Positions 1 to 64,000 of a stretch of 64,000 bases of DNA are shown one piece after another. The stretch covers positions 24,177,823 through 24,241,822 of the forward strand of contig OZ018408.1 of the NCBI GenBank assembly GCA_963969595.1, given 5' to 3'. Every line of letters starts with the position of its first letter. Within the stretch, counting starts at the first letter, position 1. A program made the translations under genes and the position numbers. The DNA is from Neckera pumila (Eukaryota; Streptophyta; Bryopsida; Hypnales; Neckeraceae). The notes beneath the pieces are model-generated. The model did not search any database and was not told the origin of the DNA. It saw nothing but the letters and a program-made list of their open reading frames with translations.

Positions 1-60
1 AATGGAATTTTGAAGACTATAATGTTGTAAATCTCACAACAATAGATTTTGTCTATTTAA

Positions 61-1069
61 CCTCTAACGTTCTTTGACTATGATTTCACCAAAAATGCTG
101 AAAAATTGCCATTTTTAGAACAAGTATCAAATTTTTGAATTTTTTTTTGACACTTATAACCGTAGGATCTTGTAGTATGTTTTCTGACTTGAAAACATGT
201 GATAAAAATTTCAGAAATTTCCACTGCTTGGATTGCAAGATATAAGCATTCAAATTCAGCGAAATCATTTTTTTGGCCCCGCAAAAATAAGGCAACTGCA
301 CTTCACAAGCTCACTATCTATGTAAAAATGTCCAAAATGATTTGTGCTTCTTTGGATTCTTTTTTCTAGACAATTGGCACATGCTTGAAAATTTTCACAT
401 CATATGGAATTGTATAACATATAGGAAAAAGAGAGTAACTGCAAAGAATGATTCAAAATACGAAATTGTTAAAAATTTAATTATGGAAGTAAGTGAAAAA
501 TGCCAATCTCAATAAACAATCTACATCCCATGGATTTTTTTTTTCAAAAAAATTGAGTAAGATAAAGGACTTATTTTAGAATAGATAATCCAAAACTGCC
601 CACAAGCAAAAATTCCTCATAACTTTTGACTCATTGATCAAATGTAATGATTAAAAGATTTATATATTTATATAAATCTAGAAAACCCATTTAAATTTTT
701 GTTTTATGAAAAAAATGATTTTTTTAAAAGTTGCCCGAACTACTCGGTAAACAAACTACATATCATGCAATATTTTTTGATTAATATTTCCAAATGTCAT
801 GAAATTTAGTGTGTATAAAAGGTATTCCTCATCCCCACCTTCTATTAAAATTTGGGCCAAAAATATAGAAATCTCTAGTTACACGTACTTGCCCAAAATT
901 CTATATATCTTATCTCTTCAATGCTCTTATCTCTTCATTGTCCAGCCCTTGTGGCTTGGCTGCTTTGTATTGTGGGGTTTTTTCTAATGCAATGAATCTT
1001 TCCATTTGTTCAAGAAAAAAAAGAAAAAAATCTATGTAGCCCAAAACCCCCATGTTGGTCTTTTAGGGA
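61..1069 (+). mobile_element. piggyBac-like TTAA element, subtype D...C (E1)
   Basis: Non-coding element flanked by TTAA at 57-60 and 1070-1073. The left end (CCTCTAACGTTCTTTGAC) matches the left end of the element at 27,934. The right end (inverted) matches the left end of the element at 33,316, including the GGACCAACATG subterminus. It is therefore a D-type left half joined to a C-type right half. It is interrupted near its right end by a short A-tailed insertion (905-1030). There is no reading frame worth calling, so it is non-autonomous. The superfamily name rests on the TTAA duplication and the CCC(C)TAAAGG terminus; no transposase was seen. Confidence 0.8.
905..1030 (+). mobile_element. 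5'-truncated LINE/SINE-like retroposon scrap
   Basis: A stretch of about 126 bp breaks the right arm of the surrounding TTAA element. The arm runs into CTAT at 901-904 and resumes with CTAT at 1032, giving a TCTAT duplication (900-904 and 1031-1035). The insert ends in an A-rich tail (1014-1030) and is preceded by a T/G-rich 3' region like those of plant L1 LINEs. Tail plus duplication indicates target-primed insertion. The specific family is inferred. Confidence 0.6.
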
Positions 1070-1073
1070 TTAA

Positions 1074-1740
1074 TTGACCTTAGGATTCACCTTGTCGGAT
1101 CTAAGAAATTATAAATATGGATCCATGTTATGATACCTTTTAGATTATATCAAGACCATGAAAACACTACATTCATTTGTCGTATTAGTGTGTATAACAC
1201 TAGTATACCAAAGTTTCATTTTTGAAAAAATAAATGAATTAGTGCATTTTGAAAATATGATTGTTTTATACCAATTTCTATACAAACGAAAGAAGAAAAA
1301 ATTAATAAACACTACTAGCGGAATTGTATAGGTGACATGAACTTTGCACCTTCATTGATAGGACAAATTGTTGCATTAAAAACATACAAGGAGCAAACCA
1401 AATAAATGACCTAGGCCAAGAGAGGAATTGCTACTAGTCTAAGTTAGCATAACTCATTGTCATCCTTTGATTGTTGCACATATTTTGATAAATATAATTC
1501 ACAATTTTGGGGGATAGAGGAACAACAAATCAAAGTATTTTTTACATCATTGTATTTCTATTAAATCATTTTTTAGTTTAAAAAGACATTGATTATAGGT
1601 GGTCAAAGCAAAAATATATAGCTGCCCATTGTTGTCTCTAGAGGAGGAACTATTCTTGTCCATTTAGATCCTAATGTTTTTTTTTAACTTCGTACATGAT
1701 TGCACTAACGACAAAGAATCTTTTTACGTAAGACGTAAGT
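1074..1740. other. intergenic, nothing recognised
   Basis: AT-rich sequence without a credible open frame, RNA gene or paired termini. Confidence 0.5.
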
Positions 1741-2429
1741 CACTACTAGAAAATGATGTCCAAATCAACAAAAAATCATCAAATTTTGGTTGAATTGAGC
1801 CCTATATCAACCATTTTTACAGTTTTTTGTTGATTTGGCACAAGGTAACACAATGGTTACAAATTGTTTGTTGATTTGGGCAGTACAACGTCCAGATCAA
1901 CAAAATAGTCAACATTTTTTTATTCATGTAGACTTACAAAAGTTTTAAATAAGTTTTTGACACTCGAACAATGTTTAAATCCCCACGGTTGGATTCTATA
2001 TACAATTTTTATGTTATTTTTATTTTAATCATTCATAATTTAGTATTTTTTGAGCTCAACAGACTTTGCTGTCCGTTTTGGCATAGTCAAATAAGTTTCT
2101 TGAATAAACTTTGAACTAAAAAAAGTTATCAAATCAAGCTAACTTTCATCTTCAAAATTTGTTTAGGATTTGGACCTTTCAATCAAAAGTTATAGACAAA
2201 ATTCAAAGGGGGGTTGAAATGGACATTTTCTTTGACATATTTAAATACCCTCTCTGAATTTTGTTGGCCGTTGGCAAAAAATCTCACATGTCCAAATCGA
2301 CAACCGAATCATCAAATTTTTGTTAAACAATGTTTAAGCCAACTTGACTGAAGCTACTCTAGACTGTTATCGATTAGAGCGATTTTTTGTTATTTTTTTG
2401 TGAAATTGGTCGCTAAGTTTCTAGTAGTA
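1741..2429. mobile_element. CACTA-type miniature element
   Basis: The left end reads CACTACTAGAAAATGATG. The right end, inverted, reads TACTACTAGAAACTTAG, with the last G of the expected TAGTG changed to A. Inside are scattered subterminal words containing ATCAACAAA and its complement, the kind of short repeat found at CACTA (En/Spm) ends. No coding region is present. A clean 3-bp duplication is not visible, so the copy is probably old. Confidence 0.6.
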
Positions 2430-2454
2430 ATTGCAACTATTCATCTTCAAAAGT

Positions 2455-3010
2455 TTTATGAAAAAGAGAGGTCTTGAATAGTAGTTTGACTTCCAATGAA
2501 TGCTTTGGCATTTTTTTAAGCCAGTGATTCACACAATACCAGGAGGGATGATTTCCACGGTCACCAACCCATTCTCTAAAGGTTAACCCTAAAAGGACGG
2601 ATTGATCACTGTGGAAATTAGCCTTTTTAGTACCATATGAATTATTTGCTTAAAATAATCCAAAAGCTCTAATGGGAGGTCAAACAATTGTGCAAGACTA
2701 CCCCTTTCTACACAAAGTTTAAAGGATGAACATTTGCACTTCTGTCTTTTATAGAAGGATTCTTTGTCATCTATTGAACATTTAGTATCAACGGGGTTAC
2801 AGGATTAATCCTAGAAGGACGGGCTCATTACCATGCAAATCAACCATTTTGGTATTATGTGCATTATTTGCATAAAAAAACAAAAGCACTCGTTGGAGGT
2901 CAAACTATTGCTCAAGATTTCCCCTTTTTACATAAAATTTCAAGGATGAAAATCTGCACTTCTATCCTATGTAGAAGGATTTCCTATCATCTATCAAATA
3001 CTTTGTGTTT
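2455..3010. repeat. foldback repeat plus duplicated arm
   Basis: The segment 2,462-2,560 is the inverted counterpart of 2,605-2,720, around a small loop. The arm at 2,632-2,790 is repeated directly at 2,852-3,002 (shared words such as TGCACTTCT, GTAGAAGGAT and GAGGTCAAAC). A related copy lies inverted at 49,925-50,110. The loop contains TTAACCCTAAAAGGAC, which resembles the TTAA-element terminus. No coding potential. Confidence 0.55.
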
Positions 3011-3119
3011 GTGGTGTCCTTTTTATGGTTATGTTTATCCATAATTTTGAAACAAATTGAAAAGCAAAAGGACAAGAGATCCTTTACATCGTATGAACAA
3101 GGTACAATGACGACTAAAC

Positions 3120-3390
3120 AATTGAGGTAGGATGTCTATAAACAGATTAGGGTCTAAAAGCATCCTAACACAAAGATGCATTTTGCTTTTTTCATTGCAC
3201 CAATTGTACATGTCAATGTACCAACAATGAAATATATCCTAGGGTGGACACTTTTAGTGACCTATGGAATTCCAACTTCAAAATTCAAGACTAATTCTAG
3301 AAAGGGCCAACAAATATGAAATTGCCTGGATTACGTGCCAATTCCATTTGTCTTTCAAGGGAAAATTATTGAAAAATATTTCAAGAAGTT
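3120..3390 (+). repeat. dispersed repeat, family R3 copy 1
   Basis: Shares an ordered series of words with 19,975-20,230 and, inverted, with 26,724-27,067: a GGTAGGA-GTCTATAAA start, a GTGGACACTTTTAGTGACC block and a CCAATTCCATTTGTCTTTCA block. The 26.7 kb copy has paired termini, so this is probably a degraded miniature transposon. Confidence 0.5.
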
Positions 3391-3399
3391 AAACGCACA

Positions 3400-6215
3400 T
3401 GAACTCCTAACCCTAGAAGAACACCAAGGACATTTTGCATCCTTTGGATGGTCAACCAGACTTTGTGTATATTGAAGAATGGATGATTTTCATTCAGTTT
3501 TTTATGTGCACCTTTATTGATGCTATTGCCTCATCATTTGGAGAGTTTGTATTTTTTGTGAATTTTCAAAGTCAAGACTCGAAGAAACCTCAAGATGTTC
3601 AATAGGTGCATATTTAAAGCGCCTTGAAAAAGATCCAGAACCATTCACTAAAAACTTGTTATATACTTTATAATCATGAAGCACCATTTGTAAATTAGGA
3701 GCCATGCAAAGCAAATGGTTTGAGGTCATTTTGATGAGTGACAAGTCAATAGGCACCTATTTGACAAAAATGGGAAGTAAACAAGATCAAATAGTTCTAC
3801 TTTATTATAGTAACATGATTCAAATGTGCAAGTTCATGCTGCTTGAGCTTCATCTCACTTGAGTAAGTGATGAATGAATGAGGAAATGTAAAAGTAGAGC
3901 CTCTTTATGAGATGTATGAGCAGTTCAAGCAGTAAGATAACTACATCTAATTGTAATCTATTTGTATCCCATCTTGATTCTTGCTTAAAATGTGCAATGT
4001 CCATACATGAGAGCCTAGGGTTGGTTTTATGTACAATCATTTTCAACACTTCAAATATTGAAATTATTTATACATAATTCAAAAAATGAATTCAAAGTGA
4101 ATCTAGAATCTTTTTGCACTATCAATAAGACCCTACGTATGCTTTAACAATTCAAGGATAGGAACCATGAGCAAAACCAATGTTTGGGCATGTATCTAAA
4201 AATATGCAACAATTGTAAACAATGCACAATAACAATATTTTTTGAAATGTCCATTTTAGATACATTCAATCAATATCCACCAACATAAGTCAAAACCTTA
4301 TTTGGACACATTTAGTTATTATTTGCTTATGCCAAACAAGCCTACCCCGGTGTTTTTTGAAATAAAGTGCACAATGAATGCTTGATCCTGCCAAAGTATT
4401 CTCTTTGGCACAACAAACATTACAATTTTGATGGGGACAATGCAACAACTCCTCCAAAACTACTTATTCTTTTGCAAATAATTCATTGGATTAGCAATTA
4501 AAGGGATCCTTTTTGCTTTGGGACACTAGAAACACTGTAGTTGGTTGGAAGCAAGGTTAGAAGTCAAACTAGCGAGTTGCACTGGGTGAACAAATAAGAA
4601 ATTGTAGCATCAAAACAATGACCATGTATATACTAATGTAAACTTTTCCAATACTATTTGTAATTCTCTAACATGCCAAGCCACAGAACTGTTGAAAAGA
4701 TGTTATTTCTTATAAAGAACCTCTAATTGTACATTAATAGGCATAACCTCAATGTCTAATGGTCGGATCTTGGTCAATTATACTCAATCACGGGTTAAAA
4801 TAAGAGCAGCCCTATATTGTAGAAAAAAACTTGCTTCTCTTCATCCAATGGGAGATTGTTATATATCCTAAAATGTGCTCCTTTGACATTCCATGTAAAT
4901 GATGAATGGTACAATCATAAGAGTAGACTAGTCATGTGATGATCTTCATGTTGATCATTTCCAAAATAATTTTGGTTTATAAAATCCGAATTTGGATTTA
5001 GGTAGCCTATTAAACATATATTAAAAGATGTCTTCTTACATTTCTACCATAGTACTATGTGCGTATAATGAAATTTGGTTCATTCATGTTGATTGTTTTG
5101 TAATATAAATTTGGACACAATAGATGATTACAAATTGAACTTGTAGCAATGCAAAAAATTGACAACCTCCTCTAATTTTGGTTTTCAAAATGATAACATC
5201 CAATGTTTTATTGTCAATTATTCTAAGAGACGAACTTCAAATTTTTTAAATTTTTATAGTTTAGTTTTCAACAAGTTCTTGATTCATTTCAAAGGAGACA
5301 AAGAACAACAAAATATACAAATTAAAACTAAACTAACGAATAAATGAAGGTAGTCAAGGCATAGGTGTAGACTAAGAATGATAAGGACTAAAATAAAGGT
5401 GATATTAGAATCTGGTAAACAATATCTAGTAGGTTGGTTCACTATTGCAAGCAACTACACCAATATCTAGGTAGAGCATGGGAATACCAAGAAGTTCATA
5501 GAAGGGTTTGCATGTCTAATATTCCAAAGGACATTGTAAACTTTTGTTGACAAAGTCTATTATATTCTTTTATCTAGTCCTTGGCCTAGTTCAACTATGT
5601 GACTTTTTCATAAGTATGACAACATTTACAAAGTTAGAAGATTATATAAGCAATGAAGTAATTGAAATCAACAAGGACAATGTGATCAATCTTCAAAATC
5701 CTTGTATTTGCCCTATTATGCTACTTCCTCCGTCTCGAACAGATTGTCCATAATTCCAAAAATAGATGTCCAGAAACAAGTGTCTACTTCATCAAATAGC
5801 CTATGTGGTAATCTTATATACATAATACTACATATGAATGATCTTTTATTGTGTATAAATTCAAAGCTAAAATTCCATTCTTTCAACAAGTAAATATTTT
5901 GCATTTTTTTGTGAGGATTTGAAATTACAGTGAATTTTTGAAGAACTCTTTTATATTTGAAAAAATTTCATACAAATACAATGTAAATTGAAAAAAACAT
6001 GAAAACTTACTATAGGTGTGTAATTTCATTTTATAGTTAAAAACATCATAATATAAAACTCCTATGTTACTATTTATTTAAGAACATGATAAAAGGCTTT
6101 CAACTTCAAATTGAGTTAAAATATGAATTTGGGGATTGGATGCTTCTTGAGTTCTTAAGCAAAGTAGAAATTAGTTTTGTATTTTTGTTAAAAACAATCT
6201 GAACCTCTAAAAGAC
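3400..6215. other. intergenic, nothing recognised
   Basis: About 2.8 kb of AT-rich sequence. The short open frames here are scattered on both strands, lack recognisable domains and are what AT-rich DNA gives by chance. Confidence 0.5.
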
Positions 6216-6218
6216 TAA

Positions 6219-6760
6219 AGAGCCCACTTTGGATTTATTGAGAACTTGGATAGGCTCTATTACCATAAGTATAGGGCAAAGTTAGCATCATTTTGCTGAA
6301 TATCATTTTTTTCCAAAAAAAAGGTTTAACATATGCTAAAAATAGAATTTGTTTTGCCAATATTCTTTTTTTCACCATACAAAAATTTTGTTTTTTGAAA
6401 AATGATTTTCCTAATTTCTGGCATTGACTTTTAGAATTATTTCTACCAATCCTGCCCTGCAACTACGGTACTTCATATTTTGGGATTTTTGCATTAGATT
6501 TTAAAAATGGATTTGAATCATTCCAATCAACAGGTAAAGCTTTTTACAGCATCATTAAGATAAATTTTGCAAAAGTTATAATTATTTTTTTAATTTCAAT
6601 GTCAGATCAAATAGCTAAAAATATACTTTAAAAAAATGTTCTTTTCCTTTCTTTTATCGATTGAAATCTACTCAAAAACATTGCTTCATTGAGTTCTAAA
6701 TATTGAAGTGAAGACTATGAAGAGTTTTATTTTGAATGAAGTGAGAATAAAGTGAGAATA
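6219..6760 (+). repeat. dispersed repeat R4, copy without MITE
   Basis: Parallels 9,965-10,880: both share GAGAACTTGGA-AGGCTCTATT, then a TTTGCAT...TTTTAGGAT/GATTTTAAAA stretch, then AAAAATATACTTTAAAA, TCTACTCAAAA and the following about 80 bp. Here AAAAATATA runs straight into CTTTAAAA, so this copy serves as the empty site for the insertion at 10,154. Confidence 0.5.
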
Positions 6761-7079
6761 AACATAAAAAATTGTTTTTTGAACTCAATTTTGAAATTTC
6801 TCAAATAAAAAAAGATTATACCTATTTCTTAGTAGAGCATTATCAACATTTGAAATTTGCATTGCCCAAACAAATTTGGACCAATTTTCAACCACTATTT
6901 ATCTTCCAATCTGTACAATCCAATGCTTTAAATTTTTACCACACATTTGTACAATCCTTGGTAGTGTGATTTGAGCTTATATGGTTGAGTATGCAAAAAA
7001 AAAGAAAAAAAAAGAAAAAAGAATATCTACACCATACAAAATTAGAAATGGCAATTTTAGAAAACATTTTCCAAAACAT

Positions 7080-7210
7080 AATCAAAGAGCTTTAGGGATT
7101 AACCAAAGGATCCTACGGTCATATTTGTTAGAGAATAAATATAGATGAAGATTTTGGACTTAGTTTTTATACAAGTATTTTGAAGCAATTTTGGGCCTTT
7201 AAACATTGGT
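7080..7210 (+). repeat. short dispersed repeat paired with 11,440-11,560
   Basis: Shares the run GATGAAGATTTTG, CAAGTATTTTGAAGCA and TTTTGGG in the same order with 11,440-11,560. The second copy ends in GGTCCTTTAGAGGTTAA, a right end of the TTAA family. This copy has GAGCTTTAGGGATTAA near its left side. Confidence 0.4.
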
Positions 7211-7486
7211 CAAGGTATTTTAGAAGTTAGAAGGGAAAAAATTATATTCAAAAATCAGGTTTTAGGAACAAAAAGTCAAAAAAATTCTAGGACTCATATA
7301 CATAGATATGCTGTTATTTTCAAAATAAGCCTTGGATTAAATTAGGCAAAAACAAGAATATGATTTTAAATGAACTCAACTATGTGGATATATCATTAAC
7401 AAGTGACTAATTGCAAGTATCTATATCCAAATAAAAACAAATAATTTCGTATATCTCCTTTCATACAATTTTCTGTACAATTCCCT

Positions 7487-7488
<2 letters not shown>

Positions 7489-7563
<75 letters not shown>
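7489..7563. repeat. (ATT)25 microsatellite
   Basis: Seventy-five bases of uninterrupted ATT. Read on the minus strand it yields a poly-asparagine open frame, which is an artefact of the repeat. Confidence 0.95.
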
Positions 7564-8030
7564 GTTTTTTTTTATATTTTTACAATCCTTTTGACAATTA
7601 GGCACTAGTCTATAGCCACTCATCACAATTCTATTGGGCAATCACAAGAAATGATTTCTTAAGAAGGATGAGCTACAATACGGTACTATTGATTGTACAC
7701 AAAATAGTGAAATTAGATTGCTTTGTCAATTAGGTTGCCTTGCCTAAGATAAATTACCTCATGGATCGATGTTTGTTCCACATGAAGGCGCATGCCACTC
7801 TCTGAACTAAGCCTTGAACAGGTGCACAAATCTATGCCATACACATGGCTCTAAATTGAATGCATCATTGTATAAAACAATGAATATTTATATAGTGTGG
7901 ACTATTGAGAGATTAGTGTGGAGCAACCTAATTTCACTATTTTATGTAGTGTATCCCTCAATTTAATTTGACAAGGTACCTTTTTTGACTTTCATATAAT
8001 TGTTCTAGTGTTCCTATAAGTGCATGGTAA
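7564..8030. other. intergenic, nothing recognised
   Basis: No domain-bearing frame, RNA gene or repeat pair recognised. Confidence 0.45.
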
Positions 8031-8032
8031 TA

Positions 8033-9218
8033 AGGTAAAAGACCCCATTGCGGTCAGAATTAGGAGTGTGTACTCATACCATTGCTGAAAATTTTCAAAT
8101 TTTTTTCCACACAAAGATAAGTGTGAGAGACAATGGAGACATTTGAAATTATATTTTTTGGACCAAGTATGAATTAGTTCTAAATTTTTAAAGTGATCAG
8201 CCCATAGGGGTTTGTAGGCTACCTTATGACCAACAAAATCTGAATCCAATATAGTCGTCTTCCTACCCAATGCAGTCAGAACATTTTCAAATATGGAAGA
8301 CCTAAATATTCAATTTTTACAAAGAATTTTACACTAAAAAGTTGGAAGTACCTATTAACCCTTAAAGGACCAAGCACCGTTTTTTGGCAACATAGCAATT
8401 TTGGGCAGCTCACTACAGATGGAGTTTTTATTTTTTTTCTTTGAAAATTTTACATAACATGTGCCCAAGGAGTAGCTTTAAGGCCCAACAATTTTCGTAG
8501 CTTTTGACTATACGGTTAAAAAGTTATTGCATGATATGTGATTTTCATTGGATGGCGGGCAGCCCGGGCAGCTCCAAAAACTTCTTTTAAAATGACTTTA
8601 AAAATAAATAAAAACCTGAAATTGGTTCTTTAGATTTATATAGAAGTGTGAAGCTTTGAATCATTCAATTTAGATCTATGAGTCAAAAGTTATGAGGATT
8701 TTAAGTTTGTGGGTAGGTATGGTTTTGAAAGACTCCATACCTACCCTCAAACTTAAAATCTTCATAACTTTTGACTCATAGATCCAAATTGAATGATTCA
8801 AAGCTTCAGACTTCTATATAAATCTAAAGAACCAATTTCAGATTTTTATTTATTTTTAAAGTCATTTTTAAAGAAGTTTTTTTGAGCTGCCCGGGCTGCT
8901 CGCCGTCCAATGAAAATCACATATCATGCAATAACTTTTTAACCGTATAGTCAAAAGCTACGAAAATTGTTGGGCCTTAAAGCTACTCCTCGGGCACATG
9001 TTGTGTAAAATTTTCAAAGAAAAAAAATAAAAACTCCATCCGTAGTGAGCTGCCCAAAATTGCTATGTTGCCAAAAAATGGTGCTTGGTCCTTTAGGGGT
9101 TAAGGTCACTAATTACTCCATAACTACCATGTAAGGCATTGGTTGTAGTCTGAAAAACCGCAATAGGGTCAGTAGGTGTCCATCATGGGCAATTTGACCG
9201 CAATGGGGTCTTTTACCT
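8033..9218. mobile_element. TA-flanked element hosting a nested hairpin
   Basis: A terminal inverted repeat of about 24 bp (AGGTAAAAGACCCCATTG outward, continuing CGGTCA) lies at 8,033-8,056 and inverted at 9,195-9,218, with TA on both outer sides. TA duplication suggests the Tc1/mariner group. The interior is non-coding and is split by the 741-bp palindrome at 8,359-9,099; without it the element would be about 440 bp. Confidence 0.65.
8359..9099. mobile_element. TTAA-element hairpin, subtype C...C (E2)
   Basis: Flanked by TTAA at 8,355-8,358 and 9,100-9,103. The left terminus is CCCTTAAAGGACCAAGCACC; the right is its inverse. Both arms (about 360 bases each) are nearly identical when inverted, meeting around 8,730. 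Each arm is the C-type half found once in the elements at 61, 27,934 and 33,316, so this is a double-right-end derivative. A transcript across it would fold into long double-stranded RNA. Confidence 0.85.
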
Positions 9219-9765
9219 TAGTTCCTACTAGACACAAGAATATTTCTTTTAAATGACATAGCATTACATAACTAAGCCATGGTCTACCCCATGCTGGAAA
9301 AGTATGATGCCTCCCTAGATGCTTGGAAGAGACTTTCAAGGATTGGGGTTGGTTAGAAAGCCATCAATAAAACAATTTTGTTCATTGTAGGGTTCCCCTT
9401 TTCAAGGATACAAAAGCGCCCCCTACCTCATGGGTAAACAAAGTTATGCATGAGCCCAACATGGCACTATAATTGCTTGTAATGCTGCATGTCTCAATTT
9501 CATTTGGCTTCATAACTTTTGAACTTTCAAACCAATGGGTAGGAGACAATGAATGGATGTATACAAAAAGTTGGATATAAACCATCCTCGTATTTTTACG
9601 GATACGTAACTCGAATTGTTTGACCGTTCATAAGACACTTTGCGGCTCCGGTGACCCTCGCCGTGACCTTACTGAGGGGAAATGGAGAATTGCAACCGCT
9701 GTTGCAGGCAAGGCCAGGATCATTACAGAATCCTCATGATAGCATTCCTGGAGTGCCTCCTAATA

Positions 9766-9822
9766 TAGTCAAAGTTCTGGTAGTCAAAGCTCTGATAGTC
9801 AAAGTTCTGATAGCTCTGAAAC
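9766..9822 (+). repeat. 15-bp tandem repeat
   Basis: Three to four head-to-tail copies of TAGTCAAAGTTCTGA-like units with single-base differences. They lie in an unassigned open frame (9,651-9,938) of slightly higher GC than its surroundings. No protein family is recognised. Confidence 0.7.
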
Positions 9823-9964
9823 CATTTTCATTTCATAATTGCAGTCAATTTCCATCTTTTCACCTATGGTCAAAAACATATACTGGAGTTGGCAAAGTAT
9901 TATCCCATGTTGTCAAGCAAAAGTGTTATTCAAGGTAAAATTATTTAACCCTTCACCCCAGAGG

Positions 9965-10880
9965 ACCAAGGAGTCCATGGTGGGCTTTTTGAGAACTTGG
10001 ACAGGCTCTATTGATTTGGAATTCATAATTTGGAATTTTTGCATGACTATTTTAGGATGGATGCTACTCATCATAATTCAAATGTGAAGCTCGGTTCTAA
10101 ATATTGCAATAGTTAGAAGGATTTTTCAATGTCAAATTGGGCAACAAAAAATATAGTAGCTTCCTAGCAGCTTAGGCAAAAAATAAATAATTAAAAGGGT
10201 GCATACATTTTTGGGAAATTATTGACCTAGTTTGCCTAAAGAAAAAACATTTATACTAAAGATTATCTAATTAAGAGAAATTCAATTTACATGTGTTGTA
10301 ATCTAATACATTAGCCATTTGATTTGCGTTCAAAAGTTGGCACGAGTTTTAGTAATGGCATCTCAAATTATACTTACAAGCATTAATCTAATGTAAAGCT
10401 CCCATTACCCAATATGACCGTCCAACCTCCATTTAAGTAGCAGTTAAATAAGATAATACATAGAGAATTGAACAATGGTGGCTACAAAATTGGATGACAG
10501 CAGCTGTGAATTGAATGATTCCAAGCTATGAATTAATTGATAGCACTTGCATCCTTCAAGGACAATGCACAAATGACCACAATTATGAAAGAATGGTAAC
10601 CTAGCTTACGTGAACATCTTAAATGAATGCCTAACTAATTTGAATTATATTTTAAAAGTGCTTAACTCCAATAAATTATTTTTTGGGTTGCCTAACTATT
10701 TTTATACTTTAATTATTATTAGGCAAAAGTTGTCTAAACTGCTAGGAAGCTACGGTATACTCTAAAATAATATTCATTATTTTTTGGGAATAATTTTATA
10801 GATTAATACCTACTCAAAAGAATTTGAACCATTAAACTCCAAATAATGAAGTACAAGTTATAAGAATGATTTTTAATTCC
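9965..10880 (+). repeat. dispersed repeat R4, copy carrying a MITE
   Basis: Second copy of the repeat at 6,219-6,760, split by the inserted element at 10,154-10,753. Homology resumes after the insertion with TATACTCTAAAATA, then CTACTCAAAA, as in the other copy. Confidence 0.5.
10154..10753. mobile_element. MITE with GTAGCTTCCTAGCAG termini
   Basis: The left end GTAGCTTCCTAGCAGCTTAG and the inverted right end GTAGCTTCCTAGCAGTTTAG form a terminal repeat of about 25 bp. TAATTATT-type sequence recurs inside each end. Comparison with the uninterrupted copy near 6,620 shows AAAAATATA before the insertion and TATACT after it, consistent with a short duplication in a TATA target. It is non-coding, AT-rich and about 600 bp. 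Superfamily is not assigned. Confidence 0.65.
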
Positions 10881-11131
10881 TTGTAAAAATTATTAGAAAA
10901 TTAGTTTTTCTTTCATTTTGTACTGCCTACTATTTACATTTTTTTAAAGATAATTATAAAGTATTTTGGTTTAAATTTTTGTCATATATTTTCAACAAAT
11001 TTTATAAGATATAGACTAAAACGCACACATTATAGGACATACTGTTTTTTTTTCTAAAAATGTTGAAAGACAAAACTTCTCTTATTGCAAGGGCCTACAT
11101 TTTGAAGTTTAGGCTTATTGAACTTGTAATT

Positions 11132-11379
11132 CATTAGGAAAAATTTCAGCCCCCTAGAAGGTTGCTAAGGTATTAGTTTTTGGCACCCATGCAATGCAAT
11201 TACAAAATGAATAAAAAAATATTTTTTCTTAGGAGAATAATAAAATAAAATAAAGAAATATGATGTGGCACTATTATCTAAATTTTAATTTATATATATA
11301 TAATAAATTTTTTTTCCATAATTGCACCAGAAAAGTGCATAATTTGTGGTCCTCTGGAGGGCTGAAAGTTTTCTTAATG
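11132..11379. mobile_element. CATTAG-family MITE, copy 1
   Basis: The left end is CATTAGGAAAAATTTCAG. The right end, inverted, is CATTAAGAAAACTTTCAG. Both are followed by CC-rich subtermini (CCCCCTAGAAGG / CCCTCCAGAGG). It is one of four family members here (also 20,314, 25,714 and 54,806). It is non-coding, with no clear target duplication. Confidence 0.6.
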
Positions 11380-11814
11380 GGTGTGGATATTAAGTCTAAA
11401 ATTTTGGGAGATTGTATTTGAATAAGTTTAACAAAGGATATTATGGTTGGATTTGTTAAAATATAAATATTGATGAAGATTTTGCAATTGCTTTGTGGAC
11501 AAGTATTTTGAAGCAGTTTTGGGATTGTAAACATGTTGGTCCTTTAGAGGTTAAAGGACACAGCCACCCACAATAAAGGTAGTCATCCAAATTGCTATAA
11601 TTATTGCACCAATAGGTGCATTCTTTATTTCTACAATGAACAATGAAGTCATTCATTGACCACTTTTTAGCCTCAACATCCTTCAAGCCTTAAAGGACAA
11701 TTTTGTTCATGGCAAGGCAACTCCAATAATCTTGTATGAAATTTTAGGACATGGGCATGTGTAATTGATTGAGTAGTTCAACAACTAGATAAATGAAAAT
11801 AATGAGCTTAATAA

Positions 11815-11983
11815 GGGACGCTTTACACCAAGAGGCCGGGCCAATTTTGTGTGTCAGAGACTCGAAATCCTCACTTGTGATTGGACAAAGGGTTGAGATC
11901 TTCACTTGTGATTGGACAAAAGGCTGAAATTTGTGCAATCGGCCTCAAGGGGAATGGCCTGGCCTCTTGGTGTAAAGCGTCCC
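11815..11983. mobile_element. PIF/Harbinger (Tourist-like) MITE, 169 bp
   Basis: Perfect TAA duplication at 11,812-11,814 and 11,984-11,986. The terminal repeat begins GGGACGCTTTACACCAAGAG and continues for about 28 bases with one mismatch. Inside are two direct copies of TCACTTGTGATTGGACAAA. TAA duplications with G-rich termini are typical of PIF/Harbinger derivatives. The long, little-diverged termini suggest fairly recent movement. Confidence 0.8.
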
Positions 11984-11989
11984 TAAGGC

Positions 11990-12319
11990 AAGGAAACAAG
12001 GGGAGTTTTTGTTCATATACTATTTAATGCTACTCTCTCTACACAAGCAATGTCTTTGGGCTTCACACGATCCAACCTTTGAATCAAACAATCTCCCTTG
12101 TGCAAATCAAGGAATTGAAATTGTACTACACCAATGCAAAATATGTGATCTTTGTGCAAGTGCAAATGTGTCAAGCCTGCCTAATCAAAAAACCATTTAC
12201 TACTCAATCAACAAGTTTGATTACTCCATCACAAGAATGCCCGAGGGGCTTAAAAAGGTCATTTTATGGTTGACAATGAAGTGGGGGTGCCATTTGAATC
12301 CATGCCAAAACAAGGTAAT
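11990..12319. other. short intergenic spacer, nothing recognised
   Basis: A 104-codon open frame (12,009-12,323, +) has no domain and no codon bias. It runs into the TTAA element and is not called as a gene. Confidence 0.4.
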
Positions 12320-12323
12320 TTAA

Positions 12324-14175
12324 CCCCTAAAGGACCAAGGCCCTTTTTCTGCCAAAAAACACTCAAAATTGTCATTTCTATAGCAAAAAGTAAAAAAAAT
12401 TGAAAAAGTTTTTTTTTTCACATCTAATCATAGAATCTTACACCTAACTAGTATGAGAGTGTGTGGGAAAAATTTCAGAATTTTTGACCACAAAGATTGC
12501 AAGATATCTCCGTTTAAAGTGAAAGAAACAAGTTTTCAACACATTGTGGGACTTGATTTTTTGACTTTGAACATTTTTAACTTAAAATTTTTGCACTACA
12601 GAATTTTGAGCTTCAAATATTTGTGTTGGAGAATTGACTTGAGAGTTTCAAAAAAAATAAAAAATGAAAAAGATTAATTATCGTTCTTTAAAAAATTGTT
12701 AAGTAGAAGTAGTTACGAGATAGAAGGAAAATCTAAAGTATTCATATATTATAGATGGAATTAAAATGCACTAATCCCAATGGTGAGATTGTTCTAGCAA
12801 GTAATATAAACCATGAAAAAAAATTGAAAATTTTTAAAAATTGCATTCAGAAATGCATATTAAAAGTTATTTTTTTCAAAAAGATGCTTAACCCCTAAAG
12901 GACCGGTTGTCCCCTCGGGGGACAATTTGGGTCCGGGCAGGTTCCTACGATCTCAATTTTTAGTAATATTTTTTGGGATTTTTTGAGGTTGTGTATTTTT
13001 GCGAGATCTTTGTGAATATATAAATTTTTATTTTAATTGATGCCCGGGAGAAAAGTTATGGCACAATAAGTAAAATTGGAATTTTGCGGGAAGCCCAAAA
13101 AAAATCACAAAAAGTCAAAATAATTTTTTTTCAAATTTTTCCCTCAAAGATTATATTTTTGTCTACATGTGAAGCTTTGTTTCATTCAATTTGGACTAAT
13201 AATGAAAAAGTTATGGACAATCTTAGTTTTTCGGGCAATCTAAGCATCTTCTTGAAAAAATAACTTGTAGAATTCATTTTAGAATGCAATTTTGAGAATT
13301 TTTCAATTTTTTTTGTTAGACAGGATTAGATTTTTTTGCTAGAACAATCTCACCGTTGGGATTATTGTGATTCAAAGCCATCTAAAAGCTATTAACAATT
13401 TAGATTTTTCTTCAATCTTGTACCCACTTCTACTTAACAATTTTTTAATGAGTGAAAATTAAGTGCTTTTTTTCCTAAATTTTTTTGATAGATTCTCAAC
13501 TCAATTACTTAACATAAGTAAGTAGAAAATCGAAATCAGTAGTGCAAAAAATTTGAACTAAAAAGATTCAAAGCCAAAAAACCTAGTGAAGCAAGGTGGG
13601 AAAAAAACTTGTTTTCTTCACTTTAAATGCATATATCTTGCAATCTACGTGGTCAAAGTTTCTGAAATTTCTTCCACATATTCATATACTAGTCAAGTAT
13701 AAGATCTTACAGTTGGATATGCAAAAAAAAACAATTTTTTAAACTCTTTTTTCCTTGCAATAGAAATGACAGTTTTGAATGTTTTTTGGTAGGAAAATCA
13801 CCTTGGTCCTTTAGGGGTTAAACTGCCCGAAAAACAAGAACGTCCATAACTTTCTCATAACAAATCCAAATGAAATGAATCAAAGCTCTCCAAATAGACA
13901 AAAATATAATCTATGAGAAAAAAATATATAAAAAAAAAATTCCAATTTTTGTCCATTTTTTTGCTACTTGGGTTGCCCGCCGTCCCCTGTTTTGAGCTTA
14001 TTTGGTCATAACTTTTTTTCCTGGGTACCAATTGTAAAAAAAATTATATTCCCACAAAGTTTATCAGTTTTTCTATCTTCAAAAAAAATTTCAAAAAATC
14101 ACGACAAAATTTCAGCCTGTAGGTACCTGCCCAAAATCCCAAATGTCCACCGACTCGACAATGGTCCTTTAGGAG
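12324..14175 (+). mobile_element. piggyBac-like TTAA element, subtype A...B (E3), split by a nested copy
   Basis: TTAA at 12,320-12,323 and 14,176-14,179. The left end CCCCTAAAGGACCAAGGCCC is an A-type half; the right end (inverted CTCCTAAAGGACCATTGTC) is a B-type half. A second member (12,892-13,817) sits inside; removing it leaves an element of about 925 bp collinear with the one at 17,360. It is non-coding. Confidence 0.85.
12892..13817 (-). mobile_element. nested piggyBac-like element, subtype B...A (E3n)
   Basis: A 926-bp element, CCCCTAAAGGACCGGTTG at left and TTGGTCCTTTAGGGG at right, bounded by TTAA at 12,888-12,891 and 13,818-13,821. It interrupts E3 between GATGC and ACTGCCCG. The undisrupted relative at 17,360 reads GATGCTCGAATTGCCC at this point, so the junction is confirmed. 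It is closely similar to 52,206-53,134. Confidence 0.88.
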
Positions 14176-14334
14176 TTAATTTGCCCCACACCTCTCTTGA
14201 TATTCAAATATGGTCCAACATACTATCGGTCTTCATACTGATTCCTTTGCAATTGTGTTGACTTGTCAATGATGGATTTTTTTTAAATCTTTGAATTCTT
14301 TGTTGAATTTTTTTTTTTTTAATTTTTTGACGAG

Positions 14335-14734
14335 TAGAATTATGGTTTTGTATATATGGTTTTCAAAGATTCATAAACTACCCACAAACTAATACTCCTC
14401 ATAACTTGCATCTCATTAATCAAAATGGAATGATTTAAAGCTTTGCACATACATATGAATTTAGAAAACCAATTTCAATTTTTTAAATTTTAAACAAAAA
14501 TGATTTTTAAAGAAGTTTTTTGAGCTGCCCGGGTTGTCCACCAAATAATGAAAATTATATATAATGCAATAACTTTTTAACCTTGTAGTAAAAAGTTATG
14601 AAAATTGTTGGGCTTTAAAGTTAATTTTTGGACACATGTTTTGTGAAATTTTCAAAGAAAAAAAATTTTCCATTTGTAGTGAGCTTCCTAAAATTGCTAT
14701 GTTGCCAAAAAAATGCAGTTTTTAAATTTAGGGA
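14335..14734 (+). mobile_element. C-type right half of a TTAA element, 5' truncated
   Basis: The right arm matches the C halves at 8,359 and 28,868 (CTATGTTGCCAAAAA, GCTGCCCGGGTTG, TTGGGCTTTAAAG) and ends with TTTAGGGA before TTAA at 14,735-14,738. The left half is missing. The left limit is approximate. Confidence 0.7.
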
Positions 14735-14739
14735 TTAAA

Positions 14740-15330
14740 GGCATTTTGGTATAGTTTGCTAGATTTTCAACACTTGACAATTGTACAATATTTTGCTTTT
14801 ATCATCATACTATGTAGAACTTCCAACCCTATTGACTAGTGTAATGATCAAATACATATGAATAGTGATGGAATAAAAATAAAATATGACTGCCTCTTTA
14901 TCAAAGTAATCTCATATGTACTAATGTTCAAAATGTATTGCTATTAGTTTTTTTCAACAAAATTCCATGTGCGGAATTTTCACCTGAATTGAGTATAAGA
15001 TATATCTTTGGAAAATTCTTAACAATATTTTTTCCATGGTATAATATAAATTCAATTTAGAACTAATGTGCTTTATAGTATTGCATACAACAAAATGTTT
15101 AACAATGTTCTACCATATGCTAAATTCAATTACCAAATTCAACTAAGGTCTCAATTGACTTAACTCTTTAAAACATGAACTTCTTTCAAAAATTATATTG
15201 GCAATGTTTGTTGTTTTTTGATTTATTGATTAGTCATCCTTACATTTGAAAAGCAAGTGATTGCTTTGTCTTTTAGTATATTTGGTTGGCTACACGCAAT
15301 TTGGATAAAAACTTTGCCTGCAGTATTTTA
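14740..15330. other. intergenic, nothing recognised
   Basis: AT-rich spacer between two TTAA elements. Confidence 0.45.
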
Positions 15331-15334
15331 TTAA

Positions 15335-16246
15335 CCCCTAAAGGACCATTGTCCCTTCGGGGGACAAATGGGATTTCAGGCAAGTACCTATAGGCTAATT
15401 TTTTATTGTAATTTTCTAAAACTTTCTTTGGAGACAGAAAAACTGACGGACTTCATGGGAATATAATTTTTTTTCAATCGATGCCTCGGAACAAAAGTTA
15501 TGCCCAAATAAGCTCAAAAAAGGGGAGAGGGGGCAACAAAAAAAATTAAAAAAAAATTAAATTTTTTTTTCTGTGTAGATTATATTTTTGTCTATTTGGA
15601 AAGCTTTGATTCATTTTATTTGGATTTTTTTTATGAGAAAGTTATGGACAATCTTGTTTTTTGGGCAATTAGAGCATCTTATTGAAAAAAATAACTTGTA
15701 GGATTCATTTTGGAATGCAATTTTTGCAGTTTTTCAAGAAAAAAAGTTCCACATTGTTTAGTTTTTGTGCTAGAACAATCTCACCATTGGGATTAGTGCA
15801 TTTTAATTGCATCTAAAAGATATTAATATTTTAGATTTTCCTTCTATCTTGTACCTACTTCTACTTAACATTTTTTTTAAGAATGAAAATTAAGTTTTTT
15901 TGAATTTTTTTTTTTTTCGTAGACTCTCAACTCAATTCTCCACTATAAAGATTTAAAGCTCAAAACTCTGTAGTGCAAAAGATTTAAGTTAAAAATGTTC
16001 AAAGTCAAAAAATCTAGTCCCGCAATGTGCTGAAAATCTTGTTTTTTTCACTTCAAATGCATATATCTTGCAATCTGTGCGGTGAAAAATCCTGAAATTT
16101 TTTGCACACACTCTCGTATTAGTTAGGTATAAGATCCTTTTGTTAGATGTTCAAAAAAAACAATTTTTAATTTTTTTTACTCCTTGCTCTAGAAATGGCA
16201 GTTTTAAGAGTTTTTTGACAGAAAAAAGGCCTTGGTCCTTTAGGGG
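15335..16246 (-). mobile_element. piggyBac-like TTAA element, subtype B...A (E4)
   Basis: TTAA at 15,331-15,334 and 16,247-16,250, 912 bp. The B end carries the subterminal palindrome GTCCCTTCGGGGGAC. The A end reads GGCCTTGGTCCTTTAGGGG. The interior is collinear with 12,892-13,817 and 52,206-53,134. It is non-coding. Confidence 0.88.
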
Positions 16247-16338
16247 TTAATGAAATGATGGTTAAACAATATCAACATTTTAGGGATTATTCTAATAATA
16301 AGGTAATCCTATCATTTTTTTTTTAATTTTCTTCCTTT

Positions 16339-16881
16339 TCAATGGAAGTTGGTGGTGGAATTTTCATTTGTTGATATAGAAAGAGACTTTTCCCACTCTA
16401 GTAAATGTCTTTGATCTTTGCTGACTTTGTCGACAAATGGGAATTTGATAAAGCTTTCATCTAGATGAGGTGGGTGGCCAAATGATATCCACTCAACAAA
16501 AGGGATTATGAAATTAAACTTCCACACACCATCAATGAACACAAAGGCAAGCCTTTTTTTTCTTCTAGACACATTCATTGGCTCATAGACCATCTTTTAA
16601 TCAACTCTAGTAGGAATAATAATGGAATACCACCAAGCTAATGTGTATAGATGCAAGGGTGTCTCCAAATCAATGAAGTTTCTATCCTTTCAATTCAATA
16701 TAGAAGCAAGCTTGCCTTTTGGTATATTGTTCTTGTTGGATGCCCAAATGTGAAGTTTTTGATGCCCAAAGTTTTTGGGCACAATGAACAACTTTTGCAA
16801 AATACCTTTTCCATGCTTGAAATTTGACAGGTATGTAATTAACATGATACTGCATGAGAAGGAAACAAAACTTTGTATCAT
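16339..16881 (-). pseudogene. eroded open frame of unknown origin
   Basis: One minus-strand frame runs from 16,881 to 16,339, about 180 codons, broken only by in-frame stops near 16,689 and 16,597. The conceptual product has compositionally protein-like stretches (for example AFVFIDGVWKFNFIIPFVEW and ESFIKFPFVDKVSKDQRHLL). No family is recognised; a degraded transposon or host ORF are both possible. Continuity of a single frame across two stops in AT-rich DNA is the reason for calling it. Confidence 0.4.
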
Positions 16882-17359
16882 GCATGTGAAAGTTTGATTA
16901 AAGAAGAGTTAAGAATGTATATAATCTATTAGGTTGAGCCAATTCTTTTTTTACCTTGTTTTTTCCTTCTAACTCAATTCACTTAATATAATCTTATAAT
17001 CTATATTGTCAAAGTTTCAAAAATAATCCACACATCCCCATACTAAATATTCTAATACTACGTATAAGTTTATATGATTGAATGTTTAGAAATACAAAAT
17101 ATAATTTTTTCTCAATGCAGATGAAAATGACCTTTCTTGATAGTTTCTACTAAAGCTTACCCAAATGCACCAACCTCTGGGCATTCCCTGAGTTGCTAGA
17201 AGACAAATCTTCCTCATGAAATAGCTTAATATGATTGAATAATGGTATGTGGCGACGCTCTCCGCTTTAACCTTGTAAGCACGTTGTGAACTTAAATGGC
17301 TAGATGAATGACTTCACTATTAACTATAGAAACAAAGAATGCACCTATTTGTCCAATAA

Positions 17360-18477
17360 CCCCTAAAGGATCAAGGCCATTTTTTTGCTACAAAACACTC
17401 AAAACTGCCAATTCTATAGCAAAGAGTAAGAAAATTTGAAAATTGTTTTTTTTGTACATCTAAAATTAGGATCTTATACCTAAATAGTATGAAAATGTGT
17501 GGAAAAAACTTCAAAAGTTTTGATTGCAAGATAATTGCATTTAAAGTGAAAAAATCTAATTGTAGTCAACACATTGCCAGACTAGATTGTTTGACTTTGA
17601 ACCTTCTTAACTTTAATTTTTTGCACTATAGAGTTTTGATCTTTAAATCTTTATAGTGGAGAATTGAGTTGAGAGTCTAAGAAAAAAGTAAAAAAATAAA
17701 AAAAACTTAATTTTCATACTTCAAAAAATTGTTAAGTAGGTACAAGATAGAAGGAAAATCAAAATCATTAATATCTCTAAAATGAAATTAAAATGCACTA
17801 ATTCCAATGGTGAGATTGTTCTAGCAAGAATCACTACAAGAGAATGGGGTGTTTTAAATGAGTTTTAAAATATAATCCTAGACATAAGATTTTAAATAAT
17901 GACCTTTAAGGTAGTTTTAACAAAAATTTACTAGAAATACATGTGTTTTTGCTGAAAATTGCCTTAAAGGTCATTACTTAAAACCTTATTTCTAGGACTA
18001 TACTTAAGAACTCACTTAAAACACCCCATTCTCTTAGTGAAAACTAAACCATGTAGAATCTTTTTTTTTTTAAAATTGTAAAGATTGCATTTAGAAATGA
18101 ATCCTACAAGTTATTTTTTTCAAGAAGATGCTCGAATTGCCCAAAATACAAAATTGTCCATAACTTCCTCATAACATATCCAAATGGAATGAATCAAAGC
18201 TTTTCAGATAGACACAAATATAATCTATGAGAAAAAAAAAATTTAATTCAAATTTTTGAATTTTTTTTATTGCCTCCTCTTCCACCCCTTTCCAAGTTCC
18301 AAGCTATTTGAGGCATAACTTTTGTTCCTAGGCATTGATTGAAAAAAGATTCCCACAAAGCTAATCATTTATCTATCTTCGAAAAAAAGTTTCAAAAAAT
18401 TAGGACAAAATTTCAGCCCGTAGTTACCTGCCCAATATTTCCATTTGTCCCTTGAAGGGACAATGGTCCTTTAGGGG
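17360..18477 (+). mobile_element. piggyBac-like element, subtype A...B, with ATAA duplication (E5)
   Basis: Termini CCCCTAAAGGATCAAGGCC and, inverted, CCCCTAAAGGACCATTGTCC. Instead of TTAA the flanks are ATAA on both sides (17,356-17,359 and 18,478-18,481). It carries a 208-bp CACTA-like MITE at 17,832-18,039. The remaining approximately 910 bp is collinear with E3. It is non-coding. Confidence 0.85.
17832..18039. mobile_element. palindromic CACTA-like MITE
   Basis: Begins CACTACAAGAGAATGGGGTG and ends, inverted, CACTAAGAGAATGGGGTG. The arms continue as an inverted repeat almost to the middle (GACCTTTAAGG / CCTTAAAGGTC). It lies inside the A half of E5: related elements read GCAAGAA-type sequence straight into AACTAAAC-type sequence here. 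Termini suggest CACTA; the 3-bp flanks (AAT/AAA) nearly match. Confidence 0.65.
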
Positions 18478-18784
18478 ATAATCGGAGTATTTTGGTGGGT
18501 GCCTTGGTCATAGGGGCCTTGTCTTTCTAGGGTTTAAAAAATTCTGGCATACTGATTGTTCAACATTCTTGACAAATTATGAAGTGCTGGACAGAATCAT
18601 ATTATCATACCAAGAATGCATAGACTAGAGTAAAAACCTTCCACCATATGTTTGCTCTCTTAAAAATATTGTCTCATTTCTCCCGTAGAAAGAGCATGTC
18701 CCTACATAACAACTTTCTAGCCATCCAATGACTCTCTTGCAACTTTTTGCTCATCCAATATTTGATACTAACATCGGGAACTAA

Positions 18785-18991
18785 CCCCCCCATAGTGTTA
18801 GTGTTGTTGCAATACTGTTTCATAGGGCCTGCAGTCCAGTAAAGAAACTTTACTATTATGGTATTGACAATAGTACTGCAATAGTATAGTTTCAATAAAC
18901 CCATTGAAATTATATTGTTGCAGTACTGTCTCAGTAAAGTTTCTTTACTGGACTGCGGGCCCTATGAAACAATATTGTTTCAATGGGGGGG
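18785..18991. mobile_element. MITE with seven-C termini
   Basis: The left end CCCCCCCATAGTG and the inverted right end CCCCCCCATTG are followed by a shared inner arm (TTTCATAGGGCC, GCAGTCCAGTAAAG). Length is 207 bp, non-coding. Flanks are TAA and TAC, compatible with a decayed PIF-type duplication, but this is not certain. Confidence 0.6.
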
Positions 18992-19329
18992 TACTTTCCT
19001 CATGAATGCTGCAACTTCCTAACTAACCAATGAATCTCTTTGCAAATTAAAACTAAGTTCACTCTAAGCATATAAGAAGACTCTAAGGGGAAATGGTTTA
19101 GGTTGGTTGACAATGTTATGATCCAGTACGGGAGAAATTTCATGCAAATGTCAAATTTTTATTTTATTCAATTCCGGCCAAAGGATGGTTATCAAGACAA
19201 TGTATCAAAATGTTGACATGCACCATTGTCATGCTGTGGGACCATTACAAGTATCAATGACTTTGTACAAGGATTGGAATTTCCATGTAAATTCAAAAGC
19301 ATCAGACATTGCAGAGAACAGTATTTAAC

Positions 19330-19900
19330 AGACAGGATTTAGATTATCTCCTTGGGAATTGGAGCCCAATTTTTTTCATGTTCTTTTGTCCTAGGGGGCC
19401 ATGTCCTCTGGGATGGAGGGATCTGATTCATCTGTAGCAAAACCAGGTCAGTGATTTTCTGAAAATATTCCAAGCTCCACATAACATTGCTAATCACTGG
19501 ATTCCTCTCCCCCCCAGTTGGAGGTATCATTCTCTCCTATATACTAGGGGGAGAGGTTTAGTTATATCACAAGAGATCTCATTGGCGACTTTAATAGTGA
19601 TTTTACTGTTGAATGTGAGCCTTGGCCCATCCCAGGCGCCCATGTGGATCTCAGACCTCCATTTTCTCAGTTTCAAGAAGTTTATGAGCTTTGGGGGGCT
19701 CCTCTTTCTCTGGAAACAAAAGGGACCCCCAGGCTTGGTTAACAATGTTATGGCAAGCTTTTGTGTCAATCTTGGCAATGCCCAAACCATTGTTGATAGA
19801 ATTACTATAGTGGGCAATGTTTTAGAATTTCATACAGCATCCAGCATCATTCAGTTCATTTGTTGGACCAATGGTCGATCCGTAATACATTAATTGTCAC
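19330..19900 (+). pseudogene. degenerate open frames, possibly retroelement-derived
   Basis: A plus-strand frame near 19,575 reads LIGDFNSDF and stays open to about 19,738; another frame continues LGNAQTIVDRITIVGNVLEF (19,763-19,822). GDFN followed by DRI is the order seen in LINE-type endonucleases, but the SDH motif and other conserved blocks are absent and the frame shifts. The open frames on the minus strand across the same bases are probably shadows. Origin uncertain. Confidence 0.25.
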
Positions 19901-19974
19901 AAATCTATTGAGTGCCAACACCAATGGAAACTTGGGCCGCAAAGACTTAGGAAAATGGCTACAAGTAGACCCAC

Positions 19975-20230
19975 TATAGTAGGAAGTCTAAAAGTGTGCA
20001 CTTCCTAAAATGTACACTATTTGTACATTTTTCTTTTTCATTGCACCAACAATGTACAAATAGAGTACATTTCAAGAGGTGGACACTTTTAGTGACCATT
20101 GTGTATGAACTTCAATAATACATAACTAATTCTCTAAAGCTCCAAAAAATATGAAACAACTTGGGTTATATGCCAATTCCATTTGTCTTTCAAGGAAAAT
20201 TTACTACAAAAGAATTCTAATCTTTCCAAA
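19975..20230 (+). repeat. dispersed repeat, family R3 copy 2
   Basis: Collinear with 3,120-3,390. It includes an internal inverted repeat (ATGTACACTATTTGTACAT against ATGTACAAATAGAGTACAT) and the shared blocks GGTGGACACTTTTAGTGACC and CCAATTCCATTTGTCTTTCA. Confidence 0.5.
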
Positions 20231-20313
20231 TTAATTTCCAGCTCTTAATGGGTGCTTTATGAACACCTTATCTTGGTAGTCAAGTTTGTCATGTAAGTCT
20301 TCTTATAGGTCAT

Positions 20314-20642
20314 CATTAGAGAAAATTTCAGGCCTCCGGAGGGCCTCGCCACGGCCCTCTGAAGTACCCTAAAATTTTGTTTTTTGGGGCTGAAATTATT
20401 TTCCCCCCTATTTCTGCGCAGCTAAAATTGCAGTGACAGTAGCACAGGAACCCAGTTTTACAAATAAAAAATTAATTAATCTTAATAAAATAATTATTTT
20501 TTTGCAAAATTTGATTATTTCGGCGAGTAGTCATACTCTGACTGCTCACCAAGGGACTTTTTTAGATTGACAGGCCAAGCTTGAAATAGCTTGGCACGTC
20601 AATCTGGAGAGGCCCTCCGAAGGGCTAATTTTTTCTCTAATG
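20314..20642. mobile_element. CATTAG-family MITE, copy 2
   Basis: The left end CATTAGAGAAAATTTCAGG and the inverted right end CATTAGAGAAAAAATTAG are both followed by a CCxCCGGAGGGCCTC-like block. The middle contains GACTGCTCACC, as in the copy at 25,714. It is about 329 bp and non-coding. Confidence 0.65.
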
Positions 20643-20649
20643 TTTACAA

Positions 20650-22490
20650 ATGTATTGATTGCCAAAATTTGTATTAGTGCAACTAATCCCTAAAATTTCT
20701 TCCACCAAAATATAGAATAGATAGATATCAATTGTACCTTGTCTTCTAAGTGGATAGTCATTCAAAAGACTCACTCATGTGGTAATTTTGATTTAATTTC
20801 TCCCCCTTGGATTTGTATATGAGCCATCTATACAAATATAAATATAAATATGTATATGTATACGAATTCATCCATCATCGCCCTTAGGGCGTGGTTAATT
20901 TTCCACCTCATTGTTCTTTGTATATTCCAAAATGAATCTCATTAGCAAATACTATGGATTAATGGTTTTTGTATATATTTTTGTATGTATTTTTGTATTC
21001 AATATCTACAATAACATATCCATATTATCTTTCTATATCCAAATCAGCAGCCAGATCGACGATTAGATTGACAAACCTCTTTATTTTTCTCTAGACATGA
21101 TCAACGGCAGAGAAAGAAGTTTCTTTTTTTCCTAGTATAATCAAAGGCTCTTGTTTATTCAGTCGAGGGGGTGGGGTGGAGTAGAGGTGGCATCATCTAT
21201 TCAGGAGATAGACCTACCCAATTGCCATTCCTATTCCTAAATCCAAATTTGCTATGAATCTATGATGCAACATAATTTAGAGAAAGTTATTCTTACATTT
21301 ACATCATGATAGCATAGAGCAAATTGGGTTGAAAAGTGTCAATTCTATGAATTCAATGAACATGTCCATGCACTATGTATACAAAGCAAAAGTTTCATTC
21401 ATTATTTGACAATCTTCATATACATTTCTGGATTATGAATGCAATTGTTTAGGGAATTAACATAGACATATTTGCAATCAAATAGACCAAAAGAGTCCTA
21501 CTAGCTACAACAATGGAAAGCTATATGTTTTTGATGTGATCATATAGAATTTTTTTTCAAGAACATGATGACCAAATATGTGTAGAATATCTCTTGATTG
21601 ATTTTTCCTTTGCAATTTTTTGTGAATATCCTATATATGGATCAATTTTGTAAATAAAACAAAATTGAAGTATGTTCAAAGTGTGCTAAATTTCTAAACC
21701 GGTATCCCAAAAAACATATAAAATTTTATTTGAAGGTTAACCATTTAGTTCTTTGCAAAATCTGAAACACCAAAATTATAACTTTTTCTAACTATTTGAA
21801 TAAAAAACGACATTTTGTAATGTCTAAATTTCAAAACTAAATTATTTCAAGACGCAAATATTGTTATTGACCTTGGGACATGAAATGATCTTAGTAGATA
21901 AATATACGCAATGACCAAAGGGTCAACAATGGATTATTCTACCTCAATGCCTGGTATTGTGGCCAAGTCTTTGAGGTAGTAGACCAAATATTTAATTTTT
22001 TTCATAATTGGACAAAAATTAGCTATATATTCAAACTTTGGTCTTGGATTTTGGGGGGATTAATTTTATCATTCAAGTCAAAAAAATAAAACAATCTATT
22101 TTTTGGAGGTAATTTTACCATTTAAATAGAAGAACGAGACAATTATATGTATCAATAGAAAAGTAAAACTTTTATTTGTTTGGAAAAATCTTCATTGCCA
22201 ACAAAAAAAATTTGAGAAAATTATTAATAGTAGCTTAAGTTTATCAAAAAAGTTATGTAAATTAGGTCACTTTCTCTCTTTGATTACTAGGTAGCTCCTT
22301 TGGAGAAGTATATACATGTAAATATTGTATACACAAGGAGTATTTATAGTAATATATAAATAATGCCATAAAATGTAATTATTTTTTAATATTCTAAGAA
22401 TATTTTAAATATGCCTGTATATGATTTTGTATTGTAGAACCTATATTACTTCTTAAAATATATAGTTTTTTTTTATCTCAAGGAATATAA
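20650..22490. other. intergenic, nothing recognised
   Basis: About 1.8 kb of AT-rich DNA without a supported gene or paired repeat. Confidence 0.45.
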
Positions 22491-22629
22491 GGGCCTCTTC
22501 ACACTATGGCCATCCAAGTCGAGAGGCCATGGAACTCTGCAATATGATTGGTGGAACTGACAGACCCTGCAATATGATTGGTGGAAACGACGGACTCTTG
22601 ACTTGGACGGCCATAGTGTGAAGAGGCCC
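22491..22629. mobile_element. PIF/Harbinger (Tourist-like) MITE, 139 bp
   Basis: Perfect TAA duplication at 22,488-22,490 and 22,630-22,632. Terminal repeat of about 34 bases starting GGGCCTCTTCACACTATGG, one mismatch in the first 30. The centre holds two direct copies of GCAATATGATTGGTGGAA. It is very compact and little diverged. Confidence 0.8.
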
Positions 22630-22961
22630 TAATATCCCTTTTAGTATGACTCACATAGTTTTCTATTTTTTTTGTTGGTGTACCTCCGGATAGCTCCAAT
22701 TTTTAAATTGTATTTGAATTTTTATTCAACTTATATTTTAGGGTAATGACAACAAGGCAAGGTTGCATGCCACCTAATCACATTAAGGTGTGTTCTTCCT
22801 AAATTGAAGTTTCGGTCCCATCCTTGCCGGCTTGCCTCTATAATTTTCATTGAAAAAATAAATATTTGTACTAATTATAATTAAAATATATTCAAATTTT
22901 AGTAATAGTAATATATTGGAGTGATAAAAATACTCTCAAAAAGCTTTAACCCAAGCTTTAA

Positions 22962-23327
22962 CCCCTAAAGGCTCAAGGCCTTTTTCCTGCCCAAAAACAC
23001 CCAAAATTGCTAATTTTATAGCAAAGAGTAAAAAAAATTAATTAATTAATTTTTTTTTTGCACATCTAACCATAGGATCTTACACCTAATAAGTATGAGA
23101 ACGTGTGGAGAAAATTTCAGAATTTTTGACTGCATAGATTGCAAGATATCTGCGTTTAAAGTGAAAAAAACAAATTTTTTAGCACATTGCGGGACTAGAT
23201 TTTATGACTTTGAACATTTTTAATTTAAATGTTTTGCACTACATAATTTTAAGCTTTAAATCTTTATAGTGGAGAATTGGGTTGAGAATCTAAGAAAAAA
23301 AAAAAAAAATCCAAAAAAACTTAATTT
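22962..23327 (+). mobile_element. A-type half of a TTAA element, 3' truncated (E6)
   Basis: Starts after TTAA (22,958-22,961) with CCCCTAAAGGCTCAAGGCC and follows the A half of E3/E5 for about 365 bp. It then stops abruptly at about 23,327, where GC-richer sequence begins. No right half is present nearby. Confidence 0.75.
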
Positions 23328-25130
23328 CTTCTCATCAGTTTGTGTCGAGAAAGCAACCCGAACTGCAACTCCAGTACTATTTCCCGCAACATGATCGATC
23401 CCCCCGTTCCGGAGTCTCGTCCGTCCCCGTCCCCGTCCCCGCCTCAAAATGCACAGTCTCCCGTCCCCACTCCCGATCGATCACTGAACTTAGCGGTGGC
23501 CCTCAACCGCAGCAATCCAGGCCATTCAACCCGAAAACCACTCATTCAACCCACGCAGGTTCAGTTCCCCACGGCACGCCTGCTGCAACACTTGGAGCGA
23601 GGCCGCTAGCCCGGACGCAGGAAACAGGGAAAATCCCGTCTTCCGTTTCCCAGCACTGCAGCAGATGAGCATCCCAGATCGACGGACCCTCCCGAGTTCA
23701 AAGTTACAAAAACAACCTGCACACATCATCGTCAGACCAGGAAAAGTCAAGCAAATGTCATGGGGCCTAGTGTCGATCCAGGGAGATCGAGGGAGACGGA
23801 GGAGGAATTCCATCCTGAAGCGCCGCCGCAGGTTCCTCGTTCAACGCTCCCCTCCGTGGTTCCGTCCGTCCACACAATCGGCAGGATCACAGGTTCCCAA
23901 CAGTCTACGGAGTTCATCTTGAAAGGAATCCAGTTTCATTCCAAGTTCCAAATGCCGGAAAGGAACAAGGATCGACAACGACGATTGGCTCGGTGCATAC
24001 GGAGAGCTGTAGAGAGCATTGACACACACTTTTGAGTATGGGACCTACTCACAAAGAGCTTTGGTAGTAGATGCAAAGCCTAAGAGCTTGTTTCCATTGG
24101 GCAGTCCGAGGGTCAAAATTGGAAGGGGACTGGAAGCTCCCTTGACAAGGTTTCCATTGGATTGACTGGAAAAATCTCAAGCTCCCGAGAAATCAAGATT
24201 CCCCATCGAAAATGTAGGATTCCTCAGTGCGGTGGCAAATTTTCAGAGGACTAGAGTTTTAATCATGTCTTTTTCCTAATTTTGAACCCCTCCAGCCATG
24301 TGTCCAAGCCCTTTAGCTATGCATATGAGAAAATCAAGGACTGGAGGCCAGAGGAGGTGTTGGAGGCTCCATATGCAATGGAAACCAAAGAGACAATCCA
24401 CTTTCGGAGCACCAAGGAATGGAAACGTGTTCTTAGAAGCGCCTCCTCCTCCATTGCAGCTTCTTCACGGCAGTCAGTGAAGGTTGAGAACTTACTTGTC
24501 GTGACACTTTTCAGTAAAAAAACATCGCTTAAATTTCTTCACGTCCGTTTTTGTCTTGCGGAGGAAGAGAACAACCCTTCTCAACCTTCACTGAAAGGAG
24601 CCGGCGCAAGTCACGGCAAGCCAACTACGCCCGCCACGCCGCTCTTCTCAACCTTTACGGAAGAGATTGAAGGAGCCGTGACTACCCCTACTTAGTCGTT
24701 GGCTCTCCGCGGCTTGTGCCGTCCCTATTACCTGAAGGTTGAGAAGGGTTGTTCTTCTTTTCCGCACAACTAGAAGTTTAAGTAAAGAAGTTTACAAGCC
24801 CTGCCAGGCCAAGCGTAGATGCCATGATTAGCTTTTCAGTGGTGCTTGTTGCATAGTTCTCCACAACATGCAAGAAGGGGTGTCAAACCTTCTTCAAGGG
24901 ATATGGGCTCTCATTGGCTCCACTTTCTTCTCCACATCTCCTCAACCTTCATGAAAGCGAGAAGGTGTGACTACCCCTAATAATTTTTATTTTGGGGGAA
25001 GCAAGAGAAGAGAACCTCAATGTGTAAATCACTAGGAGAAAAGGGTGTCTTGGAGCACTAGGCTAGAGTGTCAGAGCTTGGTGCTCTAAGCAACCTTTCC
25101 ACTATGTACACCAAAATGGATATTTGGTAT
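23328..25130. other. GC-richer island without a recognised gene
   Basis: Base composition changes sharply from the AT-rich neighbours. Several overlapping frames are open (for example 23,342-23,668 and 24,282-24,695 on +), but none has a recognised domain and starts and splice sites are not convincing. It includes a CCCCGTC tandem run near 23,424 and an inverted-repeat segment at 24,556-24,766. It could be the relic or promoter region of a lost gene, or a captured segment that truncated E6. Confidence 0.35.
24556..24766. repeat. inverted repeat with GAACAACCCTTCTCAACC arms
   Basis: GAACAACCCTTCTCAACCTT at 24,568-24,587 is matched by its complement at about 24,735-24,760; the arms share about 26 bases. 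Related words (CTCAACCTT) recur between and after them, including at about 24,940. It looks like a small foldback element; flanking duplication not evident. Confidence 0.45.
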
Positions 25131-25138
25131 GGTTTAAT

Positions 25139-26462
25139 CCCTAAAGTCCCATTGTTTCCTTGCGAGACAAATCAAATTTTGGGCAGGTTACTACGGGCTC
25201 AACTTTTAATAAAACTTTTTGAAACTTTTCCATAAGATAGAAAAATTGATTAGCTTTGTGGAAATATAATTTTTATTTCAATTAAGGCCCAGGAGCAAAA
25301 GTTATACTACAAAATGCCTCAAATTAAACTCGATGGGTAGCACAATTTTTTTTGCAAAAAGCCAAAATAAATTTTAATTTTGTTTTTTGCTCAAGCTTTA
25401 TACTTTTGTTTACATGTGAAGCTTTGATTCATTTTATTTGGACTAATAATGAGCAAGTTATGGACAGTCTTGTTTTTTGGGTAGTCTAAACATTTTTTTG
25501 AAAAAATAACTTGTAGGATTCATTTCTAAATGCAATTTTCACAATTTTTTACAATTTTTTTTTTGAGAATGTTGTGTTTGCTTGCTAAAACAATCTTACC
25601 ATTGGGATTGTTGTATTTCAATCCCATCTAAGAGCTATTAACGATTTAGTTTTTTTCCAATCTTGGACCTACTTCTACTTAACAATTTTTTAAAGAATGA
25701 AAATCAAGTGTGTCATTAGAGAAATTTTCAGCCCTAAAGCGGGCCGTCCAAAGTTGACATGCCATGCTATTCTTCACATGGCCTGTCAACTTCAAAAATG
25801 CTCTTGGTGAGCAGTCAGAGTCTCTAACTGCTCGCTGGAGCAGTCAAGTTCCGCAAAATTTTTACTTCTTTTTTTTTCTACTTTTTTTTTTACTTCTTTT
25901 TTATTGATTAAATTTATTTATTTATTTATTTATTATAACAACTTTTTATTCAGAATTCTGGGTTCCTGCGCCACTACGGCTGCAGTTTCAACAGGGCGGA
26001 AATAGGGGAAAACAATTTTTTGAGCAAAATAAAAGCAAATTTCAGGGTACCTCGGCGGGCAGAGAGGGCTGTGGAGTAGCCCTCCAGAGGCCTGAAATTT
26101 CCTCTAATGTTTTTTTTGAATTTTTTTTCATAGACTTTCAACTTACATCTCCAAAACAAAAAAAATTTAAATTCAATGTCTGTAGTGCAAAAAATTTCCA
26201 CAAATGGTGGTCAAAGTCATCTGAAATTGCAGGTCAGTGTCCAAAAAAAATTTCATTTTCAACTTCGAATGCTAATATCTTCCAATCTATACGGTCCCAC
26301 TTTTCTTGAAATTTTTACCACATGATCTTTGACAAGTGAAGTACAAGATCCTATGGTTAGATTCTAAAACAAATGTTTTTTTTTTGTGTTCTTGGGTGAA
26401 CGCAACCAAAATAGCAATTTTGAGTGGTTTTTGACAGAAAAATGGCCTTGGGACTTTAGGGG
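25139..26462 (-). mobile_element. piggyBac-like TTAA element, subtype B...A (E7), with insertion
   Basis: TTAA at 25,135-25,138 and 26,463-26,466. The B end starts TCCCTAAAGTCCCATTG, somewhat diverged. The A end is GGGACTTTAGGGG. It is 1,324 bp because a 396-bp CATTAG-family MITE (25,714-26,109) is inserted; net length 928 bp, as in other members. Confidence 0.82.
25714..26109. mobile_element. CATTAG-family MITE, copy 3, nested in E7
   Basis: CATTAGAGAAATTTTCAGCC at left and, inverted, CATTAGAGGAAATTTCAGGC at right. Comparison with E3n, E4 and E10 shows continuous sequence (AAATTAAGTG into poly-T) where this element sits. The interior holds GAGCAGTCAGAGTCT-like direct and inverted words shared with 20,314-20,642. 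Confidence 0.75.
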
Positions 26463-26723
26463 TTAAACTATTTATCACCAGGGCATTTCTATTCAACACT
26501 TGATGCAGTGGTGTTGTTGCATAGCATTTGTGGTGTGCATAAGTGGTGTTGTTAAATTGGTCACACAAATTTTTATACTAACCAATTATTCAACCATACT
26601 AGAACTAAATAACCATTTTGGTGTAGTGATTTGAAACAAGGGTAAAAATAAAATCCACAAGGCAACAAGACCAAGAGGTAGAAGGACATTTCCAAAGCCA
26701 ATAATTTATGGAAAAATGGAAAG

Positions 26724-27067
26724 TAAGGTAGGAGGTCTATAAAGCAACCTTTTGTTAGTTGATTTGCAATTTTGGTTAGGTTTGCTATTTGAACTCTTTT
26801 TCAATAAATTTTCCTTAAAAGATAAATGGAATTAATTGGCATCTAATCCAAATCATTTCATACTTTTTGGACTTTCAGGGAAAAAACTATAAAATTCAGT
26901 GGAAGTTAGAATTACATAAGTTTCTAAAAATGTCATCTCTTGATATGCTGGTATTAGGACATTGGCTGTGAATGGTTTTGGTCAATGTATTGACAAAAAC
27001 AATATATACAGTATGGTAGAGAAAATGCTTTTAGAGTCTGGTCACTTTATAGACCTCCTACCTTATA
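26724..27067 (-). mobile_element. family R3 MITE, complete copy
   Basis: GTAAGGTAGGAGGTCTATAAAG at left is paired with its complement at the right end (CTTTATAGACCTCCTACCTTAT), about 20-22 bases. The interior contains, inverted, the CCAATTCCATTT-type block of the copies at 3,120 and 19,975. It is 344 bp and non-coding. A and T flanks give no decisive duplication. Confidence 0.55.
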
Positions 27068-27069
27068 AC

Positions 27070-27929
27070 CAAGTACAAGGTAGGAATATTTTACTACTAT
27101 AAGGGTCTCACAAACTCAAGATCCAAGAGACCATAGACTAAATGCAACACACATAATAAGAGAGGATTTTATGTCCAAATAGTGGCCAAACTTTATAAGA
27201 AATAAAAGTAGTTATGGAATTCTACATTGTCACAACCCCCACTACATGGTTTACCCATGACACCTTAGTGAGCAAAGGGGACCTTGGAATTGACTTCTTA
27301 AGCCTTACAAGAGAATAAGTGAATAGAAATGAGGAGTCCCAAGCAGATAGGACACTGTAGTATTTTGTTCAGCACAAGAAGGATGGTGCACTACACATGC
27401 TTGAAAATTTGGTGAGAGCGTGCGTTTGTGAGTCCTAAGAATGCAAGGATTCAAGTTTTAAATCAAAAGATGTTTCTCTTCAAACATTAGATGACATTTT
27501 GAGGCATTAGAAGCCCATTTTAGGCCCGTTCTCCAATCTGGCCCGATTCTGTGAACAACGGTACGAGCTGTTAGAATTTTTTTTCAAATATCATTTTAAG
27601 CAATCCCCCCCCTCCAAAAAAAAAAAAATGATGTGGCACAATCCCGGCCACATCAGCTAGCTGCTGCAGTTGCATTCCCGCAGTCTGGAAATGCAAAAAA
27701 TTCTCCGGGAATTCACGGTCTTTCAATGCTCCAAAATGCCATCTCAGGGTTGGTAGTCTTTCGAGGTCGCAAATCCAAGGTGTGGGACATGGGAGCGGGG
27801 ATTCCAAAAAGAATGCTTGGTAAAATTAGGACATGCTATACATCGTTGAAAAGCTAAGGAGGCAAGGATTCTAGAATGCTAAGGTTCATAAATAGTTTAG
27901 GTGTAAATTGGAATTTATGGCGAGTTTCA
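27070..27929. other. intergenic, nothing recognised
   Basis: Contains a C-run/A-run at 27,605-27,628 and several short overlapping frames without domains. Confidence 0.4.
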
Positions 27930-27933
27930 TTAA

Positions 27934-28868
27934 CCCCCAAAGGGTTTTTGACTATGTTTTCACAAAAAATGCTCCAAAACTGCCATTTCTTATACAAGTA
28001 TCAAATTTTAAGAATTTTTTTTTTTTGGACACATGTAACCATAGGATCTTGTAGTAAACTTGTTTGAGAAGATGTGGAAAAAATTACAGAATTTTCCACC
28101 GTGTGGATTGCAAGATAATAGCGGTTGAATTGGCAAAAATCCTTTTTTTGTCCCTGCAAAAAAACGGGCAGCTGCCCTTCACAAGGTCACATTTGTATGA
28201 GAAAATGTCCAAAATGGTGGTTACTCTTTGGATTCATTTTCCTAGACAAGTTGGATACATGCTTGAAAAAATTCAAATCATTTAGAATTGTACAACATAT
28301 AGGAAAAAAATAGTAAGTAGGAAGAGGTAGAGAATGATTCAAAACACTAAATTGTTAAGAATTTATTAATGGAATTGAAAAATGCCAATCCCAACGGTTG
28401 CAATGTTGTAATAAACAATCTACACCCAAGGTTTTTATTCTTTTTCAAAAATATTGAAAATTGAGTGAAATAAAGGACTTCAAAGTTTATTATAGAGTTG
28501 AGATTCCATAACTACCCTCAAACTAAGAATCCTCATAACTTTTGACTCATAGATCCAAATGGAATGATTCAAAGCTTCCCACCTACATATAAATCTAAAG
28601 AACCAATTTACATTTTTATTTTTTTTAAAAGTGATTTTTAAAGAAGTTTTTTTTTCTGCCCAGGCTGCCCGTCGAGCAATGAAAACAACATATCATGCAA
28701 TAACTTTTTAATCCTGTAATCAAAAGTTATGAAAATTGTTGGGCCTTAAAGCTACTCCTCAGGAAAATGTTATGTGGAAATTCCAAAGAAAAAAAAATAA
28801 AATCCTCGCTCATAGTGAGCTGCTTCAAAAAGCTATGTTCTCAAAAAAGCATGTTTAGTGCTTCCGGG
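27934..28868 (+). mobile_element. piggyBac-like TTAA element, subtype D...C (E8)
   Basis: TTAA at 27,930-27,933 and 28,869-28,872, 935 bp. The left half matches E1 (TTTTTGACTATG, ACTGCCATTTCTTATACAAG). The right half matches the C halves (GGCTGCCCGTCGAGCAATG, TTGGGCCTTAAAGCTACTCC). The right terminus has decayed to TTCCGGG. It is non-coding. Confidence 0.85.
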
Positions 28869-28872
28869 TTAA

Positions 28873-29462
28873 AATGGCACCATTCCAAAACTTTGGCACC
28901 TTTACAGTTTAGAACAGCCATTCTGAAATCTATACTTGTCCTAGATGGTCAAAATGGCACGCCATCAAATGGCACACGAAATACCACCATTTTAACAAAA
29001 TTCCCTGTAATTGAATCTTGGAGAATTATACCTTCCAAGGGAACTAGGCCTTTAGAGGGCAATAACTTGCCTAATACTTGTTGCATTTGAGAAAGTGAGT
29101 AATTCACAATGATCATAAAATGTACTCATACTTTGGATTTGGACTTTGAAGCTAAAAGTTATCTCTACGGAAAGATGAAAATTCCTTTCAAGCTCTGTTT
29201 TGAAGCTAGGGCATGGAATTGGGTACTTTCTTAAGGGTTAAGTATGTCTTAGATGTCTTGGAGGGGGAGCCTCACAAATCTTGTAGTAAATATTATGAAA
29301 AAGGTGGTCAGATTCCTCTTTACTCCCAAATAATACCATGATGAGCCAAAGTAGCTATAGGCAGTGAAGGTGGTGATGGAGCCTCACCTTCATGACATTG
29401 TGGAGTATTCTTGGGTACTCCCTAACACCAATTTGATGGTATTCCATTCCACATGTTGAATC
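28873..29462. other. intergenic, nothing recognised
   Basis: No supported gene or paired repeat. Confidence 0.4.
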
Positions 29463-30295
29463 GGGTGAATGCAAGAAACACTTGTACTATTTGTTGTGTT
29501 TTCGGTTTTTTCTCTTCCAGTACTATGTATACTACAAGTACTGTAAGTATTAGGAACATCACAGCAGAGAAAATCTGAACCGTTGAATTAATGTTGGATG
29601 CAATGGTTAGGGGCGGCACGTGTTTGCTTCTCATTTTTTCACAAAGATGACTGACAATTTGACCGCCTCAGTTTCCGGGCGAGTTCCATCCAAAGTGGGC
29701 CCCCACTAGTACTATGCACCGCTGCTTACTACGCTGGATTACTACTTTTAGCCACAGACTTCCATAATCCGTAAAAAATGGCAGTTTTGGTTTTTCATTT
29801 TTCATAAATACTTAATGACTTAAAAAATTAAGGAAAAAAATGACCATTTCTTCTAAGTCATTCAAAAAGGCATCCGTACAATCAGAAACTAAATTTGTTT
29901 TTTGAGTTTCTCAGAAATTACAACTGAAGTCATCACACTTTAGAGCCTTCTAGATGGCACTAGAAGCAATTTTTTTGAAATCCCTCGCCTGAGAAGTTGG
30001 AAGGCAGTCATATAAACAAGTATGTCAAGTTACAACTTCAATGACTTCAGAATGGGTACTCCATAGTACTAGAAACCTCCTAAACTGAATTTGTGACATT
30101 TTTTTGAAATTTGCTTTCTCCTCCACAGTTAATTTTGGAAAAATCCAAGAAAATGCAGCACGTTGGGGACGTGTACATCCAACTTTGATATGAGTTTCAA
30201 GTTGTTTGCATCATTTCCCAAAAACTTATACGACACAATGACTTTTGATTTGAAGGTGTGACATAAAATAGTACAAGTGTTTCTTGCATTCATCC
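29463..30295. mobile_element. 4-bp-duplication element, copy 1 (AATC)
   Basis: The left end GGGTGAATGCAAGAAACAC and the inverted right end GGATGAATGCAAGAAACAC continue into CTTGTACTATTT. Identical AATC lies immediately outside both ends (29,459-29,462 and 30,296-30,299). The interior shares GGGTACTCCATAGTACTAGA-type sequence and CTAAACT...TGTGACATT with the next copy. It is 833 bp and non-coding. Sola, Ginger and piggyBac superfamilies make 4-bp duplications; the termini do not allow a choice. Confidence 0.8.
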
Positions 30296-30525
30296 AATCA
30301 TGACTAGTGAATTCTGGAGTAAGGTTTAATGGGGAGTCGGACAAAGACAATTCATGCCGGTAGTGAGTAGTGTCACGGTTGAGTACTTTGACATCAATGG
30401 AATTTCCACCTCATATCATCAAATGACATGCCTGGTGTATAGGGGTGTTGGGTGATGGGTCATGAGGGAATGGGGAATCCATAACTAGTGTTGAAACCTA
30501 ACGTTGCTGGTCTGTGGCATGTGTA

Positions 30526-31245
30526 GGGTGGTTGCAAGAAACACTTGTCGATTTTGTTGCGTTTGGCTGATTTTTTCGGAAGTACTTTAAAATTAGAAAA
30601 CTAATTTTAAAAAATTCAAAAAATATGACTAATGTATACACCTTTAAGACAAAGGTTCCCAAGGAAGGAATTTCATAGAAAATTCTCTAAGTAGGAGAAC
30701 TTGAAAAGTGCAAAATTACAAGAAAATACATACCTTCATGTTTTAATTAGGGAAAAATAGTAAAAATAAGTAAATATACAAAATCAAAACAGGCTACTTG
30801 CAATAGCTCTATGGAGATGGTCATTCATCAAAAAAACCACCAAAAAAATGTTTTAGGTGTTTCAAAATGCAAACAAAAAGAAGCTCATTTTGTAGACTTC
30901 CACACTGCACAAAATTAACTTTTTTTCAAAACCCTTCTTTGGAGAGCTAGAAGTCTACTAGAAGACCATTTCATCCAAATTTCAGCTCAAAATCATTAAA
31001 AAAAGGTACTCCATAGTACTAAAAAACCCTAAACTACAAAGTGTGACATTCAATTGGGGTCTATTTTTGGATAGTATACTATTTTTAGAAATTAGGAAAA
31101 AATTAGGAAAGGCGCATAACAATCATGAGTACCACTCCTATAAATATTGATTTATTTGGAGCTAAAAGACAAAAGTTATAGCCAAAAAACAAATCAGCAT
31201 ACATTGTGTGACGCAAAATAGGGCAGGTCTTTCTTGCAATCACCC
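30526..31245. mobile_element. 4-bp-duplication element, copy 2 (TGTA)
   Basis: Left GGGTGGTTGCAAGAAACAC, right inverted GGGTGATTGCAAGAAAGAC. TGTA lies directly outside each end (30,522-30,525 and 31,246-31,249). It shares the interior block GTACTCCATAGTACTA, then CTAAACTACAAAGTGTGACATT, with copy 1 in the same order. It is 720 bp and non-coding. Confidence 0.8.
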
Positions 31246-31259
31246 TGTAGTGTTAGGAA

Positions 31260-32650
31260 ATTGTGACCCTTGGTGCTATTAGAAGTGCAGTGCTACAGAG
31301 GCACGTTGGTGAGCTTGAAGAAATAAATGCCACTACGGATGCAACATACATGGGAGTGTACGATAATTGCAAGAGGAGAATCAAAATTATTGTCTAACAA
31401 ATGTTTTGAAGGAGGTCCATGAAAAGAGGAGGCAAGTTTCTGATTTTCTGACAACGGTTTTTAAAGTTGGACTTCAACCTTCTGGTTGCAGTCATCATCG
31501 ATTTGAAAACAAGGCAAAGTTAAGCAATTCCTAAAAATCTAAAATGTAGTTCCTCAACAAAGCACCATGAACCTCAACCAAGGCATGTTCAACTCTAGAA
31601 AACTCAGAAATTCGTTTCCAATTCTGAAACAACATGGATGGAGTTCCACTCTTTATTAGAAACTCGGAGGAAGACTGAAGCTCCGGGCACGTAACAGTAA
31701 AGTGATCAGGGTGAGTTTAGTTTAGTTTTTTCCTAGCTTGTTGATGCAAATCAAGGATAAATTCCGATTGCGCCTTTGCTTGTGAAGTTTTGATTTGCAG
31801 TGCAAAGATCAAAATGAAAAGATCAGCCGCGTTTCCTGCTCCACACTCTATTTTTACGAAACCCTCGACTTAATTATCTACTGTCATTCAGGATCGGATC
31901 TGTATGTTACCTGGACTGACTCTCTGGACTGTAACAGCCGCAGCATCTTCTTCCTCACTGGCTGGTTACGTCAAGTCCCGTGGTGGAAAGCTTAACTATC
32001 GCATGGCATCTTTGTGTGTCAAGTTAACTTACTTAGTATTGCCGCTACTGAACTGCGAGAAAAAAACGGGAAAAAAAGAGAACTCAAGGAAAACCCAGAG
32101 AGCTGTGCCGTTTTGTTACTCAAAAAAGAACAGAGAAGCATTGTGTATGATCAACTAAATACAGACGTTGGCCAGCCCATTTTTCAGCTGCTACAGAATG
32201 AAAGTAGAATGTGGGTTGGAGATTGAAGTCATTTCGGGGCAGTTCACCTGCAGTAAGTCTGTTCAATGCGGCTTCGTTTCGGTTGTTTCAGGGTAGACAG
32301 TACACTTGTTCAGATTCTTATGAAGAAGGCAACAAAGTAGGGAGGTATTCCTACATGTCTTGTTGTTTAAACATTAAATCACAACCTTCAGCGGCTCTTT
32401 AGATTAATTTAGACATACTTAGAACTTCCAGAACTTTCCGCAAAGGCCAATTTGGTAGCTGGACTCCTGTGAGTCCAAGAAAATGAAGCATTGAATGTTT
32501 ATTAAAAAAGTCCTTCTAACTTTTGCAATGTTCATGAGAATGATCTTAAACAAATTAGGATGACTAGCATCCACCCTAAAAGTTTCATGCAAAAAGTTCA
32601 AACTATGAAGTTATCATGGCCTACTTGAGTTCTCAAAAAAACTCAAATAG
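31260..32650. other. moderately GC-richer region without assignable gene
   Basis: Several plus-strand frames of 60-85 codons overlap between 31,795 and 32,402. None matches a known family and there is no consistent exon chain. It could be a non-coding transcript or gene remnant. A lone CTCTAGGGGTTAA near 32,660 resembles a TTAA-element right end. Confidence 0.3.
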
Positions 32651-32664
32651 ACTCTTAAATCCTC

Positions 32665-33311
32665 TAGGGGTTAATGCTACCTACTGTATATTCATTCTAT
32701 AGTTGATTAGTCACTTGAAACACTTGACTTTAGTACAAGGACAAGTTATCTAATGAAAAGTCCATGTGCTTGACAAAAACTACTTAATTTATGCCGAATC
32801 TAAACCTTAGGTAGGATCATTCCCCAAAAGTTTAGTGTTATTACGACGGGACGTACTAATGAAATTTTTCCATTAGTATAGCTTAATATGTACCAACAAA
32901 AACTAATGTAAGAATTAGACCCAAGCAAGCCAAGGCCAACAAGGCTAGGGAGGTGATATTGAGTAATAGATTCATTGAACCTAGTGTATGTTTTTTGGCA
33001 ATCTATCGCACAAATATGGCTTCCCTCAAGCCATTGAGACAAGTATATAGGAAATTTAGGTTTTTTATTTATTGTATTTTTTCAAGTCCATCCAAGGAAG
33101 GGTTGCGAATTACCCAAGTGCTTTTCATTATATTGATGTATGAAATACACATAGAAAAATACAGCTAAATATAGTATAAGAGGTATTTTTACACTATATC
33201 CCAATTGGTAGAGTGTGTGAGACTTGAGACTTGGGACATAGTGTTAAGCCCCATGTCCCAATTTTCAGCTCTCTAACAATCAGATTTTGAGAATTTAGTG
33301 AGACTTGGGAC
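32665..33311. other. intergenic, nothing recognised
   Basis: AT-rich spacer before the next TTAA element. Confidence 0.4.
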
Positions 33312-33315
33312 TTAA

Positions 33316-34215
33316 CCCCTAAAGGACCAACATGCGTTTTTTGGCAACATAGAACTTTTGGACAGGTACGTGTGATTGAAATTTTTATAGAAGGTGGGGA
33401 CAAGGAATATCTTTCATATGCACCAAAATTCATGACATTTGGAAATACGAGTCAAAATTTATGGCCTAATATGTTACTTTTTTTTGTAACCGGACAGTTT
33501 GGGTAGATCAAAAAAACTCTCTTTTTCAAAAATAAAAATTTGAAATTGGTTTCTTAGATTTATATATACATGGAAAGCTTTGAATCATTCTATTTTGATC
33601 AATGAGTCAAACATTACAAGGATTTTTAGTTTGCGAGCAGTTATGGATTGTCTACTCTAAAATAAACTTTGAAGTCGTTTCTTTCACTCAATTTTTAATA
33701 TTTTTCAAAAAAAATAAAATTTCAGGATGTAGATTGTTTATTACAACATTTCAACCATTGGGATTGGCATTTTTCAATTCCATAATTAACTTCTTAACAA
33801 TTTAGTGTTTTGCACCATTCTCTACTTCTTTCTACTTACTATTTTTTTCCTATATGTTGTACAATTCCAAATAGTCTGAAAATTTTCATGCATGTAGCCA
33901 ACTTGCTCTGAAGAATGAATCCAAAGAAGCACAACCGTTTAAGAATTTTTTTCATAATAATTTGACCTTGTGAAGTGCAGCTGCCCAGTTTTTTGCAGGG
34001 CCAAAAAAAGGACTTTTGCCACTTCAAACTCTAATATCTTCCAATCTACATGATGGAAATTTCTAAAAAAATTTCCACACATTTCCAAACCAAATTACTA
34101 CAAGATCTTATGGTTACATGTGTCCAAAACTGATATTTTTCAAAAATTTGGTACTTGTGCTAGAAATGGCAGTTTTGGAGCATTTTTGGTGACAACAGTC
34201 AAGGAACTTTAGGGG
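33316..34215 (-). mobile_element. piggyBac-like TTAA element, subtype C...D (E9)
   Basis: TTAA at 33,312-33,315 and 34,216-34,219, 900 bp. It starts CCCCTAAAGGACCAACATGC (C half) and ends GTCAAGGAACTTTAGGGG (D half). It is the same kind as E1 and E8 in opposite orientation. It is non-coding. Confidence 0.88.
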
Positions 34216-34219
34216 TTAA

Positions 34220-35625
34220 GGGTAATGTGAAATGTCCCCAGGAGGACGTCTTTATCTTCCAAACCCGCCATCGCCACATAAGCGGCATGTGCTGAAAGCC
34301 AAAAAATTTACACTGGTTGAGCCGAGCCCGCAACATGTGCAGAATACTCGCAGCAGATTCCGCCAGAGACGTCAACTCACCCGCACGGCAGCAACCAACC
34401 AGAGCCTTATTTGAACAAATTCACAAAACCAACGTATAAATGAACTGAATTCCTCCTCTTCCTTTTCTGCTGACAATTGCAAATTTGCAATTGGACTGGT
34501 ATTGATCAATTTCTGTGATTCTGTCAACAACAGAATAAGGAAAAGCAAAAGCAAACTCCCAGAAACAAACAACCAGCTTGGAATGCCCAATCGACGACTG
34601 TACACTTCCCAGGAACTCAGCTGTCCTCGATCCAGTGGGCCATGCCCACGATCTTCCTCTCCCCGGTCTCGGGGCCCTCCTATAAGTTGTCCAAACTATA
34701 CACAAAGATCATGTTGGCCGGGTCCCAGCAAACGAAACGGATCGATCCCATATGGGAGCTAAGCTTCGATCTAGCCGGTGTCAGAAACTCGTGAAAGTTC
34801 AATGGAGACATGAGCCTGTTCGTGGTGACAGGAAGTTAAGGTAGTGCGCAGACATACACCTGTGTGTGAACGTGTATGTGTTGTATGTATCTGTCGAGAT
34901 TGATTCGCTTCTCTCACCGACCCCCTTGCATTGGAATTCGTGCTTTTGCTGGCTTGTCATTTACGTGCTCCAAAGACTCACACTGGGCTCAAGTCCTTGA
35001 GCAGTCCTCGTTGATCGAGTGGCGGAGAGAAAGACCCAAAGAGATCGAGTAGCTAGCTGCCCATCGCATGAACTGATCGTAAGTGCTCTGATTTCCCTTT
35101 CAAAGAGAGAGAGAGAGATAGACAGACTCCCAAGAGACGTAGTTTGTAACAGGCGTACCAAGAGAGAAGATTCAAAGGGAATATATATATACTTGCTTAC
35201 ACAACTAGCTAGCTAGCGCAAGGATTGATTGCAAGTATGGAAGTTTTGTGCATGTAAATGCAGGCTGAGGTTGTGAATGGTAGCTAGCACGCCAACATTG
35301 GCTGCTTTGTGGTGAGGCTTAGGTGATGAAAGGGAGGTTCAGATTGACGGGTTGTTGTCACCTTCAACGTCGTCGACTCTCCATACGCAAATTCACGCTA
35401 GGTTTGCAAATCGATCAGGACTAGAGGATTCTAGCTAGTTAGTGCAGAATTCTTAATTTTCTTGCATACTTGAAACCATTCTAGCTCGCGCTCTGACTGT
35501 CACCACGAATGGCTGCAGAAGAACGACACTAACGCTCTCGTTTCGAGGGGATCCAAGCGTGTTTTTTGGTCCCATTTTTGCAGTCCCATTTTCCGTCCCA
35601 TTTCCAGTCCCGTTACTTTTCAGTT
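34220..35625 (+). promoter_or_regulatory. upstream region and probable 5' leader of the C2H2 gene
   Basis: Composition rises toward genic GC after 34,220. The segment contains a GA-rich run (35,104-35,120), repeated GCTAGCTAGC-like words near 35,210 and 35,430, and TATATATATA at about 35,183. It may hold the core promoter and a long 5' leader; no transcription start can be fixed from sequence. Open frames on either strand here have no recognised domains. Confidence 0.4.
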
Positions 35626-38600
35626 ATGGCGGTTTCGATTCCACCAAGCCCTTTCAGTGCTTCCTTTTTTCCCACCGACTCTTCCCCGACCAATATCTTC
35701 CCAGACGACAGTGTTAGCATCGGCCTATACACGACATTCGGTGAAGATGACTCCAACACCACCTCTTTCGGCAGTTGGCCCGACCCCCCGTACTCCTGCA
35801 GCGAATTGGAAGTGTCCTCCTTCCCTTCCTCCGCGGAGACGACTCTCACCAGCCTGCTCAATTCGCCGGTTCTCCCTTGCGAAGACGATCTCAACTTGGC
35901 TCCCGAGTTTCTGGAGCACTTCGGGTGCCATCCCAACACGCCCGTGCTCGTGCATTCCGAGTGCGTGGACACTCCCAAGGAAATGATGGAGGAGGAATTG
36001 TACATGGCAGGAGAGAATCAGTTCGTGCCGAGAGAGATGGAAGCGTTCACTGGAGGTTCTTCCCAAATTAGTGACGATGTTGATCACTTCAATGAGGGAC
36101 GCTTGGAAAAGATTTCTGGAGATTTTTTTCCGGGGTCCAACGATGAGGAGTCTGTGGAGGAGGAACCGAGTGATGGAGTGCACATTCCGCCGCCTCTAAA
36201 CATGAAGGTATCTTGCACTTCCCCTTCTGCTTCCATTACACGAGCGTAGAGTATTCGTTATAGTCGCTGAAATGCCGTGATTTAGAGCCCCCAAACTGTG
36301 ACATGAAAGTGCATATTACTCCAGAAACTAGAAATGGTGGTACATCTAAGGATTCAGTCACACGACTGAAAACCTGTTCCCAATTCGCCACTTTGCGAAT
36401 ACACTTGTTTAGGGAGTTTAGTACAGTTTATCGTAGAGGAAATGGAACGGAGGTTACAATCCGGTAGAAACGTCACCACCTACCCAAGTGCGTGGTAAAC
36501 CCCGTTTCATTACCATGATGCTAAACTCTTCTAGCTACCTTGTGAGTTATATGAAACCTGACATATATCCTGAAAGTGGCGAATTCGGGACTGAAATTGG
36601 TGCAGTCTGAAACCTTTGATCTCTAACAGTCCTAGTTTTCCGAGCTCCGGCACTCTGAAACACGTACGCTATTGCAACGAACATAACCATATGTGTATAA
36701 AGAAGAAAGAGTGTGACTGATAGACCACACACAGTCTTCTGCTCCTTTCAACGTCCCAGAAATTCCAGTTAATAGTCCGAATACTGAATCCCGTTGTATT
36801 GCCGTCCCATTGAACAACCAAACTGATGTATCCCTCTGGACTTGTATCCCTGCTGCAGAGAATCGAGATGCACGACGACGCCTACTACGAAAGCATCGAA
36901 GCCGCAGAAGTCCCCTTGGACGTGATTGAGAACAAGCGTCCGTTCCATTGCGGACTCGCCGGTTGCGACAAGACGTTCAAGAATCCACAGACCATGAAGA
37001 TGCACCACAAGACGCACTTCAGCGACGGTAGCGCCGTGAATGTGGAGGATCTTCCAACCTTGACACTTCCCGACATCGGCAACGGTAACCCCAACGGCAA
37101 CAGTTGGATGACCGGGCGTAGCAAGAAGATCCCGTCGAGGTGCCCCAAGTGCCGGAAGACGTTCGTGGGGTTGTATGAGCTGCGGCGACACTATGGGCGC
37201 AAGCATTCCGAAGGGGAGAGGCCGTTTCAATGCCGGAAATGCGAGAAGCGATTCTACATTGAGGTTCGGAGTCTGCTCTAAGTTCTGAATATTCTTTCTT
37301 TTTCAATTTCTTTTTTTTCGCACAAATGAAAATATTTCATTGCAAAGAAAGAGTACAAGCCCCGGCCGATCCCGGCCAAGGGCGGACGCGGACACTAGAC
37401 ACAGCACAGGAGTTAGAATTTTCTGCAAAATTTTGATGGACGATTTTGTTGTGCTAGTACTCGTCTGTGCTTGTTTGGAAGCTGTGTATGCTCCCTGTCT
37501 GCGCTTCGGGAATCCGTGTCTAGATAGTAATGGTCGGTTTGGACTTATCGAAAATTCAATGGTTTGAGGCGGTTTGGATTTGGAGCTTTTGGGTCATTCT
37601 GGTTCAGACTTGGTTTGTGTGAACGGGCGTGGTTGAGAGTGCCAGGGTTGCGCCCTTTTCAAGTGTCGAGAGCTGGGACTGGTATGGATCTGACGGTTTA
37701 GTTGGGGGAGAGAAACTGTGGGAGTTTCACTGATATCCGCCGTTTTGATGAATGCACAAGAGGTTTTGTCCAACCAAAACCTCAAGCACCAGTTTCTTTG
37801 TAGGCTTTTGTTCCACAGGGAAATTTTGATCCTGACTTGGGAATGGCATAAAAGTGCCATTTTGTTCAATGTCCTGGGAGACAATCTATCACTGACAGTG
37901 ATACGTTCAATCACAAGACATTGAACAGTAGAGAACTTTTTCGCCATTCCGAAGTTAGGGTCAAAATTTCCCTGTGCCAGAACAGAAGCCTACAAAGAAA
38001 CTGGTGCTTGCGGTCATCCATTTTGGTTGGATAAAACCTCATGTGTATTCATCAGAACGACAGATTTCACTGAAATCTGCCACAGTTTCAATCACCCGCC
38101 TAAAACTTCAGATCTAACTCAGTCCAAGCTCCCGACACTCAACTCTGATATGTTAAACCACGCAAACCTTAACGCATACCACCATAGGAAAAACAGATAC
38201 CATCAGTTCGATTTGCACCGTGAGAAACCAACCATTGCAAATAAAACCCGAAAGGGCCATACTAAGTGTAGACAAATGTACGAATGCAGGTGGACCTGCG
38301 AGACCACGAGAAGCTCTGCGGGGAGCAGATCGAATGCAAGTGCGGCCTCAAGTTCGCGTTCAAGTGCAACATGATAGCTCACAAGAAAGCTCACCCAGCA
38401 TGTCAAGACACCGGCAACAATTCCACTGTTTCAGGAACCATGATTCCGAACGCGACGTCCGCCCCTTCCACGTCCACCAACAATTTTTCCACATCAGTCA
38501 ACATTATGATGGATCCCTCAGTACCATCCATTACTACGGATCCCCATTCCACATCAGTAACCATTACGAATTCGACAAGTTCAGAATTCGACCCTACTTA

Positions 38601-39024
38601 TGAAGATTCCAGCCGAAACCGGTGGATGATTAGTCCCGGGGCTCCCCACCACCAGCGGGCCGCACCAGCAGGCAACAACAAGCGGTGCCATGAGCTCGTG
38701 GAAGAGACGCGTCCTGATTTCATGTCCAAGCTCAGGAAGGTGTACTCCCGACGGAGCTTGCCAGCTCAGAATTTCTCGGGTCTGGGTCTACCGGAGGACG
38801 CCACGTGTGCTGGCTTCGATGCTTTGGCCGCAGCGTTGGGAGGAGGCGAAGCAGACTCGCCGTCGACGTCGCTGTGGGGGTCGTACCCGAATTTGCCGTG
38901 GCCGGTGCAGGGACCTGTACTTTCCACGTCTGGCTTCGACCCGTTCCATGGCGAGGAGGGGTCCCAGGGAAATTGGGGGACCCTGGATTTGCTGCACCTG
39001 GCTGGAGTGACTCCGGGACTCTGA
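35626..39024 (+). CDS. C2H2 zinc-finger transcription factor, WIP/STOP1-like
   Basis: Three-exon model: 35,626-36,207, 36,859-37,263, 38,290-39,024; all introns are phase 0 with GT-AG ends; about 573 residues. The start is the first ATG (MAVSIPPSPF) of the open frame. Residues 1-195 are acidic and Ser/Pro-rich, typical of an activation or linker region. Four fingers follow: HCGLAGC...HHKTH, RCPKC...HYGRKH, QCRKC...HEKLC (C2HC) and ECKCG...HKKAH (first pair C-x-C). A C2HC finger followed by a C-x-C finger is the hallmark tail of plant WIP and STOP1/ART1 proteins. Intron 2 splits the third finger just before VDLRDHEKLC. The remaining about 200 residues are low-complexity Ser/Thr/Pro with a short conserved-looking patch (DFMSKLRKVYSRRSLP). 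Expected role: nuclear DNA-binding regulator. Exact subfamily is inferred. Certain that it is C2H2; less certain of orthology. Confidence 0.88.
37612..38185. repeat. long inverted repeat inside intron 2 of the C2H2 gene
   Basis: The left arm (about 37,612-37,870) pairs with the right arm (about 37,915-38,185): GCACCAGTTTCTTTGTAGGC at about 37,786 faces its complement at about 37,989; GAGGTTTTGTCCAACCAAAA, GGGAAATTTTGATCCTGAC and TTCAATGTCCTG are also matched. The loop is near 37,880-37,910. Arms of about 250 bases with moderate divergence. It could be an old foldback transposon or an intronic small-RNA source. Confidence 0.75.
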
Positions 39025-40815
39025 TCACTCTCGTTTTCCCCTTTTTAATGAGTTCCAAGACTTTGAATGGACCTGGGTGATGATTTTACTCAAATACCAA
39101 ATAGAAAATCTCTACAAGGGGGGGGGGGTGGTTCCAAAATCGCATGGTTGAAATCGCATGGACAAGAGCGGTGGAGATCGTGACAACCCTTGATTAGGAG
39201 TTGTTTGGTTTGGCTTGGCTTGAGCTATCTATCTAGTCCTCCTACCCTATTATGATTCATTCTTCTGGGTCAGTCCCTTTGGATGACCCCCTCTACAAAC
39301 AAAAACTCTACAATTTAAGTTGAGATAGAAGCACCTAAAAGCACCCACAGGTGAGCCTTGAGATGATATTGAGATTAAAAGATTAGAAGTTGTTGCTTTT
39401 AGGTGCTTCTATCTTACAAACTGTGGGTGCTTGTGCATTTTATGCTGAGGTGGAATATTGCCCCGTAGTACACTGCAGCTGTTGACATAGGGTAGGCATT
39501 ACTTACTAGTATATAAATATATATGTATGTGTTAACTTAGATAGACAAGTACTTTGGATTTGAAATCTACGATGAATTAGTGAATTAATTAGCTAGGTAA
39601 GTAGTCTTAACTGTAGTTTTGTTGTAGCGAAATGTAAGGTAGCATGGAAGAGACTCACTCTTCACTCTTCAAGGAGTAGGCACTCTTCTTTGGATAGTGG
39701 GTAATATTTTCAGGGGTGGGTGCAGTAAAGCAACGGCTTGCCAAAGTTAACATGGCACTATTAATTAGGTTATCCCTTATCAGGCTCCATTCAGGATTTT
39801 TGTTTGGGGGCTTCTCTCTTGGCCGGTTTGGCGACTGAGGTGGCTTGTGCTTCCGTTCTCTCTTCAATGAAAGTTGTTTCATAAAAAGACTCAACCCTAC
39901 CTTGTACTTAAGATATAAAGATTTGAGCCGAAGAGAAATGCTACAGAATCAAAGCATCTTAGATGCGTTAATCATTGCAGATGTGGACCTACGTTGTTTG
40001 CAATTCCTGTAATGAAAGAAATGGATTACACTTGCTTTATAATAGTTAGTTGAGCATCTTGGATACCATGGTTGGATAGCAGGTCTTTTGGCGTAGTAGT
40101 TCAACAAACTTCTGTTCGCAGCTCCTTTAGCCTACCATCCCAAAGTATAGACAATTGGCCAAAATACAATCCCCTCGCCTTAGGAATGGGATATTCACAG
40201 AGTGATTTGACCTTTCGAATCACTGTGCCAATGAAGGTTGTGGAGGCTCAGTCCCAAGACAATTACAAGCTTAGAGAAATTGGGGAGTGATACATACATT
40301 TACGACAGACGGCAATTTTGTAAGCAAAAAAGGCTGCATACAAACCAAATTGTAGGAAACCAACACCAAGAGTAAGGAAGTGCAATCTACCGTGGTAGAT
40401 CCAAATAAAACTTCACGTATAACCTCTTGGCACTTGCCTGATCATCCATATGTGAAATTACAATTAGGATGACTTCTGCTGAAACTTCTGGACCTCAAGA
40501 TACGTCTGAAAGTAATCCAATCACATGTCAAATATGATTGGATTTAGCTCTGCCTCGTTCACTCCCAAAGAACTTAAATTTACAAAGGATGAAGCCTCGT
40601 CTCCTATTCCATAAACCCAGAACACTATACGCACCTAATAAATGAACAGGGAGTTGATTAATCGACTGTATCTTGCATGTCCTTCAGGTTCCAAAGGATG
40701 TATAAAAGGTAACGCGTTTCTTTGCGCAGCAAAACCGCAAGGTGTAAGGCTTTAAAGGGGAAAAGGTAGCACGATAATGGAAAAATGAATCTCAATGTGA
40801 CAACTGATGTACATG
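39025..40815. other. intergenic between converging C2H2 and PLAA genes
   Basis: Includes the presumed 3' ends of both genes, a G-run at 39,119-39,128 and a small hairpin at 39,325-39,414 (GATAGAAGCACCTAAAAGCA facing its complement). Otherwise nothing recognised. Confidence 0.45.
39325..39414. repeat. small hairpin repeat
   Basis: GATAGAAGCACCTAAAAGCA (39,325 onward) is complementary to GCTTTTAGGTGCTTCTATC (about 39,396-39,414), with a loop of about 45 bases. CACCCACAG / CTGTGGGTG extends the pairing imperfectly outside. It could be a solo MITE hairpin or act in a 3' UTR; undetermined. Confidence 0.5.
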
Positions 40816-43800
40816 CTACTTGAGCAAGTTTTCAATGTCTTTGCCGACCTCTGCAACTTTTGCAACGGATGACTTGCTTGCAGCTGTAGCCAAACTCCTC
40901 ACATCCAGATCCACCGCTACACTTTTGACACTACCGGTATGAATCTGTGTCAACAAGATCAACAAGTAAGACCAATGTATACATCTCTCAAATTTCTAAT
41001 TTGTATGAATCACGCCCAATGCAGAGATAACGTGAGAACTTTAAAAGAAGGTATCCTTTACAGCATCTGAGCTGATTTAACTAGGTAATTACATTTCTTG
41101 ATACACTACTTCAATAGTAGGGATGGATATGGAAGGAAATACCAGAGTTCCAAGAGCAACAAGGGCACGAAATCGCACTTCAACATCTGCTTCTTGAGCA
41201 TCTGCCATCTGCATGTACAACGATTGAAGAAGACAACAAATAAGTATAGAGCAGAGTATCGCCTTGCGAAGCAACAAATTTCGGTGGACAAACTTACACG
41301 ATACCCCAGGCTAAAAAACTTATCCAGTACGAAGGGAAAACGTGTAAGGTTGACAAAATCAGAACAAGATTCGAGCAGAGATAATAGAGAAGTTGGGACA
41401 ATGAAGGAAACATCCATTAAGGATGCAACAACCACCTCTACAGCCGCAGATAGAGCCTGAATCTGTCCTTCCTCATCCTTGGCCTCCAACAACACCACCG
41501 AGTAGCTGCAGAATACAGTTCAAATCAGAAATTACACAAGAACGCATACAGTAAACCCATGAGCCAAAAAATTCAATTCTTTCATAGCAGGAACAACACA
41601 TCGAACTATATCATGTAATCAAGTTCAAGTTAGTCGAGGCAGTAGTACTCAAAAACATGATAAAGGGTTCTTTTGAGAACTTACTTGAGAACCAAAGTAA
41701 CAAAAGACAGACGGACATTCTTGTTCATCGATGAGCAACATCCAGAAAAGAGGTCCAAAATCTGTGTCATGTACTCGATTGATTATGACATGCACTTACT
41801 TTCTCGAGGTCAAAGAGAAAACAGAATATGAAAGCTAAGAGATGCACTAAAAAGATATCTCTAATAACCTCCTAAGATTGATTTGATAACTAGGGATAAA
41901 TATCACATACCTCGCTTCGATTTTTTTCAACCCAATTCCTCAAAACGGAGTGTTTGAATGCATTAACGGCAACCCGGGCGCTTGTGAGTAGATTTGGAAT
42001 TGCCACAGGCTCGCTAGTGGCCCGTCGTAAAGCTTCCAATAAAACATCTGCTTGACACTTCATGAGGTGAGCTTGAGTTTGTACTATAAAACTAGAAATA
42101 CAGAACTTATATTCATGAATCGCAAAGCACAAGTCTTGAGATGCTGCTGGCCACGCATACAGCACCCGTTGCTTCCCATTCATCAGGAAATAAAGATGGA
42201 AATAAGTATAAAAGAGTTCTAAATGCTAACGTAACTGGTAAAAACGTGAAGAATATACCGATTCCAGAGGTAGTCTCATTGGCAAAGTAAGCAGCACATT
42301 GTGGATGTAGAAGCATTATTCTCATCAGATCCAAAACTGCTCAAGTACATTCCAAGTAACAATCAAAACCTGCTTCTTTACGCATTGAAAAGGTGATGGC
42401 AACTTCTATTCTCACATAAATGTTTCCAACGAATTGGAATGCCAGATTCTGATTCAATAAAAGGCTAGTAACAATCTTTTATGCCAGAGCACTCAGACCA
42501 ACTATAAACAAACCACAATAAGGTGCGAACTTGTGGGGTATGCATACCAGGAAAGATGTTCTCTACAGGCCATCGTAGCACCATCTTTGAGATCAATTTA
42601 AAATCAACATCGGCAAATGATGAAGCATGATAACGTGACGATTCTTTAAGGGTCGCAACCATAGCCTGGATCCGCAATGTATCTGCTTGGCTTAGTGCCA
42701 ACTCCTTGTGCGCCTGCACATATTTCTCAAGTCTTACAGAAAGAATACAATGACATTCCCCAAAAAATATTGCATCCAATCATACAAACGTCAATAATTG
42801 AGAAATGAAGATATACATTTGGTCTGATCATGACAGTAAAGTACCTCCACTCCTGACAATGAGGCGCTGAATTCAGTCAGCTTCTTAGTAATGCCTTCAA
42901 ATTGAGCAGCGTCAAAGAATAACATTCCTTTCTGGGAGTTGCAAAATTTAAAATTGTTAGTATTTGTTCGTCAGGTTTACGAGCAGTGGAATAGCATTTG
43001 CCTCTTCTGACAAGAAAACAGGTTACAAATACTCCATAATGTATCACTTCCATATTATTATGAAACAAGAATAGACATTGAAATCCAATCCATGAATAGC
43101 ACTGGACTAGAAGGAAATTCAAAGAAGAAGGCGTTATGATGCGAACCATTGGAACATGCTTGTAAACCGGTGTAACAGGTGTCGTAGTAACAGGCGTAGG
43201 GGCCGCAGATCCTGGCAGTGTGCCACAAATCATTCAACAAATGTAAAACATCGTTTCCAAGGCTACATCACTCATTCCGCAGCCATCAGGGACAAACTCA
43301 TAACCAAGCACATCCCGTTAACTCTATCTGACTTAAACGCTTCTCTATCTGCCTGTGATGTGCAAGTCTTAGGTAATGAACACAAAATCCGGAGTCAACA
43401 GGCACGCCAGCACTGTGGAGGTGTCCAAAACAAAACCTGACCAAAATACAAAAGATTGTGCAAAACAGCTGGTTGTACAAAATAGGCCACACCGTCACAG
43501 AGGGTGCAAATTATGATTGACGCAGCTTACTTGAAACTTGAGGTTGACGTGCTTGCTGACCAGGTACATAGGCATTCGCTGTATATTTAACAAAGTCATG
43601 TTCAGTCAGTTGGACAAAAACTGCCTGTAAATGGTTAATCCAACTTGGCAGCCAAATGGGTGCTTGAGCATCACATGCCATGGAATAGGTAAGAAAGCAA
43701 GTTCCCTTTTTGAACGTGACTTACCACCAGTGTACGGGTCGACAAAATTAGGATCAAAGCCTGTCGATGCAGTAGCACCGCCTGTATTTTGAAGGATAAA

Positions 43801-46800
43801 CTCGACAACTTGCTGCCTGTAGCCAGATGACAACCCTTCATCCTCCAGCCACTTATCCGCAATGTCGTAAGGATTATCTACAACAGGTATTCATCAACAA
43901 ACAAAAGATGGCTTCAGAATGAGTATCAATTCTAGAAATCCAAACCTAACCAGAAAGGGCAAACATAAATCTGAAACAAAAAGGGCAAGTCAAAGCTTAA
44001 CATGCGGTGAACTCCTGCAACCAAATTAACTTATGTCAAATTTACCTCCAACATTGTAAGGTAACTTTCGAGTTGGTAAACCATCACCAATATCCACGTC
44101 AAACACTGCAACCACCATATACAATACCTCCATCAATGCCTCTGCATGTAACTTGAAGGCATGAAACTGCATCTTAGAAAGCCAATTAGCACAAGTAATC
44201 TACTGGGACAGACAACATACCATAATCGTAAGTAACACCATGCAGGGTCTTGGTCTCAGCTTTGTTTCCTGGTCCGTCTACCACTTCTCCAATCTACGAG
44301 GTTTATGATTACATTAGTAACAGCGATACTTCATCCTTCAGCACAGACTCAGATTCTTCACAACTGTAGCTCCTAAATCCTTCAATCTCACATACTGCTA
44401 AAAATGAAAAGTAGCAGATTTCAGCAAAGTACCTTATCCCACTTGTACTCATTCAGGTTCCAGGAGTAAGCAACCCCACTAGTACCCTCCCTCACAATCC
44501 GCGTTTGACCATTTTTAGTCCCTGAACATTCACCCCAGGAGTCACTGTCAAGAAGAGACGTTTTGGCAAGAGAAAGACACAGTCCACCATTTGCGAACTA
44601 CAAAAACCGTATACCTCTAATCCTAACAAAGACATTGATAAGGCATTAGACACAAGCCATAAGACCGCACAGACATTACCAGTACTGCGCCAAAAGGGGA
44701 AAATTTCTAAGACGAACAGATTTTCCAGATATGCAATCAAATCTAATGGAAGCTAATGTGAGCTAATGATCACGTACCAGGTTCCTGCAGAGCTTCAACG
44801 CCCGGTAAGTCCTCCACCTTAACCCCTCCTACTGTTTTTCTGAAAAATCGAAACCATAAGCATAGTGATTAATTCCCTTTCCGTTTTTTTCAGTTGATGG
44901 ATTCTACAGAGTTGACATATTTGTTGCATAAATTTAAACATGCTTGAAGGCAATCACCACTAGTACTGAGAAGTCTAGAGTATTATAAAGCAGAACACAG
45001 CATGATACGCAAACACCAAAGAAGGGACAGGAAACCAACGCTGCAGATTTGCGAGATGATACGAGAGAAATAAATGCTTCCGTCTCTTCCGTTGGAGCAT
45101 AGAGCTTTTTCTCACGAGTCCACACACGGGCCACACCATCTGAGCATGCTGTAACCAAATCTCCATTTGGCAGGAAGGTCACATCCCAAACACAGCCTGG
45201 GTGCTCAATGCTCTGGACACAAACGCCCCCTACAAACAAAATTGCCTAACGTAAGCTACAATTCATGTAAAACCCCAGCATCCCACCGCAGTTCGTCCAT
45301 AAAGCACGCTAATTGGACCATAGAAATGGCATTAAGGAAAACTTAACAGTTCGTTTACTTAAAAATATCCAGTTCCTCCTGCTTGGTGAAATGCAAAACA
45401 TCAAATGAAGATGCAAGAACCTCTCCAAATTTTGGCGAAGCCATCTTCGCTTCCAGATGCTATGTCGCCGGAAGAGTGTGCAGCAACAGAATACACAATT
45501 GCAGTGTGGCCCACTAATTCCAACAGCTGCTCTCCACTCAAAGCCCACAACCTCACTGACCTGTGATATCACGAGCCCACAATCATGAAAATCCAGCTCT
45601 AAGGTGTATCCAGCAGACCGAGTGAGTGCCTTCAATGTCAATTATTTCCATAAATTAAAAACCCCACAATTGAGGTCATATTCCACGATAATTGCTATTT
45701 CATGGCTATACAAACTGACCTAGTTCGAGTATGTAGCAGCATATTACTATAATAATTCTCCAAAAGTAAAGCATAGCAACTGACAAAAGCCTTAGGTAGA
45801 GACTTACCCATCATGTGAAGCAGAAACTATTCCAACGCTGGGCATTATTGCAAGGCCACGAACAGTATCTGCAGACGACCACCCAAGCTCAGAACAGTAA
45901 AATCTAAGGCAATCAACGACTTACAAAATTCACCATCATTATTACTTGTGTCTGACCAACTGCTTGGAAAACCTCACTCTTACCTTCGCGTATCCACGGC
46001 CAAGCCATTCAATCGTATTAGATGCAGTAATAGTTGCAACCTCTAAAACATGAAACAGATCCCTGTTTTGGAAGGTGTAACGAAATGCTCTCAAGAACGT
46101 TCCAAGAATGTTAACCTTAAGAGGCGAAAAACTGCTTCTGAGGTAAGAGGTGCTTCTGAGGAAGGATCCTCCAAAAGACCACAAAGACTAACAGAAAGAC
46201 AGCATTCTATTTCCTTGTTTCTAAAATTAGTTCAGGCTAATCAACACATCTGTGTCAGCAATGCAACGCTATGGCCCAAGTTGTTGTTTTTCAAGCTAAA
46301 TAATCGCTATAATAGTGACGACCAACCTGTGTGGCCACGGATTGTGCTAACACACGTTGAACCTCGCCATAATTTCATAGTTGTATCACTCGAGCCTGTC
46401 ACAACTTCACCGCTAGGCAATGGAAGCACCGCTTGAACAGGCCCATCATGACCTTGCAAAACCTCGACTACTTGCCCATTCCGCCACCTCCGCACTGTGC
46501 TGCGATCCATGGCAAGAACCAAGTAAAGCCACTCGTCAGTGAGCAATTAAACCACTAAACACCACACGACCTACAAAGTGACTGGCACAGAGCTGGGTCC
46601 GCTTAGTCTAACTACATCAAGACAGAGGAGCCGTTAATCAACGTTGCAGGTTGCGTTTCAAAGTGGAAAAAAATATAAAAAATACAAATCATGAGAGGGA
46701 TGCCATCAAAATAACGATACCTGTCAACGGATGCAGATAAGATATCACCATTAGAGTCAACAGCTACGTCACTGACTTGTAGTTTATGTCCTTTCATATC

Positions 46801-48428
46801 ATTCGCAATGGCAGCTTTCTCGAGATCCCATACCAAGACACGAGTATCCATTCCTCCAGACACTAGGCCTCCGGCGGGTAGAGATTCAGTCGGTGAAATC
46901 CAAGCCACAGTGCCCACGAAGTTCGTATGTCCAACTAATGTCTTGTCTAAGTTATACTCTCTCTCGCCTTGTTTGGAGTCCCAAATCCTCACAGACTTAT
47001 CTCTCGAGCCTGTTGCAATAACTCCATCATGAGATACTCCTAAACCTCGAACCTGTTGACACGAGCAATCGATGGCGTGAGCTTCAAAGCAATTCCCAAA
47101 CTTATGCATGGACTTTCCAATATAAAATTTCAGATAATTCGTCTGACTATCAAGTCGACCAGCACCTGTTCTCGAAGACGAGGCTAACCTTTCTCGAAGG
47201 TCTCGAAGAGCAGAAGAATATACTAAGGTCATCAGCCTGTATTAAAGATCGGAGTTCTTAATGAGCTTGAAGAAGACAATACTCAAGCTCAGTAATTTAA
47301 AGAATTCGGTACCAATTCACGTCTAGCATTTGAACAATAATCTTGTATGGCAGCGGGCAGAACTTCTGTAAAGGTCTAAAACTTAAGCACTTCATCTCAT
47401 AAGTAGTATTGACTTGACTGTTTTGAAGGTGAGAATCGATTTGATTAAGATTGAAGTACTAATTTGAGATATGGCAAAATTCCAGAATATAACCAATAAA
47501 CCCTAAACCTAAATCTGCAAGTCAAGGCCCCTGCTCGATTGCGACGACGATTGGAAACTGTAGATTCAAAAATGAAAGCAGCAATGAAAAGCATGCCAAT
47601 CGAGACGAAAAAGCAGAACTCACTACAGGATCAGTCGCTAGAAGAGTTCTCATCAAGCAAGAGGGTACACAAAAGCAATAAATCAATGTCCAACCATTGA
47701 ACTCGAATCTTATTTTCCTTCAGCATCACAGCAAGCAGCATCCTCAGTAAAGGTCTAAACTAAAACTCTTCCTCGTATCATAAGGGTCACTGCATTGATT
47801 TGGATCGTCTGAGCTTCAGACTGAAGAGAACCGATTTGAACAAACGTCGAAGATGAATTTAGAAGTGCAATAAACTAAACTTCCAGAATTCAAATATAAA
47901 CCCTAATTCTAAGTCGGTATATGATAAGATCCCTCCTGGAATGCGACGATGATTGGAAATTGCGGATTCAAAAATGATATCAGCAATGAAAACCACGCCT
48001 CGAGACGAAAGAACTCGCTTCCTCCTCATCTCATGACCAGTACTGACTTGACATCAATCTTCTGAGCTTGAGACTGAAGAGAACCTATTAGATAACTTCA
48101 AAGTACTAATTTTGATTTGCGATACAGTAAACCTCCAAAATTCAAACAATAAACCCTAACCCTAAATCTTCATGTCCACGATCCGTGCTTAATTGCGACG
48201 ATGATTGGAAATCGTAGATTCAAAATGAGAAAAAAGCAATTAAGGATATGCAAAGAAATTAGATACAAAAAGACTAGAATCAATTCAGGACCGAAGGCAA
48301 CAAGAGCTCGCATCAAGGCAGACGGTGCAAAGATGCAATAAAATAATTTTGAAATTGGAAGAGCTTACATCTTCCTCATGCCCAAAGAGTTGGCATCGAA
48401 GCGTATACTGCGGTGACTCCTCCCCCAT
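40816..48428 (-). CDS. PLAA: PLAA/DOA1 (UFD3) homologue: WD40-PFU-PUL ubiquitin adaptor
   Basis: Twenty-one exons: 48428-48369, 47052-46721, 46499-46327, 45868-45808, 45560-45421, 45229-45040, 44839-44778, 44521-44433, 44293-44221, 44105-44046, 43877-43735, 43578-43531, 43211-43147, 42931-42845, 42713-42548, 42336-42259, 42047-41911, 41761-41695, 41505-41436, 41208-41153, 40944-40816. All junctions are GT-AG and phases match; total 2,286 nt, 761 residues, within the family's usual length. Residues about 1-290 form WD40 repeats (LFGHEEDV, LVGHTNFVGTVAW, SGSEDGFAKIW). About 330-440 is the PFU ubiquitin-binding domain (VREGTSGVAYSWN, YDYVFDVDIGDGLPTRKLPY, YRQQVVEFILQN). About 490-755 is the PUL armadillo domain that binds Cdc48/p97 (YKHVPMKGMLFFDAAQFEGI, FRALVALGTL). 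Role by homology: presents ubiquitinated cargo to Cdc48 and supports ubiquitin recycling. The start MGEESPQYTLRCQLFGHEED fits family N-termini. The exon 6 donor is the least certain junction. Confidence 0.95.
47390..48300. repeat. three degenerate tandem units in intron 1 of PLAA
   Basis: The intron holds three imperfect head-to-tail copies of a unit of about 250-400 bp. Landmarks recur in order: CTCATAAG/CTCATGACCAGTACTGACTTGA, GAAGAGAACC, TCCAGAATT/TCCAAAATT, AAACCCTAA (47,499, 47,898 and 48,151), then GCGACGATGATTGGAAA (47,541, 47,943 and 48,195) and CAATGAAAA. Each unit contains one AAACCCTAA telo-box. Confidence 0.75.
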
Positions 48429-49920
48429 GGCTCCGACACCGCGCACCAAAATGCAAACAAAATGTCCAACTACCTTCACAGGCGGAGCTATCCAAAACCA
48501 AATTATGCAAACATCAGTATCTACTTGAAGAAGAGGAAGAGTGGAATGCGACGACAGCGCCTCGGGCGACAATTGAAGTCGAAATTGGCAATTGGGAGCG
48601 ACAATGGAAACGGCAGAGCTCGAGCTTGAGAAGGACGATTGTCTGGGAGGACGTTCTAGACTCGGAATGATTGTGACGGACTGATTTCTGGACGAATGAT
48701 AAATACAGGATGAATACTTAAATTTGAACCTTCCATCTTCGTTTCATTAGCGTTTAACCCCTAACGACCCAAGCGACCATTTTCTGGTCGCTGCCCCTGT
48801 TTTTTGGGCCCACAAGATAATTAACTCCATTTTAGATATTATACACATTCAAAGTAATTACAGTAGATATAAGCCCTGGTACAATCATGTTTCCAACCAA
48901 AAACCATGAATCTTCAATAATGAGATTTATATTACAAAGGATGAAGTCTTGGTAGCCGCAAGCAATCAATATTTTTTGAATGTCAACAATGATAACCACA
49001 ATAGAAATTCTCCCTTTTGGATGTAAACCATTCCCCCAAAGAGGTTGTTTTAGGGCCATGATGCTACATGCTTTTCTAGAAAAGAATATAACCATTTTAG
49101 GAGAGTAGGATAACCTTCATAGATGTGATTTTAAAAAAATTCTAGTGTCTTTGTGACTCTTATAGCTATATGAGAAAAAAAAAAAATACAATAAAAAATC
49201 CAAAACAAATCCATATTTTGTTGGAGAAATATATTTTCATTTGACATTGTCCACTCATGTTGTTTACATGTCATAAAAAAGTCACAATTACCAACATTTA
49301 TTTGTGCTAGGTGTCCATTCTAATTGCAATTGTAATGGGATCATTCAACAAATTCTTTTGTTTTCTCCTTATTGAAGAACACAAACACATTGAAATGTAA
49401 CACAACTAAAAAAGAAAGACTACATAGAATCATCTATAGTTTTCATTCATCCATCCCCTGGGTATGCAACTCCCATATTACATGGCCTTGATTATAATCA
49501 CTTATAATGCATTTTAGTCCAATTTTAAGGGATATAATTTGTAGTAATGTAGCAAATTCTTGTAGCCTTTTTAACAAAGAATCCAAAATGTAATTATATA
49601 CATGAAATGAATATTGTTTGAGTATAGTAATAGCATTAAAAACCTAATTATATGAGTTTTTTTAATACGTATATCATAGGACAAGCTACCCAAATTTTTT
49701 GGTAATTTTAATTTGATATAATTTTTTACAAAAGCAGTCCTCTGAGTCCTTTTTATGCCAAAGACCCTTGTGTATAATACAAGAGTTGCATACTTGGGAT
49801 CCATCCCTAACATAACTACTAATAGTGAATTTCATCCTAATGTAAGTAAATTTAATATTTTTGACAATTCCATCCATTTCTCCCCCATTTTTTAAGGTTA
49901 TCCTTGTAACGACGTAACAA
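48429..49920. other. PLAA upstream region, then AT-rich intergenic DNA
   Basis: The first about 250 bp is GC-richer and presumably contains the PLAA promoter and leader. A TTAA-CCCCTAACGACC motif at 48,754-48,769 resembles a family terminus, followed by the hairpin AGCGACCATTTTCTGGTCGCT minus its ends, but no second end was found. The rest shows nothing assignable. Confidence 0.4.
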
Positions 49921-49924
49921 TCTA

Positions 49925-50110
49925 AAAGTGTGCAATGGATGACACAAAATCCTTCTATATAAGACAGAAGTGCAAATGTTCATCTTTAAAAAAAAATTGT
50001 GAAAAGGGAGGTCTTGCACAATTGTTTGACTTCCAATGAGTACTCCTTGTTTTTTTTCATCAAATGATTCATATGATCATATCAAAAAGGATGATTTCCA
50101 CGGAGACTAC
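49925..50110 (-). repeat. inverted copy of the 2.5-3.0 kb foldback repeat
   Basis: Shares, inverted or direct, GACAGAAGTGCAAATGTTCA, GGGAGGTCTTGCACAATTG, TTTGACTTCCAATGA and GGATGATTTCCACGG with the arms at 2,455-3,010. Confidence 0.5.
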
Positions 50111-50289
50111 TTTCAATTGGCGTTTCAAGGTTAAAATTAGACCCAACCAAGGACCTATATCCAACCTATAAAGTGCAACTATTTCCAACCAAGATTGGAA
50201 TTGATTTCCAACCAAAGCTTGAATTGGTTATTTTTTTCTCCTTTTTTATGGTTGGGACTAATTAGGTCATGTGACTAAATAATACATAA

Positions 50290-50939
50290 TCTTTCGCCAT
50301 ATGTCCAATATTGATTTCAATTGAGATGATGAACTGTTTGCAAATGCGGGCATCTCCAAGCAAATTAAAGTCTTTAGTTTTGAAACGGTACAATTTCAAG
50401 CCCGCTTTCAAGTCTCTTGTTGCTCAGCCATCAGCTTGTCAATTGTTGGAAGCACGAGCCTTGGTTGGTGCTCTTATTCTTTTTGAGGCTTAGACCACTT
50501 GTTGGCAAGTGAAAGGAGGTTCCAATGCACCAAAAAACGTAGCATTTGGATACTATATGCAAAAGTTATTAAGGAACAAAGTTTGGTTCTAAAAGCGTTT
50601 CTTCCACATAGGTACAGAGCTGATTTTGGAGATGTACAGAGGGTATAGATGGCGGTTTAAGGTCAGTGGCGCATTTGGGTGTACCCACCTTACATCACGT
50701 AAGGAAAATGTTTTGGAACGTGGTTTCTAATCAATTTTAATGGTTTAGGTTTTAACAGGTTGACTTGAATGCAAAAACAGGTTGTAGACAATGTCACAAA
50801 TCCGCATTGTCCGGCAGTCAAGATTCTAGCACAATCCAATCTCAACTGCCTAAGCTGGAATAAGCATCATAACAAACCCTGGATTGCTAGTAGCAACTTT
50901 GAAGGCATTGTTATAGTGTGGAATGTCAACCAAAGCCAG
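50290..50939 (+). pseudogene. COP1-like WD40 gene fragment
   Basis: Two exon-like blocks that join in frame: about 50,290-50,387 and 50,781-50,939, with GT (50,388) and AG (50,780) at the intron ends and a further donor at 50,940. The first reads NIDFN, stop, DDELFANAGISKQIKVFSF; the second VVDNVTNPHCPAVKI...LNCLSWNK...IASSNFEGIVIVWNV. This is the start of the WD40 propeller of COP1 (SPA is the next best). In plants COP1 is the substrate-receptor part of a ubiquitin ligase for light signalling factors. The TGA at 50,322-50,324 sits where family members have Arg, so a CGA to TGA change is likely. No other exons were found on either side: a duplicated, dead fragment. Confidence 0.8.
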
Positions 50940-51551
50940 GTAAACCCAACGGTTTCCTTTTCCAAATGGTAAAATGAATGATGTTCTATCTTGTGCTGAT
51001 CAAGAATAGAAGAAAATATACCTCTGGATTGTATCATGCTACCTACGTTGTTTTGAGTTTTATGTTCATCCCTAATCCATGTTGATATGTTCTGCTTCCA
51101 ACCCACTCCAGAGTGTTTTGGAGTAAGGTAAACCAGCCTAAAGCCGCCAGCTTCCTATTTCCGCCATCCTAGTTTTGGTCCCATTTCCATCACTACACTC
51201 ATCCAACTCCACTCACTTTCCTGACAAAATCAGAGCATTGATATCATCAAGACTAATGTGTCAATTTTTCATCGGTCCATACTTACGTGCTAATAGATAC
51301 ATGGAAGGGTGGTTATGGGTTGTTGGTTTGATGTTTATGACTCCAGTCTACAAGTGGTTTTATAATTTCAGGGTTGACACTTCAAAAATTCACAGAAATT
51401 ACAATTTTGATTGAAAAATTATAATTCCACTTGGGTTTGATTTGCAAAACAAGCGCACACCTCTAAAAAATACATGCCCTTCTTGGAATTGGTCCCAATA
51501 TACTCAGATTGCAAATCAGGGTGGTAATAAGCTTGTCTACCTTATGAGGAA

Positions 51552-52150
51552 CATGAAAAGTTCACGTCGATTGTTGATTTTTCTCGCTCTGACCCATCAA
51601 TGCTGGTGATGCCAGGGCTAGCTCTGTCTCACGCGGAGTACTCAGCTCTGCAACTAATGATCTGCAATCTTCTACAATAGATCTATCATCAGATGCACTC
51701 GCACCACTCTCTGCAGCAGCAGCAAGATCATCCTTGCTTCTAATGTCGGCATTTTTCCTCTTGTTTTGGAGGAACCAATCTGGATGGTCATGTTGCTAAT
51801 CTAAAATGGAGAAAATTGCTATAAGACAGTCACCACATTAAATGACAAACCAAGCTATTTCTAAGCTTGATCTGTCACTCTGAAAAAGTACTGCAGTGAA
51901 CAGTCAGTCAATCTGACTGCTCACTGAAACAATTAGATTTTGTGATTTTTGCTCTTGATCTATAGGAGATTCTCCCAATAGGAGATTCTCCCAAGTGGAC
52001 TGTTTGGGTGAGTGACCCGGAACAAATCCAGTTGCGAGGATCCACAAGGGCTCCTTCTCCTTTGGAAGATGGGCTAAAATATTCATCATAGCCCACAACA
52101 TTGTAGAACACTTCTTCTTCCTCAAAGAATTTCAACAACTAAGTCCAGAT
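51552..52150 (-). pseudogene. possible exon pair of an unrecognised gene
   Basis: On the minus strand, 52,140 to about 51,975 stays open with a protein-like segment (KFFEEEEVFYNVVGYDEYFS, SSKGEGALVDPRNW). After an interval, 51,789-51,552 reads QHDHPDWFLQNKRKNADIRS ... DDRSIVEDCRSLVAEL and ends at TGA, preceded by an AG acceptor. The composition looks coding, but no family is recognised and no start exon was found. It could be the 3' part of a gene, or a fragment. Confidence 0.35.
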
Positions 52151-52205
52151 GAACTTCATTGACGTCAAATGAGGCAACACAACAAAAAGTTGGTGATATT
52201 AGTAA

Positions 52206-53134
52206 CCCCTAAAGGACTAGTTGTCCCCTCGGGGGACAATTTGGGTCCAAGCAGGTTCCTACTATCTCAATTTTTTGTGATATTTTTTGGGATTTTTTTA
52301 GGTTGTATATTTTTGCAAGAGCTTTGTGAATATATAATTTTTATTTTCATTGATGCCCAGTAGCAAAAGTTATGGCATGATAAGCAAAAATGGAATTTGG
52401 CGAGCAGCACAAAAATAATCACAAATTAAAGGTCAAAATAATTTTTTATTTAATTTTTTGATTCAAAGATTATATTTTTGTCTACATGTGAAGTTTTGTT
52501 TCATTCAATTTGGACTAATAATGAGAAAGTTATGGACAATCTTATTTTTTCGGGCAATCTAAGCATCTTTTTGAAAAAATAACTTATAGAATTCATTTTT
52601 GAATGCAATTTTTAGAATTTTTCAAAAGAATTTGTTAGACAGGGTTAGATTCTCTTGCTAGAACAATTTTGTCGTTGGGATTATTGTGATTCAATTCCAT
52701 CTAAAAGCTATTAACAATTTAGTTTTTTCTTCAATTTTGAATCCACCTCTATTTAACAATTTTTTAATGAGTGAAAATTAAGTGATTTTTTTCCTAATTT
52801 TTTTTGGTAGATTCTCAACTCAACTACTTAATATAAATAAGTAGAAAATCAAATCAATAGTGCAAAAAATTTGAACTAAAAAGATTCAAAGCCAAAAAAT
52901 CTAGTCAAGCAAGGTGGAAAAAAACTTGTTTTCTTTACTTTAAATGCATATATCTTGCATTCTACATGGTCAAAGTTTTTGAAATTTCTTCTACATATTC
53001 ATATACTAGTCAAGTATAAGATCTTACGGGTTGGATATGCAAAAAAAACAATTTTTTAAACTCTTTTCTCTTTGCAATAGAAATGACAGTTTTGAGTGGT
53101 TCTTGGTAGGAAAATCACCTTGGGCTTTTAGGGG
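52206..53134 (-). mobile_element. piggyBac-like TTAA element, subtype B...A (E10)
   Basis: Right TTAA at 53,135-53,138; left flank GTAA (52,202-52,205), one base off. The B end carries CCCCTAAAGGACTAGTTG and the palindrome GTCCCCTCGGGGGAC. It is 929 bp, collinear throughout and closely similar to the nested E3n at 12,892-13,817. It is non-coding. Confidence 0.88.
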
Positions 53135-53139
53135 TTAAG

Positions 53140-53850
53140 CAAAACAGAAGCTCTGGATGAAATCCAGAAGGATTGAGATTCAAGGTTTTAAAATGACAAA
53201 CTCAATTGATCATGTTCTGACACACACGTATCACATATCACCAAAAGACATTGCATGTATCAAAAGATAAAAATGATCAAACAAAAGTCCCCATTTGACA
53301 CATGACATCACCGCTAGAAAATGTCTTAGGAGTAAACATCAGAGATGCTCCTTGTAATACCAACAATGTTAGGGGTGTGTTTTTACAGAGACTGCCTACT
53401 TACAAGATGGTGACCAAGTGTGGAATCAATCTATGAAAAAACCTAAGTTTCCGTGCCAGCACATCGAATGCCATTCGCAGCAAAAATATATTCCTATTCA
53501 CGTCTTTCTAACTTCACCAGTCAAAAATGAAACCCTAATCGCATTTGAGCAAAAAAAAAGGAAACTCGACGATTTTGGATTCTGAACCAGCCCTCAATTC
53601 GTCCAAGCAAACAAATGATGCACATGAAACAGACGTGACAGGCAACAAAGCCACAACTTGACGCATCAGCAATTGCCATTTGAAGTTATCACCAGAATCC
53701 AATCCCCCTCAGATACACAGAAGCTACATCTCTATAAATCTTTACAAGGTTTGAACTTGGACATGGCCGCGCCAGGATTGGCATGCAATTAAACCACCAA
53801 GTAACCAAGGTGCTCATCATCACCTAGATCATTCAGGGCTCCTCATCAAC
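53140..53850. other. intergenic, nothing recognised
   Basis: Somewhat GC-richer than the flanking repeats, without a supported exon. Confidence 0.4.
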
Positions 53851-54805
53851 TAACACGAGATGAAAAAGAGGGGGTTTGCAACTACAAAAAGCAATTGTTT
53901 TTGAGTTGCATCGGACATTTGCAACTGGTGATATTCTGGAGGCCTCTAGTTGCTTTGGACAACTTCTTTAGTTGCATCATAGTTGCAAGGCGAAACAGAT
54001 TGTTTCTCATTCGGCAGCTTACTTGGAACTTCATCGATACACTTTATGACGTGGTTGCTTAGGTGGTATTCACTGTCACTTTAGGTCGGTAACTAAGTTG
54101 CAACTTGTTTGTGACTTTATTGCAACTTTATTTCAATTTACCTTCAACCTACTTTGCAATTGCTTTAGGTATATGTGGGACTATGGGACAATGTAGCTGT
54201 AAGCAGTTTACAACTCATTTACAACATGTCTGCCACTTCTTACCAACTGGTTTGCGACTAGGTTATGACTTCTTGACAACTTTTGTGAATACTTTATAGG
54301 TTTTATGCAACTTTTTTGCAACTTATTTGTGACTCGTTAAACTTGTGTGCAACTTATTTGCAACTACATTTTACCTCCTATGCATTTTAATGATACATTT
54401 AAGCAACTTATTTGCAAGTTGTAGTCGACCACATACAAGTGTCTTACAACTCATTTGCAACTAGTATACAACTCATTTGTGGCTCATAACGTCTTTAACA
54501 CAATATGCCATACACAATATACCATACATAATACATCATACACCACATATAATACACCATACAAAATACACTATATATAATACAATACTCACCACTTTGG
54601 ACAATTATGTCAATTCGCTCTAAAGGCCACTTAATGTACTTATAGAGTATTAAGAAGACAAGATATTTATACAAGTGGGGTATTAGGAGGTGTGACAAAC
54701 GATATGGGATACATAAAATGCAAAAATTATATTAAAGTAAAATTTCAAACAGCATTTAGGCATATTAGATTGCTTTTCTTTTAAAAACTTTGAACTATGA
54801 AAAGT

Positions 54806-55074
54806 CATTAGGAAAAATTTCAGCCCTCAACAAAGCCACTAGCCTTGCATCCTCGTGGTGCAATTATGGAAAAAAAAAAAAAAAAAAAAATTAAATGTGA
54901 CGTGGTCGCGCTGTCAGAGCCACGTCAGAGCCACGTTAGATTAAAAAAATTGAATATTTCTTTTCAACCAAAAAAAAAAAAATTGACATTTTTTTTTTCT
55001 TCTTTTGTAATTGCACCCGGCGGGTACCAAAAATCACGCACTTGCAATCTTGAGGCCTGAAATTTTTTGTAATG
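54806..55074. mobile_element. CATTAG-family MITE, copy 4
   Basis: The left end CATTAGGAAAAATTTCAGCC and the inverted right end CATTACAAAAAATTTCAGGC. About 269 bp, with long A and T runs and a CACGTCAGAGCCACGT direct repeat. It is nested inside the CACTA-like element. Confidence 0.65.
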
Positions 55075-55079
55075 TAGAA

Positions 55080-55860
55080 AAACAAACAATCTTTTATCTC
55101 TAAAAATCCATTTAAGATTTCAAGTCTTTCATCAAAAGTTATGAACAAATTTTCAAAGAAAAATTGGAAAGAGCATTTTCTTTGACATTTTCTTGCATCT
55201 TCTTTAAATTTCATCCATCCTCATTATATATGGTGAATATGAAAATATGTTATAAAAATATTGTTTTCTAGATGATGCAAGGAGAAGGTTGAAAAGTAAT
55301 ATTACATAAAAAAAACTTGTGCTCAATAGAGATTTGTAGACACATTAGATGTATTTGTCAACATCATTGTTTAAGCTTCTAGTTTGACTGCTAGAGGTTG
55401 TGCCTCCTCTCCGACTATTCCATCTTTGATCAAAGCCATAGATTTATCTGTAGAAGACAGTTTCTTAGCATATTCAAGATATTGAGACCTTTGTATAACT
55501 CAAATACCATTTTATTGTTCTAAAGTTTGAAATTGCCTTTGCACTATTCCTCAATTCAAAAAGAATTCATACACAAATATATGCAATTTTTTGCCGTTTA
55601 TGAAAAAAAAAGGCAATTAGAAATGAAATGTTGCATGACAAATTATGGATAAATTTTATTATAAAACATAATAGCCATTATTTGGTGTTTTAAAGTGTGG
55701 TTTTGAACCAAAATGAACTTGATGTAGGGAAATGATACATTGCATCTTTTGCATCTCATGCAACAGAAGAATACATAGTGAACTTGCAGCCACAAGACGA
55801 TAGCAAAACAAGGTTGTTCAATTCTAGTTGATAAATAACGAGTTCCACATAATTTCGACA
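55080..55860. other. core of the CACTA-like element, nothing coding
   Basis: AT-rich, no open frame with a domain. Confidence 0.4.
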
Positions 55861-56529
55861 AACAACTCTAACTACAATTGTTTTGTAGTCAAATTCTTGT
55901 TGTTTAATAGTCGTTTTTAATTCGTACTATAGTTGATCTGTACTAGTCACCATATGGTCATTTTTAAGTTGCCATCTTGTCATTTTTTAGTTGTGTTATG
56001 GTTGTTTTTCAGTTGCGTGAGTAGTTTTCTTGTAGTTGTTTTGTAGTTGTTTAGTAGTTGCATTTCACTCTACAACTACTTTGCAACTACAACAACGTCC
56101 ATGTTGAAGTCGATGCAAATAGAGAAAATTATAGTTGCAGGATAGTTGTCTAGGACACTTAGATGCATATAAGTTGCATATGGCCGGTTGTAGCGGACAT
56201 GTTTTTCTTCTAGTGAGAGTTTAGTGTCCTTCACCATCATCACTGAATCCACATGAAAAAAGATTTGAAAAACTTGATAAAGAATCAGCTAATCAATCCA
56301 AGAACATCTCTGCTGCCACCTAGAGAATGGTTCAAGTTCAATCTCAAGTAGGGCTAAGGAACTGTACATGTTTTGACCCAACTGACACCAAAATACAAAT
56401 GGAATTACATAATGAATCTGAGTAAATTATTATATGATGGAAACCCAAATTTAATCTGACAAAAATCCAAATTTTGGGCACTTCCTAAGCTACTGGTACT
56501 ATTCCAAATCTATGGAACCTTGCAGTGTC

Positions 56530-57710
56530 TTATAGTAGACAAAGGCCAAGACAAAGGCTCAAGCAATTCTCACTTGCCAAGAGTTTCAAAAAGTGCCGGC
56601 TTCCGCAATAAGAACCACAGAAGTCGACATACTTTTGCCACATCTTCTTGGACAAATCATACACACAAGACCTGCCTGCATGTGAGCACAACAAGATTTG
56701 TTGTTCATACCCAATGGTAATTGTATCCAAACTCCATTCAGAATTTGAGGCCTTATCAATATAACCTAGGAGCCAAACAACCTTGTCGCCTTATAAGACT
56801 AATAAGTTAAGGCACTTTCTACTAGAAATGACCACCTCCACAATCCAAATCGACCTCTCTAGGAAAACAAGGTTACTGCCTTCTACACCCAGGATCACAC
56901 AAAATAATCTCTCACCGCATACGACCAGCTGCAACTCCACCTTGTTGTCAACCTTGCCGCCGAAAGAGAATTTTACTTCCAAATTGCAAACAATGCCCAT
57001 ACGTCTGTTGAAAGACACTAAACCTACAGTCAGGCGATCTTGTTGTAGAAACAACCCATAAAAATCATTGCTTAATACCATTGAAGTAGAGCATGACATT
57101 TCTCTACTACTAAGAATATCAAGATGCCATTCTGATGTGTTCCAATTGTCCTTTTTTGATTGGTAAATATAAATAGTATTTGCCTCTAAGGCATCTTCAG
57201 CTACAGTGATGAAGTAAATTTCAGAATCAATAGACATGCTCTCTATGGCAATCAAGACCTATGTACGTCTTTCAAACCATCCAGCAATTGAAAGCCGCTT
57301 CATTGATCTACAAATGGGATTGCAAACCAATAACAAATTTCCATAAATTCAAGCTTGCAACATGATTGGCTTTAGTAGGTGATAAATAGAGATAAACAAA
57401 TAAACCCTCTATCATATGCCAATATACTCTTCCAGTGAGAGCTCCTTGAGCGTGCTACAAGGCAATCTGCAAATAGTTGCTCCTACTCTAAAAACTTGAA
57501 AAGAAAGTCATTTTTCAAATTAATGAGTTTCTTTCTTGCTCCATCAAGTACCTCCCAACCATTACTAGCGAATAAATGCTCTATGCCATCCTCTTTGAAA
57601 AGCACATAGTCCTCAGCAATAGAGGCCCCAATATACCAAGAGGTAAAGTTTGGGTTACTAAAGCATTTGTTCCCGTTCTTCAAAATATAGCAAAACCTGC
57701 ACAAAGAAGC
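56530..57710 (-). pseudogene. F-box/kelch-type protein pseudogene
   Basis: From about 57,345 to 56,530 one minus-strand frame reads as the kelch-like C-terminal half of a plant F-box protein: GNLLLVCNPICRSMKRLSIA, GWFERR, IYFITVAEDALEANTIYIYQ, SEWHLDILSSREMSCSTSMV, VVCGERLFCVILGVEGS, ILLCSHAGRSCVYDLSKKMW and QKYVDFCGSYCGSRHFLKLL. It is interrupted by a TAG at 57,261-57,259 and a TAA at 56,793-56,791. An upstream block (57,704-57,483: FCYILKNGNKCFSNPNFTSW) is in a different frame, so a frameshift is also present. No F-box motif was found upstream. Intact relatives are substrate receptors of SCF ubiquitin ligases; this copy is probably dead. Confidence 0.75.
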
Positions 57711-57749
57711 TAGGGCAGAAATCCAACAACCACCTCTAGCAAAACTCTA

Positions 57750-58290
57750 GAAAACTCTCCCCACAATCCCTCCATCCTTCATGATAGTCTCTAATGCTTG
57801 ATCCAACTTCACAGTCCACTTCCTTGTACTTCTTCCCTAACAATTCCTAAAGCAGTTGTAGAGCGATTCACCCAAGTATGGGATATACGGATCACGAGTT
57901 CACTCTCCAAGGCCCAAATCAAAGTACTGCAATTGAGTTTCAGAAGCGATGAATTAGTGCCACTTCCATATAAAATTAGTCAATGCAGAAAGGTCCCACT
58001 TCAGTAAACTTGTAGTCATATAATAGGTTCATCTTGTCATTGAAAAGGAATTGTAAAAGAAAAGCGTAGACCCTTATATTCACCACCTCGCGATGTGTCT
58101 GCAACATTTAAAACTCGGCCATAACAACTCTCTACAATTCCTCTATCCCCTTCAATGCTTGATCCAACTTCACGATACTTTCCCCCTGGCGATTCCCAAA
58201 ACAATTGTAAAGCAATTCACCCAATTATAGGATACACGGATCACCGGTCCACTTCTGAGGCCCAAACCCAAGCAGGGTTGTCCGGACGTC
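57750..58290. repeat. tandem duplication of about 370-bp period upstream of the F-box relic
   Basis: 57,782-57,910 and 58,151-58,275 match over about 125 bases: AATGCTTGATCCAACTTCAC, AGCAATTCACCCAA/AGCGATTCACCCAA, ATACGGATCAC/ACACGGATCAC, GGCCCAAA. It is probably a duplicated 5' part of the F-box relic; no intact frame runs through either copy. Confidence 0.6.
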
Positions 58291-59455
58291 TAGCATCCAA
58301 CAATTGCTATCCCTAGGATATCCTGGGACAGTTGAATTTCAAATTCACCAAGCAGACGGCAAATCTTACCCATGATCAACAACCGCCCGGCTTGTCATTC
58401 CTAGTTGTCCATCCCGGCCGATGATTTGTCCGCCTCGACTGACGACCTGTTCGCCTGTCTATTTATGTAGCTAACCGCCCGTCCTCCATCCATCCCCTAT
58501 TGTGTACCTCGTATATATTGTTAGAAAGGTATCGTTGAGAGCTTTCTAATGGTATATCATGTGTCCAATTTATACAAACTTCCGACAGTAGAACCCTTCC
58601 AAAGATTAGAACTCGCCTAGAAGTCCACCTGTCTGCTTGTCTTTACTCGAAATGGAAGCTTATTAGTCTTTCATTAGGAGTTAGTCATTTGTTGATTTGC
58701 ATTAATAGGCATTCAATGTTTCGATATTGAAACGTCTGATCAATTTTGGATGGCATTGTAGCAATATTATTAGTCAAAAGTCACAAAATTGTTCATTCAC
58801 AACATTTGGTAGGGAGATCCAAAATCGCCCTCAATCCAATTTTTTTCCCTTGTTTTGGGAAATTTGTACTCAATTGCATCCTAATGTAATAAAAAAAACA
58901 TACAAGGACTTACATGGCTACACAAGAAAATTTTCATTTTTTTCAATCAAAATGGTCAAATTACTAATGTTTTTCAAGACCAATAGCCAAACCTTGCCTA
59001 GGTGCCACCTCATTTTTATATAAGGTAAATGTACCCATAGTCAATCATGATCCATAACTAACTTGTAGGGGGCACTCTTTCCAACCACGGCTAAAAAGCT
59101 TGGAATGTCTTTTTTCAAGGTTGGGACTAATAAGGTTATGACACATTCCAAAGTAGTGAGGAAGAAAAATAAGAAATAGTGAGCGGAAAAGCAATTTTTT
59201 AGACGATCAGAATTAGATGACTCTAGAGGTTGGCTACTAGTGCTGACAACTTTTTGACTCCCAAAATTCATAGTAATTTCAATTTTGGGAATAAAAATAC
59301 AAAAAATTAAGAATCCCCATATTTATTATCTTTCTACATGGTAAAAATTGCTTGTGCCTTAAATTTCTCAGCATCTGTTCAGAAATCCCTTGTTATCGAG
59401 TATGGGTACATTCACCTTATATATCACCAAGTATCACATGAGCACTGAAGAAGTA
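58291..59455. other. intergenic, nothing recognised
   Basis: Includes a GCCTGTC/GCCCGTCC-rich patch (58,380-58,500) of unusual composition, then AT-rich DNA. No supported feature. Confidence 0.4.
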
Positions 59456-59704
59456 CACTAAAAATGATATTTAGTGTAGTATGACATTTAGTGTTTTACC
59501 CCCTACCAACCACAACACTAAATCTGAATTGTAGCAGATTTAGTTCATTTTTTTAACGTGTTCTAACACTAAATGTAAACCTTTTCAGATTTCAGATTTA
59601 CCATAGAGCATATTTAGTGTTAGAAATTAGATTTAGTGTTACTTATGATATTTAGTGTCAAGGTTCGTAATTAGTGCTGCCAACACTAAATATCATTTTT
59701 AGTG
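59456..59704. mobile_element. TA-flanked MITE with repeated ACACTAAAT words
   Basis: The left end CACTAAAAATGATATTTAG is repeated exactly inverted at the right end (terminal repeat about 22 bases). TA lies on both outer sides (59,454-59,455 and 59,705-59,706). Within 249 bp the word ACACTAAAT or its complement occurs repeatedly, and the terminus itself is partly palindromic. Either a Tc1/mariner derivative (TA) or a CACTA derivative is possible. Confidence 0.7.
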
Positions 59705-59709
59705 TAGTT

Positions 59710-60850
59710 GGCTGCTTCTCCAAAATGATAAAAAAATCACTACAATGATCAGTTGATCATGGAAATTTATGTTCAAAATATGTTTCCATTTTGAACACCT
59801 ATTAACTTTTGTATATTTTCCCTCAAAAATGAACTGACCGATATACATATCATAAATCTCTGATTTACCGTTCTATTGCACAATTTTTTTGTGGATCCAA
59901 TAAAATGACATGGGTGCTTACATTGAGTAACAGTTTTTGTGAGTAGTCTTGCCGTTACCGGTACTGTAATTGCTGAAATGTGCAGCTTTAACAATGGAAG
60001 AAACGAAGACATCAATCGAAAGCAGAACTGGTTGCCTTTGTTTAATTACAACTACAGTCATCAACAGAGGAATTTCAAATAGACGACCGCATAGCATATA
60101 TCTCGTTCTCCTTGAATACTGCCCACATGAAGCTGTAGCATTCTGAGGAGCATTAAAGGTCTGCTGCAATCTAAGACCTGAACGACAGGGTTCCCATTCC
60201 ATTGTTGTGCAGGGAGCTTGGCGTGCATCAAGGACTTGTCTCAAAAGGTTGGGGGAATTTCACAGCTAACTTTACATCAAAACTTTCTTGGAGGAAGAAA
60301 TCTATGGTTTGGAACACCCGCATAGCCTAGTCACAATTCTTCAGTCGCCAGCATTCGGAATATCTGTACTTGTTAGCGAGCTACAAAACACGAGCTCCAT
60401 TCACACTTGAATACTTCACCTGCCCGATGAGCTACACTTGCACTCCCTTGGCATTCTGGATGAAGCATGTAGCGACCACAGTTATTGTCCGGGATTATTC
60501 CAAGGTTTCATGGCATTCTAAAAGAAATTCAATTCTCTCCGTTACATTCTGAAAAAATAGTAAGAACTGACTGGGAAGAGAAAGCTGAGGAGACGGGACA
60601 TTTCACCACGATGAACGGAAACTGTATGAAGCTAAGACATAATGACTGCCTCCACACCTCATGTAAGACAAAGACACGAAGACATTGAATGCTGTATCTT
60701 CAATAACTTCTGACACTCGAAACATGCATCACATGAGCACTAGATAGGCGTGTTATTAAGCTCTTGGGCATCAAGTAGAAAAGAGACATGTCCTTTTGGC
60801 ATATCTATCATTTTGTACATAACACAACTGCAAACCTTTCAATGAGCTTC
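59710..60850. other. 3' side of the HMG-box gene and intergenic DNA
   Basis: Moderate GC. The 3' end and last exon of the HMG-box gene must lie here if not at 60,771, but several acceptor choices are possible and none is convincing. Confidence 0.35.
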
Positions 60851-60854
60851 GTAC

Positions 60855-62984
60855 CTTGTAGGCTGCCATGGCTTGTTCGTATTGAGATTTCCTAACAGCC
60901 GCTTCTGAAACATAAGGCGCTTTCTCCTGGACAACAAAAAACCAGCAAAATGAGAAAAGCATCTCTCCCCCACAACTGATCTACTGACCAAACAATATTA
61001 CAGCACTAGATTTGTTTTGTTCAAGTGGAGCTCCTTATTTTCCAAATCTTACTGAACTTCAGGGTGGGTTAAACGCCTCTTATCAATTGTCAGCTTCGCA
61101 TGGAAGACCTTCCATGTATATTATGGGCATATGTCTCTTCGAATAATATCAATTTGCTTACTAATGGCAGGTCACATAAAAGTAATATCACTTACCGCCT
61201 CCGACAAGCCGAGCCACCTCTCACCACCAGCTTTAGCACTCTGCACATTCCAAAGAAAACGTCACCAACAGCACTACATATGAGTTCAGAACTTGCAATG
61301 AGATCTCTACGTCCAATGCTACCATAAGACCAGTAATAAAGAAAACACGACACCGAGCAGATAATACTCAAACATAAAAAAGCAAAAATTAAAAAGCAGC
61401 CTCAATTGTAATGGTCTGAATAGCTAGGAGAGCAATAGACAATTTACCGCAGTGACACCCTTCACGTCTGGGTTTGCTTCCTTAAACTCCTTCCGGAAAG
61501 TCTCCCTACAATCAATTCATTCCAAAGTGAGCTGACTCCTAGTACACCGAACCTCAATATACTCAAAATACACTTTAAGAATCAACTTTAGGACAAGATT
61601 TAGAATCAATAACTTACATGAAAATAAAGTAGGCAGAAGGGGGTCGTTTGGGCTGATCCAAGTCCTTGGCTGCCTTCTTCTTGGTTTCAGCTTTCTTGTA
61701 CTTCCTAGGAGTTCTGCAAAACATGGAAAGCTTGCATTAAAAAAATATCCAAATGGTCCTGATTTCGCTCTCCCATCTCCACTTGAGAGTCAAGATGCCA
61801 TTATTGAGAGTCCAGACGTTCCTATAGCTCCTTCTGTTCAAGAAGGCTTGGTTGAATGCCCTTGGAGCCCTTCACAATCCTAACGTGGGCCTATAAAAAA
61901 GAAACTGCGTAACAAATTCAAGAATCACCCCCTTAAAATGCGGATCCCTCAATAATACTCCCGAAGTCAAACAACATACCCAAACAAAAACAAAAGAAGA
62001 GAAATATCTAATTGCGCAAATCAGTAGGAATCCTTGCTTTCCTTTTCAGTCTTTCTTTCGCATCACACAGAAATTCAAAGCGATGCGGTCGATCTCTACA
62101 GTGCATACCTCTCTGTAGGTTCTCCACCACTGGTAGCATCCCCGCTCAAGCTTACTGCTGGGCAGGCAAAAAGTAAATTGAATACCGACACACATGCAGG
62201 TAACATCAAGACCTCCGGCAATATTAACAACCCTATTTTAACCAACTCACATTTGACTTGATGCGAGCCAAAAGCACACCATTCGTGCACTGTCAATCCA
62301 ACAAATCCTAATCAACGCCAAACGAATCTATGCGAAGAATTCCTAGTGCAGAACAGAACACTTATCCCCTAAGCGCCCACGCTCAAGAATAGAAAGTCCA
62401 CTTCGGAAGCTAATAATCAATTACAGTGACTTCAAAACATATATTTCTATCTTTCAAAAAAACTAGGGTATGATATCTTCTTCCTTTTGGGGCGCTTTGT
62501 TAACATCCGTGAAGCTTCCTAGTTTATTTCCTTTCAACTCCTAATGATAAACAAGAGTCCACTCCAGGCTACCTAAACACTTCGAGATTAAAGGCCTGAA
62601 AACGCAATGCATATCCGTCTAGGTCGTTCAGCAAAGCCCTCCAAGATAAGCTCCAAATGAGGAAGAAAGGCCTTTCACAAACTCACCACCATTGGTAGCA
62701 GCCGCACCCCTGGTCGCAAATCGCCGCGTCGAAACCTCGTTGAAAGACGAGAACAACGGGCAAAACGGCGCCACCTCCGCGCTCGTCGTCTTCGCTATCG
62801 GTGCTATCAACGCGGCTGTATTATAACGGCGGACTCCCGACGACGACTCCACAGACACAAAGAGCTTGGCAACTTGGAGCGCCATCAAGGTCTGCATTAC
62901 GCCCTTGCCTCGGATGCTACCATTGCTGCAGGACTGCGTCGCCCTGATCAGAGAGGTCGCAGCAGAGGTTACCATTGCCACCAT
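60855..62984 (-). CDS. single HMG-box protein with organelle-targeting-like N-terminus (3' end unresolved)
   Basis: Exons 62984-62687, 62157-62109, 61713-61618, 61505-61448, 61240-61196, 60926-60855, all GT-AG and in phase; about 207 residues so far. Residues about 1-100 are rich in Ala, Ser, Arg and Thr and poor in acidic residues (MVAMVTSAATSLIRATQ, SSGVRRYNTAA, EVSTRRFATRGAAATN), like a mitochondrial or plastid transit peptide; RRF-AT resembles an R-3 cleavage site. A basic linker (RTPRKYKKAETKKKAAKD) precedes one HMG box: PKRPPSAYFIFMETFRKEFK, GERWLGLSEAEKAPYVSEAA, YEQAMAAYK. HMG-box proteins bend and package DNA. ATG at 62,984 is the first in frame; 62,975 is an alternative. Reading through exon 6 would stop at 60,771; a further acidic-tail exon, as in plant HMGB proteins, was not found. 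Confidence 0.88.
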
Positions 62985-62989
62985 CACTA

Positions 62990-63020
62990 CCGCAAAACCC
63001 TAAACCTCAACCCTCAAACT
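62990..63020 (-). promoter_or_regulatory. telo-box in the HMG gene leader/promoter
   Basis: AAACCCTAAACC (62,995-63,006 region, + strand) with CAACCCTCAAAC next to it, immediately upstream of the HMG start codon. AAACCCTAA telo-boxes are common in promoters of plant housekeeping and ribosome/nucleic-acid-related genes. Confidence 0.55.
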
Positions 63021-63119
63021 CAAATCTTAACCAAAAAATACGAGAATTGTAGCGTCTGGATCTGGAAGAGGACGGGAAAACTGAAGCGAGGTGAAGGAAT
63101 CTGAATGGAGCTTGCGATA

Positions 63120-64000
63120 TAAGTTAAGAGCGATTTTTGACAATTAAATGCCACACAGGAGTGGAGACAATGAAGGTGACGGCCGCGCGGGAAAAAGGAG
63201 GAGCAGTGGCGCTGCATGCGCAGGACGCTAGACTCGGGTGACATCCGGGTATCGAACGGGTTGATACCCTTTTATAACTGAGAGGCCGGATATATGGGGA
63301 GAACCGGACCTCTCCCGTTTTCTCACTAAATATCCGCCATCGATCTGGAGGATCGGGAGGGTGCACACTTCTCCCTCGAAAGGTGGAACCTGGATGGATT
63401 CCTTAACGTTTCCTTCAGTTCACTTTGCATCCAAGCCCTTCATCCATAGAGGCATGGATCATTGCTTATGCATCTAGAAGAGGATGTCTATAAGAGCATG
63501 TGCAGTGGTCTCAGAACGGGTTTCAGGGTTTTTAGCCAAATGTTCATTTTTGGAAGAGTTTTTTTGAATTTACACTGAGGGCATGAAAAAATTAAGTAGA
63601 AACTAAGCAAAATTTAGTTAGTTTTGAGATCAATGATGTCCATTGGGCTTGAAAAATGGATGATTTCATTGGTCTCCTTGGAGAACTTGGTGGACTTCAA
63701 GTTGACCCTAAATGTGGATGATTTGTCCTATATAAGGGCGTGAAAACAAGAGACGCCTAAGAGCTACATGTTCAATTTGGCACGTTCTAATTTTCCATCT
63801 AATTTTGAAGGGCCCTCAATTTCCTTGTCCCTCACCGTTGCTTACCAATCACGGCCCATAAATAGTCAAATGACCACTCATCAAGTAGAATAAGGGATAA
63901 AGCAACTAAATTTAAGATGAATAGTGATTTCAAGGGCCATTCTTTGATACGCTAGGATTGAATGTTCAAAAGAATATTGTTGAAGGACCTGTAGGCTTTT
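63120..64000. other. upstream of HMG gene and intergenic, nothing recognised
   Basis: The GC-rich first 250 bp is presumably promoter. The remainder is AT-rich with no supported feature. Confidence 0.4.

What the first reader, a model, noticed from the sequence alone, without database searches (positions are those of the whole stretch)
61..53134. A TTAA-flanked, piggyBac-like non-autonomous family with at least twelve members in one window
Elements at 61, 8359, 12324, 12892, 14335, 15335, 17360, 22962, 25139, 27934, 33316 and 52206 share the terminus CCCCTAAAGGACC (or close variants), and nearly all lie between TTAA tetranucleotides. TTAA duplication with CCC-type termini is the signature of piggyBac (established knowledge). 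To my knowledge this superfamily is rarely reported in land plants, so a dense family in a plant nuclear genome would be notable. No transposase is encoded here.
Basis: partly seen in the sequence, partly recalled or inferred. Interest (0 to 1): 0.9.

Follow-up and report, generated by a model that had tools for sequence, protein, structure and literature searches.

The report
PiggyBac transposons swarm a moss genome
The window holds about a dozen non-coding copies of piggyBac-type jumping genes from a moss chromosome, and the same genome carries thousands more of their ends plus enzyme genes of the kind that could move them, a well-supported case of abundant natural piggyBac elements in a land plant.

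Summary
In detail: ten of the twelve listed elements have two ends, two (14335, 22962) are truncated, and 12892 is nested in 12324. The window lies in a 339.5-Mb moss assembly (matK 93% to Campylium stellatum, Hypnales). Exact TTAACCCCTAAAGGACC occurs 12,107 times (reversed control 0); the 13-mer alone 13,867 times. PF13843, the piggyBac transposase domain, gave 872 first-look candidates; the 116 scored pass the cut-off. In 12 of 20 loci examined the transposase lies between TTAA-(C/T)CCC ends; in families A and B (5 of the 12) the ends resemble the window's. The enzyme aligns with piggyBac at three catalytic Asp. Two nested insertions compared with paralogues fit TTAA duplication. The left end carries a palindrome at bp 15-35, where piggyBac's Cys-rich domain binds, with different letters in different families (PMC7351741). 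Mobilisation of the window's copies by these enzymes is inferred. It is a large new member of a known superfamily, in a host group for which my searches found no description.

The parts
61..1069 (-). type-2 element, 1009 bp, TTAA both sides; left window end decayed (CCTCTAACGTTC)
   Evidence: 73.6% to 33316 over 856 bp
8359..9099 (.). type-3 fold-back element, 741 bp, two near-identical arms of about 365 bp, TTAA both sides
12324..14175 (-). outer type-1 element (922 bp without its insert), TTAA both sides, interrupted by a nested element plus one extra TTAA
12892..13817 (+). nested type-1 element, 926 bp; its TTAA copies are 12888-12891 and 13818-13821; paralogous empty site compared
   Evidence: 90.5% to 52206
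14353..14734 (.). half of a type-3 element, decayed right end GGGA followed by TTAA at 14735-14738
   Evidence: 79-81% to one arm of 8359
15335..16246 (+). type-1 element, 912 bp, TTAA both sides
17360..18477 (-). type-1 element, 1118 bp, flanked by ATAA on both sides, carrying a foreign insert of about 210 bp at about 17831-18040
22962..23327 (-). truncated type-1 element, one end only, TTAA at 22958-22961
25138..26462 (+). type-1 element, 1325 bp, tips (T/C)CCCTAAAGTCCC as in transposase family B; right end 77% over 298 bp to the right end of a family D transposase locus; TTAA both sides
27934..28868 (-). type-2 element, right end decayed, TTAA both sides
33316..34215 (+). type-2 element, 900 bp, TTAA both sides
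52206..53134 (+). type-1 element, 929 bp, flanks GTAA and TTAA
48754..48800 (+). TTAA plus a left end of the family E type with the palindrome AGCGACCATTTTCTGGTCGCT; partner end not looked for further

Best explanation
The elements are non-autonomous piggyBac-superfamily transposons of a moss. They keep the unlike left and right ends that a piggyBac transposase needs: a shared tip of about 13 bp (CCCCTAAAGGACC), in type 1 a left end with a palindrome at bp 15-35, and a different right end. They have no gene. Transposases encoded by related 5-7-kb elements elsewhere in the same genome would bind both ends in trans, cut them out with a TTAA hairpin intermediate, and insert them at TTAA, duplicating it. 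Shown: the ends, insertions that fit TTAA duplication, transposases between related ends, aligned catalytic residues, a Cys-rich tail in families A and B, genome-wide numbers, and 98.8-99.4% identical transposase copies on different contigs. Inferred: that those enzymes move these elements, that the palindrome is the Cys-rich-domain site, and present activity.
For: 12,107 exact TTAA+13-mer ends, control 0; 13,867 13-mers, control 6; 413 with A/C/G before TAA. The 116 scored PF13843 hits pass the cut-off. 12 of 20 transposase loci have TTAA-(C/T)CCC ends on both sides of the gene: A L014, L018, L024, L026; B L010; C L013, L016, L022; E L012, L015, L023; G L019; two more family B copies have the same ends. 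PDB hits at E<=0.01 are only piggyBac 6x67 (8.7e-26) and piggyBat 9c0f (5e-25); D553, D644 and D762 of the L018 frame align with D268, D346 and D447 (positions counted by hand). Cys-rich tail in L010, L014, L018, L024. Empty-site comparisons. Type-1 window ends match A, B and D ends. Left palindrome at bp 15-35 in families A, B, C, E and G.
Against: No transposition was observed. None of the fetched transposase elements is the direct parent of a window element; mainly the ends match. Type-2 and fold-back left ends (33316, 61, 8359) lack the palindrome. In one search, restricted to matches beginning within 40 bp of the tip, 33316 and 61 matched no transposase element's end; 27934 matched one right end (163 bp, 71%), 8359 only the first 32 bp; the 61 element matches right ends of A, B and D only from about bp 68-137 inward. 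8 of 20 transposase loci were not seen with both ends (6 one end, 2 none). Many of the ends were found by patterns that contain TTAA, so their TTAA flanks are partly built in; family A and C limits agree with where copies stop being alike. My motif and tail patterns found nothing in family C. TTAA is not perfect in 2 of 10 window elements.
Confidence: 0.95

Rival explanations
1. Another TTAA-duplicating superfamily (Kolobok, Sola3) made the window elements, and the resemblance to the piggyBac ends is convergence.
For: TTAA duplication alone does not single out piggyBac (recalled); window bodies do not match the fetched transposase elements inside; type 2 is linked to them only weakly.
Against: For type 1, homology of both ends to piggyBac transposase elements with the same left-right asymmetry, right end up to about 300 bp. 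I did not search for Kolobok or Sola transposases.
Confidence: 0.03
2. They are PIF/Harbinger or Tc1/mariner MITEs whose 3-bp or 2-bp duplication only looks like TTAA, because TTAA can be read as T-TA-A.
For: The empty-site comparisons cannot by themselves tell 4-bp from 2-bp duplication; element 52206 (GTAA/TTAA) fits a shorter duplication.
Against: The outer T is nearly fixed genome-wide: 12,107 T against 413 A/C/G before TAA. Element 17360 has ATAA on both sides, which fits a 4-bp duplication. The partner enzyme is PF13843.
Confidence: 0.01
3. The family is piggyBac but extinct: all copies, transposases included, are relics.
For: By my eye count about 35 of the 116 rows show no stop in the domain, the rest do; the Cys-rich tail lies behind a stop in L018 and was not found in one piece in L026; window elements of one type are mostly 67-90% alike.
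Against: Three 7.3-kb copies on three contigs are 98.9-99.4% identical, three 5.4-kb family C copies 98.8-98.9%; L010 and L024 have frames open through domain and tail.
Confidence: 0.25
4. The lineage entered mosses recently by horizontal transfer from an animal or fungus.
For: PiggyBac is best known from animals (recalled); the one relative with an organism name is from a sea anemone (32% identity).
Against: Transposase domains in this one genome differ down to 38.6% amino-acid identity from the two used as queries, and closer relatives (50-65%) come from sources without organism names, so residence looks long. No taxon-labelled tree was made.
Confidence: 0.1

Closest known systems
piggyBac of Trichoplusia ni (PDB 6x67/6x68)
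   Same: Catalytic core with aligned DDD, C-terminal Cys-rich domain, TTAA target, CCC tips (recalled), unlike left and right ends, palindromic internal repeat at bp 17-33 of the left end (PMC7351741 passages) against bp 15-35 here
   Different: Elements are 5.4-7.3 kb, not about 2.5 kb (recalled); longer N-terminal part; the T. ni right end also has the internal repeat, while none was found at bp 15-35 of the moss right ends; in family A the gene points the other way relative to the ends than in B, C, E and G
piggyBat of bats (PDB 9c0f)
   Same: The only other PDB relative by sequence (E 5e-25)
   Different: Vertebrate host (recalled); its ends were not compared here
piggyBac-related MITEs of animals, e.g. 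those of two coral genomes (PMC2872659; only title, abstract start and term counts in the listing seen)
   Same: Non-coding elements linked to piggyBac and TTAA (term counts; details recalled)
   Different: Moss host; about 740-1330 bp here; exact ends in the thousands
PiggyBac in other land plants (PMC6890710 Ceratopteris repeat table; PMC4438587 Table 2; passages)
   Same: Same superfamily label
   Different: Ceratopteris: 1230 fragments, 0.00% of the assembly; no element anatomy in the passages seen

Membership tests
piggyBac superfamily | DDE_Tnp_1_7 transposase (PF13843) between the element ends | tested here: met
   12 of 20 loci with TTAA-(C/T)CCC ends on both sides; family G rests on one copy. 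The window elements themselves carry no transposase
piggyBac superfamily | Catalytic triad D268/D346/D447 | tested here: met
   alignment of the L018 frame (D553/D644/D762), positions counted by hand; motifs found in families A and B; the same motif search printed none for family C, and E and G were not examined
piggyBac superfamily | C-terminal Cys-rich domain | tested here: met
   L010, L014, L024 and, behind a stop, L018; not found in one piece in L026 nor in family C; E and G not examined
piggyBac superfamily | TTAA target duplicated on insertion | tested here: met
   paralogue comparisons; 12,107 of 13,867 13-mers follow TTAA; TTAA on both sides of the 14 two-ended transposase copies, partly circular because most ends were sought with TTAA in the pattern
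piggyBac superfamily | Tips of CCC type in inverted orientation | tested here: met
piggyBac superfamily | Asymmetric ends with palindromic internal repeat | tested here: met
   left ends of A, B, C, E, G and of type-1 window elements (weak in 25138 and 12324); not met in 33316, 61 and 8359; not found at that place in the right ends tested
piggyBac superfamily | Footprint-free excision | not testable with these tools
   needs excision in cells or a population sample
non-autonomous partner of moss families A, B, D | Mobilised in trans by that transposase | not testable with these tools
   inferred from shared ends
Kolobok / Sola3 | Own transposase between the ends | not tested
   no search with those families was run

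The most novel reading that the evidence does not exclude
Mosses host a long-resident, diversified and still mobile radiation of piggyBac transposons, with at least six transposase lineages and more than ten thousand non-autonomous copies in one genome. In it the left-end palindrome stays at bp 15-35 while its sequence changes between families, so each Cys-rich domain appears to have evolved its own cognate site.
Probability: 0.6. Interest if true: 0.75.

Novelty: new member of a known kind. Interest (0 to 1): 0.62.

Why it matters
PiggyBac is a widely used tool in animal cells (recalled) and has been imported into rice as a moth-derived tool (PMC10905368 and PMC4309413, passages; PMC5505980 notes it was untested in P. 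patens). A native plant set, with several diverged enzymes and their ends, would give plant-derived transposases and a natural series of Cys-rich-domain/palindrome pairs for studying how piggyBac recognises its ends. It also shows that the superfamily can expand strongly in a land plant, where the papers I could search mention it only in passing.

Tried and rejected
Pfam on six frames of the longest window element, stops as X: one match at E 0.09, below its cut-off, taken as noise. Rfam (gathering) and ARAGORN on the window: nothing. The 20-mer in the GTDB contigs and the 17-mer in IMG/VR: none. First look with 1.5-kb flanks around transposases (L001-L008) found no ends with TAA and up to 3 mismatches; 10-kb stretches did. 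A match at the start of L004 looked like an end beside the transposase but faces the wrong way and is decayed. One search read L026 out of frame and is not used. One search's stricter palindrome search printed none for the left end of G and showed A/T-rich inverted repeats deeper in some right ends (e.g. bp 71-99 in L014); the bp 15-35 test was set up. Paper searches showed no description of such elements in mosses; the hit in PMC10619864 is 'expression piggybacking'; PMC8859630, on two Hypnales genomes, is not held. A count of TTA+non-A before the 13-mer was asked for six times and not answered.

Extrapolation, not a count: 100 listed exact ends on C1 make 11 neighbouring pairs under 1.5 kb, i.e. 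89 elements per 100 ends, so about 10,800 elements with at least one perfect end if the first 3.5 Mb of C1 are typical.
Full report
OBSERVATION. The shared terminus is real and far beyond chance: 18 sites with up to 2 mismatches against 0.76 expected, and 22 TTAA-preceded sites with up to 3 mismatches against 0.19. I sort them into three shapes. Type 1 has one end with TTGTCCC..GGGACAA or a decayed form of it and another starting CCAAGG (12324, 12892, 15335, 17360, 22962, 25138, 52206; 22962 has only the latter). Type 2 has CCAACATG at one end and TTTGACTATG or a variant, then CACCAAAAATGCT, at the other (61, 27934, 33316; one end of 27934 is decayed). Type 3 is a fold-back of two near-identical arms (8359, and half of one at 14353), with folding energy -406 against a mean of -76 kcal/mol in 20 shuffles. 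The sorting is mine; type 1 and type 2 bodies are weakly related.

EMPTY SITES. Element 12892-13817 sits inside 12324-14175. Two paralogues of the outer element, 15335-16246 and 17360-18477, align through the insertion point without a gap once the insert and one TTAA are removed; in the TTAA columns they read TCTA and TCGA, so they fit in length but have no TTAA themselves. The 5626-bp transposase element in L010 sits inside a type-2-like element; the paralogue in L023 reads ...TTTATTTAATTCAATTTTC, with one TTAA, where L010 reads ...TTCATTTAA[element]TTAATTCAAATTTC. Such sites alone cannot tell a TTAA from a TA duplication, but the outer T is nearly fixed genome-wide: 12,107 TTAA against 413 with another first base before TAA.

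HOST. The C2H2 gene at 35.5-39 kb has its best named matches in mosses, Ceratodon first at 42% over 93%. The matK on contig C18 is 93% identical to a cluster named for Campylium stellatum, Hypnales. The genome is 339.5 Mb in 18 contigs. I take the host to be a pleurocarpous moss; the species is not established.

GENOME-WIDE FAMILY. Exact TTAACCCCTAAAGGACC: 6010 + 6097; reversed control 0 + 0. CCCCTAAAGGACC: 6913 + 6954; control 2 + 4. The first eight exact ends on C1 resolve into seven elements; in 7 of 7 an opposite-facing end with TTAA (sought with up to 3 mismatches to the 17-mer) lies 0.7-1 kb away. Among the first 100 ends, 11 neighbouring pairs enclose 739-938 bp and two pairs enclose 8.0 and 9.3 kb; those two were not examined.

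TRANSPOSASE ELEMENTS. PF13843 gave 872 first-look candidates; 116 were scored, each over the curated cut-off, best E 4.6e-80; the tool's 14 control genomes gave none. I fetched 10-kb stretches for 20 of the 116. In 12 of 20 the transposase lies between opposite-facing TTAA-(C/T)CCC ends: family A (L014, L018, L024, L026; 7215-7324 bp), B (L010; 5626 bp), C (L013, L016, L022; about 5.4 kb), E (L012, L015, L023; about 6.8-7.3 kb), G (L019; about 5.5 kb, one copy only). Two more family B copies have the same ends and TTAA. In L009, L020 and L025 (family D) I saw the right end only; in L021, L027 and L028 one weak candidate; in L011 and L017 none. Most of these ends were sought with TTAA in the pattern; for A and C the limits also agree with where copies stop being alike. 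L018, L024 and L026 are 98.9-99.4% identical over their whole length on three contigs, and L013, L016 and L022 98.8-98.9%, which points to recent amplification.

ENZYME. Four frames from A and B hit only PF13843 in Pfam at E<=0.01 (8e-75 to 5e-81). By sequence the only PDB relatives at E<=0.01 are piggyBac and piggyBat; the three catalytic Asp align. The Cys-rich tail is present in L010, L014 and L024, and in L018 in the same frame but behind a stop; it was not found in one piece in L026. L014's frame also has a stop before the domain. My patterns for motifs and tail found nothing in family C, whose domain region is 39-41% identical to A and B.

LINK TO THE WINDOW. Comparing 300-bp ends, keeping matches that begin within 40 bp of the tip: type-1 window left ends match family A and B left ends over 34-96 bp at 72-94%, plus two weaker matches of 91 bp at 68% and 177 bp at 67%; type-1 right ends match A, B and D right ends over 48-304 bp at 67-88%, the best being 25138-26462 with D (298 bp, 77%). 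Types 2 and 3 are linked less well: 27934 matches the B right end (163 bp, 71%), 8359 the A tips over 32 bp, 33316 and 61 none under that filter. The tip CCCCTAAAGTCCC of family B recurs in 25138-26462. Window site 48754 carries a family E left end. Inner parts do not match, so the window elements are not simple deletion products of the copies I fetched.

A SHARED LEFT-END DEVICE. In T. ni piggyBac the Cys-rich-domain dimer binds a palindromic internal repeat at bp 17-33 of the left end; the right end also has the repeat (PMC7351741, passages). Each of the five moss families with both ends has a palindrome of 19-21 bp, perfect only in C, at bp 15-35 of one end: TTGTCCCCTCGGGGGACAA (A), TTGTCCCTACGGGGGACAA (B), CGAGGACACAATGTGTCCTCG (C), AGCGACCATTTTATGGTCGCT (E, L023), GGGGACACAATTTGTCCTC (G). 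Shuffle frequencies over the eight elements tested are 0 to 0.019 for left ends and 0.13 to 0.96 for right ends at the same place (window set; copies of a family are not independent, and A and B differ little). Of the six two-ended type-1 window elements four keep it (15335, 12892, 52206, 17360; at most 0.004) and two weakly (25138, 0.04; 12324, 0.075). The left ends of 33316, 61 and 8359 lack it (0.91-0.99); 27934 was not tested. That the palindrome binds the moss Cys-rich domain is an inference.

MECHANISM. Shown: ends, target, insertions that fit TTAA duplication, enzymes between related ends, near-identical copies. Inferred: binding of both ends in trans, hairpin intermediate, seamless excision, reinsertion at TTAA, as established for piggyBac.

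WHAT IS KNOWN. PiggyBac is listed among superfamilies found in all groups in a survey that includes land plants (PMC4438587) and tabulated as a trace in a fern (PMC6890710); the abstract of PMC10813416 says it has been isolated from plants (passages). Rice and P. patens papers use or discuss piggyBac as an imported tool (PMC10905368, PMC4309413, PMC5505980; passages). My ten searches listed no account of native moss elements; most subscription papers are not held and supplements could not be read, so a repeat table elsewhere may list them.

VERDICT. A true, abundant member of the piggyBac superfamily in a moss. It is not a new kind; the scale, the diversity of enzymes and the position-fixed palindrome make it worth a specialist's time.

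Noticed in passing
window 8359-9099: Near-perfect 741-bp hairpin of two about 365-bp arms; if transcribed, a possible source of small RNAs against the family.
   Followed up: partly
window about 17831-18040; L028 8690-8918 and 9184-9403: An element of about 210 bp with ends CACTACAAGAGAATGGGGTG / CACCCCATTCTCTTAGTG inserted in the 17360 element; relatives at 80-85% in L028. CACTA-like by its tips (recalled).
   Followed up: no
window 2583-2599, 11538-11554, 32658-32674: Single piggyBac-like ends with TTAA but no partner end seen, probably remnants.
   Followed up: no
L013 1990-1993, L016 2056-2059, L023 1599-1602: Elements lie back to back, sharing one TTAA, as if inserted into the TTAA of an older element.
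   Followed up: partly
L014, L018, L024, L026: In family A the transposase gene points towards the palindrome end, the reverse of B, C, E and G; the element also contains a 684-bp imperfect inverted repeat.
   Followed up: partly
L009 7897-10000, L020 7494-8197, L025 7453-9550: Tandem repeats with a period of about 349 bp that start at the TTAA of the family D right end.
   Followed up: no
L023 9348, L015 699: Family E elements lie beside or within type-1-like sequence, further possible empty-site tests.
   Followed up: no
window 35533-39024 (+) and 42465-47241 (-): Host genes: a C2H2 zinc-finger gene whose named relatives include a Marchantia IDD-like protein, and WD40 and PFU exons that suggest a PLAA-like gene.
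   Followed up: partly
G000:C18: The assembly's contig 18 carries matK and is probably the plastid genome.
   Followed up: partly
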